Assembly (NCBI RefSeq): GCF_003332305.1
Contig: NZ_QOIO01000020.1
Coordinates: 1 to 64,000 of the forward strand
Length of the DNA stretch: 64,000 bases
DNA from: Microvirga aerophila
GTDB taxonomy: Bacteria > Pseudomonadota > Alphaproteobacteria > Rhizobiales > Beijerinckiaceae
Reading direction: 5' to 3'
Shown here: positions 1 through 64,000 of the stretch, in pieces
Position numbering within the stretch: position 1 is the first letter of the stretch
Layout of the letters: each line of letters opens with the position of its first letter
Notes under the pieces: model-generated
Told to the model about the DNA's origin: nothing
Databases searched by the model: none
The model's input: the letters and a program-made list of their open reading frames with translations, nothing else
Position numbers and translations under genes: made by a program

Positions 1-241
1 TGGCGGGGTGTGCCTCGACGGCTTGGATCAGGAAGGTCTCATAAGGCACCAGTTTGCCACCTCCCGGCGGACGGCCTTGGCGGGCGGGCGCCGGCGAGCC
101 GAACCGCCGCTGGCGCTGCATCAGCTTGATGGCACAGCTGTCACTGACGCCAAAGTGGCGGGCCGCCGTCCGGCAGGAATGGCCCGCCTCGACGAAGGCT
201 GCAACCCGCATACGAAGATCGAGAGAATAGCAGTGACCCAT
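1..241 (-). CDS. IS630-family transposase, N-terminal part (runs off the window)
   Basis: Reading the minus strand from an ATG at 241 gives an open frame of 80 codons to the window edge, beginning MGHCYSLDLRMRVAAFVEAG. It continues with a helix-turn-helix stretch (CRTAARHFGVS) and a basic RQRRFGSPAPARQGRP linker. This is the typical start of an IS630/Tc1-type transposase, where an N-terminal HTH finds the terminal repeats and a later DDE domain, outside the window, does the cutting. The element end lies about 80 bp upstream of this start, at 322. Because the rest is missing I cannot say whether the transposase is intact. The HTH and start are clear; the family assignment rests on the N-terminus only. 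Confidence 0.8.
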   Translation of the reverse strand, partial: MGHCYSLDLRMRVAAFVEAGHSCRTAARHFGVSDSCAIKLMQRQRRFGSPAPARQGRPPGGGKLVPYETFLIQAVEAHPA

Positions 242-311
242 GATCCACCTCCCGTCCGACGAAGTGAATCACAGATCACATCAACCCAGAACCCTAAGAG
301 TCGAATTTCCA

Positions 312-322
312 GTCCGATGCTT
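312..322. repeat. Probable terminal inverted repeat of the IS630-type element, next to a TA
   Basis: The sequence gtccgatgctt at 312-322 is followed by TA (323-324) and then directly by the AGGAGG ribosome-binding site of the doxX-like gene. The outer part AGCATCGGAC (reading inward) matches the ends of three short repeats at 2469-2562, 34731-34832 and 49671-49764. IS630 elements duplicate TA on insertion, which fits. The other element end is outside the window, so the boundary is inferred. Confidence 0.5.
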
Positions 323-335
323 TAGGAGGGAGTTC

Positions 336-740
336 ATGCTGACCCGAAGCGAGGATGCGGCCCTGCTCTTTAGCCGTGTGCTGATCGCTGCTCTGTTTCT
401 GCCCTCTGGCTACAGCAAGCTGATGGCCTTTTCGTCGTTTGCAACTTCGCTTGCGAGCAAGGATGTGCTTTATCCAGAAACTGTTGCTGGCCTTCTGGTG
501 GCAGCGGAGTTTCTTGGCCCCTTGGCCCTGATCATTAGCTTGTGGCCGCGCTGGACAGCAGTGGCCCTGATCGGCTTCACCGCCGCCATGCTTTGGCTGA
601 CATATGGCCCATCGATGACGGGGTTGGTCTTCCGTCCTCGTCAGAACGTGGAGTTTTTCCAGAACCTCGCTGTCATTGGAGGACTGCTGATGTATTTTGC
701 CTGTGGGCCAGGGGTATGGAGCCGGACGCGCCTACGATGA
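336..740 (+). CDS. DoxX-family small membrane protein
   Basis: A 134-residue protein starting MLTRSEDAALLFSRVLIAAL. It has four hydrophobic segments near residues 8-27, 45-65, 68-86 and 105-123 and the family-typical FLPSGYSKLM after the first helix. DoxX proteins are inner-membrane proteins, some linked to quinone or redox functions; the role here is unknown. The ATG at 336 is chosen over an in-frame upstream ATG at 240 because AGGAGG lies at 324-329, seven bases before it, and the upstream ATG falls inside the IS630 end region. The insertion element abuts the ribosome-binding site, so the native promoter has been separated from the gene and transcription may depend on the element. Confidence 0.82.
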   Translation: MLTRSEDAALLFSRVLIAALFLPSGYSKLMAFSSFATSLASKDVLYPETVAGLLVAAEFLGPLALIISLWPRWTAVALIGFTAAMLWLTYGPSMTGLVFRPRQNVEFFQNLAVIGGLLMYFACGPGVWSRTRLR

Positions 741-765
741 GGATGGTCAACTAGACTGCGCCTAG

Positions 766-788
766 GCCACGATCAAGCAGATCGTGGC
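766..788. terminator. Stem-loop between convergent genes
   Basis: A perfect 9-bp inverted repeat (gccacgatc ... gatcgtggc) with a 5-base loop lies between the convergent doxX-like gene and the secreted-protein gene at 819-1295. No clear T-run follows on either side, so it may be a bidirectional or Rho-assisted terminator. Confidence 0.45.
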
Positions 789-818
789 TGGTTCATGTCG
801 TATGCTGTCAAAGCAATT

Positions 819-1295
819 TTAGGTTCTGCTGCTGTTCATCGCCTTGGCAAGCCTCTCAAGACCAGACCGGAGCTTCTCCATACGGTCTTCTGACGTTGAA
901 ATTGTTTTGGCGAGCCGTATGAGGCTTATCCTAAGCTCCTCCATGTGTTGTTCTCGCGTCAGAGCTTGTAGCTCAGAAGGCGCGGATATCAGGACGGCAG
1001 GAGTCGGTGGGATTGGCAGATCCAACAATGGGGAAGACGAAGGAGATAGGGCTTGAGCCACCACAGTAGGCTTTACCGGTGCAACCCGCTGCTTTGCAGC
1101 AATCTTGCCCCTGGTTCTCTTTCGCACAACACGGTGGGACTTCTTCGCGCTCTTGCGGGCAACCGATTTAGCCTTGTGGACTTGAGATTTAGGTCGAGCC
1201 TCTGCGGAGATGCCAAGGCTGGGTTGGTGGGGATGAGGCGCTGACCATCCGAGGACAAGCGCGGTTGCAAACACCGGCACGAACTTCGTTCTCAT
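819..1295 (-). CDS. Secreted Lys/Arg-rich hypothetical protein
   Basis: A 158-residue product starting MRTKFVPVFATALVLGWSAP, which looks like a signal peptide. It is followed by a very basic stretch (about residues 34-70, rich in K, R and A), a Pro/Ser-rich linker, and a C-terminal helical region with two similar copies of an EELR/LEKLR-SGLxRLAKxxxxS pattern. I do not recognise the family. Its composition suggests an envelope-associated or nucleic-acid/polyanion-binding protein, but this is inference. It is convergent with the doxX-like gene and divergent from the gene at 1707. Confidence 0.55.
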   Translation of the reverse strand: MRTKFVPVFATALVLGWSAPHPHQPSLGISAEARPKSQVHKAKSVARKSAKKSHRVVRKRTRGKIAAKQRVAPVKPTVVAQALSPSSSPLLDLPIPPTPAVLISAPSELQALTREQHMEELRISLIRLAKTISTSEDRMEKLRSGLERLAKAMNSSRT

Positions 1296-1706
1296 AAGTA
1301 CCCCCTCGACAGACTGCGCCCACCCCGGCGCTTAGCAAGAAGAAGGATGTCGCTCGCTCTTGTTGCTCAAGCTGAAGGCGCCCCGCAGTATTCTGTTTTT
1401 TCTGTTGCATTGATAGCCAAGAAGCTGTTGGTGAGTACATGTGTTATTGTTGGTAATGCCTTTGGGGTAATGCCTGCCTTGGTGAGAAAGCGCAGGCTGT
1501 ATACTTCCATTCAGGATTAGCAGGGGCGACCAAGACCACGACGTATCCCCAGACCTACGGAAAATAGGGAGCGATCTTCAGCTTGTTGAGATGATCGGGC
1601 TGGACCGGAATGCAGCTAAGACCTCTTCGCACAAAGGTGCTCAACGGGAGGGGCAGGCTCCTGAGCATTAGGGACTGAACGAGCCGAACCTCAGATAGGA
1701 GCAACT
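1296..1706. other. Intergenic region between divergent genes
   Basis: About 410 bp between divergent genes, so it should hold two promoters, but I see no strong -35/-10 pair. A 10-bp direct repeat (ggtaatgcct / ggtaatgcct) occurs near 1451-1474. No gene is supported. Confidence 0.4.
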
Positions 1707-2189
1707 ATGACCGCCGCTGGCACTCATATCGTCCGGGTCACACTCCAGGACGAGCCGACAATCTATCGGGAGATCGAGGTCGAAAGCCGTAAAACGCTCA
1801 GCGTTCTAGCCGAGACAATCGTTCATGCTTTTGGCTTCGAGTTCGACCACGCCTTCGGCTTCTACTCCAAGCTCACGGGCCAGGACGTGATGCGCTCCCA
1901 GCCCAAGTACGAGTTGTTCGCCGACATGGGTGAGAAGACTGACGCTAGGAGCGTAAGGAAGACCTCCGTGGCCGACGCCTTCCCTGACGTGGGTTACACC
2001 ATGCTGTTCATGTTCGATTATGGCGACGACTGGCGGTTCGTCGTCGAGGTCATCGGCATGGGCCAGAAGGTTGCGAAGACCCGTTATCCGAAGGAACTCA
2101 AGAAGGTCGGCGAGGCTCCGGAGCAGTATGGTTCATGGGACGAGGACGACGAGTCATCAGGCGTGCAACCCCAGTCACGCTGGTTCTGA
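1707..2189 (+). CDS. Plasmid pRiA4b ORF-3-family protein
   Basis: A 160-residue protein matching the pRiA4b ORF-3 (IS1096 TnpR-like) fold: an early I-V-R-V-T-L strand and the YREIEVESRKTLSVLAETIVHAFGF-type core, then FDYGDDWRFVVEV and a C-terminal acidic PEQYGSWDEDDES. The YDFGD-W-like motif is the hallmark of the family. Members are found on plasmids and in mobile regions; their biochemical role is not established. A GGAGC ribosome-binding site precedes the ATG. The C-terminus is a little shorter than usual, ending just after the acidic stretch. Confidence 0.8.
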   Translation: MTAAGTHIVRVTLQDEPTIYREIEVESRKTLSVLAETIVHAFGFEFDHAFGFYSKLTGQDVMRSQPKYELFADMGEKTDARSVRKTSVADAFPDVGYTMLFMFDYGDDWRFVVEVIGMGQKVAKTRYPKELKKVGEAPEQYGSWDEDDESSGVQPQSRWF

Positions 2190-2218
2190 GCATGTCCCTC
2201 TGGCTGAACCTTATCAAG

Positions 2219-2359
2219 CTATAGGCCGTCTTGGTCCACCAGCAACTCACGTAGCATCAGGATGGTATCGGCAGCTTCCAACAAGAGCGCCGAGAGGTCT
2301 TCCAGAGCCTCGTCGGCGGCTTGCTCCAGTTTTTCGACGGTATCCGTTCGAGTGGTCAC
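2219..2359 (-). CDS. Small helical acidic protein (46 aa)
   Basis: A GTG start at 2359 has an AGGAGG eight bases upstream on the minus strand and gives a 46-residue protein of almost pure amphipathic helix (VEKLEQAADEALEDLSALLL onward). The same frame is open further upstream through the repeat at 2469-2562, but the ribosome-binding site argues for this short form. Function unknown; a small coiled-coil partner protein is possible. It lies tail to tail with the pRiA4b ORF-3 gene. Confidence 0.5.
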   Translation of the reverse strand: MTTRTDTVEKLEQAADEALEDLSALLLEAADTILMLRELLVDQDGL

Positions 2360-2468
2360 CTTGAGGGCCTCCTCAGAGAGGGCTGATAGGGGCGTAGAAA
2401 AGATAAACGGCGTGAAACGCGCATTGATCAAGGACACGCCCACGCGGGAGCCAACACTCTCGGTTTTA

Positions 2469-2562
2469 GAGCATCGGACGAAAAGGCGGATCCACGACGT
2501 CCCACCCCTCTCCCTCGGGCAGAGGTGGAATCCGAGCGGGTCCGACAAACCGTCCGATGCTC
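2469..2562. repeat. Short palindromic mobile repeat, copy A (94 bp, TA-flanked)
   Basis: The element starts gagcatcggacg and ends cgtccgatgctc, a perfect 12-bp terminal inverted repeat, and is flanked by TA at 2467-2468 and 2563-2564. It is the reverse complement of the copy at 49671-49764 with one base difference by my reading. Copy B (34731-34832) shares the ends but not the interior. It has no coding capacity of its own and is a MITE-like repeat, probably moved in trans by an IS630-type transposase. Confidence 0.85.
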
Positions 2563-2609
2563 TAGATCGAGGCTGCGAGCCCGCGATTCAATAACACCGG
2601 AGAACAAAA

Positions 2610-2635
2610 AGGCCGCTTCTCATGAGGAGCGGCCT
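2610..2635 (-). terminator. Rho-independent terminator of the mucR-like gene
   Basis: The stem aggccgct/agcggcct, with an inner ctc/gag pairing, lies 22 bp past the stop codon of the minus-strand mucR-like gene and is followed on that strand by five T residues (2606-2610 read in reverse). This is a classical intrinsic terminator. Confidence 0.8.
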
Positions 2636-2657
2636 CTCGATCCTCGATGCCGAAGCG

Positions 2658-3149
2658 TTAGGCAGCCTTTTTACGTCCACGCTTGGCAGGCGCTTTCGCT
2701 GGGGTGGTCACCACCGTATCATTGGCAGCCGCTTTGGCTTGGGCTGCCTTTGAGCGTTGCTGACCCAGGCCCATGCTCTTGGCCAACTCGGATCGCTTAG
2801 CGGCATAGTTCGGGGCGACCATCGGGTAGTCACGAGGCAGGCCCCACTTCTCCCGGTAGGCTTCGGGCGTCAGACCCAGTTTTCCAAGATGCCGCTTGAG
2901 CGATTTGTACTGTTTTCCGTCTTCCAAGCTGATCAGATAGTCCGGGGTGACCGACTTTCTCACCGAGACGGCAGGCGCTGGCTTCGCGTCGTCTTGCTTC
3001 CGAGCGGGCTGGCCAACATTCTGAAGAGAAGCGTGGACATTGGCGATTAGGCTGGAAAGTTCAGTGACCGGTACGGAATTGTTGCTCACAAAGGCTGATA
3101 CGATATCAGCCGCAAGTTCCATGTAATTCGGTGTTGTTTCGTTAGTCAT
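2658..3149 (-). CDS. Ros/MucR-family transcriptional regulator without zinc ligands
   Basis: A 163-residue protein with the MucR core: an N-terminal helical part (ELAADIVSAFVSNN), then VTPDYLISLEDGKQYKSLKRHL, LGLTPEAYREKWGLP and YPMVAPNYAAKRSELAKSMGLG, and a basic tail rich in Ala, Lys and Pro. Ros/MucR proteins bind AT-rich DNA and control exopolysaccharide and cell-cycle genes in Hyphomicrobiales. In zinc-binding members the region before KxLKRHL carries two cysteines; here they are Ser and Asp, so the zinc finger cannot form in the usual way. Zinc-free homologues are known in Mesorhizobium, so this need not abolish DNA binding. It has its own terminator. Confidence 0.88.
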   Translation of the reverse strand: MTNETTPNYMELAADIVSAFVSNNSVPVTELSSLIANVHASLQNVGQPARKQDDAKPAPAVSVRKSVTPDYLISLEDGKQYKSLKRHLGKLGLTPEAYREKWGLPRDYPMVAPNYAAKRSELAKSMGLGQQRSKAAQAKAAANDTVVTTPAKAPAKRGRKKAA

Positions 3150-3613
3150 CAGATAAGCCTCTGCTTGAGGTTGCCGCTAAGGCAGGGACCTCAGATACCC
3201 ATTTCCAAGTTTGCAGGCTGATTATAACAAGGAGCTAGATCTATGGCCCGATAAATACAAGAGGCGGTCGTGAACAATGTACTTTGGGAAACGATTTGCC
3301 TCGAACTCCCTGTGAAAAACTAATTTATGTTAAAGTTCTGGTTTCTTGGGCTTGCCCGAGCGCCACGCGACGAGAACAGCGATCTTGAGAACAGCACGAT
3401 CTTCCGACTGCGATTATTGAGTCTCAAAGCAAGCCAAAAACAATTTTAGAGACACACGGGCATCGAGTGGCTGATCGAGAACGCCAAGAGCCTCTGGGAA
3501 GGATGCGGAGGGGCACGGCTATGAGGCCGCCGTCGCCCAGCATTAGGGTTGCTACTGTTTTCTAGCCAAGATGACCAAGCCATTGTGTTTGGCAAGAAAC
3601 CTTCCGATCAGCT
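3150..3613. other. Intergenic region upstream of the mucR-like gene
   Basis: About 460 bp of comparatively AT-rich sequence. It must contain the mucR-like promoter (MucR proteins commonly self-regulate), but no clear boxes stand out. I see no supported gene. A short open stretch near 3464-3525 reads like a protein tail but has no start. Confidence 0.35.
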
Positions 3614-3979
3614 TTATGAAGATTTTAAATCATCCACTCTGCGGGTAGGTTGCTGATGGTTCTTTTCATCTGCTTCCCTCTTCTCAGTCTTTTCGTCGGA
3701 GTGGGATTGGAGATCGTCCCACCGATAGATCGGCCACATCTCAAACCAAACAATCGTCTTTAAGCTCCCGACTAGGAATTGCCAGAGCGTGATGCGCGGG
3801 AAACGCTCCTCATCATCCTCGTGCATGGCGGGTTCCTCGACATGATCCTCGGAGAAGCTAGAAGGCTCCCATTGGGAAAGTATGGGGCGAATTAGGCGAT
3901 TTGAATGCGGGATTGTTTCCAGGGTTTTGATCGTTGCTCGCTCGTCCTGACGCGAGTTGCCCATGAAGCGCGAAAGCAC
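3614..3979 (-). CDS. Hypothetical protein, start uncertain
   Basis: An open frame of 121 residues. The part from an internal ATG near 3826 (MHEDDEERFPRITLWQFLVG) looks the most protein-like, with one hydrophobic stretch (WQFLVGSLKTIVWFEMWPIY) followed by a charged tail. The upstream 50 residues have no recognisable character and overlap a small + strand remnant. A single-pass membrane protein is possible. No homology recognised. Confidence 0.35.
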   Translation of the reverse strand: MLSRFMGNSRQDERATIKTLETIPHSNRLIRPILSQWEPSSFSEDHVEEPAMHEDDEERFPRITLWQFLVGSLKTIVWFEMWPIYRWDDLQSHSDEKTEKREADEKNHQQPTRRVDDLKSS

Positions 3980-4060
3980 TTCGTGATTGAGATTGTGGAT
4001 GAGGCTGGTCAGACAGTCCTAACTGTTCCGTTCACCGAGGCGGAAGGGCCAATGTCGTGA
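3905..4060 (+). pseudogene. C-terminal remnant of a DUF6894-like protein
   Basis: The frame ending at the TGA at 4058-4060 reads LTRVAHEARKHFVIEIVDEAG and then a short strand, which resembles the C-terminal strand-turn-strand of the small DUF6894 proteins common in Rhizobiales. The conserved N-terminal half is absent upstream, so this is a truncated remnant. Assignment is from general resemblance only. Confidence 0.35.
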
Positions 4061-4083
4061 CTGAAGCAAGCCTTCACAAAGAA

Positions 4084-4113
4084 GCCCCATCCGGATTATT
4101 CGACGGATGGGGC
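4084..4113. terminator. Perfect stem-loop after the DUF6894-like remnant
   Basis: gccccatccg and cggatggggc form a perfect 10-bp stem with a 10-base loop, 24 bp after the stop at 4060. There is no T-run, only a purine-rich tail, so it is a probable terminator-like hairpin of the lost parent gene. Confidence 0.5.
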
Positions 4114-4234
4114 CAAAGGGCGTTCAAGGAGGAACATCCTTAGCTTACCAAGTCTCTTCGATAGCTCTGTATGCCAACACACGAAGCCGTTGGCATGTCA
4201 GGCAGTGTTGTTGCACCTGAAAGATCGGACAGGA

Positions 4235-4440
4235 TCATCCCGGTTGACGTGAGGCGATGAACTCACGCGGGGAACGATATCCGAGTGCCTTGTGCGGGTG
4301 AAGGCTGTTGTAGTGCTCGAACCATAAAGGAAGGCTCTCCAGCACGGTGCGGGCATCCGGGATTGGGTTTACCCGAGTGTAGTCGCGCTTGATCGTGCGC
4401 ACGAAGGCTTCGGCGTGAAAGTGAGCCACTCTGAGGGCAG
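4235..4440 (-). pseudogene. IS3-family transposase (OrfB) C-terminal remnant
   Basis: The last 60 residues, from AEAFVRTIKRDYTRVNP through LPLWFEHYNSLHPHKALGY to SPREFIASRQPG, are the end of an IS3-group integrase-core transposase, including the catalytic-region YN..HPHKALGYRSPREF signature. Upstream of the AEAF the frame stays open but no longer resembles a transposase, so roughly the first two thirds of OrfB and all of OrfA are gone. It is an inactive scar. Confidence 0.75.
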
Positions 4441-4540
4441 TTTTTTGCCGCACGGCTCCCACGAAACCGCTCCCTGTCGTTCTGAGTTCGGTCTTCGAGA
4501 TCTGACATAACAGCCGATCAACGGTGACGGAGACGACTCT

Positions 4541-4744
4541 ATGGGGGCAGATGAGAGCCGCCGGCGCAGCCGCGCGGTAGAACAGTGCACGCCACATCTA
4601 CCACAGCACATCATTGAGCATATTGGGAAGGTCCTGCGGAATCGCTGCCGAGGAGACCTGCTCATTCCTCTACCCGGCGAGATGCTGGCCATGCTGGAGA
4701 AGGCCAAGCAGAGCCGAACCCTGATTAGAGCGGAGCGGGAGTAG
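4541..4744 (+). CDS. Doubtful small protein
   Basis: An open frame of 67 codons whose second half (from about IGKVLRNRCRGDLLIPLPGE) has plausible codon use and a helical Lys/Glu-rich end. No ribosome-binding site precedes the ATG and no homology is recognised. It may be a remnant or chance frame inside the degraded IS3 region. Confidence 0.2.
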   Translation: MGADESRRRSRAVEQCTPHLPQHIIEHIGKVLRNRCRGDLLIPLPGEMLAMLEKAKQSRTLIRAERE

Positions 4745-4992
4745 CAGGTTGTGGGAGATCCGACGAGGAGCCCGGGAGGGCAGTACATCCGTGCCAGTCC
4801 CGGGCCTCGTCGACCGCTGTCGTTGATAGGCAGCTCGGGTGAGATTGAGCTGATTTGCCGGAGGTGACAAGCGGCTCAAAGGAGGCGCGGCAGCTTGGCG
4901 CACTCACCCGATCTCCTGCGCAATTTAAGGAAGCATTAACCAAGCCGGCAGAATATCGGCATGTCTCCCACACAATACGTGATGTCCCAAAA

Positions 4993-5397
4993 ATGCTTGC
5001 CCCAGCTACTGTTCTTGTCGTCGAGAACGACCCCATCACACGCGAGCTGCTGGAGAATATCCTCCAGACTGCCGGTTGTCAGGTCTTGGCCGTTCCAACA
5101 GGCAACGCAGGGCTCCTATCGCTCTGCCAGCAGCAGGCTCAAATCGATTGGCTTGTGACAAGAGTGAGACTTCCTGGGCTGGTGGATGGATGGCTCCTCG
5201 CCGATGAGTATCACCGGCACAATCCGGACCGGCCGGTTATCCTGTTGTCCGGAGAGATTCTCGAGGCTGATTGTCCCTCAGTAGATGCCGTCTTGGTGGT
5301 GCCGCATGCCCCAATGATGGTGCTTGAGACATTGAAGGGGCTGGCATTGTTTGAAATGGTTGATGACGCTCCGGTCGAGATGCTTAGGGCTGCCTAA
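4993..5397 (+). CDS. Receiver-like protein lacking the phospho-acceptor aspartate
   Basis: A stand-alone response-regulator receiver fold of about 134 residues: strand 1 TVLVVENDP with the acidic pair, the central strand followed by TRVRLPGLVDGW, then PVILLSGE and the last strand VLVVPHAPMM. In canonical receivers the third-strand motif is TDxRxPGxDG and the aspartate takes the phosphate; here that position is arginine. The conserved lysine of the KP motif is also missing (VVPHAP). The protein should therefore not be phosphorylated normally and may act as a constitutive or protein-binding pseudo-receiver. The ATG at 4993 is chosen because it directly precedes strand 1; a TTG at 4855 would add 46 unrelated residues. 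No histidine kinase is nearby. Confidence 0.75.
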   Translation: MLAPATVLVVENDPITRELLENILQTAGCQVLAVPTGNAGLLSLCQQQAQIDWLVTRVRLPGLVDGWLLADEYHRHNPDRPVILLSGEILEADCPSVDAVLVVPHAPMMVLETLKGLALFEMVDDAPVEMLRAA

Positions 5398-5490
5398 AGC
5401 TATCCGTATGGCCCGCACGTCATGACGGAAACATCCCAACTGAGGGGACCGGGTTCGGGGATCTCAACCTGGCTTGAAGGCCAGCTTGTG

Positions 5491-5724
5491 TCACTGAGGT
5501 AAGCTAGGAAGTGCGTCATTCGGATTGATCGAGACATCAGTGACGGTCTCCAGGACCGTTCCTGCAACAATGGGCGGTGCTCCTAGTGAAATGGTGATGG
5601 CAGCGGAGCACGCTGGGCAAGCATAGACCGTGCCGCTCTGCAGGGCACCGGAGCTTTCAATATCGACGCTGTAGCATTTCACGCTCAGCAGTGGCTCTGC
5701 GCAACTTGGACATTTGGCGGACAT
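5491..5724 (-). CDS. Small protein with a two-CxxC zinc-ribbon pattern
   Basis: A 77-residue protein starting MSAKCPSCAEPLLSVKCYSV, with CPSC near residue 5 and CPAC near residue 36, giving a CxxC-x28-CxxC arrangement, followed by a mostly beta C-terminal part. This looks like a zinc ribbon. Function unknown. A GAGGGG sequence lies five bases before the ATG on the minus strand. It is convergent with the receiver-like gene. Confidence 0.6.
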   Translation of the reverse strand: MSAKCPSCAEPLLSVKCYSVDIESSGALQSGTVYACPACSAAITISLGAPPIVAGTVLETVTDVSINPNDALPSLPQ

Positions 5725-6214
5725 GGCAACCCCTCAGTCTCTCGCCTGCAGTCAAGCGCGATCACGCCAGCCGGTCAATTGAGACCTCCCACCAGATGGC
5801 ATAGCTGACCAACATCAAGCCTCGTCCGTATCCGCCTCCTCCTTGCCAAACCTCGCCCACCGGCGTGCGGCATCTTATCCAGATCTCCACTTCGTCGGGG
5901 TGAGTAGACCTTCATGTGGCCTGCCTGAACTTCTCAGTTTGACCTAGTGCAGACCTTCACAGGTGTCAGGGCATGTCTGACGTCTGCGCCTTGAAAGCGG
6001 GAGCGCTGGGCCGCCTTTTGGCCCCGGCGATCGGTGTTGGCTCTGCGGGCAGTGCGCACAAGCCTGCCATCTGGATCAGGCCAAACCCGAACGTCGGATC
6101 CCACCCGGCCGCTCCCGTTACCGCGCCTGGGGCATCGTTTAGCCTGCCTGACGCGGCAATCTGACAAGGCCTTCCACGCTTGGGCGAGCAGGATCTCATG
6201 CCCATATTAGTCTT
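5725..6214. other. Region without a supported gene
   Basis: About 490 bp of GC-rich sequence. Several overlapping open frames exist on both strands between 5934 and 6223, but none has a convincing start signal or recognisable protein character, and they exclude one another. The promoter for the gene at 6215 should be here. Confidence 0.35.
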
Positions 6215-6649
6215 ATGTCGCACAAGGACGCCTCCCCTCGTACCCTCGACCTGTTCGAGGACGTTTCGCCAGCCCCATTTGCTCCGTCCGGACCCGCTCT
6301 CACCTTCGCAAAGCAGCCGAAGTTAGCTGGATTGTCTGACGCACAGCTCGTTCGGCAGCTGGATGAACTTGTGGGTGAGCTGCAGCGCCGAATGGAGACT
6401 GATCCGCACGCTCGGCTTGAACTGGAGCGGGCCGTGAGCGACGCCCGTGGGTTGCTCGAACGTCTGGGCCTAAAGGACCCAAAGCCCGACAGACGTCGCC
6501 GAACCAAGATGGGGTCATTCCCGTTGCAAGAGGGGCAGCGCAAGGCCGTGCGGGCTGCTCTTCTGGCGGGGGTCGCGCCGGGACAGGTTGCCAAGCACTT
6601 CGGATTGCCACTGGCCGCAGTGCGCAAGGTGCTCACAGAGGCTGCCTAG
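6215..6649 (+). CDS. Hypothetical protein with a C-terminal HTH-like segment
   Basis: A 144-residue protein. The N-terminal third is Pro-rich and disordered in character, the middle is a long helix (LSDAQLVRQLDELVGELQRR onward), and the C-terminal 35 residues (RAALLAGVAPGQVAKHFGL then AVRKVL) fit a helix-turn-helix like those of resolvase or transposase HTH domains. A small DNA-binding regulator is plausible. There is no close neighbour on the same strand. Function unassigned. Confidence 0.55.
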   Translation: MSHKDASPRTLDLFEDVSPAPFAPSGPALTFAKQPKLAGLSDAQLVRQLDELVGELQRRMETDPHARLELERAVSDARGLLERLGLKDPKPDRRRRTKMGSFPLQEGQRKAVRAALLAGVAPGQVAKHFGLPLAAVRKVLTEAA

Positions 6650-6698
6650 ACTCGCTTTCGGCTCCGACATCGCCGAAACACCCACTCTGTTGATCCTC

Positions 6699-8213
6699 TT
6701 AAAGATCGGATCTTACTGGCGCTGCCATGATCGGCGGCAGGCGGTGCGCCCAGGGACCGTCCCGCTCGAGCTGAGCTGCAAACGAGAAGAGGGTTACTTC
6801 CTGCCCGAAGCGCGCGACCGCCTGCACGCCAACGGGTCATCCATCAGGCGTCCAATGCAACGGCAGGCTGGCTGCAGGTTGCCCTGTGATGTTCCAGATC
6901 GGGGAGAACGGCATGAACCGGAACGCGCGATCCGCCGCCTGCCGCAAGAGCGGCCCGTAGCGCAGATATCGGCCGACGCCGAGGCGGGCTGCCAATCCTT
7001 GCAGAGCCGCCTCAAAGCCTCTCGGGTGAAGGTCTCCGTGCCGGACCGGAGGGCTGGCCAGAGCGGGCGTCAACAGCAGGTCATACGTCTCGAAGAAGCC
7101 GGCAATTGTGCGCGTAGCCCGGTGCAGACGCTCCAACGTGACCGAGAGCTCCGCGGCCGAGAAGCCGTGCCCCAGCTCGCGGCACAACCACGTGCTCACC
7201 TCGACATCGCTGCGCCGGGCCCTGGTGCCGGTGATCTCCTCCGCAAAGGCGAACTCCTGGGATACCGCCGCTAGAAAGGTGACGAGAAACCAGCTGAAGT
7301 AATCCTCCGGCACGGAAGGGGCGGCTTCCTCCACATGATGGCCTAACTCGGCACAATGCCGCGCTGCGTTCTCCACCGCGGTCCGGCACTCCGGATCCAC
7401 TGCGGCTCCGTTGGGAGCCGCTGAGCTGAAGGCAATCCGGAGCCGGCCGGGCGGCCTTGTCCCAGCTTCGGTAAAGGACCCATCAGGTGGGGCAATGCCG
7501 TAGGGGGCCCCGAGATCAGGTCCAGCAATTGCGTCCAGCAGGCGGGCACTGTCGCGGACGCTGCGGGTCACAGCATGCCCGATGGCCGCGCCATGCCAGC
7601 CCTCGCCGATATAGGGGCCGTTCGGAGTGCGTCCGCGGGTGGGCTTGAGCCCGAACAGCCCGCAGCAGGAGGCCGGGATGCGGATCGAGCCGCCGCCGTC
7701 GGTGGCATGGGCCATTGTCACGGAGCGGGCCGCCACATGGGCGCAGGATCCACCTGACGAGCCGCCGGTGGTGCGATCCAGCGCCCAAGGGTTGTTGGCC
7801 CGGCCTAGATGCCGGGGCTCGGTCACCGGGGTCAGTGACAGCTCGGGGACCTTGGTGCTGCCGAGAATGATCAACCCTGTGGCTTTGAAGCGGCGGACCA
7901 TCTCGCTGTCGTGCGGCGGCACCCAGCCGCGCCAGATGCGACTGCCGTTGTGATACGGGATGCCAGCGGCAAAATGCATGTTGTCCTTGAGCAGGAACCG
8001 CACACCCGCAAAGGGGCGAGCACCCAAGGGCTCATGGGCTGCTTGGCGGGCCTGGTCCAGCGTCCATTCGGCCATGCCGGCCAGCTTCGGCTCCACCTGC
8101 TCCAACCGCGCGATGGCGGTTTCGACGAGTTCGGCGGGACTGACCTGCCGTTGGTGCACGAGGTCGGCCAGCGCTGTGGCATCAAGGGTAATGTAGTCCT
8201 CGGCAAGTCCCAT
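6699..8213 (-). pseudogene. Amidase-signature family hydrolase with a premature stop
   Basis: From ATG at 8213 the product follows the amidase-signature family: RFLLKDN supplies the catalytic lysine (about residue 76), TGGSSGGS the Gly/Ser loop (about 150) and DGGGSIRIPAS the cis-Ser and nucleophilic Ser (about 172-177). These enzymes hydrolyse amides, for example in indoleacetamide or aryl-amide catabolism. The frame stops with TGA at 6837-6839 after 458 residues. Reading straight on in the same frame gives a normal amidase C-terminus (PVGVQAVARFGQEVTLFSFA and about 25 more residues) to a TAA at 6699, for a total of 504, the usual family length. A single in-frame nonsense codon therefore removes the last strand and helix. 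The catalytic core is complete, but the fold is probably damaged. Confidence 0.85.
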
Positions 8214-8298
8214 TAAAGCTTACCTGTCCAGGAGCAGGCGCCAAGGCAGCACCCGACCCATAAGGTCAGCTCGGCCGTCCAACAATGGATCAGAGGCT

Positions 8299-8423
8299 TT
8301 GTCACATCAAGGAGTTATACTTGCCTATACTGCACCTGCCACGAATGCCCGTTCGTGTATTTTCCATGCCCTGAACAGGCGGCATTCACCGCCAAAATGG
8401 CCTTAACTTGCTTGATGTGACAA
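8299..8423. mobile_element. 125-bp MITE-like element with 13-bp perfect inverted repeats
   Basis: ttgtcacatcaag at 8299-8311 and its exact reverse complement cttgatgtgacaa at 8411-8423 bound a 125-bp segment with no coding capacity; the similarity extends imperfectly a few bases inward. Flanking bases share only a CT, so no clear target duplication is visible. It directly abuts the remnant at 8422-8541. It could be a non-autonomous transposon; a regulatory palindrome is less likely given the spacing. Confidence 0.55.
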
Positions 8424-8541
8424 CTCCAGCACTGACGGGAAGGGCAGCGATCCATCCAATCCGGGTAACGGCGGCGGTAATGCTGACGGCCACGGCGGGA
8501 ATGGTGGCAATAGCAATGGGGACGGCGGAAGCAAGCGGTAA
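8422..8541 (+). pseudogene. Gly/Asn/Asp-rich C-terminal coding remnant
   Basis: The frame ending at TAA 8539-8541 encodes a 39-residue tail made almost only of Gly, Asn, Asp and Ser with a final SKR. A stop codon lies just upstream inside the 125-bp element and there is no start codon, so this looks like the end of a longer low-complexity protein cut off by the element. Confidence 0.35.
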
Positions 8542-9044
8542 GTGTCCAGGCACGGCCCCAATCACGGCAGCTTCAGCCTGACCAGCGATTGCGAGAACAC
8601 TCGCTAACTATAGTCAGTCAATCAGGCGCCTTGGCTGCTTAATTTGGCCATGGGCGCTCTCGCTCTGAATACATCTGGCACACGACGTTTGTACTCGCCC
8701 TAAAGAGCTGGCCCTATCATGCCTTGACGCATGTGAGAGCACCTGCGTCCTCGCATGACAATCGTGCACGCGGACTGGTACTCTTGCATCGGCGAAGTGC
8801 GCCGAGAGCCGAGCAAGCTTGCGGCTCCTGCTCGATCCAAGCGACAGCGGTGCTGACATAAATGGATGGTCTATCGGCAATGGGCATGACTGGCGTATGT
8901 TGCTGGTCGTCTCAATCGCAAGTCCGGTTGTCGGCTGGGTCAGCGGGCTTCTGGGCTACCGCAGTTGAGTCCCAAGCGGGACTGACAAAAGGCAATTTCC
9001 TCTCCGCTACGGCCCAATGTCCAGTCAGAACGGCTGAAGACGCC
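8542..9044. other. Region without a firmly supported gene
   Basis: About 500 bp. The only notable item is a tiny + strand frame at 8897-8968 (ATG to TGA, 23 codons) encoding a hydrophobic peptide (MLLVVSIASPVVGWVSGLLG then YRS) that could be a single-pass membrane microprotein, but it has no good ribosome-binding site. Longer frames on either strand look like chance. Confidence 0.3.
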
Positions 9045-9407
9045 TCAGGCAGCCCGACGGACTGGGAACGCCGGCACAACCAGGTGCTCATAGCGCCCCG
9101 CCCGCTCCACAGCACCGACAAGCCGGCTGCTGAAGCGCAGATGAGCCTCCTTGAGCAGGCGCAACTGTCTCGCAATCGGCTGCGCCCGTACCGTGCTGTC
9201 CGTCACGAGAGCCCCAGCGGCGCCATAGAGGTCGTCAGCGGCGGCCTCAATGCCGGGGTTGCGCTGGAATAGGTTCATGGCGTCAATCAAGTGTCGCCCG
9301 AGATCACGTAGGTCTGCGCTCCCACCGATTTGTTCAATCCGCGCCAAGACCGGCACAATCGCTGCCAGCTTCTCATCAACTGCCTCAGCAAGGTTTTTGA
9401 ACGTCAC
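9045..9407 (-). CDS. Hypothetical all-helical cytoplasmic protein
   Basis: A 120-residue product starting MTFKNLAEAVDEKLAAIVPV. It is predicted to be helical throughout, with a regular heptad-like pattern and a C-terminal ERAGRYEHLVVPAFPVRRAA tail. No family recognised. Codon use fits the genome better than the competing + strand frame at 8862-9272, which is rejected. It is divergent from the catabolic island. Confidence 0.5.
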   Translation of the reverse strand: MTFKNLAEAVDEKLAAIVPVLARIEQIGGSADLRDLGRHLIDAMNLFQRNPGIEAAADDLYGAAGALVTDSTVRAQPIARQLRLLKEAHLRFSSRLVGAVERAGRYEHLVVPAFPVRRAA

Positions 9408-9840
9408 TTCCGTTTTTCCCCAAGACAGCCGACGTGGATATTCGGCTCACGGGAAGAATGTGCTCGTATGGTTAACGAAGCGTAACTTGTGGCCAATCAG
9501 GTCAAGCACGTTCGTCAGAATCGAAATCAACAGCCCAAAGTGACGTTCACGTGTTTCTCAACCCTGTAGTAAGCGGGGGAGTAGTTCTGAACGCATTCTC
9601 GCGGTGGTCAGCCCTCGCTGCGAGATCCGGGTTGAAGGTTAGTGGAGCGGCGGGTTCGGTGGGTAGGCGACCGTTTTAGCTTATTGGCCACACAACCTCT
9701 TGCGGCATTATCGTTCTGTCAAAGGATCCAAAACAGCAGCTTATGCTTTATGTTTAGAGCGAAAAGCGAAGCTCTGATGCACCGGCCGAACCAAACTATT
9801 CTTGCTAGGCAATCGCCACTCTAAGAAGGAAACCGGGTCT
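9408..9840. other. Intergenic region before the catabolic island
   Basis: About 430 bp between divergent genes and upstream of the first island gene. No gene is supported. It should contain the promoter of the HAD gene and perhaps a LysR-regulator site, but I cannot point to a convincing one. Confidence 0.35.
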
Positions 9841-10554
9841 ATGCCATTTCGCCAATTCAAAGCCTTAACCTTCGACGTGGTTGGCACGCTCATCGATTTC
9901 GAGAGAGGGATCATCAATCATATCCGTGCCGTGGCTGGTGATGCTGCACAGCATCTCAGCGATGATGTGATCCTGGAGGCTTATCGTTATTCACGGGCCG
10001 ACAAGTCGTCTGGCCTGTACCCGGACGACCTGGTTCGCGTCTACAAGGATATCGAAAGGAAGCTTCAGCTGCCGCATGTCCCTGGCGCAGCCGAAGGTCT
10101 GAAGGATTCGGTCAAGGATTGGCCAGCGTTTCCCGATTCCGTTGATGCTCTTAAGCGGTTGCGCAAGCACTTCCGCCTCGTTGCAATGACGAATGCCCGC
10201 AGGTGGGCGCTGGACCACATGGCAGCTACCTTAGAGCAGCCTTTTGACGAACGTGTTACCGTCGACGACGTGCGTTTCGAGAAGCCGGATCCGCAATTCT
10301 TTGCTTTCGCACGTGGGCGCCTCAGCACAAGCGGAATATTCTTCGAGGATATCCTGCACGTGGCTCAGAGCCAGTATCACGATATCGGCGTTGCAAAAAA
10401 GATTGGTTACACAGTAGCTTGGATCGAACGTCGTAAGGGCCTCAAGGGTTTCGGCGGAACGTTGGAAGTGCCTGAGCTAACCAAACCCGACTATCACTAT
10501 GCCACTCTGGGCGAGCTGGCCGATGCTGTCGAGGCAGAGCTGGGTGCCGGATAG
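9841..10554 (+). CDS. HAD-superfamily hydrolase, haloacid dehalogenase type II-like (first copy)
   Basis: A 237-residue protein whose N-terminus FKALTFDVVGTLID carries the HAD nucleophile Asp12. Motif II is MTNA near residue 120, motif III lysine lies in FEKPDPQFF near 150, and motif IV is HVAQSQYHDIGVAKKIGY. Annotation pipelines call this type haloacid dehalogenase type II, but most such proteins near amino-acid catabolic genes are hydrolases of unknown substrate. The ATG at 9841 starts the conserved strand; an upstream in-frame ATG at 9802 would add 13 residues without homology. It opens the island and has a paralogue at its far end (30782-31525). Confidence 0.85.
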   Translation: MPFRQFKALTFDVVGTLIDFERGIINHIRAVAGDAAQHLSDDVILEAYRYSRADKSSGLYPDDLVRVYKDIERKLQLPHVPGAAEGLKDSVKDWPAFPDSVDALKRLRKHFRLVAMTNARRWALDHMAATLEQPFDERVTVDDVRFEKPDPQFFAFARGRLSTSGIFFEDILHVAQSQYHDIGVAKKIGYTVAWIERRKGLKGFGGTLEVPELTKPDYHYATLGELADAVEAELGAG

Positions 10555-10608
10555 TGACGCGGAGCCAGGGTGCCGGTCGCCTTGGCCATTCTTTAGGGGA
10601 GGGCAGAG

Positions 10609-11886
10609 ATGCATGTGAATTCTCTGTGGGCTGCAACGGCAGAAGCAGAGCCGGTATTCCCATGCCTCAAAGGTCACGTTCAAGCTGATGTTGTCGTCAT
10701 CGGCGGCGGCTATACCGGCCTGTCCGCCGCCTATCATATTGCTGAATCAGGCCGGGCGCCGGTTTTGCTCGAGGCAAACCGGATAGGCTGGGGCGCCAGT
10801 GGTCGTAACGGTGGCGTCGTTTCACCCAAGTTTCGGATCTCCTTCCCCAGCATCGCTGCCTCACACGGCCGTGAGATCGCCCGGCGAATGTACGATCTCG
10901 CATACGAGTCCGTCGACTGCGTCGAGGAGCTTGTGGAGGCCCTGAGCATAAAGAGTGCGGGCTTCGGTCGTTACGGCCACATCGCTGCTGCTCACACGCC
11001 GCGCGCCCTCGCGAACCTCGCGGTAACGGGTGATTGGATCAAGGCGGAGTATGGCAAATCGGTAATGCTCGGACCTGAAGAGGTAAGGGAGGAAATCGGC
11101 ACAAAAGTCTTTTTTGGTGGTCTGCTCACCGCTGATGCCGGGGGGATCCATCCCTTGAATTATGCGCGTGGCCTTGCTCGCGGACTTCAGGCGAAAGGTG
11201 TTCCAGTCTATATCGAAACACCCGCCATAAAGGTTCGAAGCCGTGGCGCCGGTGTAATCGTTGAAACCCCGGAAGGCCAAGTCACTGCCCGTCAGGTGAT
11301 CCTTGCCACGAATGGCTATTCGGGTCTGACAGGTGCGACAAAGCCGATTTACCAGCGGCTTGTACCATTCCGGAGTGCAATCATAGCCACGGCACCGCTC
11401 TCAGCCAATGTTCGAGCTCAGATTCTTCCAGGTGGGCGCCTTTGCGGCGATACCAAACGAATGCTGCGCTGGTTCCGCATCGTGGACAAGCAGCTGATTT
11501 TTGGCGGTCGCGGCGCCTTCGGCCGGAATGACTCCCCATCTTCGTTCAAGAGTCTTCGCAGGGACATGACGGATCTCTTCCCTGTCTTGGAAGACACGCC
11601 TATTGTCCATGAATGGTCAGGCCTCGTGGCAATGACACTCGATGCCTTACCACATGTGGGGATGCTCGACGAACGGACTTATTTCGCCGCCGGCTACAAT
11701 GGGACCGGCGTCGCAATGGCAAGCCTGATGGGCCGGTATCTTGCTCGAAAGACGGCTGGCGAAGCAACGTCAGCAGCTCTCCTAGAGACGCTTCCCCTGC
11801 ACGCGATCCCGTTCCATGCCCTTCGATCACCTGGAGTTCGTCTGGCGGCAGGCTGGCAACAGTTCCTCGATATCTTAGGGCGTTGA
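10609..11886 (+). CDS. FAD-dependent amine/amino-acid oxidoreductase (DadA/PuuB type)
   Basis: A 425-residue flavoprotein of the DAO family. ADVVVIGGGYTGLSAAYHIA near residue 25 is the Rossmann dinucleotide motif, ANRIGWGASGRNGGVVSP is the second FAD segment typical of glycine/sarcosine oxidase and gamma-glutamylputrescine oxidase relatives, and YFAAGYNGTGVAMA near residue 360 is the C-terminal FAD-binding motif. Such enzymes oxidise the C-N bond of an amino acid or secondary amine to an imine and then a carbonyl. It follows the HAD gene by 54 bp with a GGGAGGG ribosome-binding site, so it probably shares its transcript. The exact substrate cannot be read from sequence. Confidence 0.85.
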   Translation: MHVNSLWAATAEAEPVFPCLKGHVQADVVVIGGGYTGLSAAYHIAESGRAPVLLEANRIGWGASGRNGGVVSPKFRISFPSIAASHGREIARRMYDLAYESVDCVEELVEALSIKSAGFGRYGHIAAAHTPRALANLAVTGDWIKAEYGKSVMLGPEEVREEIGTKVFFGGLLTADAGGIHPLNYARGLARGLQAKGVPVYIETPAIKVRSRGAGVIVETPEGQVTARQVILATNGYSGLTGATKPIYQRLVPFRSAIIATAPLSANVRAQILPGGRLCGDTKRMLRWFRIVDKQLIFGGRGAFGRNDSPSSFKSLRRDMTDLFPVLEDTPIVHEWSGLVAMTLDALPHVGMLDERTYFAAGYNGTGVAMASLMGRYLARKTAGEATSAALLETLPLHAIPFHALRSPGVRLAAGWQQFLDILGR

Positions 11887-12100
11887 CCAACTACAACCGC
11901 TCGTACTGGGCTCGTCCACAAGAACCTATAGAGTGACAATGAACGCTTTATCTGGTCTCCTTGCGCGCACCGATGCGCCTGAAGATCTGCGGATCGATAC
12001 TTTCGCTTCTTCAAGGAGACCTATCCTGCAGTTCCTGCCAGTCACCAATTTCCTCAGATGCGAGCCCACCGAAACCGCGATATCGTGAGAGGCTGATTGC

Positions 12101-13027
12101 ATGACACTTCTATACTTGGCGGATCCAAGCCGTGGCTCGCGTTGGAAGTCGATGTTTGCAACCGAGGCGCCGGATATTCCCTTCATGCTCCCTGAGGATG
12201 ACGTCGCTCCGCATGAGGTACGCTACCTTATGACATGGGAGGTTCCGCCAGATTTACAGAGCCGGTATCCTAACTTGGAAGTCATTTTCTCGGCAGGCGC
12301 GGGAACTGATCAGTTCACCCCCGAGCTTGTTCCAATCCATATTCCCGTCGTGCGGATGGTCGAGCCTGGCATGACCGCCGGCATGACCGAATACGTTAGC
12401 TTTGCCGTGCTGGCCCTGCATCGGGACATGTTGGATTATATCGCGAACCAGTCCAAGGCGGCATGGATCCCCCGTCTTATCATCCCGGCATCCCGTCGCC
12501 GCGTGGGGATTATGGGATTGGGTACCTTGGGCCTTTCAGTGATCGAGCAATTGAAGAAGTTTGGGTTTCAACTTTCAGGTTGGAACCGCTCAACACGTTC
12601 CGTCGAGGGCGTCACCAGCTACACCGGACGTGACGAACTCAACGCATTCTTAGCCTCCTGCGATATTTTGGTTTGCTTACTGCCACTGTCTAACGAGACA
12701 CGCGGCATTCTGAACAGCCGCCTCTTTGCTGCGCTCCCACATGGCGCAGGCCTCATCAATGTTGGACGCGGTGGGCACTTGGTGGAGGAGGACTTGTTGG
12801 CCGCTCTCGACAGCGGGCGAATTCGCAACGCGATCCTGGACGTTTTTGCGAGCGAACCATTGCCGGAGGATCATCCCTTCTGGAGGCATCCGCAGATACT
12901 TGTTACGCCGCACATTGCCAGCATGACGCAACCTGAGAGTGCCACTAAGGTGGTGGTTGCCAACATCCGCCGCCATCAAGCCGGCGAGCCACTGACCGAC
13001 GTCGTCGATCGTTCAGGGAAGTCTTGA
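12101..13027 (+). CDS. D-isomer-specific 2-hydroxyacid dehydrogenase (GhrA-like)
   Basis: A 308-residue NAD(P)-dependent dehydrogenase. The Rossmann motif is VGIMGLGTLGLSVIEQL near residue 137, and the catalytic triad is visible: Arg in INVGRGGHLVEEDLL, Glu in VFASEPLPEDHPFW and His in TPHIASMT. The short N-terminal domain and the WxHPQILVTPHIASMT end match glyoxylate/hydroxypyruvate reductase A. It would interconvert a 2-keto acid and its D-2-hydroxy acid, a plausible fate for a keto acid released by the FAD oxidase upstream. There is a 214-bp gap before it without a supported gene. Confidence 0.85.
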   Translation: MTLLYLADPSRGSRWKSMFATEAPDIPFMLPEDDVAPHEVRYLMTWEVPPDLQSRYPNLEVIFSAGAGTDQFTPELVPIHIPVVRMVEPGMTAGMTEYVSFAVLALHRDMLDYIANQSKAAWIPRLIIPASRRRVGIMGLGTLGLSVIEQLKKFGFQLSGWNRSTRSVEGVTSYTGRDELNAFLASCDILVCLLPLSNETRGILNSRLFAALPHGAGLINVGRGGHLVEEDLLAALDSGRIRNAILDVFASEPLPEDHPFWRHPQILVTPHIASMTQPESATKVVVANIRRHQAGEPLTDVVDRSGKS

Positions 13028-13265
13028 ACATCCCGCCCAGTGCGATTGGGGTCACGAGGCACCCCAAGGGTTATGATGAGAGCTATCTGTTGCGTTCGGA
13101 TCCAAGGCGCTCTCAATGCAAAGGTTTTTTGGGCTAAGCTGAAGCAACAGCAATTGGTTCAAGCTGTAACCCTTGAGTCGAGTTTTCAAAGCTGCAAGAA
13201 ATAGTCACTGTCGATGTAGTGCTGGCTGTGCTTGAGAGCCATCATCGTCGGATTGTGAGAGTGCC

Positions 13266-14168
13266 ATGAATCCGAATTACTTTGCTGCCTTTCGTGCAGT
13301 CATGCTTACGGGGACGGTTAGCGGCGCTGCAGAAATCCTCGGGCGCAGCCAACCCGCTGTCAGTCGCTTACTCGATAAACTGGAGTATGAACTCGGTATT
13401 TCCCTTTTCGAACGACGTAAGGGCTTGGTGACTCCGACGCCACAGGCGCACGAACTGCTTACTGAGATAGAACGTGCTTACGTCTCCCTAGAGTCCCTGC
13501 GGACCTTTGCTCTACAGCTTGCGAAGGGAGGAGGAAGTCACATCAGCCTAGCGGCGCTGCCTGCGCTGGGGCTCGACTTCATGCCACGTGTGCTGTCGCA
13601 ATTTCATGTGCACCGGCCAGAGACAAAAGTGTCTCTAAGCGTTCGGACGTCCTCGAAAATCGAAGAGTTCGCTGCGGCTCAACAAATCGACTTCGGCATA
13701 GCTGAGATGCCGTTTCGACGGTCGGGATTCAAAATCGAGGTTTTCAGTACCGCACCCTATGTTGCTGCGGTTCCTGCAAATCATCCGCTTGCTGATCGTT
13801 CCAGTATAAGTTTGGAAGACCTGTCTCGAACTCCCATGATACTGTATTCCTCATTTGCTCCTGCGCGCCATCTGCTGGATCAGGCCACTCAGTCTTCGGG
13901 AATCGAAACTGAAGCGATCTTCGAGACTAACCTGTCTGCTCCCGCGTATGCCATGGTGAAACATGGTCTTGGTATCGCCATATTGGATCCTTTCACGGCG
14001 ATCCTGCAACGATGCGATGAGGTTAAGCTTCTTCCATTCACTCCTACAATTCCATTTAAGGTAGCGCTGCTTCGACCGGAGACTCGGCCATTGACCTCGG
14101 CGGCGGAGGCCCTTTTTGCAACCATGGCGGATATGAAGACCATTGTCCTTGAGAAGCTGCCCAGTTGA
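13266..14168 (+). CDS. LysR-family transcriptional regulator
   Basis: A 300-residue protein with the N-terminal winged HTH typical of LysR (AAFRAVMLTGTVSGAAEILG, then QPAVSRLLDKLEYELG) and the periplasmic-binding-like effector domain (ISLAALPALGLDFMPRVLSQ onward). It lies inside the island in the same direction as its neighbours instead of divergent, so it is the best candidate regulator of the cluster. Its effector is probably the substrate or an intermediate. The 240 bp before it have no gene and should include its promoter. Confidence 0.88.
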   Translation: MNPNYFAAFRAVMLTGTVSGAAEILGRSQPAVSRLLDKLEYELGISLFERRKGLVTPTPQAHELLTEIERAYVSLESLRTFALQLAKGGGSHISLAALPALGLDFMPRVLSQFHVHRPETKVSLSVRTSSKIEEFAAAQQIDFGIAEMPFRRSGFKIEVFSTAPYVAAVPANHPLADRSSISLEDLSRTPMILYSSFAPARHLLDQATQSSGIETEAIFETNLSAPAYAMVKHGLGIAILDPFTAILQRCDEVKLLPFTPTIPFKVALLRPETRPLTSAAEALFATMADMKTIVLEKLPS

Positions 14169-14695
14169 TCGTGTCGGTATAAGGAAAATGCATAACGATC
14201 TCCGATCATTCGATTTTGAATAGAACAGGAGTGTTGCTTTAACTGCGCTGGCTAACAGCTACTCGAACTGAATGGCATGATGCGCAGCTCTCACAGTCAA
14301 CTGAATGACCTGCATAATGGCTGCTTGGATATATGTGGCAGAGCTGACCATAGCGATCAGCGCCTGACAGCAATTGTTGGATTGAGGCCGCAGGTTCGGC
14401 AGGGGGCCTCAACCGGTTGCCGGCTTGGCCGTGTACCGGAAGTACTGCAAGGCCGCCGATCCCATAATCTTCAACGCGCAGTTCGGCTCAATCTGCCCAG
14501 CAATTCTGGTGTTCTCCGCATGGCTGCCGCATCTGAGACAACCTTTCGGGGTCTGGGCCGGCGGGCAGCCTGCAGGCTTCTGCAGGCGCGGCATCCCACG
14601 GCTGATACTCACTTGGTTCGATGGCCGCATCGTCTCGCTGCGGATCGAAAGTAGCTGATCATGCTGAAGTCCTGATCGAAGTTGGAGGTATAGCA
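14169..14695. other. Region with only doubtful small frames
   Basis: About 525 bp. A + strand frame at 14425-14658 (possible GTG start in VYRKYCKAADPIIFNAQFGS) has good third-position GC, but it has no homology and no ribosome-binding site, and a minus frame overlaps it. An 8-bp inverted repeat (ttgaggcc/ggcctcaa) lies near 14383-14412. No firm gene. Confidence 0.3.
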
Positions 14696-14965
14696 ATGAG
14701 TTTTATCACCGCGCGGGTTCGTCCAGTTAAGGTGTATCACGGTTATGATGATCAAAGACAAATCATCATCGATGATTTGCCTGCTCGCGATTTCGTCGAA
14801 AAGGTCATAAAGGTCGAAAGAATATTATCGTTTACTGAAGATTACTTTTTTATCGAATGCCCTCACGACACAGTTCAGATATGGGAATACGAGGGTGACC
14901 TTTCAGGCATAAAAGTTCAGCTGCAGGCAGCAGGTATGCTGTTGGGCCAGGTCCATATCAGCTGA
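14696..14965 (+). CDS. Small hypothetical protein (89 aa)
   Basis: ATG at 14696 is preceded by GGAGG with eight bases spacing. The product starts MSFITARVRPVKVYHGYDDQ and alternates strands with acidic and aromatic residues (FTEDYFFIECPHDTVQIWEY). No signal peptide or known domain. Base composition is lower in GC than its neighbours, with many AAA and ATA codons, which may point to separate acquisition. Function unknown. Confidence 0.5.
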   Translation: MSFITARVRPVKVYHGYDDQRQIIIDDLPARDFVEKVIKVERILSFTEDYFFIECPHDTVQIWEYEGDLSGIKVQLQAAGMLLGQVHIS

Positions 14966-15188
14966 TTGTTGCTGGCGTGCGATCGATCTGCCTAGGTGCC
15001 AGCACGTCAAGGCAATCTTTCCCAGAGTCACCTCCTCTGAAAAGGTTTGGTCATGTGATCCATCTCCAAAGAAAGTACTGGAACGTGGTTAAATGGAGCC
15101 AGATCGGTGGAAGATCGAAACATGGAGCTGGGGGAAGTAAGTTAAAGCTCAACCATCATGGCTGAGAACTAGATGTAAGGAATTGTCT

Positions 15189-17081
15189 GTGATTGTCTCT
15201 ACTCTCCCTCCACTAGTTGTTGTTGGTTTGGCCACTGTCGTTGCGGTGGGAACCCTGTCGACCCGGGCTCATGCCTGGAGGAGGGGGCGGGTGAATGCGC
15301 CCGTGCGCATTTCCGACCTGTTGAATGTACCTCGTCGTTATCTCGTCGACGTTCATGCCATTGTCGATCGCAGGCCCATTGCCGCACGCATGCATACCTT
15401 CGCGGCTGGCGGATTCCTGCTTACGGGTATCCTCGGGCTCCTAGCCGCGGCTGGTCTCTTGAACGGCCACGTCGCCGCTGTAGTGATCGCCTTATCGGGG
15501 ATGTCTGGTATCGCGGGGGCCACATTTGCTTTCGCCCGCCGCTCACCCCGAAAACCATCATACCTTTCGGGCGGCCTTTACTACAGTCTTCCTTGGCTCC
15601 TCGGCCTCGCCAACATCTTCTTTATGGGTGTCGGAATTTCTAGCGCTGCCGATCTAATGGTGGCGTGGAACACGCCGAGTGGAATAATCCTGCTGCTCAC
15701 AGGAATGGTCTCTTTGACGGGCTTGGCGTTGATTACAGGGAAAGGGCCTATGCGACACGCATTGGCTGGGACTCTTCACCTGGCGTGGCATCCTCGACCA
15801 GGACGTTTCAACGGGCAGTCCGCCGATACGGCCTTTGCACAAATTGATCTCGATGCACCAAAACTGGGCGCTAATCGCGTTGAAGACTTCGCCTGGAACG
15901 AGCTTCTCGGTTTTGACAGCTGCGTGCAGTGCGGTCGATGTGAAGCCGCCTGTCCTGCCTTCGCGGCGGGTCTTCCTCTCAATCCCAAGAAGTTTGTCAA
16001 CGACATCGCCGGCTCTAATGCTCCTGTTCAGTACGCCGGCTCCCCTCATCCCGGTCTGCCGGAGCATCGAGAGCAAGCCGGCCCAATCCTGATCGGGGAG
16101 GAGGGGGCCTCAATTGCGCCGGAGACGATTTGGGCATGTACCACGTGTCGGGCATGTGTTGACGCATGCCCGATGATGATCGAGCATCTTGATGGAATGA
16201 TAGCTCTAAGACGGTTCGAAACGCTTGAGCATGGAGCTACCCCGGGCAAAGCTGGGGATCTGTTTGATGCGTTGCGCGAAACCGATACGCAATCTGGCAA
16301 TCCTCTTCCCGCACGCCTTGATTTCGCGGCCGATCTCGCCCTCCCGCTGATGAAGGAACAGCATCCTGTCGAGGTTCTTCTCTGGATCGGGGAGGGCGGG
16401 TATGAGCTGCGCAATCAGCGGAGCCTGCGTGCGTTCATCAAGCTCCTGCGCATCGCCCAAATTGACTTCGCAGTGTTGGCAGAAGAACGGGATTGCGGCG
16501 ATGCGGCCCGCCGGCTTGGCGACGAGATCGAGTTCCTGCGCTTGGCGCAGGCAAATATAGCAACTTTGTCTCGCTATTCCTTTCGCTCGATTGTGACCCT
16601 TGATCCCCATGTCGCCCATAGCCTTACCCGCGACTATCCTTCCCTCGGAGGAAATTACCAGGTCTTTCATCATACGACTTTTCTGGATGGATTAGTCAGA
16701 GAAGGCCGCCTTTCTGTCGAAGGACAGTTGAACGGACGGGTGACTTATCACGATCCTTGTTATCTTGGACGCTATCTGAACGAAATTGATGCCCCGCGTG
16801 CTCTCATTGACAAGCTTGGCGTTGAGCGGGTCGAAATGGCCCGGCACGGACGTCAATCATTCTGCTGCGGTGGTGGTGGAGGTGGCCCGGTCACCGACAT
16901 CAAGGGGAAGCAGAGAATTCCTGACCTGCGCATGGAGCAGGCGCGCGAAACGGAAGCCGAGATAGTCGTAGTCGCTTGTCCGAACTGCACGACAATGCTG
17001 GAGGGGGTGACACAGCCTAGGCCGCTGGTTCGGGAGTTAAGCGAGATCCTCCTGGAAGCCGTAGAAAGACGCTCCTCATGA
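15189..17081 (+). CDS. DgcB-like membrane Fe-S oxidoreductase (DUF3483 + CCG domains)
   Basis: A 630-residue protein. The N-terminal 200 residues contain several membrane segments (the DUF3483 region). Two 4Fe-4S motifs follow, CVQCGRCEAACP near residue 245 and CTTCRACVDACP near 317. The C-terminus has the CCG heterodisulfide-reductase signatures: DPCYLGRYLNEI, FCCGGGGGGP near 558 and CPNCTTML near 598. DgcB-type proteins take electrons from an ETF or flavoprotein and pass them to the quinone pool. I choose the GTG at 15189 because AAGGA lies seven bases before it; an in-frame TTG at 15183 is only one base from that site. Its stop overlaps the etfA-like start by ATGA, so the four genes DgcB-EtfA-EtfB-DgcA are translationally coupled. 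Confidence 0.88.
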   Translation: MIVSTLPPLVVVGLATVVAVGTLSTRAHAWRRGRVNAPVRISDLLNVPRRYLVDVHAIVDRRPIAARMHTFAAGGFLLTGILGLLAAAGLLNGHVAAVVIALSGMSGIAGATFAFARRSPRKPSYLSGGLYYSLPWLLGLANIFFMGVGISSAADLMVAWNTPSGIILLLTGMVSLTGLALITGKGPMRHALAGTLHLAWHPRPGRFNGQSADTAFAQIDLDAPKLGANRVEDFAWNELLGFDSCVQCGRCEAACPAFAAGLPLNPKKFVNDIAGSNAPVQYAGSPHPGLPEHREQAGPILIGEEGASIAPETIWACTTCRACVDACPMMIEHLDGMIALRRFETLEHGATPGKAGDLFDALRETDTQSGNPLPARLDFAADLALPLMKEQHPVEVLLWIGEGGYELRNQRSLRAFIKLLRIAQIDFAVLAEERDCGDAARRLGDEIEFLRLAQANIATLSRYSFRSIVTLDPHVAHSLTRDYPSLGGNYQVFHHTTFLDGLVREGRLSVEGQLNGRVTYHDPCYLGRYLNEIDAPRALIDKLGVERVEMARHGRQSFCCGGGGGGPVTDIKGKQRIPDLRMEQARETEAEIVVVACPNCTTMLEGVTQPRPLVRELSEILLEAVERRSS

Positions 17082-18322
17082 GAGATGATGAGCCTCAAAA
17101 TCCCCTCCGCAGGGACCCGCGAGTTGAACGCGATCTTCGGCGGTACCGGAAGGAGGCCGCGGCCCCGGCTGAGGCACAATCTCTCCGTCGGAACCCCCGC
17201 GCCGAACGTGACCGCCGCCGTCAGCGGCCTGCGGTTCAACTCAGCGGTTCCGGCCTTCAGGCACGATCGCCGGATTTTGCGACGTCCTCTCCCCAGAAGA
17301 ATCTCCGCAAAGGCCGCCGCGGCGAGGATCCTGGTGCAATTGCCTCCCGGGCTCCGACATCCCGCTCGCCGGAAACGGAAATATTGCGCCTCGAGGCTCC
17401 CTCGTGCTGGGTTCTGGTGGTTCCGGATACACCCTCTGGGACCCTCACAACTCACGATCGGGACGCGATTGCCGCAGCGCGGCTGATAGCCGACAACAAG
17501 GATGGTGGAGTCATTGCTTTGGCTCCTGCGGACGCCACCGGTTACGGCCTTATCGGTGTTGATCGTCTTGTGCCGCTACCGGGTACAGACGCGGACACAG
17601 GGGTGCGCCTCGCATTGGTCGAGTCCATTTTGGCGCAATGTAAGCCAGCTCATATCGTTCTTCCTGACACACCCCTCGGCGGGGGGCACCTGGGACGCCT
17701 GATCGCAACCCGGCAGTCACTTAACATTGCCCCGGGAGTGGTTCGGATTTCGGGGGGCGAACTGGTCCGACTATCGGATGGAGGACGCAAGGAGCAGACT
17801 CTTCCAATGGCTCCCGTCGTTCTTGTGGCGCCGGAAGTATCAGATCCAAAACCGGGCCCTCGTCGGGAGGCGCGTGTTCTTCCAGTTCCCGCTCCGCCTG
17901 CCATCGAGGAAGCGGTTCAGGATCATGGCCTATTACCGGTCGATCCATACTCCGTTCCTCTGCAGGAGGCAGATTTTATCATTAGCGCTGGGAACGGTGT
18001 TTCGGACTGGGACAGTTTCTCGGAACTCGCGAAGGTCCTGAACGCTGCGATCGCCGGGACCCGAGCAGTCTGCGATGCAAACCACCTTCCACGCCATCGG
18101 CAGGTTGGAGCATCTGGCACCTTGGTCAGTCCGCGGTGTTACCTGAGCTTCGGGATTTCTGGAGCTCCGCAGCATCTCCAAGGCATCGCTCGCTGTGAGC
18201 GGGTGATCGCTGTTAACACGGATCTCCATGCGGATATGATCAAGCGCGCAGACCTCGCGATCATCGCAGATGCTCAGGCTGTAATGCCGTCGCTTTTGGC
18301 TCTTCTGAGGGAAACCCGATGA
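17078..18322 (+). CDS. Electron transfer flavoprotein alpha subunit with an Arg-rich N-terminal extension
   Basis: A 414-residue EtfA/FixB-type protein. The C-terminal FAD domain is clear: CYLSFGISGAPQHLQGIARC near residue 348, then RVIAVNTDLHADMIKRADLA. The alpha/beta N-domain starts near residue 107 (CWVLVVPDTPSGTL). It partners the next gene to carry electrons from DgcA to DgcB. The first 100 residues are unusual: Arg-rich, with a repeated unit (LRRDPRVERD-LRRYRKE and LRRNPRAERD-RRRQRP). A similar RRxPRxxRD stretch is common at the head of ETF subunits from DgcAB clusters, and it may mediate assembly. Start and stop both overlap neighbours by ATGA. Confidence 0.87.
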   Translation: MRDDEPQNPLRRDPRVERDLRRYRKEAAAPAEAQSLRRNPRAERDRRRQRPAVQLSGSGLQARSPDFATSSPQKNLRKGRRGEDPGAIASRAPTSRSPETEILRLEAPSCWVLVVPDTPSGTLTTHDRDAIAAARLIADNKDGGVIALAPADATGYGLIGVDRLVPLPGTDADTGVRLALVESILAQCKPAHIVLPDTPLGGGHLGRLIATRQSLNIAPGVVRISGGELVRLSDGGRKEQTLPMAPVVLVAPEVSDPKPGPRREARVLPVPAPPAIEEAVQDHGLLPVDPYSVPLQEADFIISAGNGVSDWDSFSELAKVLNAAIAGTRAVCDANHLPRHRQVGASGTLVSPRCYLSFGISGAPQHLQGIARCERVIAVNTDLHADMIKRADLAIIADAQAVMPSLLALLRETR

Positions 18323-19101
18323 GCGCGGATACTCTTGTTGTTCTCCTGTCAATTGGGCAAAACCCGGTGTCGGGACGCCCCCGTCGCGCTGAGCGGGACG
18401 CCCGCGCCCTTTCGATGGTGCTGGGGACAGGCAAGCCCGTGATTGGCCTCCATGCTGGGGCCCCGCATGATGCTTTGCATGAATATCTCGGCATGGGACT
18501 TCCCCAGCTTATCAATCTCAATGTTGGAGGCGGCGAGGATCCGACTCCGGCCATTGCGTCTGTCTTGTCACGCATAAAACCTGGCTTGGTGCTCACAGGA
18601 GCGCGCGCCGAGATCGGGGACGGAAGTGGTCTTCTCCCCTACGCAATCGCCAATCGGCTAGCGATGCCTGTCGTGCCTGAAATCGTTTCCGTAACATTCA
18701 GGACGGATTGGACAGAACTCCTGCAGGCTGTTCCTGGTGCGAGGCGACGTGTCCTTCAAGTCAGCGGGCCGGCCGTCGTGACCGTCGGCCATCATGGTCC
18801 ACCTTTGCGTCAAATTGCAAAAGGCCCAGCACGACGCGGCGTCATCAAGGAGGTGGCCATCCCCGAAAGCCTGCCTCTCGCACCAAACCTTATGCTGCCG
18901 CCCCTTGCAGAGAGGCCAGCGCGTAAACGGCCGAAACGAATTGGACCCACCTCGGAAAGTCAGTCGGCTCAGAATCGAATGACGCTGACGGACCCAGATG
19001 CGGAGGCCGCGGCGCACGCGATCCTCAGCTTCCTGCGCAGCGAGCGCTTTGTCCTCGATCCGGCACGCGAGGCCAGCCAAACTAAGGAACTTGCTTCATG
19101 A
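18319..19101 (+). CDS. Electron transfer flavoprotein beta subunit
   Basis: A 260-residue EtfB-type protein. It opens with VVLLSIGQNPVSGRPRRAER, has the AMP/nucleotide-site region (GLVLTGARAEIGDGSGLLPYA near residue 95) and the conserved RRVLQVSGPAVVTV segment (about 138). It forms the ETF heterodimer with the alpha subunit encoded directly upstream. The C-terminal 60 residues are basic and less conserved. ATGA overlaps on both sides show that it is expressed with DgcB and DgcA. Confidence 0.85.
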   Translation: MSADTLVVLLSIGQNPVSGRPRRAERDARALSMVLGTGKPVIGLHAGAPHDALHEYLGMGLPQLINLNVGGGEDPTPAIASVLSRIKPGLVLTGARAEIGDGSGLLPYAIANRLAMPVVPEIVSVTFRTDWTELLQAVPGARRRVLQVSGPAVVTVGHHGPPLRQIAKGPARRGVIKEVAIPESLPLAPNLMLPPLAERPARKRPKRIGPTSESQSAQNRMTLTDPDAEAAAHAILSFLRSERFVLDPAREASQTKELAS

Positions 19102-21128
19102 ATGCCCACTCCGCTCTTCTCAAGCCGCTGAAGATCAAGAACCTTGTGATCCGCAATCGGATTATGAGCACGAGCCATGCTGACCGTTTTGCAGATGGCG
19201 GCCGCCCAGGAGAACGTCTTCAGCTCTATCACGAAGAAAAAGCAAAGGGTGGGATTGGCCTCACAATGTTCGGCGGGTCATCGTCCGTTGCTCCGGATAG
19301 CCCGGCTGCACTCTGGAACGGGATCTCGTTGGAAAGCGATGATATCATTCCGCATCTCCAGCAGTTCGCAGATCGTATTCACAAGCACGGCTCTACGCTC
19401 ATGGTGCAGATGACCCACATGGGTCGACGCACCCGCTGGGATTCGGCCAACTGGCTCGTTCCAGTCGCGCCAACTCCGAAGCGAGAGCATTACAGCAGGT
19501 CGGTCTCACGAGAGATAGAAGACTGGGATATCCGTCGCATCATCAAGGGATTCGGTCAGGCGGCGCGTCGGTGCAAGGAAGGGGGGCTTGACGGTATCGA
19601 GGTGATGGCTAGCGCTCAGCACCTCATCGACCAATTCTGGTCCCCGATGATTAACCAGCGGACAGATCAGTACGGCGGAAGTCTTGAGAACCGCATGCGC
19701 TTCGGCTTCGAGGTGCTTGAGGAGGTGCGCAAGCAGGTTGGCGACGACTATATCGTGGGGATGCGCCTCTCCGGCGATGAAATGATCGAAGGAGGTCTGA
19801 CAGCGGAGGACTGTCTGGACATTGCAAGGCGCTATGTCGGTTCCGGAATGCTGGACTTTGTGAACGTGTTGCCAGGCCAGCTCAATGACATGATCAATTA
19901 TGCAAAGTATCTGCCTAATATGATCACACCCTCTGCTCCCTTCCTCTATATGGCGAGCGCGATCAAGGCCGAGATCGACATCCCGGTGTTCCATGCCACT
20001 CGCATTACCGACCTCGCAACGGCTACGCGAGCGATTGAGGAAGGCCATGTAGACATGGTCGCCATGACCCGCGCCCATATCGCCGACCCGCATATCGTCA
20101 ACAAGATGATGGAAGGGAGAGTTGACGACATTAGGCCATGTGTCGGCGCCTCATTCTGTCTTTCCGGACGCGGGGCCGTGTGCCTGCATAATGCGGCGAC
20201 CGGACGCGAAGGCTCAATCCCGCATACCATTCCAAAATCATTGATTAAACGTCGTGTCGTCGTCGCGGGTGGAGGGCCTGCCGGCCTGGAGGCTGCGCGC
20301 GTTTCTGCGCAGCGAGGTCACGAGGTAATCCTGTTTGAGGCTGGAGAACAGCTCGGCGGGCAGATCAATATTGCCGCCAAGGCAACTTGGCGAGAGGGCC
20401 TCGCCAATATCGCCCGCTGGCTGGAGGGACAGGTCAAGCGCTCCGGTGTTAATGTCCGAATGGGCCACAAGGCCACGGCCGCGGATATCGAGGCGCTTGA
20501 ACCAGACGTCGTCGTGATCGCCACAGGTGGTCGCCCCAACTTCGACGGCGTCGAGGGGAGGGAACATGCTATCAGTACATGGGATATCCTGACCGGGAGC
20601 GTCGAGCTGGCGGAAAACGTCCTCATTTGGGACGACAGCGGCTACGAGCCTGCTATCTCTTGTGCGGAATTCGCTGCGAAGCGGGGAGCGGTGGTCGAGC
20701 TGTCAACTTACGATAAATACCCAGGTGAGGAGGTTTCCAAAGCAAACCTCCCGATCTTCTTGCGAGAGACCTACAAGCACGATGTGGTCTTCACTCCTGA
20801 TCGCACGCTCAAGCGAATCTATTTGGAAGGAAACAAGAGAATTGCTGTCCTTGCCAATGTCTTTACCGGCGAAGAAGAAGAGCGGGCGGTTGACCAAATC
20901 GTTATTGAGCAGGGAACATTGCCCGACGTCGGACTCTATGACGACTTGAGACCCCGCTCTCGCAATCTCGGAGAGGTTGATATTGACGCGCTCATCGCCG
21001 GGCGCCCGCAAGACATCACCAACAACCCAGAAGCACGGTTCCAACTGTTTCGGGTCGGTGATGCGGTCGCAGGTCGTAACATTCATGCTGCCGTCTATGA
21101 CTCAGTCAGGCTTTGCAAGGATTTCTGA
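19098..21128 (+). CDS. DgcA-like NADH:flavin oxidoreductase (N-demethylase type)
   Basis: A 676-residue multidomain flavoenzyme of the trimethylamine/dimethylglycine dehydrogenase-like group. Residues 1-340 form an Old Yellow Enzyme barrel (KIKNLVIRNRIMSTSH; TDQYGGSLENRMRFGF). Near 353 lies CVGASFCLSGRGAVC followed by HNAATGRE, the Fe-S region; I see three cysteines and fewer residues between the second and third than I expect from DgcA-type proteins. RRVVVAGGGPAGLEAARVSA near 382 starts the FAD/NAD(P) domain. Relatives oxidatively remove N-methyl groups from dimethylglycine, stachydrine or N-methylproline and pass electrons to ETF. It is coupled to etfB by ATGA. The substrate is unproven. 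Confidence 0.85.
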   Translation: MNAHSALLKPLKIKNLVIRNRIMSTSHADRFADGGRPGERLQLYHEEKAKGGIGLTMFGGSSSVAPDSPAALWNGISLESDDIIPHLQQFADRIHKHGSTLMVQMTHMGRRTRWDSANWLVPVAPTPKREHYSRSVSREIEDWDIRRIIKGFGQAARRCKEGGLDGIEVMASAQHLIDQFWSPMINQRTDQYGGSLENRMRFGFEVLEEVRKQVGDDYIVGMRLSGDEMIEGGLTAEDCLDIARRYVGSGMLDFVNVLPGQLNDMINYAKYLPNMITPSAPFLYMASAIKAEIDIPVFHATRITDLATATRAIEEGHVDMVAMTRAHIADPHIVNKMMEGRVDDIRPCVGASFCLSGRGAVCLHNAATGREGSIPHTIPKSLIKRRVVVAGGGPAGLEAARVSAQRGHEVILFEAGEQLGGQINIAAKATWREGLANIARWLEGQVKRSGVNVRMGHKATAADIEALEPDVVVIATGGRPNFDGVEGREHAISTWDILTGSVELAENVLIWDDSGYEPAISCAEFAAKRGAVVELSTYDKYPGEEVSKANLPIFLRETYKHDVVFTPDRTLKRIYLEGNKRIAVLANVFTGEEEERAVDQIVIEQGTLPDVGLYDDLRPRSRNLGEVDIDALIAGRPQDITNNPEARFQLFRVGDAVAGRNIHAAVYDSVRLCKDF

Positions 21129-21171
21129 TCAAATCACCAAGCACCTTGAGGTCAGGAAAAATTAGGCAGCC

Positions 21172-22335
21172 ATGAAGATAAAATCAGTTCGCATCTATCT
21201 GATCGAGAGCGGCGGAATTCGCCCGGTTGTCGTTGAGCTTTCGACCGACGAGAATATCGTCGGACTCGGGGAGGCGGCAATTGCCTATGGGGCCGGCGGC
21301 ACAGCTGCAGCTGGCATGTTGAAGGACCTGAGCGAGCGCTACGTCGTCGGCAAGAATCCATTCGAGATCGAGCGGATATGGTCCGAGATGTACGATCATT
21401 CCTTCTGGGCGAAGGGCGGAGGGCCGATCGTATTCGCCGCGATCAGCGCCATTGAGCAAGCCCTGTGGGATATCAAGGCGCGGGCGTTGAACGTACCGGT
21501 CTACGAGCTTCTCGGCGGGAAGTTGCGCGACCAGTTGCGATCCTATGCAAACGGCTGGTACTTTGGCTGCCGGAGCAACGCGGACCTTCCAAATGCGGCT
21601 GAAAGGACAGTGGCGGACGGATACAGCGCGATCAAATTTTATCCCTTCGCGACCATCCTTGAAGATGGGCGGCTTCGCCACCCCGCCCGCCGCTCCAGCG
21701 ATAGGACAATTCGCGCGGCGGCTGTAAACACGATCGCAGACGTACGGAAGGCGATTGGCCCGAACGTTGAGATCATGCTCGACCTGAGTGGCGGCCTTAC
21801 ACCTGACGAGACGATCCGTTTTTGCCACGAGATTGAAGAGATCGGAGTTACCTACGTTGAGGAGCCCGCAGATCCATTCGATCCAGGCGCGTTGCGCAAG
21901 ATCGCGGCCAGCATAAGTATCCCGATTGCGGTGGGTGAGCGGATCTACACCCGCTACGGCTTCCGCGACATAATGGAATCTCGTGCGGCCGATATTCTAC
22001 AACCCGACATCGGTAACACTGGCGGTATCTTCGAAGCCAAAAAAATTGCCGCAATGGCAGAGGCTTATAGCCTCAAGGTCCAGCCGCATATCTGCGCGAG
22101 TGCACTGTCGACTGCGGTGGGGATGCATTTCAGCGCATCCATTCCAAATTTTTACATACAGGAACATTTTCCGTACTGGTCGCGCACCCAAGGACACTTC
22201 GACGTCTTGGAGAACCCTCTCGAGCCCTCTGTAAGGGACGGCTACATCCCGGTCCTTGACACTCCGGGCTATGGAGTCTCGCTGCGCCGCGAGGCATTGA
22301 GCCGATTCACCTGGGCGGAATGTACGCATGATTAA
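21172..22335 (+). CDS. Mandelate racemase/muconate lactonizing enzyme family protein
   Basis: A 387-residue enolase-superfamily enzyme. The N-terminal capping domain (KIKSVRIYLIESGGIRPVVV) is followed by the barrel. Candidate catalytic and metal residues are Lys near 153 (SAIKFYPF), Asp near 202 (IMLDLSGG), Glu near 230 (VEEPADP), Glu near 256 (VGERIYTR) and His near 306 (QPHICAS). The His/Lys pattern suits either dehydration of an acid sugar or epimerisation. In the hydroxyproline-betaine pathway an enolase-superfamily epimerase (HpbD) works beside DgcAB-like demethylases, so an epimerase of a betaine or N-methyl amino acid is an attractive reading here, but the galactonate-dehydratase-like features leave this open. 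Confidence 0.78.
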   Translation: MKIKSVRIYLIESGGIRPVVVELSTDENIVGLGEAAIAYGAGGTAAAGMLKDLSERYVVGKNPFEIERIWSEMYDHSFWAKGGGPIVFAAISAIEQALWDIKARALNVPVYELLGGKLRDQLRSYANGWYFGCRSNADLPNAAERTVADGYSAIKFYPFATILEDGRLRHPARRSSDRTIRAAAVNTIADVRKAIGPNVEIMLDLSGGLTPDETIRFCHEIEEIGVTYVEEPADPFDPGALRKIAASISIPIAVGERIYTRYGFRDIMESRAADILQPDIGNTGGIFEAKKIAAMAEAYSLKVQPHICASALSTAVGMHFSASIPNFYIQEHFPYWSRTQGHFDVLENPLEPSVRDGYIPVLDTPGYGVSLRREALSRFTWAECTHD

Positions 22336-22629
22336 GCTTAGTTTTTCAGCCGAGGAGGTTGCGCATCAAAGCACCGATCAACTCAGACCTCAATGATCTT
22401 CTCCCCACGCTGTCGACATCTCCCGGGATATGCCGCTTCCGCTCCTCGGGTCCCGAGGAAGTGAAATGAGCCTTGGCTGAAATTTATTACTATCGATCTA
22501 TGCTGAAAAACTGCCCCGGATGCACTTGAAAGATGCATGTAACGAAATCCGTGTCAGTTTAAATCGCCTTGACTTGGGGGGCGTAATGTATTTGGCCGCG
22601 CCGCTAGAGTATAACAAGTGCAATTTTAC

Positions 22630-22658
22630 TTGACACGGGTAAAAAACGAAATTGTTAT
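22630..22658 (+). promoter_or_regulatory. Candidate sigma70-type promoter for the ABC importer operon
   Basis: A perfect TTGACA (22630-22635) is followed 17 bp later by TGTTAT (22653-22658), inside the 456-bp AT-richer gap (22336-22792) that separates the enolase-superfamily gene from the importer. It lies about 135 bp upstream of the first importer start. The rest of the gap holds no supported gene. This suggests the importer genes form a separate transcript from DgcB-DgcA. Confidence 0.5.
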
Positions 22659-22792
22659 ATGCTGAAAAATCATATCTATGAGAACCATAGCCGTTTGGCA
22701 CTTGACTACTGAAACTCAGACAATCGTCCGCAACAAAACCAGAGTACCGCGCGGAACAGCGGAGCCCATTCAACCGAGGCAGGAGATCGCAC

Positions 22793-24391
22793 ATGTCCGA
22801 TGAAACAGACAAAGCCAAACAAAATGGCCATGCAGAAACGGGAGCCGGCTTGCCGCATGTAAGCCGCCGCATGTTCAATATGGGCCTTTTGTCGAGCAGC
22901 ATGATTGCAGCAAGTGGGCTGCCGATCATCGGCTCGGCATTAGCTGCGCCGACGCGTGGTGGTACGGTGCGTCTTGCCGCGAACCAGCAGAGCACAAACG
23001 ACACGTTCGACTCTGCCAAGTATGTAAAAGGCGACGATTACATCCGTGGCACAAGCGTCTTCAGCTATTTGACCCGGCTTGATGAGCAGGGCAATCCTCA
23101 GCCTGAGGTTGCTCGTTCCTGGGAGCCGAACGAGAACGCGACCCGGTGGGCTTTCAAGATCCGCCCAGGTATCATGTTTAGTGACGGCACTAAGCTGAGT
23201 ATAGATGATATTGCATTCTCTATCCTGCGTCACAAGGAAGAGAAGGTAGCCTCAAGTGCGAAGCAACTTGTGGGCAACATCAAGTCCGTTGCTGCCGACG
23301 GTCCCGACACAATGGTGATTGAGTTGGAGACTCCGGACGTTGATCTGCCTGTCCTTGTAGGTATCTTCCAGTTCGCTATCGTGAAGAAGGGTACATACGA
23401 TTTTGCGAAGCCGATCGGGACTGGCCCCTTCGTGGTGAAAGAGTTTCAGCCAGGCATACGTACAGTCTTGGTGCGGAACCCCACCTACTGGAAGGAAGGC
23501 CGTCCTTACATCGACCAGTTCGAAATATTCTTCATCCCGGATGCTGCGGCACGCGCGAACGCGCTGCTCTCTGGGGATGTTGACATGATCATCGAGCTGC
23601 GTGGCAGCGGCATCGAAGAGGTTGCGAAGTCCAGTAACGCAAGCGTCTTTGTGACGCCGAGCACACGCTACACCGCAATCCAGGCGGCAGTTGATCGCGC
23701 TCCATCCAACAATCAAGATTTGAATCTGGCCTTGGCCTACCTCGTTGATCGTAAGCGTGTCCTGGATACGGTGCTACGTGGCTACGGGACCATTGCCAAC
23801 GATCATCCAATCGGCCCGAAGAGCCCATATTTCAACTCAGCGCTCCCGCAGCGAACACTCGATACCGACAAGGCAAAGTTCCACCTCCAGAAGTCTGGCG
23901 TCGGCCAAGCGAAAATCGAAGTGTCGGTAAGCGACGGTGTACTTTACAGTGTCGATATCGGGCAGTTGATGCAGCGGGAGGCCTCGCGAGCCGGCCTCAA
24001 CCTTGAGCTCCGGCGTGAGCCGGCAGACAGCTATTGGAGCGCTGTCGCAGGAAAGCGTCCATACTTCGCGACGAATTTCCACCCGCGTCCAACCTACAAC
24101 ATGCTGCTTAACCTTGCATGGCGCAAAGGAGCGGTGTGGAATTTCTCGCACTATGAGAATGATAACCTCGAGAAGCTTATCATAGACTCGCGTGCAACGC
24201 TGGATCCGGCGAAACGCAAGCAGCAATATGATGAGATCCAGGCGATCATCTATAACTCAGGAGCAATGGTTCTTCCCTGCTTCCTTAACTATGTCGACGG
24301 CGTTTCGAACAAGATCAAGGGCCTGACGCCTATTCCTGTTGGCAGTCTCGGCGGCTTCAACTTCACGGATCGCATCTGGCTCGAAGGCTGA
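22793..24391 (+). CDS. ABC transporter substrate-binding protein (peptide/opine class, SBP_bac_5)
   Basis: A 532-residue lipid-free binding protein. A twin-arginine export signal is visible: SRRMFNMGLLSSSMIAASG, with the two arginines near residues 24-25, a hydrophobic core and ALAAP as likely cleavage site near 44. The mature part follows the DppA/OppA-type family (GGTVRLAANQQSTNDTFDSA; LDEQGNPQPEVARSWEPNE; GTGPFVVKEFQPG). The Tat signal instead of a Sec signal is common for this clade in Rhizobiales. It supplies substrate to the permeases just downstream. The GGCAGGAG ribosome-binding site is good. Confidence 0.9.
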   Translation: MSDETDKAKQNGHAETGAGLPHVSRRMFNMGLLSSSMIAASGLPIIGSALAAPTRGGTVRLAANQQSTNDTFDSAKYVKGDDYIRGTSVFSYLTRLDEQGNPQPEVARSWEPNENATRWAFKIRPGIMFSDGTKLSIDDIAFSILRHKEEKVASSAKQLVGNIKSVAADGPDTMVIELETPDVDLPVLVGIFQFAIVKKGTYDFAKPIGTGPFVVKEFQPGIRTVLVRNPTYWKEGRPYIDQFEIFFIPDAAARANALLSGDVDMIIELRGSGIEEVAKSSNASVFVTPSTRYTAIQAAVDRAPSNNQDLNLALAYLVDRKRVLDTVLRGYGTIANDHPIGPKSPYFNSALPQRTLDTDKAKFHLQKSGVGQAKIEVSVSDGVLYSVDIGQLMQREASRAGLNLELRREPADSYWSAVAGKRPYFATNFHPRPTYNMLLNLAWRKGAVWNFSHYENDNLEKLIIDSRATLDPAKRKQQYDEIQAIIYNSGAMVLPCFLNYVDGVSNKIKGLTPIPVGSLGGFNFTDRIWLEG

Positions 24392-24439
24392 TCTGAACCA
24401 GACGGCGTGTTGGCAGAATGATATAAGGGGGGTCAGAAT

Positions 24440-25402
24440 TTGCTTTCGTTCATCCTGAAGCGGGTTCTTCAAACTATCGTGTTGCTACTCGCCGTCTCTA
24501 TTCTTGTATTCATCGGGTGCGAAATCCTGCCTGGTGATGTTGCTCAAGTTGCGCTCGGACAGTTCGCTACAGAGGATAATGTCCGAGCGCTTCGCCTGGA
24601 GCTGGGCCTCGACCGCCCTGCCTATGAGCGGTACCTCAGTTGGCTGGTCGGCATCCTGCAAGGCGACTGGGGGCAGTCGATCACGACGAAGACGCCAGTA
24701 GCGACAATGCTTTCGGAGCGGCTTTGGAACACAGGTCTCCTCGCTCTCGTAACGACCGTCGTCGCCGTGCCTCTTGCGCTTGTCCTCGGTCTTTTGATGG
24801 CCGTTGGGGCTGGACGCACCTGGGACCGCAGCGCCTCGATCGTTGTGCTCGGCCTCTCGGCTACGCCGGAATTCCTGATAGGCAGTCTTGCCGTTCTCCT
24901 GTTCGCTGTGCAGCTCCGCTGGCTGCCGGCAGTCGCCTACCTTAGCCCTGGATCCGGCTTTTCTCAGACTGCCCGAGCTCTGTTTTTGCCGGTCCTCACC
25001 CTCGTCATTGTTGTGACGGCGCAGATTGCACGTATGACGCGAGCAATTATCGCTAACTTACTCACCCAACCATTCGTGGAAATGGCGGTTCTGAAGGGTG
25101 TTCCATCCCGAAGAATTGTAGGGGTGCACGCACTTATCAATGCCGTCGGCCCACTTGCAAACATAGTCGCCCTCAACATAGCGTACTTGGTCAGCGGGGT
25201 CGTTGTGGTCGAGACCATTTTCGCTTATCCCGGCCTAGCTGGTCTTATGATCAATGCGGTTCAGGCCCGTGATCTTCCAGTCGTTCAGGCCTGCGCTTTA
25301 ATCTTCTGCGCTACTTACGTGATCATGATCCTCGTCGCTGATATTCTAGCCCATCTTTACGATCCGCGTTCAAACGCTCAGGCAGCCATGGAGAAACTGT
25401 AA
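24440..25402 (+). CDS. ABC transporter permease (DppB type)
   Basis: A 320-residue six-helix permease of the binding-protein-dependent peptide class: MLSFILKRVLQTIVLLLAVS at the N-terminus, the characteristic GDVAQVALGQFATEDNVRAL loop, LRLELGLDRPAYERYLSWL, and the EAA-type loop near RRIVGVHALINAVGPLANIV. A TTG start is supported by AGGGGGG six bases upstream; no ATG is available in a suitable place. It forms the channel with the next gene. Confidence 0.88.
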   Translation: MLSFILKRVLQTIVLLLAVSILVFIGCEILPGDVAQVALGQFATEDNVRALRLELGLDRPAYERYLSWLVGILQGDWGQSITTKTPVATMLSERLWNTGLLALVTTVVAVPLALVLGLLMAVGAGRTWDRSASIVVLGLSATPEFLIGSLAVLLFAVQLRWLPAVAYLSPGSGFSQTARALFLPVLTLVIVVTAQIARMTRAIIANLLTQPFVEMAVLKGVPSRRIVGVHALINAVGPLANIVALNIAYLVSGVVVVETIFAYPGLAGLMINAVQARDLPVVQACALIFCATYVIMILVADILAHLYDPRSNAQAAMEKL

Positions 25403-25403
25403 C

Positions 25404-26240
25404 ATGCTCAATGTTGCTGCAGTCCAGCGCCGGGGGATCAGGCTTACTCTCTGGTTCAGCATTCTCATCATTGGGATCTGTGCACTTGTGGCTATCTTCG
25501 GCCCTTGGATTGTGCCGCATGATCCAACAGAGTTCGTCACAGACGAGCCTTTCGGGAGGCCGCAGGTCGGGATTTGGCTTGGCTCCGACTATCTAGGGCG
25601 GGATCTGCTCTCACGTCTTATAGACGGTACACGCACGACTCTGGTCATGGCCCTTGTGGCCACTGTCCTGGCTCACCTCCTAGGCGACTGCTTAGGGCTT
25701 TTAGCCGCTCTACGGGGAGGATGGGTTGATGCCGTGATCAGCCGGATAGCGGACCTGATCCTGTCACTTCCCAAAATTATCGTGGGCCTTGTTATCGTGG
25801 CAGCTCTCGGTTCCTCCGTCTTAGTCATCGTCATGTTGGCTGCTGTTGTCTACGCAGCCGGGGTGTTCCGCATCGCGAGAGCGCTTGGGAGCGACTTGGT
25901 CGGAATGGACTTCATCAAAGTCGCGAAATCCCGCGGAGAAGGACCTGGCTGGATATTGTTCTCAGAGATCTTTCCACACGTAGCTCAGCCATTAGCCGCC
26001 GACTTCGCTATCCGCATGAGCTTCGCTATTCTCTTTATGAGCAGTCTTAGCTTCCTAGGCTTGGGCGTACAGCCGCCGCTCGCCGATTGGGGCGGTCTGG
26101 TACGTGAGAATTTGGGAGGGTTGGCCGGGGGCTCGCTTGCTCCGATATTTCCAGCCATGGCAATCGCAGTAACGTCGATTGCTCTCAATCTCCTGGTTGA
26201 CAACATCGGGGAGCAACAGCTTCAGAAGAAGGGTGCCTGA
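25404..26240 (+). CDS. ABC transporter permease (DppC type)
   Basis: A 278-residue permease: first helix from LTLWFSILIIGICALVAIFG, then the periplasmic loop IVPHDPTEFVTDEPFGRP and LGSDYLGRDLLSRLIDGTRT, the family signature of DppC/OppC-type permeases. The EAA loop is DFIKVAKSRGEGPGWILF. The start lies one base after the stop of the first permease, and its TGA overlaps the ATPase start, so all are in one operon. Confidence 0.9.
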   Translation: MLNVAAVQRRGIRLTLWFSILIIGICALVAIFGPWIVPHDPTEFVTDEPFGRPQVGIWLGSDYLGRDLLSRLIDGTRTTLVMALVATVLAHLLGDCLGLLAALRGGWVDAVISRIADLILSLPKIIVGLVIVAALGSSVLVIVMLAAVVYAAGVFRIARALGSDLVGMDFIKVAKSRGEGPGWILFSEIFPHVAQPLAADFAIRMSFAILFMSSLSFLGLGVQPPLADWGGLVRENLGGLAGGSLAPIFPAMAIAVTSIALNLLVDNIGEQQLQKKGA

Positions 26241-27976
26241 TGACCAGTTCCGTCCTCAATATCCAAGATTTGGTTGTCGAGCCAATGGCCGGTGGGCGTC
26301 CTGTTGTCGACGGAATTTCGATCTCGGTCGAGCGAGGCGAAGTATTAGCTTTGATCGGCGCGTCGGGATCTGGCAAAACCACGCTCGCATTGGCAGCACT
26401 TGGTCACCTGCGACCTGGGCTGAGGGTCCAGAATGGCAGCGTCACGCTTGACGGCACTGAAATGCTCCGCGCCGCGCCGCGGATGTTGAGGTCTCTCAGA
26501 GGTCGGGCCATCGCCTATATCGCTCAAAGTGCCGCGGCGGCGTTTAACCCGCGCATGCGCCTTGATGCACAAATCACCGAAGTATCTCGGGTGCATAGGA
26601 GCCGTTCGCACAAAGAAGCCATTCAAACGGCTCACCGTCTTTACGGTCGCCTCGATCTGCCAAACCCTGACTTGGTCGGCTCACGTTTCCCACATCAAGT
26701 TTCAGGAGGGCAGCTTCAGCGTTTCATGATCGCGATGGGTCTTCAGGAATCGCCTCTCCTTCTTGTCTGCGATGAACCAACCAGCGCACTCGATGTGACA
26801 ACTCAGGTAGAGGTGCTTCGGGCGCTGAAACAAGGAATCGCTGACAACAACACAGCCGCCCTGTTCGTCAGTCATGATCTCGCCGTCGTCTCTCAAATCG
26901 CCACGAAGATAGCAGTACTACGCTCAGGCCGAATGATTGAATTCGGGACAGCTCGTGACATTCTGGAGTCACCAAAGGATGCTTATACGAAGGAACTCGT
27001 CGCGGCGAGCAAGCACATGACGATCAGCCCGACGAGCCGGGGAGGCTCTGTTGCGCCAGCACCCGGCCCGGAGAAAGCACCGCTCTTGGCAGTTCAAAAG
27101 GTGGTGGCGGGCTTCGGCAAGGTCACGGATGGCAGCCCTTCTGTCACAACGCTGAACGACATCAGTCTCAATCTCCGTAAGGGTGAGATAGTAGCGGTCA
27201 TTGGTGAATCTGGCTCCGGTAAGAGCACACTTGCGCGTGTTATCGCTGGCCTGCATCCTGCTGCACGGGGCGAGATCTATATGGATGGCAAGAGACTTGC
27301 TGGTTCTGTTGAGAACCGGACAGTTTCTGAGCGCCGACGCATTCAGCTCGTCTTTCAGTCCGCAGATACGGCATTGAACCAGAAACACAGCGTAGGCCGT
27401 ATCCTTGGGCGGGTCTTGAAATTCTTCCATGGAACGTCGGGTAGCGCGCGAGAGACTCGTGTAGCGGAATTGCTGAAGATGGTGCAGCTTCCGCCGGAAT
27501 ATGCCAATCGCCTGCCGAGCCAACTCTCTGGTGGCGAAAAGCAGCGTGTAAATCTTGCTCGGGCCCTCGCCGCGGAGCCGGAGGTTCTGATCTGCGACGA
27601 AATCACTTCTGCGCTCGATACGATCGTAGCAGAGTCTATCATTCGGTTGGTGGAGAGCCTGAGTAAAGAACTTGGGCTCGGGATTATCTTCATCAGTCAT
27701 GATCTCGCCACGGTGTCTGCCCTTGCCCAAGAGGTCACGGTTCTACGTCATGGTCGGATTGTGGAGAGTGGCTCAACACAGGCTGTTCTCTCCGCACCGC
27801 AAAATCCATATACGCAACTCCTCGTTAGCTCGGTTCCGCAGGCGCGTCCTGGATGGCTCGAGGAGGCTGTCGCCACACGCAACCGGCTTCGGCATGCGCT
27901 CGAAGCCGACCGTAGTTCGCAGGCTCTCGCCTCTGACGGCGTCGGTAACGCGCTGGCTATCACGACGGGACCCTAG
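26240..27976 (+). CDS. ABC transporter ATP-binding protein, fused double-domain (DppD-DppF type)
   Basis: A 578-residue protein with two nucleotide-binding domains. First: Walker A GASGSGKTT near residue 34, signature VSGGQLQRFMIAMGL near 153, Walker B LLLVCDEPTSALD near 174. Second: Walker A GESGSGKST near 325, signature LSGGEKQRVNLARAL near 430, Walker B VLICDEITSALD. It powers the two permeases. The fused arrangement replaces the separate DppD and DppF subunits. The start overlaps the preceding stop by one base. Confidence 0.92.
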   Translation: MTSSVLNIQDLVVEPMAGGRPVVDGISISVERGEVLALIGASGSGKTTLALAALGHLRPGLRVQNGSVTLDGTEMLRAAPRMLRSLRGRAIAYIAQSAAAAFNPRMRLDAQITEVSRVHRSRSHKEAIQTAHRLYGRLDLPNPDLVGSRFPHQVSGGQLQRFMIAMGLQESPLLLVCDEPTSALDVTTQVEVLRALKQGIADNNTAALFVSHDLAVVSQIATKIAVLRSGRMIEFGTARDILESPKDAYTKELVAASKHMTISPTSRGGSVAPAPGPEKAPLLAVQKVVAGFGKVTDGSPSVTTLNDISLNLRKGEIVAVIGESGSGKSTLARVIAGLHPAARGEIYMDGKRLAGSVENRTVSERRRIQLVFQSADTALNQKHSVGRILGRVLKFFHGTSGSARETRVAELLKMVQLPPEYANRLPSQLSGGEKQRVNLARALAAEPEVLICDEITSALDTIVAESIIRLVESLSKELGLGIIFISHDLATVSALAQEVTVLRHGRIVESGSTQAVLSAPQNPYTQLLVSSVPQARPGWLEEAVATRNRLRHALEADRSSQALASDGVGNALAITTGP

Positions 27977-28029
27977 GGCGGCTGCCAACGTCCGGTCTCC
28001 CGTATGGGTCCGGTGTGGAAGAGATGATC

Positions 28030-29589
28030 ATGCGAGCACCACTGTTGAGTCTTGAGCAACGTTCTTACGACGCCATTGTCATTGGCGGGGGCGCAGCAGG
28101 TGCGAGTTCTGCTCAGCATCTAGCATCTCAAGGCTATAGTACTCTTCTCGTCGAGGGTGGAGATTTTGCAAGCGGAACCAGCAGCCGCTCAAGTCGTCTG
28201 CTCTATTGCGGTCTTGCGTACTTTTCTCCGGATTACGAACTTTGGCGCTTTGCCTATCGGCCGCGAGATCTCCTGACACGCGTCAGGATGGCCAAGCTTG
28301 CAATGGAATGCCGCACGCAGCTTATGAAAACCATGCCAGAGCGGCTGAACAAACATACCTTCTTTTTCCCTGTTTTCCGCGACAGAATGTATCCGGGCTG
28401 GAAGGTCGACCTCGGATACCGAGCACTCGGCTTGTTCGGCTCCCGCGACGCGCCGCTCAACTACCGCCGGCTGCCCGCAAAAGCCGCGGCTCGGCAGTTC
28501 GGATTAGTCCAACTGATGGATCAGAGCCGTTTGGACAGTGTCGGCGTTTTCACGGAGTATCAATATAATTGGGCGGAGCGGATCTGTCTGGACACCGTTC
28601 TCGACGCCGAGCAATGTGGCGCGACCGTCCGTAACTATACCAAGGCGGTAAAACTGGAGCCGTTACCGGGTCGCTCCTGGCTGGTCACACTCGAAGACAT
28701 GCGGGAGCCGGGATCCACCGTACAGGTTCGGGCGTCTATCCTGATCAATGCGGCGGGCCCTTGGGCAGACCAAGTCAACGGTCAGGCAGTGCAGAACCCC
28801 CGTAAGCGCCTTGTAGGCATCAAGGGCGTTAACGTCATGGTGAAACTGCCCGACGAGTGTCATGGATTAGGAATGGAGACGATCAGTAGCATCGGGCAAC
28901 CATTCTACTGCATGCCTTGGGGTAAGTACCATTTCTTCGGCCCGACCGAAGCTGTCTTCGACGGTAATCCCGAGGACGTCCGCGTTCTGCCCGAAGAAGT
29001 TGAGTTCATCCTCAACGAGGCGAACAAATTGTTTCCGAGCCTGGCGCTGAGCCGAGAGGATGTCGTTTACACTTGGTCTGGTGTGCGGCCACGGACGGCA
29101 AGCACAGGGCATGAGGGGGTCAAGTCGCTTACCATTCATGACATGGAAGGCGATGGTATGCCAAATGCACTGACACTCACTGGAACTCCCATCATGCTGC
29201 ACCGCCACGCCGGACGAGCAATCGCGAGGAAGGTCAAGCAGATGCTTCGCCCATCACAAAAGGAAAAGCCTCTATCTTATGAGGCGAAGCTCTTCCCAGA
29301 GAATCAAAATTCACCTCCCATCGATTATGATTTTCCAGGGGTGAAGGTTGCCGATCTGCGTCATGCAGCCGCTCACGAGCATGTTGAGACGCTTGTTGAT
29401 CTGCTATTCCGCCGGGTGCCGCTTGGTTGGAACATTGGCATGGGACTCTCCTCAGCACGACACGCAGCAGAGGCTGTGGCTGATATTCTCGATTGGGACG
29501 AGGAGCGAGTAACGGCAGAGGTTTCGAACTATACCCATTTCGTACAGGAGAACTTCAACCCTTCTTGGCCAGCGCCGGTTCAGGGTTGA
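28030..29589 (+). CDS. GlpD-like FAD-dependent dehydrogenase
   Basis: About 519 residues related to glycerol-3-phosphate dehydrogenase GlpD: YDAIVIGGGAAGASSAQHLA (FAD Rossmann), GGDFASGTSSRSSRLLYCGL (the GTSSRSS-HGG-like segment, here CGL for GGL), AGPWADQVNG near 250 and a C-terminal GlpD-like helical domain. The usual HGGLRYL is changed to YCGLAYF, so a substrate other than glycerol-3-phosphate is likely, perhaps another hydroxy acid or amine. I place the start at the ATG at 28030, six bases after GGAAGAG; a GTG at 28015 without ribosome-binding site would add five residues. A truncated relative of GlpD lies at 31661-31828. Confidence 0.8.
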   Translation: MRAPLLSLEQRSYDAIVIGGGAAGASSAQHLASQGYSTLLVEGGDFASGTSSRSSRLLYCGLAYFSPDYELWRFAYRPRDLLTRVRMAKLAMECRTQLMKTMPERLNKHTFFFPVFRDRMYPGWKVDLGYRALGLFGSRDAPLNYRRLPAKAAARQFGLVQLMDQSRLDSVGVFTEYQYNWAERICLDTVLDAEQCGATVRNYTKAVKLEPLPGRSWLVTLEDMREPGSTVQVRASILINAAGPWADQVNGQAVQNPRKRLVGIKGVNVMVKLPDECHGLGMETISSIGQPFYCMPWGKYHFFGPTEAVFDGNPEDVRVLPEEVEFILNEANKLFPSLALSREDVVYTWSGVRPRTASTGHEGVKSLTIHDMEGDGMPNALTLTGTPIMLHRHAGRAIARKVKQMLRPSQKEKPLSYEAKLFPENQNSPPIDYDFPGVKVADLRHAAAHEHVETLVDLLFRRVPLGWNIGMGLSSARHAAEAVADILDWDEERVTAEVSNYTHFVQENFNPSWPAPVQG

Positions 29590-29592
29590 TCC

Positions 29593-30537
29593 ATGATGCG
29601 CTATATTGACCCTGAAACCGTTCACAGTGTTCTTGATTGGACGAGCACAATCGCTGCGCTCCGTGAAGCCCATCGCGGTGAGGTCCCAAAAACCGGGCGT
29701 GTCACGCTCGAGGAGACACGGACGGAGGGACAGCCGAACATACTTCTCGCGATTCCAACTTGGCAACCGGGTAAGGCTATCGGCGTTAAGCTGGTTACCT
29801 CATTTCCTGGAAACGTGGAGCATCGCGGACTTCCAACAGTCAATGCAATCTATATTGTTTTCCATCCGATTACAGGCGCGCCTCAGGCGATCATCGACGG
29901 CGAGGCGCTGATCTTCCGCAAAACGGCAGCCAACTCTGCCCTTGGAGCGAGCTATCTCGCACGAGATGACGTTGAGACGCTTCTCATGGTCGGTGCCGGA
30001 GCATTAGCACCTTATCTCATTCGGGCTCACATGAGTGTTCGTCCATCCATCCGGCGTGTACGCATCTGGAACCGCACCTTTCAGCGAGCGGAGGCGCTCT
30101 CAGCGCAGTTGCAGGCGGACGGGATTGATGCCGAGGCGACTGTGGATCTCGAGGGTGCCATCGGTGCCGCAGACATCATATCAAGCGCGACAATGGCAGA
30201 AGAGCCCTTGGTCAAAGGTGAGCTTGTTAAGCCAGGCACTCACGTGGACCTTGTGGGATCGTTTACCCCATCCATGCGGGAGGGAAATGACGAGATGTTG
30301 AAGCGGGCTTTGCTATTCGTCGATACATACGGCTGCCTCGAGCGCACAGGGGAGTTCATAGATCCTATGGGACGTGGAGTAATCTCGAAGAATGATATCC
30401 AGGCGGATTTGTTCGCGCTCTGTCATGGACACCACACTGGCCGTGTGTCCGCCAGCGAGATTACCATGTACAAGAATGCGGGTGCCGGCCATCTTGACCT
30501 TTTCGTTGCTCATCACCTGATGCAGCGTCTCGGCTAA
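29593..30537 (+). CDS. Ornithine cyclodeaminase/mu-crystallin family protein
   Basis: A 314-residue NAD(P)-binding protein: GVKLVTSFPGNVEHRGLPTV, FRKTAANSALGASYLA, and the Rossmann TLLMVGAGALAPYLIRAHMS near residue 130. Members are true ornithine cyclodeaminases, or imine reductases acting on delta1-pyrroline-2-carboxylate and delta1-piperideine-2-carboxylate, or alanine-type dehydrogenases. In this cluster an imine reductase role for a cyclic imino acid fits best, but I cannot separate these by eye. It starts three bases after the preceding stop (two possible ATGs, 29593 and 29596) and is co-transcribed with the GlpD-like gene. Confidence 0.85.
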   Translation: MMRYIDPETVHSVLDWTSTIAALREAHRGEVPKTGRVTLEETRTEGQPNILLAIPTWQPGKAIGVKLVTSFPGNVEHRGLPTVNAIYIVFHPITGAPQAIIDGEALIFRKTAANSALGASYLARDDVETLLMVGAGALAPYLIRAHMSVRPSIRRVRIWNRTFQRAEALSAQLQADGIDAEATVDLEGAIGAADIISSATMAEEPLVKGELVKPGTHVDLVGSFTPSMREGNDEMLKRALLFVDTYGCLERTGEFIDPMGRGVISKNDIQADLFALCHGHHTGRVSASEITMYKNAGAGHLDLFVAHHLMQRLG

Positions 30538-30781
30538 CTAGTATGGGATACACTGGAAGCAGATCATATCTCGGGAACCAGCCAGTCAAGGAGGCGCAAG
30601 TCCTGCGCACCTAGGTAGCTGGTTGAGTCAATGAAGTGCTATTCAGAGCTGGCGGGATATGAGGGTTCGCTCATCGTCATGTTAGGCGCCACCAGCTTGG
30701 CGAAGGGCTTCACTGATGATGAGACGATCAACTGTACGCACCTGCTATGGCAGCTGCGTGCTTAATATCAGGAGCCTCCAA

Positions 30782-31525
30782 ATGCGTCTGACGGATTTTA
30801 AAGTCCTTACCTTCGACTGCTATGGCACACTGATCGATTGGGAAAGTGGGATGGTTGAAGCGCTTACGCCACTTACCAGTAAGGTGAGGCGCCCATTGAC
30901 ACGCAATGAAATTCTGGAGGCTCATGCGCGCCATGAAGCTTCTCAGCAACTCCAGACCCCAACAAAGAAATATCGGGAGCTCCTTGCCATCGTCTACAAG
31001 CGTCTCGCCGAGGAGTGGGGAGTTTCGGTATCGCACGAAGACTGCGCCGCTTATGGTCAGTCCGTCCGTGACTGGCCCGCTTTCAGCGATTCGGCTGACG
31101 TGCTCCAGTACCTCAAAAAATTTTATAAGCTCGTGATCCTGTCGAACGTTGACAATGAGACGTTCAGCTATAGCAACAAGCGCCTTCAGATTGAGTTTGA
31201 CGCAGTTTACACGGCGGAGGATATCGGCGCCTATAAGCCGAGTTTAGGTAACTTTGTGTATATGCTCGATAAGCTTAGTGGAATGGGAGCCGGCAAGAGC
31301 GATATTCTCCACACCGCTGAAAGCATGTTCCACGATCATAAACCAGCGAATAGTATAGGGCTTGCGTCCTGCTGGATCTACCGCCGCCATAAGGATGCGG
31401 GCTTTGGTGCAACGATGAACCCCGGCGAGATGCCAAAGTTTGATTTCAAATTTACAAGTATGGGCGAGCTGGCCAAGGCCCATCAGGAGCAACTTGGGAC
31501 CAACACAAGATCTGTTCCTGATTAA
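30782..31525 (+). CDS. HAD-superfamily hydrolase, haloacid dehalogenase type II-like (second copy)
   Basis: A 247-residue HAD protein with FKVLTFDCYGTLIDWESG (nucleophile Asp12), LSNVDN (motif II), YKPSLGNFVYML (motif III lysine) and HTAESMFHDHKPANSIGL (motif IV). It ends IYRRHKDAGFGATMNPGEMP and a helical tail, the same domain order as the HAD protein at 9841-10554. The ATG at 30782 has an AGGAG six bases before it and begins the first strand; the upstream in-frame ATG at 30716 is rejected. It closes the catabolic island. The 240 bp before it show no gene. Confidence 0.85.
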   Translation: MRLTDFKVLTFDCYGTLIDWESGMVEALTPLTSKVRRPLTRNEILEAHARHEASQQLQTPTKKYRELLAIVYKRLAEEWGVSVSHEDCAAYGQSVRDWPAFSDSADVLQYLKKFYKLVILSNVDNETFSYSNKRLQIEFDAVYTAEDIGAYKPSLGNFVYMLDKLSGMGAGKSDILHTAESMFHDHKPANSIGLASCWIYRRHKDAGFGATMNPGEMPKFDFKFTSMGELAKAHQEQLGTNTRSVPD

Positions 31526-31660
31526 GCGCCGGCATTATCAATGCCCACAGACGGCCTTCTTCCAAAGCTCGTTGACCAGGATGCTTGTTTCCAAGAGGGT
31601 CACCCCAGTAGTGCATCGCGGACAATGCCTAAATTTTAGGTTTCCAGATAACGCAGTCTG

Positions 31661-31828
31661 TCAGGAATCAGCTTTAAGGAGCGTGACAAAGGTGCCTTCG
31701 GCGAAATCCTGCATTTTCGCCAGGCAGACGGAACGATTACGTCCGGCTGCATCGCACGCGGTCGCTGCACCGTTGATGCCGCCGCCAATGACGAGAAGGT
31801 CAGACTGAATCTTGTTAGATGTTGTCAT
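31661..31828 (-). pseudogene. 5' fragment of a GlpD-like FAD dehydrogenase gene
   Basis: ATG at 31828, with AGGAG six bases upstream, starts MTTSNKIQSDLLVIGGGING, then ATACDAAGR and MQDFAEGT, the N-terminal FAD fold of GlpD proteins. After about 46 codons the homology ends abruptly (FVTLLKADS, stop), where the SSRSSKLxHGG segment is expected. The rest of the gene is missing, so a deletion removed it. It lies just downstream of the proC-like pseudogene on the same strand and was probably its operon partner. Confidence 0.75.
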
Positions 31829-31921
31829 GCCCGCTCCTCCCGGCAATATAGTCCGCCGGACAGATGGCTGGTCGGCCGGGCTGTCCGCAGCGGTCGTCGA
31901 TCCGCGGGATGGCTCAGTTTC

Positions 31922-32697
31922 CTAGCCCCCGATCCGCTTATAGACTCCGTCGAGCGCATGCTTGAGGGCGCTCGTCCCGCCTTGCTCCTCAAAGCCCCTG
32001 GACAGCTGCTCATTCAGCCCGTCCCTGGTGGCGTATTCTCGGCTGATCTCGATGAGCTCCATATCCCCGGCCGCCAGCGCAGTCTCTGACAGGCTAGCGA
32101 AGAGGGGCGCGAGATAGGCTCTGCCTTTTTCTTCCAGCAGGCCGTTTTCGGCGAGCCATTCTGTTGTGCGGTGCATGGTGCCGAAATAGCTTGCCATCAG
32201 GGCGCTTGCGGCGGCGAGGAGGTCGTATTCGGCCTTCGTCTCGCATTCGACCGCGTGTCCGAGCACTGAGAAGATGGCAGCCGTGTCCGGATCCGGTGGA
32301 AAGACAGCGGTGACACCCTTGCGCTGTGCGACGAAGGGCAGGGGAATTGCCTGGGCGAGGCGCACGTCCGCACCGGTCCAGTCGAGTAGGGTCGGGCGGT
32401 CGCGGCAACAACGCTGATGACCTTCTGGCCATCCCGGAAGCGCAAGGGGCTGATGACTTCTTCAGCGATTTGCGGGCGGATTGCCAGTACGACCGTATCG
32501 CAGCTGTCGACGATTGCCTGGTTGTCTCCGGAGCCGATCACGGCTGGGAAATCGGCGGTAAGCTTCGCTGAGGTTTCCCGACCGCGCAATGAGACCATGA
32601 CCTGCAGCACGGCGGCAGGCTCGGCAAGAAGGCCGCATACTATGGCGTTCGTGATCGTGCCGGTTCCTATGGATCCGATCTTCTGGGGTAAGGACAT
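31922..32697 (-). pseudogene. Pyrroline-5-carboxylate reductase-like gene, frameshifted
   Basis: From ATG at 32697 the frame gives MSLPQKIGSIGTGTITNAIV, VSLRGRETSAKLTADFP and VVLAIRPQIAEEVISPLRF, the NAD-binding half of ProC. Near 32388-32398 the homology jumps frame: a TLLDWTGADVRLAQAIPLPF segment and the remaining 150 residues lie in the next frame, ending at 31922. One base appears to be missing in a CGACCC context. Joined, the protein would be about 258 residues, the normal ProC length. Either a recent pseudogene or a sequencing indel. It follows another broken frame by two bases. Confidence 0.8.
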
Positions 32698-32700
32698 GGA

Positions 32701-32874
32701 CTAGTCCACAGCGTCAAGGAGCCGAAGGACAGGCTGACCGTTCTTTCGATAGGAGATCGCCAGTGCTTGTCGAGTTCGTTGCCCGGCTTCAGTTAACGTG
32801 ACATCGCCCCCCGACACCCTGCCATTGAAGGCGGGACAGAATGCGGGTGCGCTCTCATTACGGCACCGTAGCAG
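32701..32874 (-). pseudogene. C-terminal remnant of an unidentified gene upstream of proC-like
   Basis: An open minus-strand frame of 57 codons with no start reads CRNESAPAFCPAFNGRVSGG, DVTLTEAGQRT and then ISYRKNGQPVLRLLDAVD before a TAG two bases ahead of the proC-like ATG. The tight spacing and natural composition mark it as the real end of the preceding operon gene, whose front has been lost beyond the TGA at 32875-32877. I cannot name the family. Confidence 0.4.
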
Positions 32875-33165
32875 TCAAACATCAACGGCTGCCCATGCAG
32901 CGAATCTGCTGGCTTGGAGCTCAATCGGCTGCCAGGAAAACCCAAGCCACTATCATTGATGAAGACGCTGCTCATGAGTGATGGTTCACCGGCAGATGAT
33001 GTTTGAGCCACACATCGATTGCTTGGTCCCTCAGAACGAGTTCGGGAAACCAATGTGGAGCGTCCCGCGTTTTGCCGACTACCTGTTGTGTCTTGGCAGG
33101 CGTTACGCTCGCGAGAGTGGCATGTCATTGCCGATAAAGATGGCGCACGAAGGAAGCATTCGCGT
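32875..33165. other. Region between the decayed operon and carD-like gene
   Basis: About 290 bp. A + strand frame at 32978-33169 (63 codons) has no ribosome-binding site and overlaps the carD-like start, so it is not called. The carD-like promoter should be here; no strong boxes seen. Confidence 0.3.
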
Positions 33166-33741
33166 ATGACCACAACCAAGAAAAGCAGCGTTTCCTTTGC
33201 GGTCGGTGAGGCCGTAGTGTATCCTGCGCACGGTGTCGGGCGGATCACCGGCCTTGAGGAACAGGAGGTTGCCGGTTTCGCGTTGCAGGTGTTCGTCGTC
33301 TCCTTCGAGCACAACAAGATGACGCTGCGGATCCCCGTGAAGAAAGCCACTGATGGCGGGTTACGCAAGATCGCCGAGCGTGTCCTCGTCGAGAAGGCGT
33401 TGGAGGTGCTGTCCGGTCGCGCCCGCATAAAGCGCGGCATGTGGTCCCGCAGGGCTCAGGAGTTAGAGGCCAAGCTCAAGTCAGGCGAACTGATGGCGGT
33501 AGCGGAAGTCGTGCGCGATCTCTATCGCGCTCCGGAACAGGCTGAGTCTTCGTACAGCGAGCGCACGCTTTACGAGGCCGCCCTTGAGATCCTCGGGCGT
33601 GAAGTCGCGGCCGTTCATGGCAGCACCTCCACCGAAGCGCAAAGGCTGATCGAACAGAGCCTGGCCAAAGCGCCGCGTCCGATGGACGCCCGATCGGCAC
33701 CTGAAACGGATGGTGACGACGAGGATGACGCGGCGGCTTAG
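33166..33741 (+). CDS. CarD-family transcriptional regulator
   Basis: A 191-residue protein. The N-terminal RNA-polymerase-interacting Tudor-like domain (FAVGEAVVYPAHGVGRITGL, then LQVFVVSFEHNKMTLRIPVK) and the helical DNA-minor-groove domain (WSRRAQELEAKLKSGELMAV, AEVVRDLYR, SYSERTLYEAALEIL) are complete, followed by an acidic tail ending DGDDEDDAAA. CarD stabilises open promoter complexes, notably at rRNA promoters. ATG at 33166 with AAGGA upstream is chosen; the frame is open 49 codons further upstream but without homology. Confidence 0.92.
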   Translation: MTTTKKSSVSFAVGEAVVYPAHGVGRITGLEEQEVAGFALQVFVVSFEHNKMTLRIPVKKATDGGLRKIAERVLVEKALEVLSGRARIKRGMWSRRAQELEAKLKSGELMAVAEVVRDLYRAPEQAESSYSERTLYEAALEILGREVAAVHGSTSTEAQRLIEQSLAKAPRPMDARSAPETDGDDEDDAAA

Positions 33742-34034
33742 AGCTGGAACCGGCGCGATCAAACACAAGCTCGCCTCAACCGCATCGTCGGAGATCACCA
33801 TACTGCTGACGCAGGCGGTGCGCAGGTCTACTCACGCAGCGGAGGCCGGACCTTAGCAACGTTTTGCTTCATGGCCCAGCCCACTGCCGGCAAGGCGGTG
33901 ACGGCAGCAAGCAGATAGGGCTCTCCCATACCTCGTCTGAGAGGTCGCTTCGGGCCTGAAACTTTCTTGCATTTAAGCGATCGGAACGATATGCCTGCGG
34001 GCACAAAACAGACAAATCTTAGAGAGCACGACCG

Positions 34035-34646
34035 ATGGGCCGGGGGAACGAGCACCGCAGCCGTCAGCGCCAGTTTGGCAGTCAGCCTGATCCTTGGGGT
34101 GATTACGCGCCGCCCCTGCCCTATGAGCGCCCCTCTCATCCATCAGCCCCGCGTGCCGCCTCGGCCCGCGAGACCCAGGCGCGGGTGAAGTGGTTCAATC
34201 CGGACAAGGGCTTTGGCTTCGTCGAGTTGACCGACGGCTCAGGCGAGGCCTTTCTGCACATCCGGCAGGTCGAAGCGGCGGGTCACAGCGCCCTCGCGTT
34301 CGGCACTACGCTGGTGGTCCAGGTGGGTTCGGGGCAGAAGGGATCCGAAGTCACCGAGATCCTCAGCGTTGACACCAGCACCGCCGAGCCTGAGCCGCCT
34401 CGGCACGGGTCACGTCCACAACCATCTGGCCATGGTACTGCCGGTCGACTGCAGTCAAGACATGGGCAATCCGCCTCTGCTTCTGCGAACACTCCGGGCG
34501 TCGTGAAGTGGTACAATGCCGCAAAGGGCTTTGGGTTTGTGACCGTGGATGGTGAGGACAAGGATCTGTTCATCCACGTCTCGGTCCTGGAACGGTCCGG
34601 CCTTGGCGGCTTGGAGCCGGGGAGGGGGTCCGCGTCGCTATTATAG
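34035..34646 (+). CDS. Double cold-shock-domain protein with a frameshifted C-terminus
   Basis: A 203-residue product with two cold-shock domains. The first is ARVKWFNPDKGFGFVELTDG with EAFLHI (about residues 50-110); the second is GVVKWYNAAKGFGFVTVDGE with DLFIHV (about 155-195), joined by a Ser/Gly/Arg-rich linker. CSD proteins bind single-stranded RNA and DNA and act as RNA chaperones. After GLGGLEPG the frame ends oddly (RGSASLL, stop). Reading one base differently at the run of G near 34618-34630 gives the expected VRVAIIEGRKGREVGAIALA and a stop at 34690. So one G is missing, shortening the last two strands of domain two. The first domain is unaffected. Confidence 0.85.
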   Translation: MGRGNEHRSRQRQFGSQPDPWGDYAPPLPYERPSHPSAPRAASARETQARVKWFNPDKGFGFVELTDGSGEAFLHIRQVEAAGHSALAFGTTLVVQVGSGQKGSEVTEILSVDTSTAEPEPPRHGSRPQPSGHGTAGRLQSRHGQSASASANTPGVVKWYNAAKGFGFVTVDGEDKDLFIHVSVLERSGLGGLEPGRGSASLL

Positions 34647-34730
34647 AGGGCCGCAAGGGCCGCGAAGTCGGAGCTATCGCACTGGCATAAACCGCCTAGA
34701 TTGTGCTCGACTTTCTCACTCAGGACCCTA

Positions 34731-34832
34731 GAGCATCGGACCGTTAAGTGGACGCGCCACCGGCGGCTTCGGCATGGCTCCAGGATGGCTGAGATGCAGA
34801 CCTCATCGGATCCGACTTCTCGTCCGATGCTC
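34731..34832. repeat. Short palindromic mobile repeat, copy B (102 bp, TA-flanked)
   Basis: Ends gagcatcggac / gtccgatgctc match copies A and C, with TA at 34729-34730 and 34833-34834, but the interior (for example catcggatccgacttct near the right end) is different and the length is 102 instead of 94 bp. It is a second subfamily using the same ends. It lies in the spacer between the cold-shock gene and the next minus-strand gene. Confidence 0.8.
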
Positions 34833-34894
34833 TAGGCAGCGAGGTTTAAGACCCTCGGCGCTGGAGCTCAGCCAAGAGAACCGCAATCTAGGCT

Positions 34895-35185
34895 TCACCG
34901 CATGATCATGCGGGGAGCTCGCCGTTCCACCACGACGATTTGTCGTCCAGCGGTTGAGCGCGGCACGATCGACAGGCGGCTTGGTGCACGAGCTGCTGGT
35001 CGGACAGCTTTCAGGACGGCCGCTCGCACCTCGTCCTCCGGCAAGCCCATCAGCATGGAGGCGATTTCCGTTTGCCCTTTCACGTCGTCGGCTAACCCTT
35101 GCGCGGCGAAGATCGCCTCGTCGAGGGTTGGCGGCTCGAAGCGGATGCTGGAGCGGGCGCCGTGCTTGTTCCTGACTGTTGGCAT
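34895..35185 (-). CDS. Hypothetical protein (96 aa)
   Basis: Starting at an ATG at 35185 (MPTVRNKHGARSSIRFEPPT) the protein has an acidic helical centre (LDEAIFAAQGLADDVKGQTE, LMGLPEDEVRAAVLKAV) and a basic, strand-like C-terminus (RQIVVVERRAPRMIMR). An upstream in-frame ATG at 35209 would add eight residues. No family recognised; overlapping + strand frames look like shadows. Confidence 0.45.
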   Translation of the reverse strand: MPTVRNKHGARSSIRFEPPTLDEAIFAAQGLADDVKGQTEIASMLMGLPEDEVRAAVLKAVRPAARAPSRLSIVPRSTAGRQIVVVERRAPRMIMR

Positions 35186-35248
35186 CGCTGCTGGTCCCAA
35201 GGCAATCAATGGATGAGGTTGCGCAGATAACCCACCTCACAAAAGCAG

Positions 35249-35271
35249 ATGCCCGCCCAATGGGCGGGCAT
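35249..35271 (-). terminator. Rho-independent terminator of the DUF1127 gene
   Basis: atgcccgccca and tgggcgggcat form an 11-bp stem with an almost absent loop (effectively a 9-bp stem with a small loop), followed on the minus strand by TTTT at 35244-35241. It lies 24 bp after the stop of the DUF1127 gene. Confidence 0.75.
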
Positions 35272-35294
35272 GAACTTTAGGCAGGTTGGCGTCT

Positions 35295-35450
35295 TTACGC
35301 GACGGCTGCCTGACGCGCGATACTGGCGATCTGGAAGCGCGAGATGCCGAGATCGTCGAGTTCGCGATCATTGAGCTGCGACAGCTCACGAACCGTCTCA
35401 CGGTAACGCAGATACGCGCGGATTTGGGAGAGGATGTAGGTTACGAACAT
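35295..35450 (-). CDS. DUF1127 small basic protein
   Basis: A 51-residue protein read on the minus strand from ATG at 35450: RETVRELSQLNDRELDDLGI followed by SRFQIASIAR, the typical DUF1127 (YjiS-like) core with R-x-x-x-x-L-x-x-L-x-D-x-x-L-x-D-I/L-G-I. In Alphaproteobacteria such proteins bind RNA or influence phosphate, C1 and stress metabolism. AAGG lies seven bases upstream of the ATG and a terminator follows directly, so it is a single-gene unit. Confidence 0.88.
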   Translation of the reverse strand: MFVTYILSQIRAYLRYRETVRELSQLNDRELDDLGISRFQIASIARQAAVA

Positions 35451-35724
35451 GCTATGCCTTCAGGTGCTAAGTGCGCCGATCATCGTCTTCGACGACGTTG
35501 ATATGGGATGAGACACCTTAATTAGCAGTCGCTACAATGTAGGGGAGTTATGCTTTAACAGCATGCCGAGCCTAGCCGTATCATCAGCTAGGATATAGCA
35601 TGCCTTGATCGATGACTTTTTAACCGACAGATTATTCTGAATGGCCCGCAGAGCCGGAGCGGTCTGCCTTTCGAAAAGTGATCCTCCCGGAAGTATGGCT
35701 TTTGAGCCGAAGGAGGACTGAGAC

Positions 35725-35859
35725 ATGAGCAAGAAGAGACACACGGCCGAGGAGATTGTCGCCAAGGGCGTCTGCACTCACCTCTGGGCTACCCCGGCCC
35801 GCGCGCGGGAGGTCCTGGTCTCGGCTTCCAAGCTGGCGCTACGGCCAACCCTGAATTAA
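35725..35859 (+). pseudogene. IS3-family element scar: OrfA head joined to OrfB tail
   Basis: ATG at 35725, with AAGGAGGAC upstream, starts MSKKRHTAEEIVAK, the usual first residues of an IS3/IS511-type OrfA. After 14 codons the homology ends; the frame then runs through 30 codons to ALRPTLN and a stop, which resembles the C-terminal end of OrfB in related elements. This looks like an internal deletion that removed nearly all of the element. The surrounding 35451-35917 region holds no other gene. Confidence 0.6.
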
Positions 35860-35917
35860 CATCACACTCGGATCACCCACATGGGGCAGGCCACCCTATG
35901 GGATCACTCAGCACCCA

Positions 35918-36193
35918 CTATTCCGGTGGAGCAGCGGTGAGCTTAGGCAACTCCTTGGTCATCCAAGCGACCATCTCATCCTGGGTCTTCAGATGGTTTG
36001 GCATAGGGATGAACGGTCCGCTTGAGTCATAAACTTTGATCCATAGGCTTGGGCTAACGAACGGATCAACAGCAGAATGCTTTACTGTCCAAAGTGACGG
36101 TGGCCTATGGCTGATCCACATGAAGCGAAGCCCGATGGCTCCGGTCAGCACCGCGAGAGTAACAAAGAGAGCCAGTTCAAAATCAACAGCCAC
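35918..36193 (-). CDS. Hypothetical single-pass membrane protein
   Basis: A 91-residue protein with one N-terminal membrane helix (FELALFVTLAVLTGAIGLRF, residues 4-24) and a soluble part with WTVKHSAVDPFVSPSLWIKV and a Lys/Glu-rich end. No domain recognised. Base composition is lower in GC than the core genes nearby. Confidence 0.55.
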   Translation of the reverse strand: MAVDFELALFVTLAVLTGAIGLRFMWISHRPPSLWTVKHSAVDPFVSPSLWIKVYDSSGPFIPMPNHLKTQDEMVAWMTKELPKLTAAPPE

Positions 36194-36282
36194 AGCCCCG
36201 TGTCCCCTGTTGAGCGCTGAATGACGTCTAGTTCAAGAATCAGGCATCTGTAAGGTTTAGGTTTGAGGATGTGAGAAGCGCT

Positions 36283-36564
36283 TCAATCTGTGCACAGCAC
36301 CTTGCTGACTTCCAAGGCTAAGTCGAGATTTTGCTTCCGCAGCATGACACCAAACGCGTAGTTCTTTCTTACGGTTTCCTGCATCTCTGGATGGCTTTTC
36401 AACTCAACAATGGAGTTCAACAGGTCCTTAGACGCTTCAAACTCGCCTTTGCGGAATTGATCAAGATGAAGCTCAGCGCACTGCTGATACACAAGTGGCT
36501 TGGCGTTTACTCCTACGGTGCAGAGGCTACATCCAATCATGAAAGCAAGTCGAACGTAAAGCAT
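36283..36564 (-). CDS. Small secreted hypothetical protein
   Basis: A 93-residue protein with a signal peptide (YVRLAFMIGCSLCTVGVNAK, likely cleavage after NA-K) and a helical mature part (CAELHLDQFRKGEFEASKDL, then VLCTD at the end) that has two cysteines and could form a disulfide. The low GC content is unlike the catabolic island. Function unknown. Confidence 0.5.
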   Translation of the reverse strand: MLYVRLAFMIGCSLCTVGVNAKPLVYQQCAELHLDQFRKGEFEASKDLLNSIVELKSHPEMQETVRKNYAFGVMLRKQNLDLALEVSKVLCTD

Positions 36565-36948
36565 CTGCGCTCTCCTCGTTCTGTTGTTCAGTCAAACCTT
36601 TTCGTAAATTACGGCCATCACGATCGTTTTGCGATAATTAAGAACTAATAATTGATTTAACAAAATATGATCGCTTGGTGTCAGTAGTCTTGTCCTAATT
36701 TTGCTGTTGGTGAGGCGTTATTTGCAAACCAGAAGCGCCTGAAAACCTTATTCAAGCTTCAGGATAACAGTTTCGGTTATGCCCAACGATTCCGCTTCTT
36801 GGGTAGTCCGCATTTTGCTGAGCATCGAGCTAGAGCTGCCTTGCCTTACCAACCTTCCGAAGTCGAAGCTGCTCTGCGGTAGAACGAACCTTGATCGCCA
36901 TGGCGTGAACCTTACAGCCAAAGAAATCAGCAGCTTAGTACATAATAA

Positions 36949-37036
36949 TGGCGGACGGGGAGATTCGAACTCTCGATACGGTTGCCTGTCTGCCGGATTT
37001 CGAGTGCGGTGCATTCAACCACTCTGCCACCTCTCC
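36949..37036 (-). tRNA. tRNA-Ser(CGA), degenerate
   Basis: The minus strand reads GGAGAGGTGGCAGAGTGGTT, anticodon loop CTCGAAA (anticodon CGA, reading UCG codons), and GTTCGAATC followed by CCGTCCGCCA with the CCA encoded. The D arm and T loop are standard. But the 3' acceptor strand is two bases shorter than in a normal tRNA-Ser, leaving mismatches with GGAGAGG, the T stem has a mismatch, and the long variable arm no longer pairs well. So it is either a damaged extra copy or a tRNA gene with assembly errors. The nearest integrase is 2.4 kb away. Confidence 0.65.
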
Positions 37037-37195
37037 GGGTCGCGAAGGCCTTGGGGCCCGCTGGTTGAGGCCGGGTGGATGATCATCAGTTATTTCCCGC
37101 ACGGAACCAGCCGGTGACTGCATGGCACTGACTTGTTTGCGTGACCTTATTCACGGGCAGCGGGGCAGTGATTGATTATCACCCGCCCTACACGC

Positions 37196-38407
37196 CTACG
37201 GTTGTTCGGGTGCAGGCGGATTGGGTGCTGCATTCGGGGGAGTTCCCGGTCCAGGCGTGCTCTCAGGAGCAGGTGGGGTGGCGAGTTGCTGGCGTACCCC
37301 GGCAAGCTGATTCTGGGCATCAGCGAGTTCCTGGCGAGTGGTCTGAAGCCGCCCTTCCAGCTCCGCGACCTCTCGATTTCGAGTGGCCAGGTCGTCCGTC
37401 ACCCTGGCAAGCTGGGCCTGAAGATCATTTCGCTGTTGGGTTGCCTGGCTCTGGATCTCTGCCAGCTCTTGTGTCAGGCGCTCCCGCTCCGAGCGACTGT
37501 TGGCAAGGCCCCCTTGAGCGGAAGTGGTCGCCTCACGTACCTGCTGGAGGCGCTGCTCGGCCTCGGCGAGCTCTGCTGTCCTCGACAACAGCTCCTGGGT
37601 GGTTCGGCTCACCGTCTCGCGGGTTGCTGTCTCCTGACGTCGAGCCTCCTCAAGCTGACGGCCCACATCAGCCAGTTCTTGCGTGCGTGCCTGGTTGGAC
37701 TGCTCACCTGCAGCAATCTCCTCCCTCACCGCAGCCAGTCGTTGCTCCGCCTGTGGCAGCTGGTTCTGGAGCTCTGAAAGCCGCTGCGACAGGGTTGTGA
37801 TGCCGCGGTTGAGCTCCCCGACACGTTGCTCGTTGGATTGTAGGCTCTGCTGTGCCGCGGAGGCTTGCGACTGAGCCTCGGTTCGGGCCTGCGTGACTTG
37901 CGTCAGTTGTTGCTGCTGGGTCTGCAGGTCCTGTAGGGCGGCCGTGAGTTGCGCCTGCGCTTGCGCACGACCCTGCGTGACCTGGGTCAGCTGCTGCTGG
38001 CCTGTTTGGATCTCCTGCTGAACGGACGCGAGCTGCGCCTGAAGCTGGTCGCGAGATTGAGAGGCTTGCGCAAATTGCTGCTGGGTCACCTGAAACGTTT
38101 GCTGCAGCGTTGCGAGCTGGGCCTGTGCCTGCTCGCGTGCCTGAGTGGTTCGGGCCAGCTGCTGCTCTGCATCTGCGAGCTTGGTCTGCAAGTCTGTCAA
38201 GGTTCGGCCTGCGCGCTGCTGCTCTTCCAACTGCCGTTGCAGGGCAACTTGAGCTTGCTGCACGCGGGCCGTTTCAGCCTGAGCTTCCTGCAGCCGGTTT
38301 GAGGAGGAAAGCCAGATGCCAAGTGCCAAAAGCCAGCCCATGACGGCAACGCCAGCCAGCACCAGAGACACGGGCCGCTTCAACTCAGAGCGGTAATCGA
38401 TTGGCAT
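37196..38407 (-). CDS. Membrane-anchored coiled-coil protein
   Basis: A 403-residue protein. A membrane helix (LVLAGVAVMGWLLALGIWL) near residues 14-33 is followed by about 330 residues of Gln/Ala/Leu/Glu-rich heptad coiled coil with repeated QAQAQLxxxQxxxQxxQQQL blocks, and a Pro-rich tail (residues 375-403). It should span the periplasm as a long rod or form a filament-like scaffold; no catalytic domain is visible. The second of two adjacent ATGs (38407) lies six bases after AGGAGG and is preferred; the frame continues upstream to 38506 without supporting features. The repetition at both levels makes alignment to homologues unreliable. Confidence 0.75.
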   Translation of the reverse strand: MPIDYRSELKRPVSLVLAGVAVMGWLLALGIWLSSSNRLQEAQAETARVQQAQVALQRQLEEQQRAGRTLTDLQTKLADAEQQLARTTQAREQAQAQLATLQQTFQVTQQQFAQASQSRDQLQAQLASVQQEIQTGQQQLTQVTQGRAQAQAQLTAALQDLQTQQQQLTQVTQARTEAQSQASAAQQSLQSNEQRVGELNRGITTLSQRLSELQNQLPQAEQRLAAVREEIAAGEQSNQARTQELADVGRQLEEARRQETATRETVSRTTQELLSRTAELAEAEQRLQQVREATTSAQGGLANSRSERERLTQELAEIQSQATQQRNDLQAQLARVTDDLATRNREVAELEGRLQTTRQELADAQNQLAGVRQQLATPPAPESTPGPGTPPNAAPNPPAPEQP

Positions 38408-38596
38408 CATGAACCTCCTGCAAGCTGGGCACCCAGTCCAACGCAGGACCATCACAAGCGTTGCTTTCGTCCGAGCCGCAAAGCCATCCTTATGCAAGGT
38501 GGTCATTAATTGCTCTCGAAGCGGGAGACTGGCCGGAACGGGTGCGCACCTGAAGGATTAACTGTGTCGTTGCCACACCTAATCCGGAGACCGAGA

Positions 38597-39088
38597 ATGG
38601 CCGAGAAGGATCTCAAGGCTCTCTTTTTGCACCAGCTCAAGGACACCTACTTTGCCGAGAACGCCATCCTCAAAGCCCTGCCGCAGATGGCTGAGGCTGC
38701 GCAGTCGGAGGAGCTCAAGGGGGCACTTGCGGTCCACCTGAAGGAGACCGAGGGGCAGGTGAAGCGCTTGGAGCAGGTGTTCCAGCTTCTGGGAGAGGAG
38801 CCTGCGGGTGTCGAGTGCAAAGCCATTCAGGGCATCATTGAGGAAGGACAGGAGATCCTAGAGGAGTTCAGGGATGGCGAGGCTCTGGATGCTGGGCTAA
38901 TCGCGGCGGCCCAGGCGGTGGAACATTATGAGATCACCCGCTACGGCACCTTGCTGGCGTGGGCTAAGCAGCTTGGCCTCTCGGAGGCAGAAGGGCTGAT
39001 CCAGGAGACGCTGGTCGAGGAGGAGAATACCGACCAGCTCCTTTCTGAGTTGGCGGAGGATGCCATTAATCCTGCCGCTGCAACCTGA
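38597..39088 (+). CDS. YciE/YciF-like ferritin-fold protein (DUF892)
   Basis: A 163-residue helical protein: FLHQLKDTYFAENAILKALP, EELKGALAVHLKETEGQVKR, LEQVFQLLGEEP, then AIQGIIEEGQEIL and VEHYEITRYGTLLAWAKQLG, with metal-binding Glu/His positions (Y/E of TYFAEN, KETEGQ, EHYEI) as in DUF892 proteins. These are stress-induced, dinuclear-metal four-helix proteins. ATG at 38597 with GGAGA upstream is chosen over the longer frame from 38510. It is transcribed divergently from the coiled-coil gene. Confidence 0.9.
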   Translation: MAEKDLKALFLHQLKDTYFAENAILKALPQMAEAAQSEELKGALAVHLKETEGQVKRLEQVFQLLGEEPAGVECKAIQGIIEEGQEILEEFRDGEALDAGLIAAAQAVEHYEITRYGTLLAWAKQLGLSEAEGLIQETLVEEENTDQLLSELAEDAINPAAAT

Positions 39089-39484
39089 GAGGCGCTTGGG
39101 CAGAATTGCCCTTCAATTGGATAGGAGTTCCCCTCGTCGGGACCTCGAGCTGATCTGTTCGCTGCCGAGAGATGGTCTACCCTCAGTGTGAAGACGGGAC
39201 CGGTGACACAGCATGAGCACAGGGTCAAATTGTTGAGGGCCGCCTGAAGAGACTTTTTCTCGCCAATGCTCTCCGGAATGATACTCCACCCTAGCCGAAT
39301 GCCCCAAGATTATGCTACATTCGTGCTACACGAGCTGCCAAAAAGGGCTTGAACATCAATGTTCTGTAGTGCTTGGCACCGTCTCCCCTTGGGAGCGCCA
39401 AAGGTTCTATAAGGCCTTTGATCGCCTTAACATCCTCAGCTATCAGGCATTCTCGGCTCAACCTGTCACACAAAGGTGTCACAC
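39089..39484. other. Region upstream of the integrase
   Basis: About 395 bp with no supported gene. If the integrase belongs to an integrated element its attachment site might lie here, but I see neither a tRNA 3' end nor a clear direct repeat. The integrase promoter should be within it. Confidence 0.3.
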
Positions 39485-41275
39485 ATGAGCGGGGAACTCA
39501 TGCCAAAAGACGCGTACCTTTACCGGCGGGGAAAGGGCGGCAACTACTATCTCAACATGCGGGTTCCAACGGACATCGTTGCAGCTTACGGCAGCGATAA
39601 GGTCTTCGTGAGCCTTGGCACCCGCAATCGAGATGAAGCGCGGCGGTTGCGAAATCTACGGGTTGCCGAGATACAGGCGCAGTTCGATGAGATGCGCCGG
39701 GCTGATAAGGCCAAGCTAGGTCTCCAAGGGAAGTTGGCTAGCCAAGCCTTCTCGCGCGTCTCTCAAGCTGAGCTTGAGCGGATGGCGGTTGGATATTTCA
39801 AGGATGTGTTCGAGCCACTTGCTGCCGATCCGCCGACTGATGAGGTCGATAAGAGTGAACTCATTGACGAGTGGGCCGAAACTCTCGCACGCCTCCAGGA
39901 CAAGGATAAGGAGCAGTGGGCAGATAGCGTCCAAGGAACAGCCGACCACATCCTTATGCAAGCTGGATTGCCGAGGAAGTTCGAGAAAGTGGGCGTCATT
40001 CAGCGAGTGCTGCCGACTGCTGACATAGACAGGACGAGCAACCAATATCGGCAGTTCACACGGTTGGTGAGGCGGGCTGCTATCGAGGGAAGCCGTCTAG
40101 CCCTCTGTGAGTTGAACGGGCAGCCTTTCATCCCTGTCGATCCATTGTTTGCCCCTGGTTGTCGTCCATCAACACAGGAACAACACAGCCCGCGTCTTTC
40201 AGAGGCGCTAGCATCTTGGCGAGATGGCTCAGGGGCACGGGGTAGTAAGCGCCCACGCGAATTGACTGCAAAGGAAGCTGGAAACGCGGTCCGGCAATTC
40301 ATCGAACTTCATGGTGATCTCCATATCGAAGAACTGACTAAACGGCGGGTGAAGGAATTCAGCGACGCCCTGGTTCGTATTCCAGCGCATCTGCCCACAA
40401 GATTTGCGAAACTGGCTGTGCCGGAACTGCTCAAGCAAGACCTAAGTGCCTATCCACTCCGTGCGGCCGGAACCATCAATAAGTCGTTTCAATTGCTTTC
40501 AGCCATCATCGAGACTGCAAAGAAAGAAAGTCACCTTGAGGAGGCCGCTGGTTGGCCCAATCACTACCGAAGCGTCCAGATCGGAGCCGACAGCACCGCT
40601 GAAGAGAGGCGTCTACCATTTAGTTCTGACGAACTGCGGATGATCTTCGTGACTGGGCCCGTGCACGGATCAGATCAGCGGTTTCGAGGCGGTGGAGGCG
40701 AAGCCCAGTTTTGGTTGCCGCTCCTGGCCTTGTTCACTGGAGCACGTCTTGCTGAGTTGGCTCAACTACGAGCTTGTGACATCAAGATAGATGGATCAGG
40801 GGCCGCCTACCTTGATATTGGCACGTCCGGTGGGCGCTCCGTAAAAACTAGGACTAGCATTAGGAAGCTGCCTATCCATTCGGAACTTCGCCGCATTGGC
40901 TTCTTGGAATACGTTGCGAGTGTTCGAGCGATCAGTGGTAACGAAAGTGCCGATCTCTGGCCGGAGGTGCGGTCTGCTGAGGGAAGAGCGCGATCCGCTG
41001 CCTTCTCACAGTGGTTCAATGGCTATCTTAGAAGCAAGACTGTCCGCATCTGCGATCCCCGGAAAGTGTTTCACTCATTCCGACACCAGTTCAAGGATAT
41101 GTGCCGCGATGCTGGGTTATCGGAAGATGTGCATGACGCTCTGACGGGTCATGGCGCTGGGTCGACCGTCGGACGCAAATACGGTTCGGGGCACTCTGTC
41201 TCTCGCTTAGCGAGCGAGCTTGATAAGATCGTGGCTCCGGTAGACTTATCCCATCTGTATTCCGGTGCGACATGA
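39485..41275 (+). CDS. Tyrosine recombinase/phage-type integrase
   Basis: A 596-residue integrase. The N-terminus (YLYRRGKGGNYYLNMRVPTD) is the DUF6538 domain that often precedes this group. The C-terminal catalytic domain shows the conserved residues: Arg in FTGARLAELAQL (about residue 420), HSFRHQFKDM (His-x-x-Arg near 530), GHGAGS with His, and the nucleophile Tyr in VGRKYG near 576. It would integrate or excise a mobile element. ATG at 39485 has AAAGG eight bases before it; a GTG three codons upstream lacks this. Followed by the broken ATPase gene, which could be cargo. It is the only integrase in the window. Confidence 0.88.
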   Translation: MSGELMPKDAYLYRRGKGGNYYLNMRVPTDIVAAYGSDKVFVSLGTRNRDEARRLRNLRVAEIQAQFDEMRRADKAKLGLQGKLASQAFSRVSQAELERMAVGYFKDVFEPLAADPPTDEVDKSELIDEWAETLARLQDKDKEQWADSVQGTADHILMQAGLPRKFEKVGVIQRVLPTADIDRTSNQYRQFTRLVRRAAIEGSRLALCELNGQPFIPVDPLFAPGCRPSTQEQHSPRLSEALASWRDGSGARGSKRPRELTAKEAGNAVRQFIELHGDLHIEELTKRRVKEFSDALVRIPAHLPTRFAKLAVPELLKQDLSAYPLRAAGTINKSFQLLSAIIETAKKESHLEEAAGWPNHYRSVQIGADSTAEERRLPFSSDELRMIFVTGPVHGSDQRFRGGGGEAQFWLPLLALFTGARLAELAQLRACDIKIDGSGAAYLDIGTSGGRSVKTRTSIRKLPIHSELRRIGFLEYVASVRAISGNESADLWPEVRSAEGRARSAAFSQWFNGYLRSKTVRICDPRKVFHSFRHQFKDMCRDAGLSEDVHDALTGHGAGSTVGRKYGSGHSVSRLASELDKIVAPVDLSHLYSGAT

Positions 41276-41421
41276 GTGTCGCACCAGCGTGCTTCCCCAA
41301 TAAACTGTGGGCATTCTTGCTCAGGGGGAACTTACGCGTCGGCTCTTGGATCGTACCAATATACATCAACCTAAGCGCGAGCTAGATACTCAAGGCAACC
41401 CACCCCGATAAGAGCCCAGCA

Positions 41422-43148
41422 ATGAAAATCAAAAAAGTACAACTAAAAAATGGATACAAGAGGTTTCATGACCTGACGATTGACTTGGGTGATGATCCAA
41501 AACGCATTGTTGCACTTGTAGGGCCAAATGGTTGTGGGAAGAGTAGTGTCTTATACCAAGTCCCGCTGATCAGAACCGGTGCGCCCACTCCCGCAGGCCG
41601 AGGGACATGATCACACCCACCCCGACGCAGGAAATCACGAACGAGTCAGCCCTTCAGGGACTTAGTATTAGATGGTCTCCTTTTTCATCACAACGCATAC
41701 AGCAGAATAGGTGACAAAGGCACGAAGGACCACAAGTACCATTCAATGCTTGGTACGCCCAATTTTGATTATCAGAATGTCTCTGTAGAATTCGTGGAAG
41801 GGAGCTACAGGGATGTGGTCGAGAGGAAGCGACAATCGGGTAGGGAAAACACGATGTTTTCCTTCCGCAGCCCGTATCGATACAACAATAGCCTTAATGT
41901 CACGGAGTCGAGAGCGACGTCCGAAATCCGTCTCAACAACTATGGTGCAACGTCGGTGACCGACTTGGACGATAAGATGAGCAAAGCTACAGACGTCTAT
42001 ACATCGTGTATAACAAGTATCTAAACGAGAACGACTGCAAGCCAAGCGAGGCAAAAGCAAAGATCATTGGCGATCTTAATGCATCAATCGAGCGTTGCTT
42101 GGACCTGAAAATTTCCAGCATGGGCGACATCGAGGCGTCTCGCGGCAGCCTTTATTTTTCGAAGCCGGATCATCCAAATGAGTTTGACTTCAACGTCTTG
42201 TCATCGGGTGAAAAGGAAGTAGTTGATCTGCTACTAGATATATATCTTAGAAAAGACGAATACAGCGATAGCATTTTCCTATTCGATGAGCCAGAGCTTC
42301 ATATTAGTACAGCCATACAGAAAAATCTCCTGCATGAAATAGATCGACTGGTTGGTGAGAATTGCCAAATTTGGCTTGCGACCCATAGCATTGGATTTCT
42401 TCGCACTATTCAGGAGGAAATGCGTGGGAAGTGTCAGGTAGTTCAGTTTAGGCCTGAGTATGAGCTTGGTTCAAAGCCTTATATCCTCACTCCGATGCGA
42501 ACATCTCAGGCGAACTGGAGGGATATATTTTCAATTGCTCTCGATGATCTCGCACATCTCGTAAGTCCTAAACGCATCATCTATTGCGAGGGGCGCGATA
42601 GTCCGGGAAGAGGCGGGGCAGAGCGAGGGCTAGATGCCAAAGTGTACAACACCATTTTTGCAGAGGCTTATCCTGATACACTGTTCATTTCGAGCGGTGG
42701 CAACACCGAGTTGGACCAGAGGAGCGCAGTTGCAATTGCGATCCTCGGAAAAGTGTTCTCGAACCTAGAAATTTGGGTTTTGAAGGACAGAGATATGGCG
42801 TCGGGAAAGCCCACCTCTGAGAAGGACCGGATACTGTACCTCCAGAACAATGAGGATAACCACAGAGTGCTTCGGCGTTGGGAGATCGAAAATTATCTCT
42901 ACGACAAGGAGGTGCTGCAAAAATACTGCACTCACAACGCTCTTGTTTTCAACGAGAGCGCCTACGATGCTTTTGTACAAGACATCGACAATCAAAATCT
43001 CAAAGACGAGACCGCCAAAATCAAAAATTTCTGTGGCATTACGAGCGGCATAAACCCAGAGAAATTCAAGCTGTCTCTTTCGGATTTCGTCTCACCTGAC
43101 ATGAAGGTTTATCAGGACCTAGCGGCGAGCATTTTTCTGCGCCAGTAG
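41422..43148 (+). pseudogene. AAA-family ATPase (OLD/SMC-like head), broken by insertion and frameshift
   Basis: Three pieces form one gene. Piece 1 (from 41422): IKKVQLKNGYKRFHDLTIDL and Walker A GPNGCGKSSV. Piece 2 begins after a 114-bp insert (41554-41667); the host frame resumes at GAT 41671 with DGLLFHHNAYSRIGDKGTKD. Piece 3 starts in another frame near 42006-42010 (YNKYLNENDCKPSEAKAKII) and carries LSSGEKEVVDLLLDIYLR (signature), IFLFDEPELHI (Walker B) and LATHSIGF, then RIIYCEGRDSPG and IWVLKDRDM, a TOPRIM/DUF4435-like C-terminus. Such ATPases occur in phage-defence and mobile loci. Both lesions make it inactive as read. Confidence 0.8.
41554..41667. mobile_element. 114-bp inserted element with inverted ends and TTA duplication
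   Basis: Ends taccaagtccc and gggacttagta are inverted repeats with one mismatch. TTA flanks it on both sides (41551-41553 and 41668-41670). Removing the element plus one TTA restores an uninterrupted reading frame across Walker A of the ATPase (GKSSVLDGLLF). No coding capacity, so it is a non-autonomous element or a fragment. Confidence 0.75.
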
Positions 43149-43191
43149 AATGCATTCAGACAGTACAGCCTAATCAACACCGAACGGGTTG

Positions 43192-43222
43192 TCGGGCGGG
43201 CTAGGGTAACCTAACCGCCCGA
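43192..43222. terminator. Stem-loop after the ATPase pseudogene
   Basis: tcgggcgg pairs with ccgcccga, and an inner tagg/ccta pairing encloses a GTAA loop. TTATTA follows on the + strand, so a terminator for the ATPase gene is likely. Confidence 0.55.
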
Positions 43223-43314
43223 TTATTAGTGCGGGATCAGTTAGAACCGAAACTCCGCTCCAATTTTTAACATCCTTTCTCCCGTGAGGCTGATCCATTT
43301 CTCAAATAAAAGGT

Positions 43315-46300
43315 TTGCGTGACAACTCTAAACGTTCGTCTTGGGATGGCCCGTCTTGGGATAGCACTCCGGACGATGACAGTTATAACGAGTCAGGCTA
43401 TGGCGGCGATCCTTACACAGATTCCGGCCCGATCAGTCCGATCCTCCTAGACCTTGACGGCGATGGGATCGAGATCATCCCACTGAGGAAATCTGGAGCG
43501 TATTTCGACTACAACGGCGATGGTGCGGTCGGTCACACGGCCTGGGTTGGATCCGGCGACGGACTACTGATTTTCGATGCTGACAGCTCAGGAACCGTCA
43601 ACAGCACAAGCGAGTTCGTCTTTACGCAATGGTCCTACATCGCGGCTCGCGACATGTGGGCGCTTCGCGCTGCGTTCGATACCAATAAAGACAATGTGCT
43701 CTCATCGGCGGATTTGGATTTCGACAAGTTCAAGGTTTGGGTCGACGCCGATGGGGATGCGGTCACGGATCCTGGCGAGTTGAAGACCTTGAGGAGCCTC
43801 GGGCTTTCCTCGATTCCGCTGACCCATAATGGCGCCGGCAAGGCGTACTCGGATGGGTCGCGCATTTATGGAACGGCAACGGCTAAGACGACGAACGGCA
43901 AGAAGATTACCGTTGCGGATGTGGGCCTCGCGATCGGGACCAAGAATGCGTCCGTGAAGGTATCCGATGACGGGATCGAGATCCTTCCTGGCGATGGCAC
44001 GAGCAAAAAGGTGTTATCCGGCAAAGGCAACCGGCAGACGGCCCTGAACCTGAACAAGGGCAAGGCCGATTACGATGCCGCCATCATCACGAAAAAGAAT
44101 GGAACCCGCCTGATCGCCCATTACGACGCATCGGAAAAACTCACCTCACTGTTGCATCAGACAGCGAAGGGAAGAACCCTTCGCTCGGAGGTTTGGAGCA
44201 ATGATCAATCGTCCGTGATGGTGTTCAGCAAAAAGCAGGTCCTCACGCGCTGGGAGATGACCGGCAACGCTTCGGCCAATATCTTCAAGGGCGGCGACGA
44301 GGCCTCCGTCTTCGACGGCGGAGGCGGCGACGATGCGCTCGATGGCGGCGCGGGCGCAGACACGTTGAAGGGCGGCAAGGGCGAAGACCAGCTCCATGGT
44401 GATGGGGATGCCGACCACCTCGAAGGGCAGGAAGGAGACGATACCCTCAAAGGAGGCGAGGGGGCCGATACGCTGCATGGCGGCGACGGCTACGACGATC
44501 TTTATGGCGGCGAGGGCAATGACCTGCTGACCGGTGATGAGGGTCGCGACCACCTGGAGGGCGAAGCCGGCGACGACACCCTGCGCGGCGGCAACGGCAT
44601 CGATGAGCTGCATGGCGGCGCGGGGCAGGATTCCCTCGACGGCGGCTCCGGCGACGACACGCTCTTCGGCGAAGAGGGGAATGACCGTCTTGACGGCGGT
44701 GAGGGCCGCGACAAACTCCAGGGCGGCCAGGGCAATGACACCCTGAACGGAGGCGCCGACCGCGACTGGCTCGCCGGCAGCGAGGGCGCTGATCTTCTCT
44801 CGGGGGGAGGCGGCGACGACAAGCTGATCGGCGGCGCAGATGCTGACCACCTCGTCGGCGGCGAGGACCGCGACACCCTCGAAGGCGGAGACGGCCACGA
44901 TACGCTGGAGGGCGGAACAGGCGATGACCGCCTGCGCGGCGAAGCCGACGACGATGTGCTGCACGGCGAGGCCGGGGACGACGATCTCAACGGGGGCGCG
45001 GGGAACGATCTGCTGTATAGCGGCACTGGAAACGACGCGCTGATCGGAGAAGCCGGTAACGACACCCTCTATGGCGGCGTGGGCGATGACGCCCTAGTGG
45101 GCGAAGCAGGGGACGATCTGCTGTACGGCGAAACAGGCGGCGACATGCTCAAGGGCGGCGTTTGTCACGACGTCCTGTCGGGCGATGCCGATGCGGATTA
45201 TCTCTATGGTGGTTCGGGCAATGACACGCTGCTCGGCGGCAGCGAGAACGATCTGCTTTACGGGGATGAGGATGCCGACAGCCTCGATGGCGGCTCTGGG
45301 GAGGACAAGCTCTGGGGCGGCTCGGGCGACGATACGTTGCAGGGCGGTCTCGGCCATGACGTTCTCACGGGAGACGCGGGAGCCGACAGCCTCGACGGCG
45401 GCCTTGGCGACGACAAGCTTTCGGGCGGCGTCGGCAACGACACCCTGACCGGAGGCGGCGGAGCCGATCAACTTTTCGGCGGCGAAGGCAACGATATATT
45501 AGGGGGAGGATCGGACACGGATTATATCGACGGCGGAGCTGGCACCGACATCATCGTGCTCACCGGTAGCCGCACCGATTACATGATCCGCTTCAACACG
45601 GCGCTCGGACGATACTCCATCGTCGATCTGCGCGCCAACTCGCCGGACGGTACCGATCTTGCCGATATCGAGATCTTCCGCTTTGCCGGCAGCGATCTCA
45701 CCATCGCCGAGTTGAACTACGTCACCGCGGCGGACGCCGAGATGGCCTACGATGTGGAGAGTTCGGACGGCTCGAAGAGCCGCCTTGGATGGCGGCCTTC
45801 CGCTGACAACCCCTCGATCATTGAGGCCTATGTTCAGCGCCGCAACATTGCCGGCGACCTGATGAGCGAGACCGTGTTTCGGCCGGATGGCTCACGCCTT
45901 GCTCATGCCTGGGATGTCACTGGCAGGCTGAGCTGGTCGTCCTATGTGCAGGCCTATGACACACAGGCCAATCTCATCAGCCAGGTTTACACGAACCGCA
46001 ACGGCACCTTCACGAAGTGGGAGTGGGATTCAGAAGGCGTCGATAGTCACAATTGGCGCATCCGCGAGAAGACTTACGACAACCTCGCCGATTACGAGCT
46101 CGGCATCGCTTCGCGGCAGTTCGAGACCATCGATGACGGCGAGCTTGGGCCGGTGGACTTCATCGAGAGCTTGAACGATCGCGCTGGGCAGGCTTGGGAT
46201 ACCAAGGTCAAAGAACTCGACACAGCCATGCAGGTGCTCATCGAGACCATTGTAAACGATGACGAGTCCAGCATCGTCAAGGGCTCGGACTACAACCAGG

Positions 46301-47562
46301 ACGGTCACAACTACCGTGACGGCGTGAACGCCGCGCAAGGGCCTGGACAGGAGTGGATCGCCTTCGAGGAGCACCGCAACACCAACGGCGTCAAGACTTG
46401 GGAAACCTACAAATATTATGGCGCGACCGTGGAGCAGGAACGCACCGTCGAGCGCGGCTGGGACTACAATGGGGAGGCTTGGAGCTCCTACGAGTTGACG
46501 AAGGATGGTCAGCTACGCCCCACCGTCCATGAGACGTGGCTCGACAACGGCACTCGCACGGTCAAGGAGTGGAGCTATTCCGGCCAAGACTGGGAGTGGC
46601 GCAAAACGCTCTACGCCGGTGCGACCAGATTGACGGAGTGGGAGCAGTACGACGGACAACGGCACATCTGCCGCGAGTGGAACGGCGGCTCCGCCTTCGA
46701 CGAGCGCGAGACGCGCACCAACGTCAACGGCACCGTGACTTATCAGCACGAAAAGCTCGGTAACCAGATGACGGTCCGCCTATGGGATGTCGATCAGGTT
46801 CAGCCTTGGGAGCGGCAGATCACCGTCACGGTCAACGGCGCAACCAGCCGGATCGAGACGATATATTCCGATCATAAGATCGTCGAGATTTTCGATCTCA
46901 CCGGCAACGAGTCCTGGACCCGGCACGTGCAGGTGTGGCGCGGTGCAAGCCTTCAGAACAAAGTCGAAGACAAGTTCTACAACGGCCAGACGTTGGTCAA
47001 GGAACTTGGCTGGGATTTCAATGGCCAGTCTTGGGATGAGTTCGAAAAGCACTATCACGATGGCGATGTCGTTTATCACAAGCTCATCAATGATGATAAA
47101 ACCTATACCCTCGATGAACTCGATTACCAGGGAGAAGCTTGGGACACGATCTCTATTAGGGGCAAGATCATCCAGGGAGCGGAGAAGGAATCTTGGAATG
47201 AGACGCTCTACGACGACAGCCTGCGCATCATCAAAGAGAAGGACCTCGGCAACGAGGACTGGGACACAAAATTATGGAAGTCGCGCGAGTACGGCGGCGT
47301 ACGAAAGAATTTTGTCGAAGGCATTACCTTCGATGATCCTTTCACGAATAGTGAAGGGCGGACTTTTACCGATCACTACCATTTCAATGACCGTGGCGGC
47401 TTGAATTCTTGGAGAACGATGGGAATCTTCTCGATGAATGGGGGACAAGGTGGATGGAGCGGCTGGTATGAGCCCGACGATGGACCTTCCCGTCCTGAAC
47501 CGGTTTCGCAGCCCGCTGTCGATAGACTCATGGCCTGGAAAGGTTTGCTGCTGATATCATAG
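43315..47562 (+). CDS. RTX calcium-binding repeat protein with a Trp-rich repetitive C-terminus
   Basis: A 1415-residue secreted-type protein. Residues 40-200 have the EF-hand-like LDLDGDGIEIIPL, FDADSSG, AAFDTNKDN and VWVDADGDAV segments usually found in large RTX adhesins. Residues about 335-740 hold some 40 nonapeptides of GGxGxDxLx type that form a calcium-bound beta-roll. Residues about 760-1415 are low-similarity repeats of the kind W-D-x-x-G-x-x-W-x (see findings). No cleavable N-terminal signal is present, as expected for type I secretion, but no ABC/HlyD/TolC genes are in the window. The start is poor: the only in-frame candidate is TTG at 43315, directly after a stop and without a spaced ribosome-binding site, so the true 5' end may be lost. 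Confidence 0.8.
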   Translation: MRDNSKRSSWDGPSWDSTPDDDSYNESGYGGDPYTDSGPISPILLDLDGDGIEIIPLRKSGAYFDYNGDGAVGHTAWVGSGDGLLIFDADSSGTVNSTSEFVFTQWSYIAARDMWALRAAFDTNKDNVLSSADLDFDKFKVWVDADGDAVTDPGELKTLRSLGLSSIPLTHNGAGKAYSDGSRIYGTATAKTTNGKKITVADVGLAIGTKNASVKVSDDGIEILPGDGTSKKVLSGKGNRQTALNLNKGKADYDAAIITKKNGTRLIAHYDASEKLTSLLHQTAKGRTLRSEVWSNDQSSVMVFSKKQVLTRWEMTGNASANIFKGGDEASVFDGGGGDDALDGGAGADTLKGGKGEDQLHGDGDADHLEGQEGDDTLKGGEGADTLHGGDGYDDLYGGEGNDLLTGDEGRDHLEGEAGDDTLRGGNGIDELHGGAGQDSLDGGSGDDTLFGEEGNDRLDGGEGRDKLQGGQGNDTLNGGADRDWLAGSEGADLLSGGGGDDKLIGGADADHLVGGEDRDTLEGGDGHDTLEGGTGDDRLRGEADDDVLHGEAGDDDLNGGAGNDLLYSGTGNDALIGEAGNDTLYGGVGDDALVGEAGDDLLYGETGGDMLKGGVCHDVLSGDADADYLYGGSGNDTLLGGSENDLLYGDEDADSLDGGSGEDKLWGGSGDDTLQGGLGHDVLTGDAGADSLDGGLGDDKLSGGVGNDTLTGGGGADQLFGGEGNDILGGGSDTDYIDGGAGTDIIVLTGSRTDYMIRFNTALGRYSIVDLRANSPDGTDLADIEIFRFAGSDLTIAELNYVTAADAEMAYDVESSDGSKSRLGWRPSADNPSIIEAYVQRRNIAGDLMSETVFRPDGSRLAHAWDVTGRLSWSSYVQAYDTQANLISQVYTNRNGTFTKWEWDSEGVDSHNWRIREKTYDNLADYELGIASRQFETIDDGELGPVDFIESLNDRAGQAWDTKVKELDTAMQVLIETIVNDDESSIVKGSDYNQDGHNYRDGVNAAQGPGQEWIAFEEHRNTNGVKTWETYKYYGATVEQERTVERGWDYNGEAWSSYELTKDGQLRPTVHETWLDNGTRTVKEWSYSGQDWEWRKTLYAGATRLTEWEQYDGQRHICREWNGGSAFDERETRTNVNGTVTYQHEKLGNQMTVRLWDVDQVQPWERQITVTVNGATSRIETIYSDHKIVEIFDLTGNESWTRHVQVWRGASLQNKVEDKFYNGQTLVKELGWDFNGQSWDEFEKHYHDGDVVYHKLINDDKTYTLDELDYQGEAWDTISIRGKIIQGAEKESWNETLYDDSLRIIKEKDLGNEDWDTKLWKSREYGGVRKNFVEGITFDDPFTNSEGRTFTDHYHFNDRGGLNSWRTMGIFSMNGGQGGWSGWYEPDDGPSRPEPVSQPAVDRLMAWKGLLLIS
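44310..45540 (+). repeat. RTX nonapeptide coding repeats
   Basis: A run of about 45 units of 27 bp encoding GGxGxDxLx-type nonapeptides. The GC-rich repetition makes the + strand open in all frames and produces large antisense frames (44146-44964, 44502-45065, 45094-45471), which are artefacts. Confidence 0.85.
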
Positions 47563-47684
47563 GTCACCGTACAGGTGGATATGTCCTCACTGATCCGACG
47601 TACTAGAGAGGGGCGCCGCACATCCAGGCGATGCGACCGCCCAGACGCGTTCAACACGAATTTGCGCCGATCTCTTTTAGCTGA

Positions 47685-48500
47685 TCAGAGCGGGACGGGT
47701 TTCATTCTGGCGGTGCGGTAGTCGCGGATACGGCGGAGGAGCCAAGCCGGGATGTTGCTTTTGGCTCGCTGGCGGAGCCATTTGGCGATCGTATTCCGGT
47801 CGAAATCCGTAAAGACCAGCTCCCGGTAGCATTCCAGGGCCAGGTCGGCCATCTGGCGCTTGTCCCAGTGCGAACCGGCCTTCTTCCGACAAAACGCGGT
47901 CGAGTGGCAAATCCTCGTGATGTCCACGAGGCCCGCAGAGGCGTACTTGTCGAGAAGCAGTTTGGTGATGACATGTTTCAGATCGATGTAGGTCGATCCG
48001 TCGGCCCGGCTCGAGAAGTGGGCTCGGCTGTCGTAATCGTCGATGACGATTGCAGCGTCGTTGCTGAGGCTATCCGCAAAGTTGATCAGGTCGCGATCGA
48101 TGCGACCGTCCGCGTCGAGCACCAGAACGTCGATCCTCTCAAGGCTTTGTTGCGCTGCAAAGTCCGAGCTTGAACCTGCGAAGATCTGCACATGCCGGTC
48201 GACGCCCGCAGACCTGAAGTTGGTGCGGACGATTTCCAGGTTGTCGACGACACCACCATAGGCCGTACGAGATGAGTATCGCCCCTCGAACCGATCGACG
48301 GTGAAAACCTGCGGTTCCTTTCCGGCGGACAACGCCCCGAGACAAAGTGCGATCGTGCCCGCGCCATGGGCCGTTCCGATCTCGACGATCGTCCCGCCGG
48401 ACCCTTGGGCCGCCAAGTGATAAAGCTCCTTGTAGACTTCGAAAGGCAGCATGCCATTGGCTTCGACCATCACGGATCGAAGCTGCTTGAGATCCGTCAT
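47685..48500 (-). CDS. Class I SAM-dependent methyltransferase (Methyltransf_24-like)
   Basis: A 271-residue protein with a Rossmann-like SAM site: GTIVEIGTAHGAGTIALCLG near residue 35, then VFTVDRFEG, VQIFAGSSSDFAAQQ and IDVLVLDADG, the last two placing the methyltransferase strand 4 and acidic residue. Such enzymes sit near glycosyl- or acetyltransferase genes in surface-polysaccharide loci. The ATG at 48500 (MTDLKQL) with GGAGA upstream is chosen; 14 residues of open frame precede it. The convergent RTX gene ends 122 bp away. Confidence 0.78.
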   Translation of the reverse strand: MTDLKQLRSVMVEANGMLPFEVYKELYHLAAQGSGGTIVEIGTAHGAGTIALCLGALSAGKEPQVFTVDRFEGRYSSRTAYGGVVDNLEIVRTNFRSAGVDRHVQIFAGSSSDFAAQQSLERIDVLVLDADGRIDRDLINFADSLSNDAAIVIDDYDSRAHFSSRADGSTYIDLKHVITKLLLDKYASAGLVDITRICHSTAFCRKKAGSHWDKRQMADLALECYRELVFTDFDRNTIAKWLRQRAKSNIPAWLLRRIRDYRTARMKPVPL

Positions 48501-48542
48501 AGGCCTGTCTCCGTAGCCCGCGTCGGGCGACTTCTCGAGCAA

Positions 48543-48963
48543 ATTAACAGATCGTCCGGGACAGCCCGGATGGCAACTAAGGCGGGTCCTACCAATGTGT
48601 CATCGAAGGGCCTCGTTCGCTGCCGGTTCGGCGCCACTCAGAAATCCCAACGAGGCGACGCTGTAGCGGAAATGAGGTGTCTGGTGGTCACGATGAAAAT
48701 ATTCAACATTCTTGGCAGGAGATTAGAAGTTATTGCTATGACTAAGGAATATTCCCAAAATATAGTCTTTCTAGGTAAGTGATTATAGTCCGGAATAGAA
48801 GGCCTATTAGACTTCAATCGAGGTTATCCATTGATGTCATTGCAGGGGCTTCCGCTCAGTTGATGAAGTTCTCAAAGGGGCCAGACTCCTCTAGGCGCGT
48901 CACGTCGTGCTCCCCTGCAAAGGAACCGGATGATCCTCACTGTGGGAGCAGTGCGAATTGGAT
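48543..48963. other. Intergenic region between divergent genes
   Basis: About 420 bp between the methyltransferase and the acetyltransferase-like gene. No supported gene; a + strand frame at 48366-48782 overlaps the methyltransferase and is rejected. A short hairpin ccggg/cccgg lies near 48557. The AT-rich end (48690-48850) probably carries the promoter of the gene at 48964. Confidence 0.35.
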
Positions 48964-50267
48964 ATGGAGAAGATCCTCTCAGGGGCAGATCTCACATTCG
49001 CCAAATCGGCGCAGACGGACGACGTTCAACGAAGCTTGGCCGAGTGTTCCGATCCGGCCGGCTTGAGAACGGTGACCGTTCGTGATTTCAGCGGGCTTGC
49101 TCCGCACGTCGAAGCCTGGGATCGCTTGGCCTGGGAGGCTCCTCAGAAGATTCCGGTCATGCTGCCCGATTGGATAGACGTCACCCTTCGACACCGGATC
49201 GGGCCGAACGAGCGCTGGTTCTGCAGCTTTGCCTATGCGGGAGACAAGCTCGTCGGAGTGCTGCCTGTCATCGTTGGCCGCGTTTGCGAACTCCCTACGA
49301 TGAGCACACGCCCTCTGGCGATTTCGTGCTGGCGCCCGATCAGGCCAGCGCGGCGCTCAGGGCACTGCTGGCGGAAGTCGCCCGCGAGGCGCCGCGCCAT
49401 CGGGGGTTGGAGCTCAAGGCGGTGCGGCATTGTTCTCCTGCGTGGAACGCCTTGCAAGCGGAGCCTGAGGGGTATCTTCTGCACCCCGAACCATTCTGGA
49501 AGAAGGCTTTCCTGGATGTACGAGGCGATGCCGACAGTTACTTCGCGAGCCTCGGCAAGATGCGACGCAACCTGAGGCTTGGCCGCCGGAGGCTGGAGAA
49601 ATATGGGGCCGTCTCGGTCGAGATGCGAAGAGGAGCGGCGGCAGGCGACGACTTCCTGGCTGAGTTTCTAGAGCATCGGACGGTTTGTCGGACCCGCTCG
49701 GATTCCACCTCTGCCCGGGGGAGAGGGGTGGGACGTCGTGGATCCGCCTTTTCGTCCGATGCTCTAGCTCTTGAAGCCTCGGGCTGGAAGGGCCGCATGG
49801 GCACGGCCATCCTCAATGATCCTGACCTGGTCACCTTCTACACGAGGTTGGTTCGAAGCTTCGCCGCCAAGGGCCGCCTGGAATGGCACATGATCCGAGT
49901 CGAAGGCCGGCTTGTGGCAGCCCAGATGGGGATCCGCTGCGGGGCATCGCTCATGCTCCCCAAATATGCGTACGACGAGGAATTTGCCGAGTGCTGGCCT
50001 GGCCATATCCTGGTCGAGGAGGTCATCAAGGATGCGTTCGCCCGCCCCGAGATCGCAGAACTCAACCCCATGAGCGACGGGAATCAGCATCGCCTCTTCC
50101 ATTTGCCGCGCGACGAATACGCCAATGTGCGCTTGGTCCGTCGGACTGTCATGTCAGTGTCCCGTCGCTTTGTCCGCGGCACGGTGCGGTCCGTGTATCG
50201 GGATTATCTGCGCCCACGCATCCGTCCGGTCATGGAGCAGCTCTCCGGCGCGTTCATCGCCCGTTGA
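48964..50267 (+). pseudogene. CelD/BcsL-type GNAT acetyltransferase, frameshifted and carrying a repeat
   Basis: The first segment (from ATG 48964) reads GLAPHVEAWDRLAWEAPQKI, MLPDWIDVTLRHRIGPNERW and KLVGVLPVIVG, a CelD/BcsL GNAT fold. At about 49281-49293 the conserved sequence moves to another frame (RTPYDEHTPSGDFVLAPDQA) and continues to 50267 through GYLLHPEPFWKKAFLDVRGD, MRRNLRLGRRRLEKYG and WPGHILVEEVIKDAFA. The acetyltransferase domain is complete apart from the shift. A 94-bp repeat (49671-49764) sits between FL and ALEASGWKG and is open in frame, adding 32 codons with no stop. These enzymes are linked to cellulose or exopolysaccharide acylation. Confidence 0.82.
49671..49764. repeat. 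Short palindromic mobile repeat, copy C (94 bp), inside the acetyltransferase gene
   Basis: gagcatcggacg ... cgtccgatgctc with TA at 49669-49670 and 49765-49766. It is the reverse complement of copy A (2469-2562) with one difference. Removing it and one TA gives TTT CTA GCT CTT GAA, i.e. FLALEASGW, restoring the normal protein. Confidence 0.88.
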
Positions 50268-50373
50268 AGCGACCCGGGAACCCCGAGCCGAGAGAAGACT
50301 GGGGACCGCCTTTATTGCCAAAGCGGGCTCCCACGTTGCAGGCATCGTCACCCGGAGGAGCGGGGTGGGCCGG

Positions 50374-51150
50374 TCAACTCGGATTGAGCTCGTGATCGAG
50401 GATCGTCGCGTAGGACGACGCGTCGATCGCCGCCGGCCCGATATAGGGATGACTGAGCGCCAGGATGAAGTAGAGCACCAGCCCTGTATAGGCTCCGTAC
50501 ATGGAGAGCATGGCAATGTGCAGGGCGGTGATGGGGAATATGAAGAACAGCCCCACCGTGATGGCAAATCCCGCCAGCGCTACCCACCAGAACAGAGTCG
50601 GCAGGCTTCTGTGGAAAAGTGAGAGCCGGTTTCTGCGGTGTTCCTGGAGCGTGTCCATGTCCATGAGCATGCGGGTCCGGAGCGACTGCTGACGAGGCGT
50701 GTCCGCCTGTAAATCCAGGAGGGCAAGGTCCATGGCATCATAGGCATGTTTAGCCTCTTGGCTGCCTCCCACGGGCGCCGCGGTCTGCCATTCGTTCTGC
50801 AGAATGGCCTGCACATACGCTGCGAGCTCACTGCGAAGCTTGTCCTTCTCCGGGCCGTTCCATTGCTCCAGGTGCAGCGCCACATGTTCAAGCGTCGTGA
50901 CCTCCTTCGAAACCTCCTGCCGCAGTTCCGCATGAGTCGATTGTGCCTCTGCGAAGATGAGGGCGAGGATCAGGGCATGGAGCGCTCCGATGCGAACCGC
51001 GACGGTTTCGGCGACCTGGCTTGTCTTGTCCGTGACGCTGGTCGCCCAGAACCACCGCACGACCAAGAAGGGCACGAGCGCAAAGATGATCGCCGCGGCA
51101 ATCGCGATCGTGCTGCCCAGCCAGTCGGGAAGTTGCAGAATGGCCGTCAC
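50374..51150 (-). CDS. DUF4239 membrane protein (bestrophin-like)
   Basis: A 258-residue protein with four membrane segments: near residues 10-35, 52-66 (RIGALHALILALIFAEAQST), 188-210 (LFWWVALAGFAITVGLFFIF) and 215-240 (GAYTGLVLYFILALSHPYIG), with a long soluble helical section (HVALHLEQWNGPEKDKLRSE to about 180). This is the usual architecture of DUF4239. Role unknown. It is convergent with the acetyltransferase-like gene. Confidence 0.8.
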   Translation of the reverse strand: MTAILQLPDWLGSTIAIAAAIIFALVPFLVVRWFWATSVTDKTSQVAETVAVRIGALHALILALIFAEAQSTHAELRQEVSKEVTTLEHVALHLEQWNGPEKDKLRSELAAYVQAILQNEWQTAAPVGGSQEAKHAYDAMDLALLDLQADTPRQQSLRTRMLMDMDTLQEHRRNRLSLFHRSLPTLFWWVALAGFAITVGLFFIFPITALHIAMLSMYGAYTGLVLYFILALSHPYIGPAAIDASSYATILDHELNPS

Positions 51151-51427
51151 ATCTGCCTCCGGATCGCTTCAATCGCCGCAAGGCGCTGGACTTCGAAGGA
51201 GCGATCGGCGGCAAACGCCTTGCGTTCACGAAGACCGGTGCGTGTCTGTCGTCCCAGTACGGAGTGCGCCCAAGCTCAAGCGGCGCGTGGCAATTGTACG
51301 GGCGGCGTGAGAGCGGTCCAGTACCCCAAAAGATCTCAGCAAGGAGCTGGTCGGGCGATCAGCGGGCCTTTTGCTGACTTGGGGTGTTGCGGAGAGTTGC
51401 CGGCGCAGCCTCGTTGGCGGCTGTCAC

Positions 51428-51709
51428 CTATGGCGCCGTCACTGGGCGCTCGGCCTGCGCGAGCTTGGACTTGGGCCGCTTGCAGGGGAGAGGGTCGAGG
51501 TTGCGTTTGCCGGTCTCGGACGAGACGCGCCAGACGCATCCGGTCTTTTGATCGACGTGAAGGACGAATCCGCCAGGGTTCGCCTGGCGGGCCGGAGCCA
51601 CGACTTTGGAGACATGGCCCTTTCCGGCATTCGTCACGACCGGCGCCGCGAACACGACGCCCGCGCCCGTCAGGAGCATGATCAAAGCAAGGCGGAGGGG
51701 GCGTGTCAT
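51428..51709 (-). CDS. Small secreted hypothetical protein
   Basis: A 93-residue protein with an N-terminal signal peptide (LALIMLLTGAGVVFAAPVV). The mature part has VSKVVAPARQANPGGFVLHV, a short GCVWRVS strand and a second Cys (PLPCKRPKS), so one disulfide is possible. Family not recognised. The 277 bp before it (51151-51427) hold no supported gene. Confidence 0.5.
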   Translation of the reverse strand: MTRPLRLALIMLLTGAGVVFAAPVVTNAGKGHVSKVVAPARQANPGGFVLHVDQKTGCVWRVSSETGKRNLDPLPCKRPKSKLAQAERPVTAP

Positions 51710-51830
51710 GGGTTTTGCCTTTGAGCAATCAACGCCATGAACTTAGGGCAGCGCTTGGGCCAGCGATGTATGAAAACGCACGTGGCTCGTCAGGTACTTC
51801 CAGGAATATGAACTCCGGCACATGAAGCCA

Positions 51831-52250
51831 TCAGGGAATGGCGTTCACGGGCCCTTGGGCCACGACCATGAAGACCGCGGACAGCACACTGATCAGGACC
51901 ATGGCGCCGATCAGAAGCGTGCTGACGGGAATGTGCCGGCTCATCCATGACAGGCGCATCGCTTCCTTGTGGTCTTGCCGCGCCTTTTCGTCATCGGGGG
52001 CAATTTGTTTCAACAGGCTGTCGATATCGTCGAGCAGATCGACCAGATGCTGCGACTGCGTTCTCTGCCGCCATCTCTGGCGTTGGTCTCCGGTCGTCTT
52101 GAGCCTGACCGTCCGAGCCTCCACATGCGCGGTCGCGTGGAGTTCCCTGCGGATCGCCATGATTCCGAGCGCCATCAGGATCGGCACCAGCGTGAGGAGC
52201 CCAAGGACGATCCAGTCTGCGGTGGAGAAGCTTGAGCGAAGAGTTTCCAT
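51831..52250 (-). CDS. Two-helix membrane protein of unknown function
   Basis: A 139-residue protein with membrane helices at residues 12-33 (WIVLGLLTLVPILMALGIMA) and 112-136 (STLLIGAMVLISVLSAVFMV), joined by a charged cytoplasmic helix (LVDLLDDIDSLLKQIAPDDE). ATG at 52250 with GGAG eight bases upstream is preferred over a GTG three codons earlier. It may share a transcript with the small Cys-rich gene just upstream (52382-52525). Confidence 0.6.
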   Translation of the reverse strand: METLRSSFSTADWIVLGLLTLVPILMALGIMAIRRELHATAHVEARTVRLKTTGDQRQRWRQRTQSQHLVDLLDDIDSLLKQIAPDDEKARQDHKEAMRLSWMSRHIPVSTLLIGAMVLISVLSAVFMVVAQGPVNAIP

Positions 52251-52381
52251 GGTCCGCACTCCACAGAAAATCGTGAGTGGCGCTATCGCGCTTCGGATCG
52301 GAGCATGCGGCTGCGTCCAGCTTTGCAGCCGTCATGTCCGATGCCTGGATTCAGGCAGCAGACGCTCCAGCCATAAATTTT

Positions 52382-52525
52382 TTAATGCCTGCCGCCACTC
52401 TCCGGAGCCTGGAGGCTCTTCAGGGCTTTCTCGCAGCGCTCGATGGAGCTGGTCGCTCTGCGTTCGATCTCCTGGGCGTTATGGCAGGGATTCTCTACGT
52501 CCTGGTGACAGAATTGGCATTTCAT
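52382..52525 (-). CDS. Tiny Cys-rich protein (47 aa)
   Basis: Minus-strand ATG at 52525 preceded by GGAGG with six bases spacing. The product starts MKCQFCHQDVENPCHNAQEI, a CxxC-x8-C arrangement followed by a helical tail with another Cys (SIERCEKALKSLQAPE). It could bind a metal or form disulfides. It was not obvious as a gene because of its size. The strong start signal, natural end and position ahead of the membrane-protein gene support it. No homologue recognised. Confidence 0.6.
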   Translation of the reverse strand: MKCQFCHQDVENPCHNAQEIERRATSSIERCEKALKSLQAPESGGRH

Positions 52526-52670
52526 CGCGGCCTCCGTCTCTCATGATCACAGGGGCCAACGTCGCGATGGATTCAGGGTTCCGGTCCCTGCAAACGACGA
52601 AGAAGGTTTGGTTCAACGCCCTCTCCGAACATGACGCGGTCTTAGCGACGAGGCCTGAAGCGCCGGCTGC

Positions 52671-52937
52671 TTAGAGACGCTCTGGCGCTGGTGCGTTGGC
52701 TGGCGAGAGAGCCGAAAGACTTGGACTGTTGACGTAGGACGGCGAGGAAAGGCCGTATTGAAGGGCCCATATGCATAAGCCGATGCCGATGATCACTGCC
52801 GCCCAATTAAGGATCTGGCTCGACAGCGTTCTAAGGGAAGCGGCCCCTGTAGGGTTCGGCGAATGCTGCGGCGGGAGATCTACTGGCATGACGATGACAA
52901 GAGCCTGACAAGCTGCGTTGCGGATGAAGGCAAACAA
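52671..52937 (-). CDS. Small single-helix membrane protein
   Basis: An 88-residue open frame with one membrane helix (ILNWAAVIIGIGLCIWALQY). A second ATG at 52889 (MPVDLPPQHS) is a possible start that would leave 72 residues; no ribosome-binding site clearly decides. Ser/Pro/Ala-rich C-terminus. Function unknown. Confidence 0.4.
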   Translation of the reverse strand: MFAFIRNAACQALVIVMPVDLPPQHSPNPTGAASLRTLSSQILNWAAVIIGIGLCIWALQYGLSSPSYVNSPSLSALSPANAPAPERL

Positions 52938-53206
52938 ACGACTTCGTTCTTCCTCGCGCCGGTATCGTATTCATGGGCCGACCCGAGTTTCGCCCGCTTT
53001 TGCGCGTGCCAGCGGAAATAAATTTATAGCAGAAGTGGCGCTGTATCACTAACGAATAAATCAGAAATATTTGAAGCGCCGTGCGTGCGGAAAGAAAAAG
53101 GCGTGGCGCCCCGCGCGGCCGATTTTTTGCCGCATTAGGCATTTCGCCAGATAGGGCCCATACTCGCGTCCGGAGCGGCCGCTGAGCTCCTTTCAGGAGT
53201 TCTTCG

Positions 53207-53443
53207 ATGCTAGCTTTGACGATTCCGGCCGTGCTCGGGCTTTTAGTGCTGTCGCAAGCTGCGGTGGCGCAGGAAGGTTCGGCCGCGAAAGGCCGCAATC
53301 CCGAAACCCCGGCGGCCCGAACCTATACGACGGAAGAATCCGCTGCTCTGTCGCGGGCGGCCCGTGAGAAAACCGAGGCTCAGGAGCGTGTCCGGGACCG
53401 CCGGATGAAAAGCATCGCGAAGGGCATCTGCACGGGTTGCTGA
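53207..53443 (+). CDS. Small secreted protein with a C-terminal Cys pair
   Basis: A 78-residue product with a signal peptide (LTIPAVLGLLVLSQAAVAQE), a charged helical middle (ESAALSRAAREKTEAQERVR) and the end GICTGC. AGGAG lies seven bases upstream of the ATG. The terminal CTGC could hold a metal or a lipid/haem-type ligand, but no family is recognised. The 270 bp before it contain no gene and should carry the promoter. Confidence 0.5.
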   Translation: MLALTIPAVLGLLVLSQAAVAQEGSAAKGRNPETPAARTYTTEESAALSRAAREKTEAQERVRDRRMKSIAKGICTGC

Positions 53444-53486
53444 CCGCGCCGGACTTGTCGGCGCGGGCGTATTGGCCCCTGATTGT

Positions 53487-54677
53487 TCAGACGTGAGTGA
53501 GCGCCTGTTCAAGATCCGCCAGCAGGTCATCCCGGTGCTCAAGGCCGACGGAGAACCGCACGAGTCCATCTGAGATCCCCATCTCGGCCCGGACTTCCGG
53601 CGAGAAGCGCTGGTGCGTGGTGGTCGTCGGATGAGTGACGAGACTTTTCGCATCACCCAGATTGTTCGAGATCCGGATGAGCTTGAGGGCGTTCATGAAC
53701 CGGAACGCTTCTTCCCGGCCTCCCTGGACCACGAGAGCAATCATGGTTGAGCCGCCGCTCATCTGCCGCTTGATGAGGTCCGCCTGCGGATGGTCGGGAC
53801 GACCCGGATAGGTGAGACGCTCGAGCTTCGGGTGATTGTGGAGCCGGTCGGCCAGAAACCCGGCGGTCTGCGTCTGGCGCTCCACCCGCAAGGGGAGGGT
53901 CTCGAGGCCCTTCAGGAGCACCCAGGCGTTGAAAGGGGACATGGACGGGCCAACCATGCGCAGGAACTGCTGTACCTTGGTCTCGATGAATTCGGCCGAA
54001 GCCAGAATCACGCCGCCGAGACATCGGCCCTGGCCGTCGATATGCTTGGTGGCCGAATAGACCACGCAATCGGCGCCCAGTTCGAGCGGTTTCTGCCAGA
54101 GCGGAGTCGCGAACACGTTGTCGACCGTGAGCGTTGCGCCGGCCGCATGGGCGATCTCGGCGACGCCCGCGATGTCGATGATCTCCAGGCTGGGGTTGGA
54201 GGGCGTTTCAAGCAGGAACGCTTTCGTCTCCGGTCTGACGGCTTGGCGCCACTCGTCGAGGTTCGGGCCGTCCACCAGGGTGCAGCCCACGCCGAAGCGA
54301 GGCAGGAGGTCTTCGACGATCCAGCGGCACGATCCGAAGAGGGCCCGGGCCGCGACCACATGATCGCCGGCTTGCACCTGTCCCATCATGGCGGCCGTGA
54401 CGGCCGCCATGCCGGTGGCCGTCGCCGCGGCGGCTTCCGCCCCTTCAAGCGACGCCATCCGCTGCTCAAAATTGGTGATCGTCGGATTCGCGTAGCGGGT
54501 ATAGCTGTAGCCGGCCTCCTCGTTCAGGAAGCGCTTTTCAGCGACCTCGGCGCGTTCGTAGATGAACCCTTGGGTGAGAAACAACGCTTCGGACGTCTCG
54601 CCAAAAGGCGTGCGCTCGTGGCCCTCATGAACCAGGCGGGTTTCAAGGTGATATGCGGCACAAGAAGAATTCGTCAT
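53487..54677 (-). CDS. metZ: O-succinylhomoserine sulfhydrylase
   Basis: A 396-residue PLP enzyme of the Cys/Met-metabolism family. Features: the N-terminal LVHEGHERTPFGETSEALFL, YTRYANPTITNFEQRMASLE, LLETPSNPSLEIIDI and the PLP-lysine motif SATKHIDGQG near residue 209, ending SDGLVRFSVGLEH. MetZ makes homocysteine directly from O-succinylhomoserine and sulfide, the standard route in Alphaproteobacteria. I see no SAM-II riboswitch upstream, which many relatives have; instead a perfect 6-6-6 palindrome lies 17 bp before the start. Confidence 0.9.
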   Translation of the reverse strand: MTNSSCAAYHLETRLVHEGHERTPFGETSEALFLTQGFIYERAEVAEKRFLNEEAGYSYTRYANPTITNFEQRMASLEGAEAAAATATGMAAVTAAMMGQVQAGDHVVAARALFGSCRWIVEDLLPRFGVGCTLVDGPNLDEWRQAVRPETKAFLLETPSNPSLEIIDIAGVAEIAHAAGATLTVDNVFATPLWQKPLELGADCVVYSATKHIDGQGRCLGGVILASAEFIETKVQQFLRMVGPSMSPFNAWVLLKGLETLPLRVERQTQTAGFLADRLHNHPKLERLTYPGRPDHPQADLIKRQMSGGSTMIALVVQGGREEAFRFMNALKLIRISNNLGDAKSLVTHPTTTTHQRFSPEVRAEMGISDGLVRFSVGLEHRDDLLADLEQALTHV

Positions 54678-54693
54678 AGCCCAAGTTTAAGGT

Positions 54694-54711
54694 TGTTCTA
54701 TATAAAGAACA
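54694..54711. promoter_or_regulatory. Palindrome upstream of metZ
   Basis: tgttct - atataa - agaaca is an 18-bp perfect palindrome in an AT-rich stretch between metZ and the gamma-glutamyltransferase gene. It lies where an operator overlapping the metZ promoter would be; the regulator is unknown. Confidence 0.4.
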
Positions 54712-54789
54712 AATGTTTTTTGCGGCGGAATGCCCGCTTTGGCGAGCGGTCCGGGTCTTCGCCGCAAAGGCGGCGAAGACCGTGTCCTT

Positions 54790-56545
54790 TTAACTGCCGA
54801 TGGCCACGCCCTCACGACGGCTGTCCGCGCCGCCTACGAAACCCGCAGGGGTCGCGACGATGGCCTGAATGCCGGAATTCTTGTCGATCAGCCTGACCTC
54901 ATGGCCCTTCGCTTCGAGGGCAGGCTTCCAAGTCTCCGCTTCGGTTCCGGCTTCCAGTTCGGTCGGACCGTTGCGGCTGCCGAAATTGGGTAGATCGACC
55001 GCCACCTGAGGGTCGAGTTTCCAGTCCAGAATCCCCACGAGGGTTTTGACCACATAGTTGATGATCAGGCTGCCGCCGGGCGATCCTACAAGAGCGTAAA
55101 GCTTGTTGTTGCTGTCGAGCACGATCGTGGGCGCCATGGAGCTGCGGGGCCGTTTGCCGCCTTCGACCCGGTTCGCGACCGGCTTGCCGTCATCCGTCGC
55201 CGCGAAGGAGAAGTCCGTCAGCTCGTTGTTGAGCAGGAAGCCGCCCTTGGTCATGAGCCTCGCGCCGAACCCGTCCTCGATGGTGGTCGTCATGGAAACG
55301 GCGTTGCCGTTCCGGTCGGCGATGGAGATGTGGCTCGTGCCGTTCTCGACGCCCTCCGATGCACCCCAGAGAAACGTCTTCTGGAACGGCGGATCGCCGG
55401 GCTGCGCCTTGCCCATGGATTTGTTAGGATCCACAAGCGCCGCGCGACTTTTCAGATAGCCGGGATCGGTCAGGCCCCGCACGGGCACGCTCACGAAAGC
55501 CGGGTCGGCCACATAGAGGCCCCGGTCCGCATAGGCCAAGCGTCCCGCCTCCGCGACCCAGTGAGCCGCCTCCGGCCCCGGCTTGAGGGCCGCCATATCC
55601 TGCGTCTCAAGCGTGCTCATGATCTGCTGCACGGCAAGCTGTCCGGAACTCGGCGGACCCATGCCGCAGATACGGTAGGTTCGATAGGAAGCCGCAGACC
55701 GGGTCCCGCTCCACGACCTTGTAGACCTTGAGATCGTCCAGGGTCATGTCGCCCGGGTTGGTGGGATGTCCGGTCACGGTCGTGACGATGTCCTGGGCGA
55801 TCTCGCCCGTATAGAAAGCATCAGCCCCTTTATCCGCGATGGTGCGCAGGGTCTGGGCGAAGGCCGGGTTCTTGAGAACCGTCCCAACCGCCTTCGGCTT
55901 GCCGTCCGCCTCATAGAAATAGGCTCGGGCCACAGGATCGTTCTGGAGGAATTTTTCCTGGGTCAGATGGCCGTTGAGGCGCGGCGAGATGGCAAAGCCG
56001 TTCTCCGCAAGGCGAATGGCCGGTTCCATTACGTCCTTCCAGGCCAGCTTGCCCCAGTTCTTATGAGCTGCTTCGAGAAGACGAACCGTTCCCGAAACGC
56101 CGACGGACCGTCCGCCGACCACCGCATCGTAGAACTTCATCGGCTTGCCGTCCGGCCCAAGAAAGCGTTCAGGCTTGGCGGCAGCCGGGGCTTTCTCTCG
56201 TCCATCGAGAGTGGTCATGGTCTGTCCATCCCAGAACACCATGAAGGCCCCGCCGCCGATCCCGGAGCTTTGCGGTTCGACCAGATTGAGAACCAGCTGC
56301 ACGGCGACTGCTGCGTCGACCGCGCTCCCGCCTGCCGCGAGAATCTGCCTTCCGGCCTCGGCGGCCAGGGGGTTCGCGGCCGCGACCATGTCCTTCGTGG
56401 CTGTTCCGGCCGATTTCGCCGTGCGGCCGGTCGGGGCCTCGGGAGCTGGCGCGAGGGCCTGCGCGAGGGCTGAACCCGAGAGGATGGTGGAGGCCAAAAA
56501 GCCAAGCCCGGCAAGGCTTCGCAGGGATGTTCCTGGGTCGATCAC
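54790..56545 (-). pseudogene. ggt: Gamma-glutamyltransferase, frameshifted in the large subunit
   Basis: The gene starts at 56545 with a signal peptide (LGFLASTILSGSALAQALAP) and GGT large-subunit motifs (DMVAAANPLAAEAGRQIL, GGSAVDAAVAVQLVLNLVEP, GIGGGAFMVFWD). Near 55685-55692 the frame changes: VVERDPVCGF is followed in another frame by YRTYRICGMGPPSSG and then the small-subunit start GTSHIS, with the catalytic Thr, and SMTTTIEDGFGARL. One extra base (or two missing) explains it. GGT releases glutamate from glutathione in the periplasm. Joined length is about 585, the usual size. Conserved residues survive, so a sequencing indel is possible. Confidence 0.87.
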
Positions 56546-56719
56546 TGACGTTCCTCCTCTGATCTTCGCCCGGCGTGAGACGGGCCGTAATGGAGATTAA
56601 CAAAGCAAGCTTCGTCCGCGCCACCCTCAAATCCTGCACCCGGACGATACAAGAACACACTGCTGCCTTGGTGTTTCGTTACCACTCGATTCGCGGCGGA
56701 GAACGATGAGGAGAGAGAC

Positions 56720-56950
56720 ATGTACGCTTACAATGTGTTTCGAAGTACGGGACCGGATGGACTCTCCTGCGCCGTACCCGAGGAGCGTTCGGTTCCCTCA
56801 TTCGTCACGAGTCCACTCTGGCAGTTCGAAGGACGCGTTGAAGGCGCGGAAGCGCCGCTTGGATTCGACGGCAGAGCCGCCATGGCGGGCGTTCGCTTTA
56901 ATGGCTTTTATCTCTTCGCCAGTTTCGAGAGCGGATCCTCCAACGAGTAA
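56720..56950 (+). CDS. Small hypothetical protein (76 aa)
   Basis: ATG at 56720 has GAGGAGAG six to thirteen bases before it. The product (MYAYNVFRSTGPDGLSCAVP; VRFNGFYLFASFESGSS) is Gly/Phe/Ser-rich and probably beta. No domain recognised. A strong terminator hairpin follows at 56972, so it may be a stand-alone gene. Confidence 0.5.
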   Translation: MYAYNVFRSTGPDGLSCAVPEERSVPSFVTSPLWQFEGRVEGAEAPLGFDGRAAMAGVRFNGFYLFASFESGSSNE

Positions 56951-56971
56951 GCCTCCGATGAACGATTTCAT

Positions 56972-57005
56972 GGCATGCCGAGGGGCGGACACCCCTCGGC
57001 ATGCC
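56972..57005 (+). terminator. Strong stem-loop after the 76-aa gene
   Basis: ggcatgccgagggg and cccctcggcatgcc form a perfect 14-bp stem around a 6-base loop, 22 bp past the stop codon. No T-run follows, so termination may need Rho, but the stem is very stable. Confidence 0.65.
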
Positions 57006-57110
57006 TGACGGACGCATCCCGATCTCCTGAACGGGCTTGATCTCCTGCGACGCCTGGTCTCTATCTTACTGAACCATCCGACGGCGCTTCGCCTCTTCCC
57101 GTTCCAAGAC

Positions 57111-58346
57111 GTGCACCCCTCATTAGCCCTTATCTGGACGATCACGGCCGCCACCACCTTGCTGCAGGGGGCAAACGGCCTGCTTCAAGCCCTGATGCCC
57201 CTCCGCATGCAGGCGGATGGCCTGTCAGTCTCGTCGATCGGCGTCGTGGCCGCAGCCTATGGGTTGGGCTTCTCCGTGGGCTGCTTCCTTGCGCCAGCCT
57301 TCATCCGGCATGTGGGCCATATCCGCGCCTTCGCGAGCCTGGCGGCGGTCGCAACAGTCGTCGTCCTGGCAATGACCCAGGCCCATTCCACTCTCGCCTG
57401 GGTGCTCTTGCGTGGCCTCACGGGAGTGGCGTTCGCCTGTGTCTTCACCGTCACCGACGGTTGGATCAGCGCTCGGGCCACTTCGAGCCACCGCGGGCGC
57501 ATCCTGTCCATCTACATGATCTGCACCAAGATCGCCCTGATGATCTCGCCTCTGGGCATCGGCCTCGGCAGCATCCGGGCCGATGGTCTGTTCATGCTGA
57601 TATGCGCCTTCTTGTGCCTGTCGCTGCTTCCCATCGCGGCGACCACCACGGAGGAGCCTCCCGCGCCACGCAGCGTGCGGATCAGGGTTCGAAGCCTGCT
57701 CGCAGCCGCGCCCTCGGCCGTAGTGGGCTCGTTCGCCGTTGGGTTGGTCAATGGTCCGGTCATCGCCATCACGCCTGTCTTCGGCGTCAGCATCGGCTTG
57801 AGTCAGGAACGGGCTGCGGCGCTCCTGTTCGCCCTGCAAGCCGGAAGCCTCGTGATGCAATGGCCGCTCGGCTGGCTGTCCGATCGGATGGATCGACGCT
57901 ATGTGATCGCGGGCCTCGCGGTCGGCACCTGCCTGATCTCCCTGCTGATCATTCTGGCAAGCGCGAATGGCGCCGGTTTATTGGTGCTGTTGGCTTTTGC
58001 CGCATGGGGCGGGCTCGCGCTATGCATCTATTCGGTTTGCGTGGCTCACGCCTGCGATATCGTGGATCCAGGGCAGATCGTATCGACGGTGGGCTCGCTG
58101 CTCTTCTCCTGGGCGGCAGGCGTCACGATCGGCCCGCTGTTCGGGGCTGTCGCAATGGACCTGATGGGACCCCAGGGGCTGTTCATCTACTCGGCCGTGG
58201 TGTCCTTCGCGTTCGCCATCTTCATCATTTCACGGATCTGGCGGCTGCAGCGCCCGCCCGCCAAGGGTGGGTTCGTCGACATCGCGCCGACCAGTTCCGC
58301 CACGGGGGCATTGAGCTCCCGGAAAGAAGAGAGCGCAACCAACTGA
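57111..58346 (+). CDS. MFS transporter (YcaD/DHA-like)
   Basis: A 411-residue membrane protein with twelve predicted helices in two six-helix halves: GLGFSVGCFLAPAFIRHVGH and GRILSIYMICTKIALMISPL in the first, GSLVMQWPLGWLSDRMDRRY in the second with the conserved loop G-x-x-x-D-R/K-x-G-R-R-like DRMDRRY, and a charged central loop near residue 185. It exports or imports a small molecule driven by the proton gradient; the substrate cannot be told. A GTG start at 57111 is used; there is no better ATG nearby. Confidence 0.82.
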   Translation: MHPSLALIWTITAATTLLQGANGLLQALMPLRMQADGLSVSSIGVVAAAYGLGFSVGCFLAPAFIRHVGHIRAFASLAAVATVVVLAMTQAHSTLAWVLLRGLTGVAFACVFTVTDGWISARATSSHRGRILSIYMICTKIALMISPLGIGLGSIRADGLFMLICAFLCLSLLPIAATTTEEPPAPRSVRIRVRSLLAAAPSAVVGSFAVGLVNGPVIAITPVFGVSIGLSQERAAALLFALQAGSLVMQWPLGWLSDRMDRRYVIAGLAVGTCLISLLIILASANGAGLLVLLAFAAWGGLALCIYSVCVAHACDIVDPGQIVSTVGSLLFSWAAGVTIGPLFGAVAMDLMGPQGLFIYSAVVSFAFAIFIISRIWRLQRPPAKGGFVDIAPTSSATGALSSRKEESATN

Positions 58347-58359
58347 CTGGCTGCGCTCT
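58330..58359. terminator. Stem-loop overlapping the MFS stop
   Basis: agagcgca (58330-58337) pairs with tgcgctct (58352-58359), an 8-bp stem bracketing the stop codon of the MFS gene. It could terminate both convergent genes. Confidence 0.4.
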
Positions 58360-58409
58360 AATAACCTCTCACGGAACAACGACTCTTTCAAAGCCGCTGA
58401 CGGGTCTGA

Positions 58410-59492
58410 TCAGAGGCCGGCGTGAGCCATCGCCAGGGCCGACACGTCCTCGTAGCGGCTGAGGCGCTTGTCGATCATCTCGTCGATCTTGCCGTAGACT
58501 TCCGCGACCGAAAGCTGGCGCGACTTGCGGCCGGCCTTTTCGAAGAACAGGGCCTTGTTGGCCTTGGCGGCTGCAGGAAACACGCTGGATGCGCTCTGCT
58601 TGGGCTTTGCGTCCAGGAGCTCCATGAACTTACGGGCGCTGTCGACGCCAAAGAAGTGCGACAGATAGAACTCCGATCGGCCAATCTCGCGGCCGAGCTT
58701 GTGCTCGATCTTCGTCCGGTCGCGCTTCTTCATTTCCGCCGCCATGACGCTGGAAAGGTAGGGATTGCCGCGCAGGCCGAGGATATGCTCCCGCATGGCC
58801 TCGTCCGGCACGGTCAGCTGACCGTCGATAACCCGGATCGACTGCGCTTCCGCTCCGAAGCCATACTTGGGCCCGAAGGAGCGAACGACCTCAAACCATG
58901 TGCTCGTGATGAACTGGTATAGCCCCTGCGCCGACGAGGTCGAAGCCTTGTTGGCCGGAATGAAGCTCGATTCCTTATCGGCCAGAGCCATCATGTAGAC
59001 GGGATCCACCCCTGTCTCGGTGGACGCGCGAAGGATCGCATCCACGATCCAGCGAGGAACGCGCATCTCGTCGAAGGTGAGAATGTCGACCCCGGTGGTT
59101 TCGGTTTCCTCGTGCCCTTCGCTCCCCTCCGAAAGCGGGGGCGACGTCATGGGCATGGACGTGATGATACGGGCCCGCAGGTCCCCGGCATCGGCCGGCT
59201 CATTCGGGACGAAAGCCTTCAAGGGGTCGGCTGCGGTCTCGGCGACCGAATGAGGGGCGGCGATCTTGTTGCCTTCGTTGGCCCCGGCCGGACCGATGGC
59301 CGCCGTGAGGGCGATCGTCAGACAGGCTCCCAGGCCGATCGTGGTGGTCAGGCGGATCAGGGTCTTGCGAACCCGTGATACTGCCGTAGCGCCTCTCGCG
59401 CTACGCGGCTGGAGCCAAAGAATATTTTCGCTGTCTTGGCAAAAAGCTGATGGCTGGCAAGCGTCAAGCGACGCCGTCAGGTCGACAGTCAT
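58410..59492 (-). CDS. Periplasmic lytic transglycosylase (SLT domain)
   Basis: A 360-residue protein. Residues 45-68 look like a signal or anchor (TTTIGLGACLTIALTAAIGP). The SLT catalytic domain starts near residue 140: VDAILRASTETGVDPVYMMA, then ADKESSFIPANKASTSSAQG with the catalytic Glu in DKESSF, and YQFITSTWFEV, the usual QFxxxTW motif. It cleaves peptidoglycan glycan strands without hydrolysis. The C-terminal 110 residues are helical and Lys-rich. The true start may be nearer 59381 because the first 37 residues lack signal-peptide character. Confidence 0.82.
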   Translation of the reverse strand: MTVDLTASLDACQPSAFCQDSENILWLQPRSARGATAVSRVRKTLIRLTTTIGLGACLTIALTAAIGPAGANEGNKIAAPHSVAETAADPLKAFVPNEPADAGDLRARIITSMPMTSPPLSEGSEGHEETETTGVDILTFDEMRVPRWIVDAILRASTETGVDPVYMMALADKESSFIPANKASTSSAQGLYQFITSTWFEVVRSFGPKYGFGAEAQSIRVIDGQLTVPDEAMREHILGLRGNPYLSSVMAAEMKKRDRTKIEHKLGREIGRSEFYLSHFFGVDSARKFMELLDAKPKQSASSVFPAAAKANKALFFEKAGRKSRQLSVAEVYGKIDEMIDKRLSRYEDVSALAMAHAGL

Positions 59493-59694
59493 TCAGTATC
59501 CCCCAAAAGATGCCGCATCAACAAAAGGCAGTTGTGCGGGTGTTCTTCATTGAAGTGCGAGGGGGTACCTGACGTCCTGATATGTTCAGAATGGGTCAGC
59601 TTGACCTTGTACAGGGCTAATTCACCTTCCAGTGCGGCGTCCTGCCGCTATATTTGCAACGATATCACGCGGAACTTTACTGAATACTCTCTAT

Positions 59695-60678
59695 TCAGCT
59701 AGGCCCTATTACCTGCTTAAGTCGTAGCCATGCTTCGTCGCTCGGGATGCCGAAGCGAAGGAGTTTTGGATCGTAATCAAATGCCCGGACCCAAACGCCG
59801 CGCCGCGCCAGCCGCTCGAACCAAGCTTGAGCGTCTTCGTGCGTTGCGAGGCGGAAGAGGGTGGTCCCTCCCACAATCTGGAAGCCTGCCTCCGTCAGAA
59901 GTTCATCGAGAGTATGGGCGCAGCGCGCCAAGCGGCCCTTCTGCTCCAACAGCCAGGTCTGATCGCCGAGCGCCTTGGCGCCCACCGCCAGGGCAGGGCC
60001 TGAAACGGCCCACGGCCCAAGTTCGAGCCGCAGACGGGCGGCGAAATCCGGGGTGGCGATCGCAAAGCCCAGTCTGATCCCGGCAAGGCCATAGGCTTTG
60101 CCGAATGATCGCAGAACGATGGTTCCGGGGATGTCGCGGGGCGCGACCGATACTCCGTCCGCGAAGTCCGCAAAAGCCTCGTCGACCACGAGCCAACCAT
60201 TGCGCCGATGTAAGGCCGATGCGGCCTCGGCGAGCTGGGCCGGGTCGATGACGCGTCCATCCGGGTTGTTAGGATTGACCGCGACGATCACATCGGGCGC
60301 GCCAGCCAAAGCCTCCTCAAGGTTGCTGACCGGGATGACCACGTGACCTTCCCGTTGCCAACTCCGCTCATGCTCGCTGTAGGTCGGACCCACGATTGCA
60401 ACCCTGGCCGTTCCACGCAGGCGTGGGAGCAGATGGATCAGGGCCTGCGTTCCGGGCGCCGCCGCGACACGGGACGGATCCGGGACCCCATAGGCTTGGG
60501 CCGCGACCCCTTCCAAATGGCGGACGCTCTGCGGCGACGGTAGCCGGGTGAAGGTATCGAGGCTCAGGGGTGGCAAGGGATAGGGATGGGGATTGATCCC
60601 CGTCGAGAGGTCCAACCATGGCTCCGGCGCTTCCGGAAAAAGCGCTTTTGCGTCATGAAGATTGCCACCGTGCTGCAT
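59695..60678 (-). CDS. cobC: Threonine-phosphate decarboxylase
   Basis: A 327-residue PLP aminotransferase-fold enzyme: LDLSTGINPHPYPLPPLSLD at the N-terminus, APGTQALIHLLPRLRG, VAIVGPTYSEHERSW, VNPNNPDGRVIDP, DEAFADF and the PLP-lysine LRSFGKAYGLAGIRLG. CobC/CobC-like CobD makes (R)-1-amino-2-propanol O-2-phosphate for the nucleotide loop of cobalamin. The N-terminal LSTGINP is typical for this enzyme. It diverges from cobD with only 20 bp between the start codons. Confidence 0.9.
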   Translation of the reverse strand: MQHGGNLHDAKALFPEAPEPWLDLSTGINPHPYPLPPLSLDTFTRLPSPQSVRHLEGVAAQAYGVPDPSRVAAAPGTQALIHLLPRLRGTARVAIVGPTYSEHERSWQREGHVVIPVSNLEEALAGAPDVIVAVNPNNPDGRVIDPAQLAEAASALHRRNGWLVVDEAFADFADGVSVAPRDIPGTIVLRSFGKAYGLAGIRLGFAIATPDFAARLRLELGPWAVSGPALAVGAKALGDQTWLLEQKGRLARCAHTLDELLTEAGFQIVGGTTLFRLATHEDAQAWFERLARRGVWVRAFDYDPKLLRFGIPSDEAWLRLKQVIGPS

Positions 60679-60698
60679 GCTTGCCCCGTTCGAATGTG

Positions 60699-61685
60699 AT
60701 GTCCTTCATACCTGCCGCCCTGGCGGTCGTCCTGACCGCTCTCGCCGTGGATGCCGTTGCCGGCTACCCGGCCTGGCTTTTCGCCAGAATTGGTCATCCG
60801 GTCACGTGGATCGGCCGATTGATCGAAGGACTCGAAAAGCAACTGAACCGACCTGATCTTTCCACCCGCGCTCGTTGCTGGCGGGGGATCGGCGCCCTCG
60901 CGGTCACCATCGGCGCAACCGCATGCGTGGCAATTTCATGTGAAGCCGTCCTCCGGCTGGCGCTCGGCGACTTTGCCATCATCGCGTTAGGTGCCATGGC
61001 CAGCAGCCTCATTGCGCAGCGCAGCCTTCATGAACATGTGGCGCGGGTCGCTGATGGTCTCGAGAACAGCCTTGCGGAGGGACGCAGGGCTGTCTCGCAG
61101 ATCGTCGGCCGTGATCCGCAATCCCTCAATGAGGCCGCTGTCGCCCGCGCGGCCATCGAGAGCCTTGCGGAGAACTTCTCGGATGGGATCGTTGCTCCGA
61201 CCCTCTATACGGCCCTTGCCGGGTTGGCAGGCGGGGCCGTCTACAAAGCCATCAACACGGCCGACAGCATGATCGGCCATCGCACCCCGCGCTATGGGGC
61301 CTATGGATGGGCGGCCGCACGACTCGACGATTGGGTGAACCTTCCCGCGTCCCGCCTGTCCGCAGGCTTCATCGCCATGGCGGCGCTGATCGCGCCTGGT
61401 TGCAACGCTTTCGCGGCCGTCAGGGCCGTGTGGCGCGACGCCCGGCATCATCGCTCGCCCAATGCAGGATGGCCCGAAGCCGCCATGGCGGGTGCGCTGG
61501 GTCTGAGACTTGCAGGGCCGCGGGTTTATGCGGGCGTGGCTGTCGATGATCATTGGATGGGCGAGGGAAGGGCGCAGCTCGATGCGAAGGACATCCGCCG
61601 CGCCCTGATGCTTTACCGGATCGCCTGCGGCATGCAGGCGGGCGTGATCGCCCTCCTGTTCCTCACGATCCAGCAGTCCTTTTGA
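60699..61685 (+). CDS. cobD: Adenosylcobinamide-phosphate synthase
   Basis: A 328-residue integral membrane protein with the CobD/CbiB pattern: GYPAWLFARIGHPVTWIGRL near residue 18, RGIGALAVTIGATACVAISC, ESLAENFSDGIVAPTLYTAL near 160, IGHRTPRYGAYGWAAARLDD, PASRLSAGF and GALGLRLAGPRVYAGV. It attaches aminopropanol phosphate to adenosylcobyric acid. The ATG at 60699 fits the first membrane strand; the frame is open upstream over the cobC start but without homology. It ends directly against btuB (convergent). Confidence 0.9.
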   Translation: MSFIPAALAVVLTALAVDAVAGYPAWLFARIGHPVTWIGRLIEGLEKQLNRPDLSTRARCWRGIGALAVTIGATACVAISCEAVLRLALGDFAIIALGAMASSLIAQRSLHEHVARVADGLENSLAEGRRAVSQIVGRDPQSLNEAAVARAAIESLAENFSDGIVAPTLYTALAGLAGGAVYKAINTADSMIGHRTPRYGAYGWAAARLDDWVNLPASRLSAGFIAMAALIAPGCNAFAAVRAVWRDARHHRSPNAGWPEAAMAGALGLRLAGPRVYAGVAVDDHWMGEGRAQLDAKDIRRALMLYRIACGMQAGVIALLFLTIQQSF

Positions 61686-63650
61686 TCACCACATGGCGCG
61701 CAGGCCCGCATAGAAGGAGCGACCGGCGGTGCCGTAGTTGTAGACGTCCTGATAGCGCGCATCGGTCAGGTTCTCGGCCCGCGCATAGACGCTGAACGTG
61801 TCGTTGATCCTGTAATCCGCATAGACGTCGAAGCGAGCATAAGGCTGGAGCTTGTCCTTCTCGTTCGAGGTTGAGAAGCGCGTGCCGACGAACACCACGG
61901 ACGGCTCGATGGAAAGGCCCGCGACAGGCGTCACGATGAGGCCGAGGCGTCCTTCGTCCTGCGGACGACGGGCAAGGCGCGTATCCGTATCCCGATCGAA
62001 CGCTTCGAGATGGGTATAGACCGCCTTGACGCGCAACCACGCAGGAACGATGTCGGCTTCCGCCGACAGTTCGACGCCCGACGTGGTGGCCCGGCCCACG
62101 TTCACATAGCAACCGAAGGCCTGATCAGGCCGGCAGGCGTCGGAGCTGACGAAGTCGATCAGGTTGCGGAAGCGGTTGGCAAAGAACGTGGCCGACAAAA
62201 GCAGGCGGTCGTCGAGCAGCCGCTGGTCGACGCCCACATCGAAACCGATGGAGCGCTCGGCTTCCAGTTCCGGCGAGCCGTAGGTGGGATCAAACTGTTG
62301 AAACAGCGTCGGAGCCTTTGCGCCCGTGCCGATGCTTCCGCGAAGCTTGGTGCCGGTGTCCGGAAACTCGTAAGCCGCAGTTGCGCGCCAGGTGCCGAAC
62401 TGATCGCCATCCTCGATATCGTCGAGCCGTCCGCCGAAGGACAGATGCAGGTTCTCGAACACCGTGAACTGGTGCAGCGCGTAGAGCGAGCGCGTCGTCT
62501 GCGACGCGTCGTTGGTCTCGCGCTCCAGAGTCGGGAACGGCAGCACGTCGCGGGAGGTGGAAAGGAAACGCTCCCGCTCGGCTTTCGCCCCGAAGGTGAG
62601 AAGACCGAAGGCGCCGAGCTTCAGGTCACCCTGGTATTCCGCCGACACCCGATCGCCCGTGAAGCCGGAATTCGACCAATTGAGCGTCGGCCCGAAGGCG
62701 CTGACGTCACGATAGTGCCGGTTCGTGCGATTGGCCGCCACCAGGACAGTGTTCTTTAGCAGGCCTCCGAACGCGTAGGCGGTCAGGCGCGTGTGGCCCT
62801 CGAACAGGCGCTGCTGGGACTGGGAGGGCGAGTCGGGCAGATCCCCGAAGGAGGCGTCGTATTGAGCTCCAGTGAAGCTCGTATAGCCGCCGAATTCCAG
62901 CTCTGCATCCGGCGACAGTGCAACCGCCACGCGGCCCGCGGCGCCCACGCGTTGCGCGCCGTCCGCTTCGAGGGGGAGAACGCGCGGGCCTTCAATCCGG
63001 CCGATCCTATAGCCGTATCGCGAGAAGCCCGCCGTATCGAAGCCTGTGGTCGAGAATGCGTATGAGACCGGGCCGGAGCTGCCTGAGACGGCCGCCCGCG
63101 CGGCCTTGGTGCCGTAACTTCCGCCTTCGACACTGACGCTGACGCGCGGCGCGCCTTTGCCCTTGCGGGTGATGATGTTGACCACGCCGCCCATGGCGTC
63201 GGAGCCATAAAGGGCCGATTGCGGGCCGCGCAGGACTTCGATGCGTTCGATGTCGACCGCCGCCAGATTGGCGAAGTCGAACTCACCCGAGCCCGATGTC
63301 GGATCGTTCACCCGGATGCCATCGATGAGGACGAGGGTCTGGCCGGCCTCCGCGCCGCGAATGCGCACGGTCGTAGTGCCCCCGGGGCCGCCGGTCTCGA
63401 CGACGGTGACGCCCGGAACACGGCGCAGCACCTCGGCCGGGCTTTTGGGCGATTCCTTGGCGATTTCCTCGGCTGTGATCACCGAGATGGCGCTGCCGGC
63501 CTGCTGGATCGCGAGCGGCGAGCGGGTGGCCGTGACCACGATATCCGGCAGGATCGTCGGATCTGTTACGGTTTGAGCCTGCGCCATGCCGATCGAGACG
63601 GCGCACAACGAGACGGAAGCCGCCAAAAGGCGGCCTGTAGAGATAGCCAT
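61686..63650 (-). CDS. btuB: TonB-dependent vitamin B12 receptor
   Basis: A 654-residue outer-membrane barrel with signal peptide (LLAASVSLCAVSIGMAQA), the TonB box DIVVTATRSP, the plug domain (AEVLRRVPGVTVVETGGPGG, LIDGIRVNDPTSGSGEFD, IEVLRGPQSALYGSDAMGGV) and a TonB-dependent barrel with RAENLTDARYQDVYNYGTAG and a final Trp. AGGAGG lies five bases before ATG 63650, so the earlier ATG at 63698 is not used. A cobalamin riboswitch in its leader marks it as BtuB and not a siderophore receptor. Confidence 0.9.
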   Translation of the reverse strand: MAISTGRLLAASVSLCAVSIGMAQAQTVTDPTILPDIVVTATRSPLAIQQAGSAISVITAEEIAKESPKSPAEVLRRVPGVTVVETGGPGGTTTVRIRGAEAGQTLVLIDGIRVNDPTSGSGEFDFANLAAVDIERIEVLRGPQSALYGSDAMGGVVNIITRKGKGAPRVSVSVEGGSYGTKAARAAVSGSSGPVSYAFSTTGFDTAGFSRYGYRIGRIEGPRVLPLEADGAQRVGAAGRVAVALSPDAELEFGGYTSFTGAQYDASFGDLPDSPSQSQQRLFEGHTRLTAYAFGGLLKNTVLVAANRTNRHYRDVSAFGPTLNWSNSGFTGDRVSAEYQGDLKLGAFGLLTFGAKAERERFLSTSRDVLPFPTLERETNDASQTTRSLYALHQFTVFENLHLSFGGRLDDIEDGDQFGTWRATAAYEFPDTGTKLRGSIGTGAKAPTLFQQFDPTYGSPELEAERSIGFDVGVDQRLLDDRLLLSATFFANRFRNLIDFVSSDACRPDQAFGCYVNVGRATTSGVELSAEADIVPAWLRVKAVYTHLEAFDRDTDTRLARRPQDEGRLGLIVTPVAGLSIEPSVVFVGTRFSTSNEKDKLQPYARFDVYADYRINDTFSVYARAENLTDARYQDVYNYGTAGRSFYAGLRAMW

Positions 63651-63698
63651 GAAGACCTCCTGCTCGCCCCACGCGAGCAAAGATGGGTTGCGTTGCAA

Positions 63699-63892
63699 CG
63701 TTGGCCGGTCTCCTGGCTCGCGGGTTGTCGCGTACGATCCGCCTTCCCAAATCCTCTCGAGCTTGTCGCGCCCGATGATTCAGTGGCATGAAGGACCGCC
63801 GCTCGCCGCTTACAGTTGCGGGGGCAGCCACGGGTTAGGAATGATCCGCACCGTGTTCCCGTTTCACCTCGATCGCTCGAGGCACCAACGTC
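63699..63892 (-). promoter_or_regulatory. Cobalamin riboswitch (btuB leader)
   Basis: The minus-strand leader contains the conserved cobalamin-box elements in the right order: GGTGCC, GGTGAAACGGGAAC, GTGGCTGCCCCCGCAACTGT, GCCACTG, GGGAAGGC, and finally CCCGCGAGCCAGGAGACC. This matches the cobalamin (B12) riboswitch. It ends about 49 bp before the btuB start; binding of adenosylcobalamin would turn btuB expression down. Ends are approximate. Confidence 0.92.
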
Positions 63893-63919
63893 GGCCCAAC
63901 CTTTAGGGGTTCGCCTCGC

Positions 63920-64000
63920 ATGCCGCAACTCCGCCATAGGCGTTTTCCCGGCCAGATGATTCTCGCCGGCCTCGTGTTGCTTTTCGGCACCGGCGCGGCG
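63920..64000 (+). CDS. Exported protein, N-terminus only (runs off the window)
   Basis: ATG at 63920 (an AGGGG lies nearby) starts MPQLRHRRFPGQMILAGLVL with a hydrophobic core ending GTGAA, a signal-peptide-like start, and remains open to the end of the window. It is transcribed divergently from the riboswitch-controlled btuB gene, so a B12 transport or processing protein is possible, but nothing more can be seen. Confidence 0.4.
   Translation, partial: MPQLRHRRFPGQMILAGLVLLFGTGAA

Follow-up and report, generated by a model that had tools for sequence, protein, structure and literature searches.

The genes between positions 9841 and 31525 of a 64,000-nucleotide stretch of Microvirga aerophila DNA (the window) raise the question of which compound they degrade. 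The original prediction was a pathway for an N-methylated amino or imino acid; the importer, the DgcAB-ETF set and the imine reductase do suit an N-alkylated substrate, but the two HAD proteins, HADa and HADb, favour an azetidine ring. Our tentative reading, to which we give a little less than an even chance, is that the island would import and degrade an amino acid with an N-substituted azetidine-2-carboxylate ring. Gene content, homologies and co-localisation are observed, and we infer every reaction of this pathway from them.

Gene content and enzyme families of the island

The listing of open reading frames in the window, with families assigned by NCBIfam and Pfam, bore out the gene content of the original prediction (Table 1), including the overlaps of the DgcB, EtfA, EtfB and DgcA genes (three overlaps of 4 bases). 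Two genes within the range, for the DAO-family flavoprotein and the GhrA-like dehydrogenase, were absent from that prediction. The listed HADa frame starts at a TTG at 9802, and the ATG at 9841 suits the homologues, whose alignments begin at residue 3; the true start of HADb is probably the inner ATG at 30782, because its matches begin at residue 22-23.

Table 1. Predicted features of the catabolic island, in window positions
Feature	Positions	Strand	Remark
HADa, HAD type II hydrolase	9841..10554	+	own clade near azetidine-2-carboxylate hydrolase
DAO-family flavoprotein, AmaA/PuuB-like	10609..11886	+	repeated HADa neighbour
GhrA-like D-2-hydroxyacid dehydrogenase	12101..13027	+	importer clusters of Acidovorax and B. 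cepacia encode 52-53% relatives
LysR regulator	13266..14168	+	in most type C loci, 47-61% relatives adjoin a GlpD-like gene
DgcB-like membrane Fe-S protein	15183..17081	+	DUF3483, 4Fe-4S, CCG
EtfA	17078..18322	+	family search
EtfB	18319..19101	+	family search
DgcA-like FMN/FAD amine dehydrogenase	19098..21128	+	sole genome match at E<=1e-40
Enolase-superfamily enzyme, mandelate racemase subgroup	21172..22335	+	top PDB match 2poz
Family-5 (Opp/Nik-type) substrate-binding protein (SBP)	22793..24391	+
Importer permease 1	24440..25402	+
Importer permease 2	25404..26240	+
Importer fused double ATPase	26240..27976	+
GlpD-like flavoprotein	28015..29589	+	without E. coli GlpD K354 equivalent
OCD-family imine reductase	29593..30537	+
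HADb	30716..31525	+	clade of L-azetidine-2-carboxylate hydrolase; likely start 30782

The DgcAB-ETF set is complete (OYE/FAD DgcA, DUF3483-FeS-CCG DgcB, EtfA and EtfB) and matches that of the dgc, hpb and stc loci for dimethylglycine and N-methylproline demethylation; unlike those loci, the island lacks a Rieske protein, sarcosine oxidase and ProVWX and is linked to HADs. The DgcA-like protein is 62% identical to an Azospirillum protein within a glycine-betaine type cluster, and the betaine context was missing, as neither a Rieske demethylase nor a sarcosine oxidase was found within the island. One Paracoccus Rieske query, which had no positive control there, also found nothing in the genome, in agreement with the earlier statement that no Rieske-type demethylase is present.

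In alignments limited to stop-free rows of a minimum length (GlpD, MLE and DgcA alike), the GlpD-like protein has P at the equivalent of K354, a position that is K in 0 of 37 sequences; the R317 equivalent is invariant, and the window has Y for H50 and A for R54, though most relatives keep both. H50, R54, R317 and K354 of E. coli GlpD are, we assume, the G3P-binding residues, and a glycerol-3-phosphate enzyme was ruled out chiefly by the loss of the K354 equivalent. The enolase-superfamily enzyme carries the set D204/E230/E256, D279-H306 and E331, invariant in 20 sequences, which we take to have mandelate-racemase-type roles. At E<=1e-8 no match to HpbD appeared, and identity to the one Paracoccus relative used for comparison was 22%, so the earlier suggestion of an HpbD-type betaine epimerase was abandoned. 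The protein by itself says little about the substrate, because a GlpD-like gene occurs in 13 and a DgcA-like gene in 14 of the 37 loci found with it; the 18 loci scanned as 'without GlpD' were selected for that absence and form no independent test.

The SBP missed the cut-offs for metal or metallophore types (TIGR02294 NikA, 92 of 393 bits; CntA, 48 of 800), and the ATPase exceeds some Nik/Cnt cut-offs with a score that sums two stretches of its fused double domain. Across the phylum, 31 of the 398 genomes sampled, own genome counted, encode a member of the SBP family. A TonB siderophore receptor as constant importer partner was not supported, since of the importer loci inspected just those of Neorhizobium and Acidovorax have one annotated, and a methyltransferase adjoining the Acidovorax cluster gave no Pfam match of the nicotianamine-synthase kind.

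Relationship of the HAD proteins to azetidine-2-carboxylate hydrolase

A PDB search with HADb returned 3smv, 8ywo and 9v14 (E 2e-89, 55% identity), whose names include L-azetidine-2-carboxylate hydrolase; 3smv is also named (S)-2-haloacid dehalogenase. In the HAD tree (rows of fewer than 200 residues or with a stop removed) HADb groups with 3smv (support 98/92), as does 8hp5, its nearest PDB chain (64%), which is deposited under the name (S)-2-haloacid dehalogenase; a literature search for a paper describing 8hp5 or 2poz gave one irrelevant match. HADa forms a separate clade outside the 3smv group, and its top match is the same azetidine-2-carboxylate hydrolase (E 4e-43), to which it is 37% identical. 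By sequence, this hydrolase is the closest characterised enzyme to both HADs (8hp5 being nearer still to HADb), which suggests a function for proteins that the original prediction had left without a role and favours an azetidine ring over N-methylproline or N-methylpipecolate. A search at E<=1e-8 found no other HAD of this kind in the genome. Both proteins have the nucleophile Asp without an Asp at +2 (FDCYGT in HADb and 3smv, FDVVGT in HADa), presumably the mark of a HAD that is not of the phosphatase type, and phosphatases were ruled out; dehalogenases have the same motif, which thus does not tell them from azetidine hydrolase.

HADb shares the hydrolase clade of azetidine-2-carboxylate assimilation (Pseudomonas sp. 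A2C hydrolase; Aspergillus AzhA). An Aspergillus relative, 44.5% identical to the Pseudomonas enzyme, is reported to be needed for azetidine-2-carboxylate use via GABA-type catabolism (PMC8016842). A class III aminotransferase and SSADH lie alongside HADb relatives in two of three plasmid contexts (Leisingera, which also has a tartrate dehydrogenase, and B. ambifaria), and the third, Roseomonas, has neither. Relatives of HADa also lie beside importers of the spermidine/putrescine type and a GMC oxidoreductase, and R. leguminosarum holds HADa-DAO, SSADH and tartrate dehydrogenase in a single cluster.

Conservation and neighbourhood of the island genes

In Microvirga aerilata, 13 of the 16 island genes lie in the same order (73-92% identity), and DAO (87%) and HADa (94%) lie just upstream, with a cupin gene in between; there HADa is adjoined by a class III aminotransferase, an SSADH (passing TIGR01780) and a tartrate/D-malate dehydrogenase (passing TIGR02089). 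A homology search found no HADb in the genome taken as that of M. aerilata. Aminotransferase, SSADH and malate dehydrogenase are missing from the island of M. aerophila; the best matches in its genome (42% and 55%) lie on other contigs. Because M. aerilata keeps the gene order and other arrangements of the island core recur in other genera, we regard the island order as more than chance, in keeping with the synteny that the original prediction had proposed to look for. A GlpD orthologue at E<=1e-120 occurs in 3 of 48 genomes of the genus, own one counted, and the island is thus patchy. The four genomes that, apart from the own one, have the closest GlpD-like genes all encode a HAD from the HADa/HADb clades (E<=1e-20), placed in the island in one (M. 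aerilata), ~7 kb past the SBP in one and elsewhere in two. An apparent Rieske link in Brucella cytisi stems from a record in which the module is broken up and the Rieske gene is part of a neighbouring betaine cluster; we do not count it as evidence.

To place the importer in context, we used 20 importer loci from 19 genomes, selected by SBP alone and drawn from the best 22 of 33 places outside the own genome; they include several of one genus and are not independent draws. They contained HAD (20), DAO (19), SSADH (15), GhrA (11), tartrate/D-malate dehydrogenase (9), aminotransferase (9) and DgcA (2). By comparison, 14 loci anchored not on the importer but on further relatives of HADa/HADb, with some on short contigs and 3 outside the azetidine-hydrolase side of the HAD tree, contained DAO (0), SSADH (1), aminotransferase (1) and GhrA (1). 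Some partner queries were chosen from loci of Acidovorax and R. leguminosarum that had already been inspected, and matches had to share at least 35% identity with the nearest query; the Acidovorax-type HAD was exempt from this in one scan and not in the other, with the same result. The HAD common to all 20 loci is a third type, 58-94% identical to an Acidovorax protein that is itself 30% identical to the known azetidine-2-carboxylate hydrolase, and HADa-like HADs occur in 5 of the 20.

Around 19 other GlpD-like genes from the taxonomic order of the host (18 genomes, likewise not independent draws), a DgcA-like gene was nearby in 13 and a HAD in 7. The original prediction knew of no described precedent for HAD and GlpD-like proteins in such a pathway; the GlpD-like part of that statement falls, given these 13 loci and a GlpD-like gene ~5 kb from HpbA in Paracoccus. 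Loci of HADa orthologues found independently (n = 6, two on short contigs) had DgcA/GlpD in none and DAO in three. In type C loci, HADa-DAO recurs with DgcA-GlpD, served by a small-amino-acid importer.

Proposed pathway and alternative substrates

In the proposed pathway, the Opp/Nik-type ABC importer would take up the N-substituted azetidine-2-carboxylate, DgcA would dealkylate the ring nitrogen, passing electrons via EtfAB and DgcB to quinone, and the GlpD-like and OCD enzymes would oxidise and reduce amine/imine bonds of the side arm, freeing azetidine-2-carboxylate. The HADs would attack carbon 2 via an aspartyl ester, and ring opening would yield 4-amino-2-hydroxybutyrate, which DAO (the class III aminotransferase in M. 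aerilata) would convert to malate semialdehyde, SSADH to malate and the tartrate/D-malate dehydrogenase to pyruvate; GhrA and the enolase-superfamily enzyme may act on the 2-hydroxy acid. Known azetidine-2-carboxylate assimilation has a similar aminotransferase/SSADH context, which M. aerilata shows and which some HADb relatives have around them; the island adds the importer, DgcAB-ETF, GlpD-like, OCD and enolase-superfamily enzymes, as if azetidine must first be freed from a larger molecule. This reading is favoured by the clade of HADb, the top match of HADa, the lack of a further such HAD in the genome, the aminotransferase/SSADH/tartrate dehydrogenase contexts, the importer-anchored counts, the HADs in all four closest-GlpD genomes, the rarity of formaldehyde and sarcosine genes, and opine-oxidase-like subunits in relatives. 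It is weakened by the filing of 8hp5, the score of HADb above the dehalogenase cut-off, the 37% identity of HADa, the lack of HADb in M. aerilata and of aminotransferase, SSADH and malate dehydrogenase in the island, the third type of HAD at importer loci, the Roseomonas context, the other importers beside HADa relatives, DgcA-GlpD pairs without HAD, and the separate occurrence of the two halves at importer loci and HADa orthologue loci.

Nicotianamine and mugineic acids are the best-known natural compounds with the N-substituted azetidine-2-carboxylate shape, and grasses obtain iron by releasing mugineic acids, compounds that some soil microbes destroy fast. It is conceivable, though rather unlikely, that the locus serves catabolism of nicotianamine, deoxymugineic or mugineic acid via an opine-type importer. 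The GlpD-like and OCD enzymes would then split the secondary amine (an opine-oxidase-like enzyme instead in some beta-proteobacterial relatives), DgcAB-ETF would detach the side arm from the ring nitrogen and the HADs would open the azetidine; in this way 4-amino-2-hydroxybutyrate, and from it malate, would arise from each half of a mugineic-type molecule. Like the island, opine catabolism loci combine binding-protein importers, flavin oxidases and OCD-family enzymes, and opine-oxidase-like subunits are encoded within the Acidovorax cluster and, in P. largidicola, immediately following the importer; the window, by contrast, lacks the opine-oxidase heteromer and has the HAD/D-malate route instead. 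The type C loci fit mugineic acids poorly, given their small-amino-acid importer and their hosts, which we take to be marine. The taxa and genes of phytosiderophore metabolism were stated as unknown in 2021, a few P. fluorescens genes having been proposed from expression data only (PMC7786132), and matching titles and abstract starts, in a search mainly of literature other than subscription journals, described no bacterial catabolic genes for nicotianamine or mugineic acid. The island offers a specific set of conserved genes in which the enzymes for ring opening, the importer and the end route all fit a phytosiderophore-type compound, which makes the question testable. If nicotianamine or a mugineic acid were the substrate, the breadth of the SBP family would suggest that bacteria widely consume plant metal chelators; with a simpler azetidine, the island would still widen the known use of azetidine, from detoxification by a hydrolase to a full uptake-and-catabolism locus.

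Were the substrate instead an N-methylated cyclic imino acid (N-methylproline, N-methylpipecolate or hydroxylated forms), which we consider unlikely, DgcA would demethylate it, the GlpD-like enzyme would oxidise the (D-)imino acid to a cyclic imine, OCD would reduce this to the L-form, and the HADs would be detoxifying extras. Such steps suit the 47% identity of the DgcA-like protein to the N-methyl-L-proline demethylase HpbA, the OCD score above the Delta1-pyrroline/piperideine-2-carboxylate reductase cut-off (PRK06141, 331.3 vs. 322 bits), the top model of DAO, L-pipecolate oxidase AmaA, far under its cut-off (189 of 600 bits), and the Paracoccus hydroxyproline-betaine (hpb) cluster, in which a 42% GlpD-like gene adjoins one for a P5CR-like protein, not far from HpbA and a proline-betaine importer. 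That cluster and the island have a GlpD-like protein, an imine reductase and a DgcA-type demethylase in common, whereas the island lacks HpbD, Rieske and FdhA and its enolase-superfamily enzyme is from another subgroup; of the hpb pathway itself, only the DgcA-type protein was found in the island. An N-methylated substrate would moreover leave HAD, GhrA, aminotransferase, SSADH and D-malate dehydrogenase without a role, the importer is Opp/Nik-type and not ProVWX, the one Rieske query of the genome was negative, and of the 17 type A/B/C loci scanned with four queries for formaldehyde or sarcosine-oxidase genes, a single one had a match nearby (Fgh, Neorhizobium).

The azetidine reading also competes with the quite improbable view that two unrelated modules adjoin here, one for use of free azetidine-2-carboxylate (HAD, DAO, GhrA, importer) and one for a separate amine pathway (DgcAB-ETF/MLE/GlpD/OCD). 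The halves are separable, since DgcA is present in 2 of 20 importer loci and missing from all six HADa orthologue loci and DgcA-GlpD occurs without HAD, yet the importer sits between DgcA-MLE and GlpD-OCD in both the window and M. aerilata, and the type C association persists with a different importer.

It is very improbable that the HADs act on a 2-haloacid or epoxysuccinate while the malate-semialdehyde end serves another source, e.g. 4-amino-3-hydroxybutyrate (norcarnitine type, with DgcA demethylating): HADb exceeds the haloacid dehalogenase type II cut-off (TIGR01428, 159.4 vs. 125.4 bits) and its nearest chain is filed as such, HAD type II includes cis-epoxysuccinate hydrolases, and tartrate dehydrogenase would fit tartrate. 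HADa falls under the same cut-off (115 bits). Classical dehalogenases and epoxide hydrolases speak against this view by their much weaker matches, for HADa at E 1e-11 or worse, far from its match to the azetidine enzyme.

HAD hydrolases and the candidate substrate

In the 6.0-Mb Microvirga genome that carries the window, all island genes of the original prediction were recovered as open frames, with their families borne out by NCBIfam and Pfam, and two genes within the same range were added, encoding a DAO-family flavoprotein and a GhrA-like dehydrogenase, which turn out to matter to the reading of the island. The pathway then proposed stands in part: DgcA-like and GlpD-like genes do co-occur, whereas the substrate, taken to be an N-methylated amino or imino acid, is shifted towards an azetidine compound by the two HADs, the neighbours of the importer and the extension of the island in M. 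aerilata.

HADb, the hydrolase at the 3' end of the island, matched PDB 3smv/8ywo/9v14 (E 2e-89, 55% identical) and grouped with them in the tree (98/92); these entries are named L-azetidine-2-carboxylate hydrolase and also (S)-2-haloacid dehalogenase. Its nearest PDB chain, 8hp5 (64%), for which the literature search found no describing paper, is filed as (S)-2-haloacid dehalogenase, and HADb passes the NCBIfam cut-off for haloacid dehalogenase type II. HADa, at the other end, has 3smv as its best PDB match (E 4e-43) and falls in a separate, well-supported clade. In the alignment the nucleophile Asp is present in both proteins and the +2 Asp is absent, which we take to mark a non-phosphatase type, and they therefore appear built for carbon-heteroatom hydrolysis rather than for phosphate. 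They are the only HADs of this kind in the genome at E ≤ 1e-8.

The most economical reading of the island would be import and breakdown of a substrate with an N-substituted azetidine-2-carboxylate, of which nicotianamine and the mugineic acids are the common natural examples; both ends of a mugineic-type molecule would give 4-amino-2-hydroxybutyrate. The strongest points against it are that the two halves of the island are separable elsewhere, that the identity of HADa to the known hydrolase is low, that the structure nearest to HADb bears a dehalogenase label, and that the syntenic loci of type C (see below) use a small-substrate importer, in bacteria regarded as marine. Four queries for formaldehyde, S-formylglutathione or sarcosine genes had hits close to 1 of the 17 type A, B or C loci, which argues mildly against the main rival, an N-methylated cyclic imino acid. 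No Rieske-type demethylase was found in the genome with one Rieske query.

PMC8016842 describes a Pseudomonas enzyme that opens azetidine-2-carboxylate, with transamination of the product 2-hydroxy-4-aminobutyrate as the next step, and an Aspergillus relative (44.5% identity to the Pseudomonas enzyme) needed for azetidine-2-carboxylate use via GABA catabolism. The taxa and genes of phytosiderophore metabolism were stated to be unknown in a 2021 paper (PMC7786132), and titles and abstract beginnings, with most subscription journals outside the search, yielded no description of bacterial phytosiderophore-catabolic genes.

The importer and the proposed route to malate

A binding-protein search (E ≤ 1e-95) matched 31 of 398 genomes of the phylum, the source genome included, and we examined 20 of the 33 other importer places, from 19 genomes. 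A HAD was present in 20/20, DAO in 19, GNAT in 17, SSADH in 15, GhrA in 11, tartrate/D-malate dehydrogenase and class III aminotransferase in 9 each, and DgcA in 2; in 14 comparison loci anchored on other HAD relatives of HADa or HADb, DAO occurred in 0 and SSADH, aminotransferase and GhrA in 1 each. The importer belongs to the proposed HAD/malate route. All 20 loci share a HAD of a third kind (58-94% to an Acidovorax protein that is 30% identical to the known azetidine hydrolase), and five loci additionally have a HADa-like protein. In Acidovorax, the cluster encodes subunits (DAO, Pyr_redox_2 with Fer2_BFD, Fer2_4) with the composition of opine oxidases, which some D-amino acid dehydrogenases share; their relatives in P. 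largidicola lie directly 3' of the importer ATPase. The GNAT of the importer clusters (among L166, L170-L173 and L175-L194) is possibly, by analogy, an azetidine-2-carboxylate N-acetyltransferase, such N-acetylation being described in PMC8016842 as a detoxification known in fungi.

Upstream of HADa, M. aerilata carries in order an SSADH (passing TIGR01780), on the opposite strand a member of the tartrate dehydrogenase family (passing TIGR02089), and a class III aminotransferase. The same three surround a HADb relative in Leisingera; in B. ambifaria, SSADH, aminotransferase and a GABA permease lie near two such relatives, and a third HADb context, in Roseomonas, is without SSADH and aminotransferase. 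A HADa-DAO cluster of R. leguminosarum includes SSADH and tartrate dehydrogenase, with an importer of another type. Together, aminotransferase, SSADH and tartrate dehydrogenase would take 4-amino-2-hydroxybutyrate through malate semialdehyde and malate to pyruvate. All three are missing from the window's island; other contigs of the genome encode more distant aminotransferases (42%) and an SSADH (55%).

The DgcA-like and GlpD-like core

Conserved synteny was found in other genera. Scanning named genomes with the enolase-superfamily protein (MLE) gave 37 loci, 13 with a GlpD-like and 14 with a DgcA-like gene. Type A, in M. aerilata (the nearest named syntenic record, matched with M. makkahensis in the same-genus search), has its genes in the window's order, 73-92% identical. 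Type B (Bosea lathyri, B. vaviloviae, M. makkahensis) reads importer-GlpD-OCD-DgcA(47-49%)-MLE, and type C (Mesorhizobium, Fulvimarina, Aurantimonas, Ochrobactrum and others) reads MLE-LysR-GlpD-polar amino acid importer-DgcA-DAO-HADa, or near rearrangements. In Brucella cytisi (L060) the type C module is apparently split into partial ORFs, adjoining an HpbA/Rieske betaine cluster.

With the GlpD-like protein as a separate query (E ≤ 1e-80), 19 of 297 genomes in the order had a match, the source genome included. Of 19 places in the 18 other genomes, 13 had a DgcA-like neighbour no more than about 10 kb away, so that the two enzymes probably work as partners; HAD (7), DAO (6), MLE (5), OCD (4) and P5CR-like (2) genes were also found within that distance. 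In the hydroxyproline-betaine cluster of Paracoccus, the GlpD-like gene adjoins a P5CR-like gene, ~5 kb from HpbA. The source genome has one DgcA (E ≤ 1e-40). The lysine K354 of E. coli GlpD is absent from 37/37 sequences of the subfamily and the R317 equivalent is kept, which suggests that the substrate is probably carboxylate-bearing and not glycerol-3-phosphate; H50 and R54 equivalents are kept by most relatives, not by the window protein. All acid/base and metal residues of the enolase-superfamily enzyme are conserved across 20 sequences, with racemase or dehydratase as candidate reactions.

Surroundings of the island

Features of the window outside the catabolic genes, with the flanking HADs for position
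Position	Strand	Feature
9841-10554		HADa
30716-31525		HADb
~31660-31830	-	Short reading that by eye resembles a GlpD N terminus with its FAD-binding start; probably a relic
32197-32697	-	Pyrroline-5-carboxylate reductase-like fragment (PRK06476, 98/258 model positions matched); looks like a relic
36950-41275		tRNA-Ser, followed after ~2.4 kb by a DUF6538 protein of 599 aa, presumably of integrase type
43315-47562	+	RTX-type protein of 1415 aa with 19 calcium-binding repeat stretches
54790-56545	-	Putative gamma-glutamyltransferase-like sequence (by eye) over two overlapping ORFs

Over its first 48 kb the window has a GC content of 0.52-0.62, for the most part under 0.60, and beyond that 0.61-0.65; the island may sit in an acquired region.
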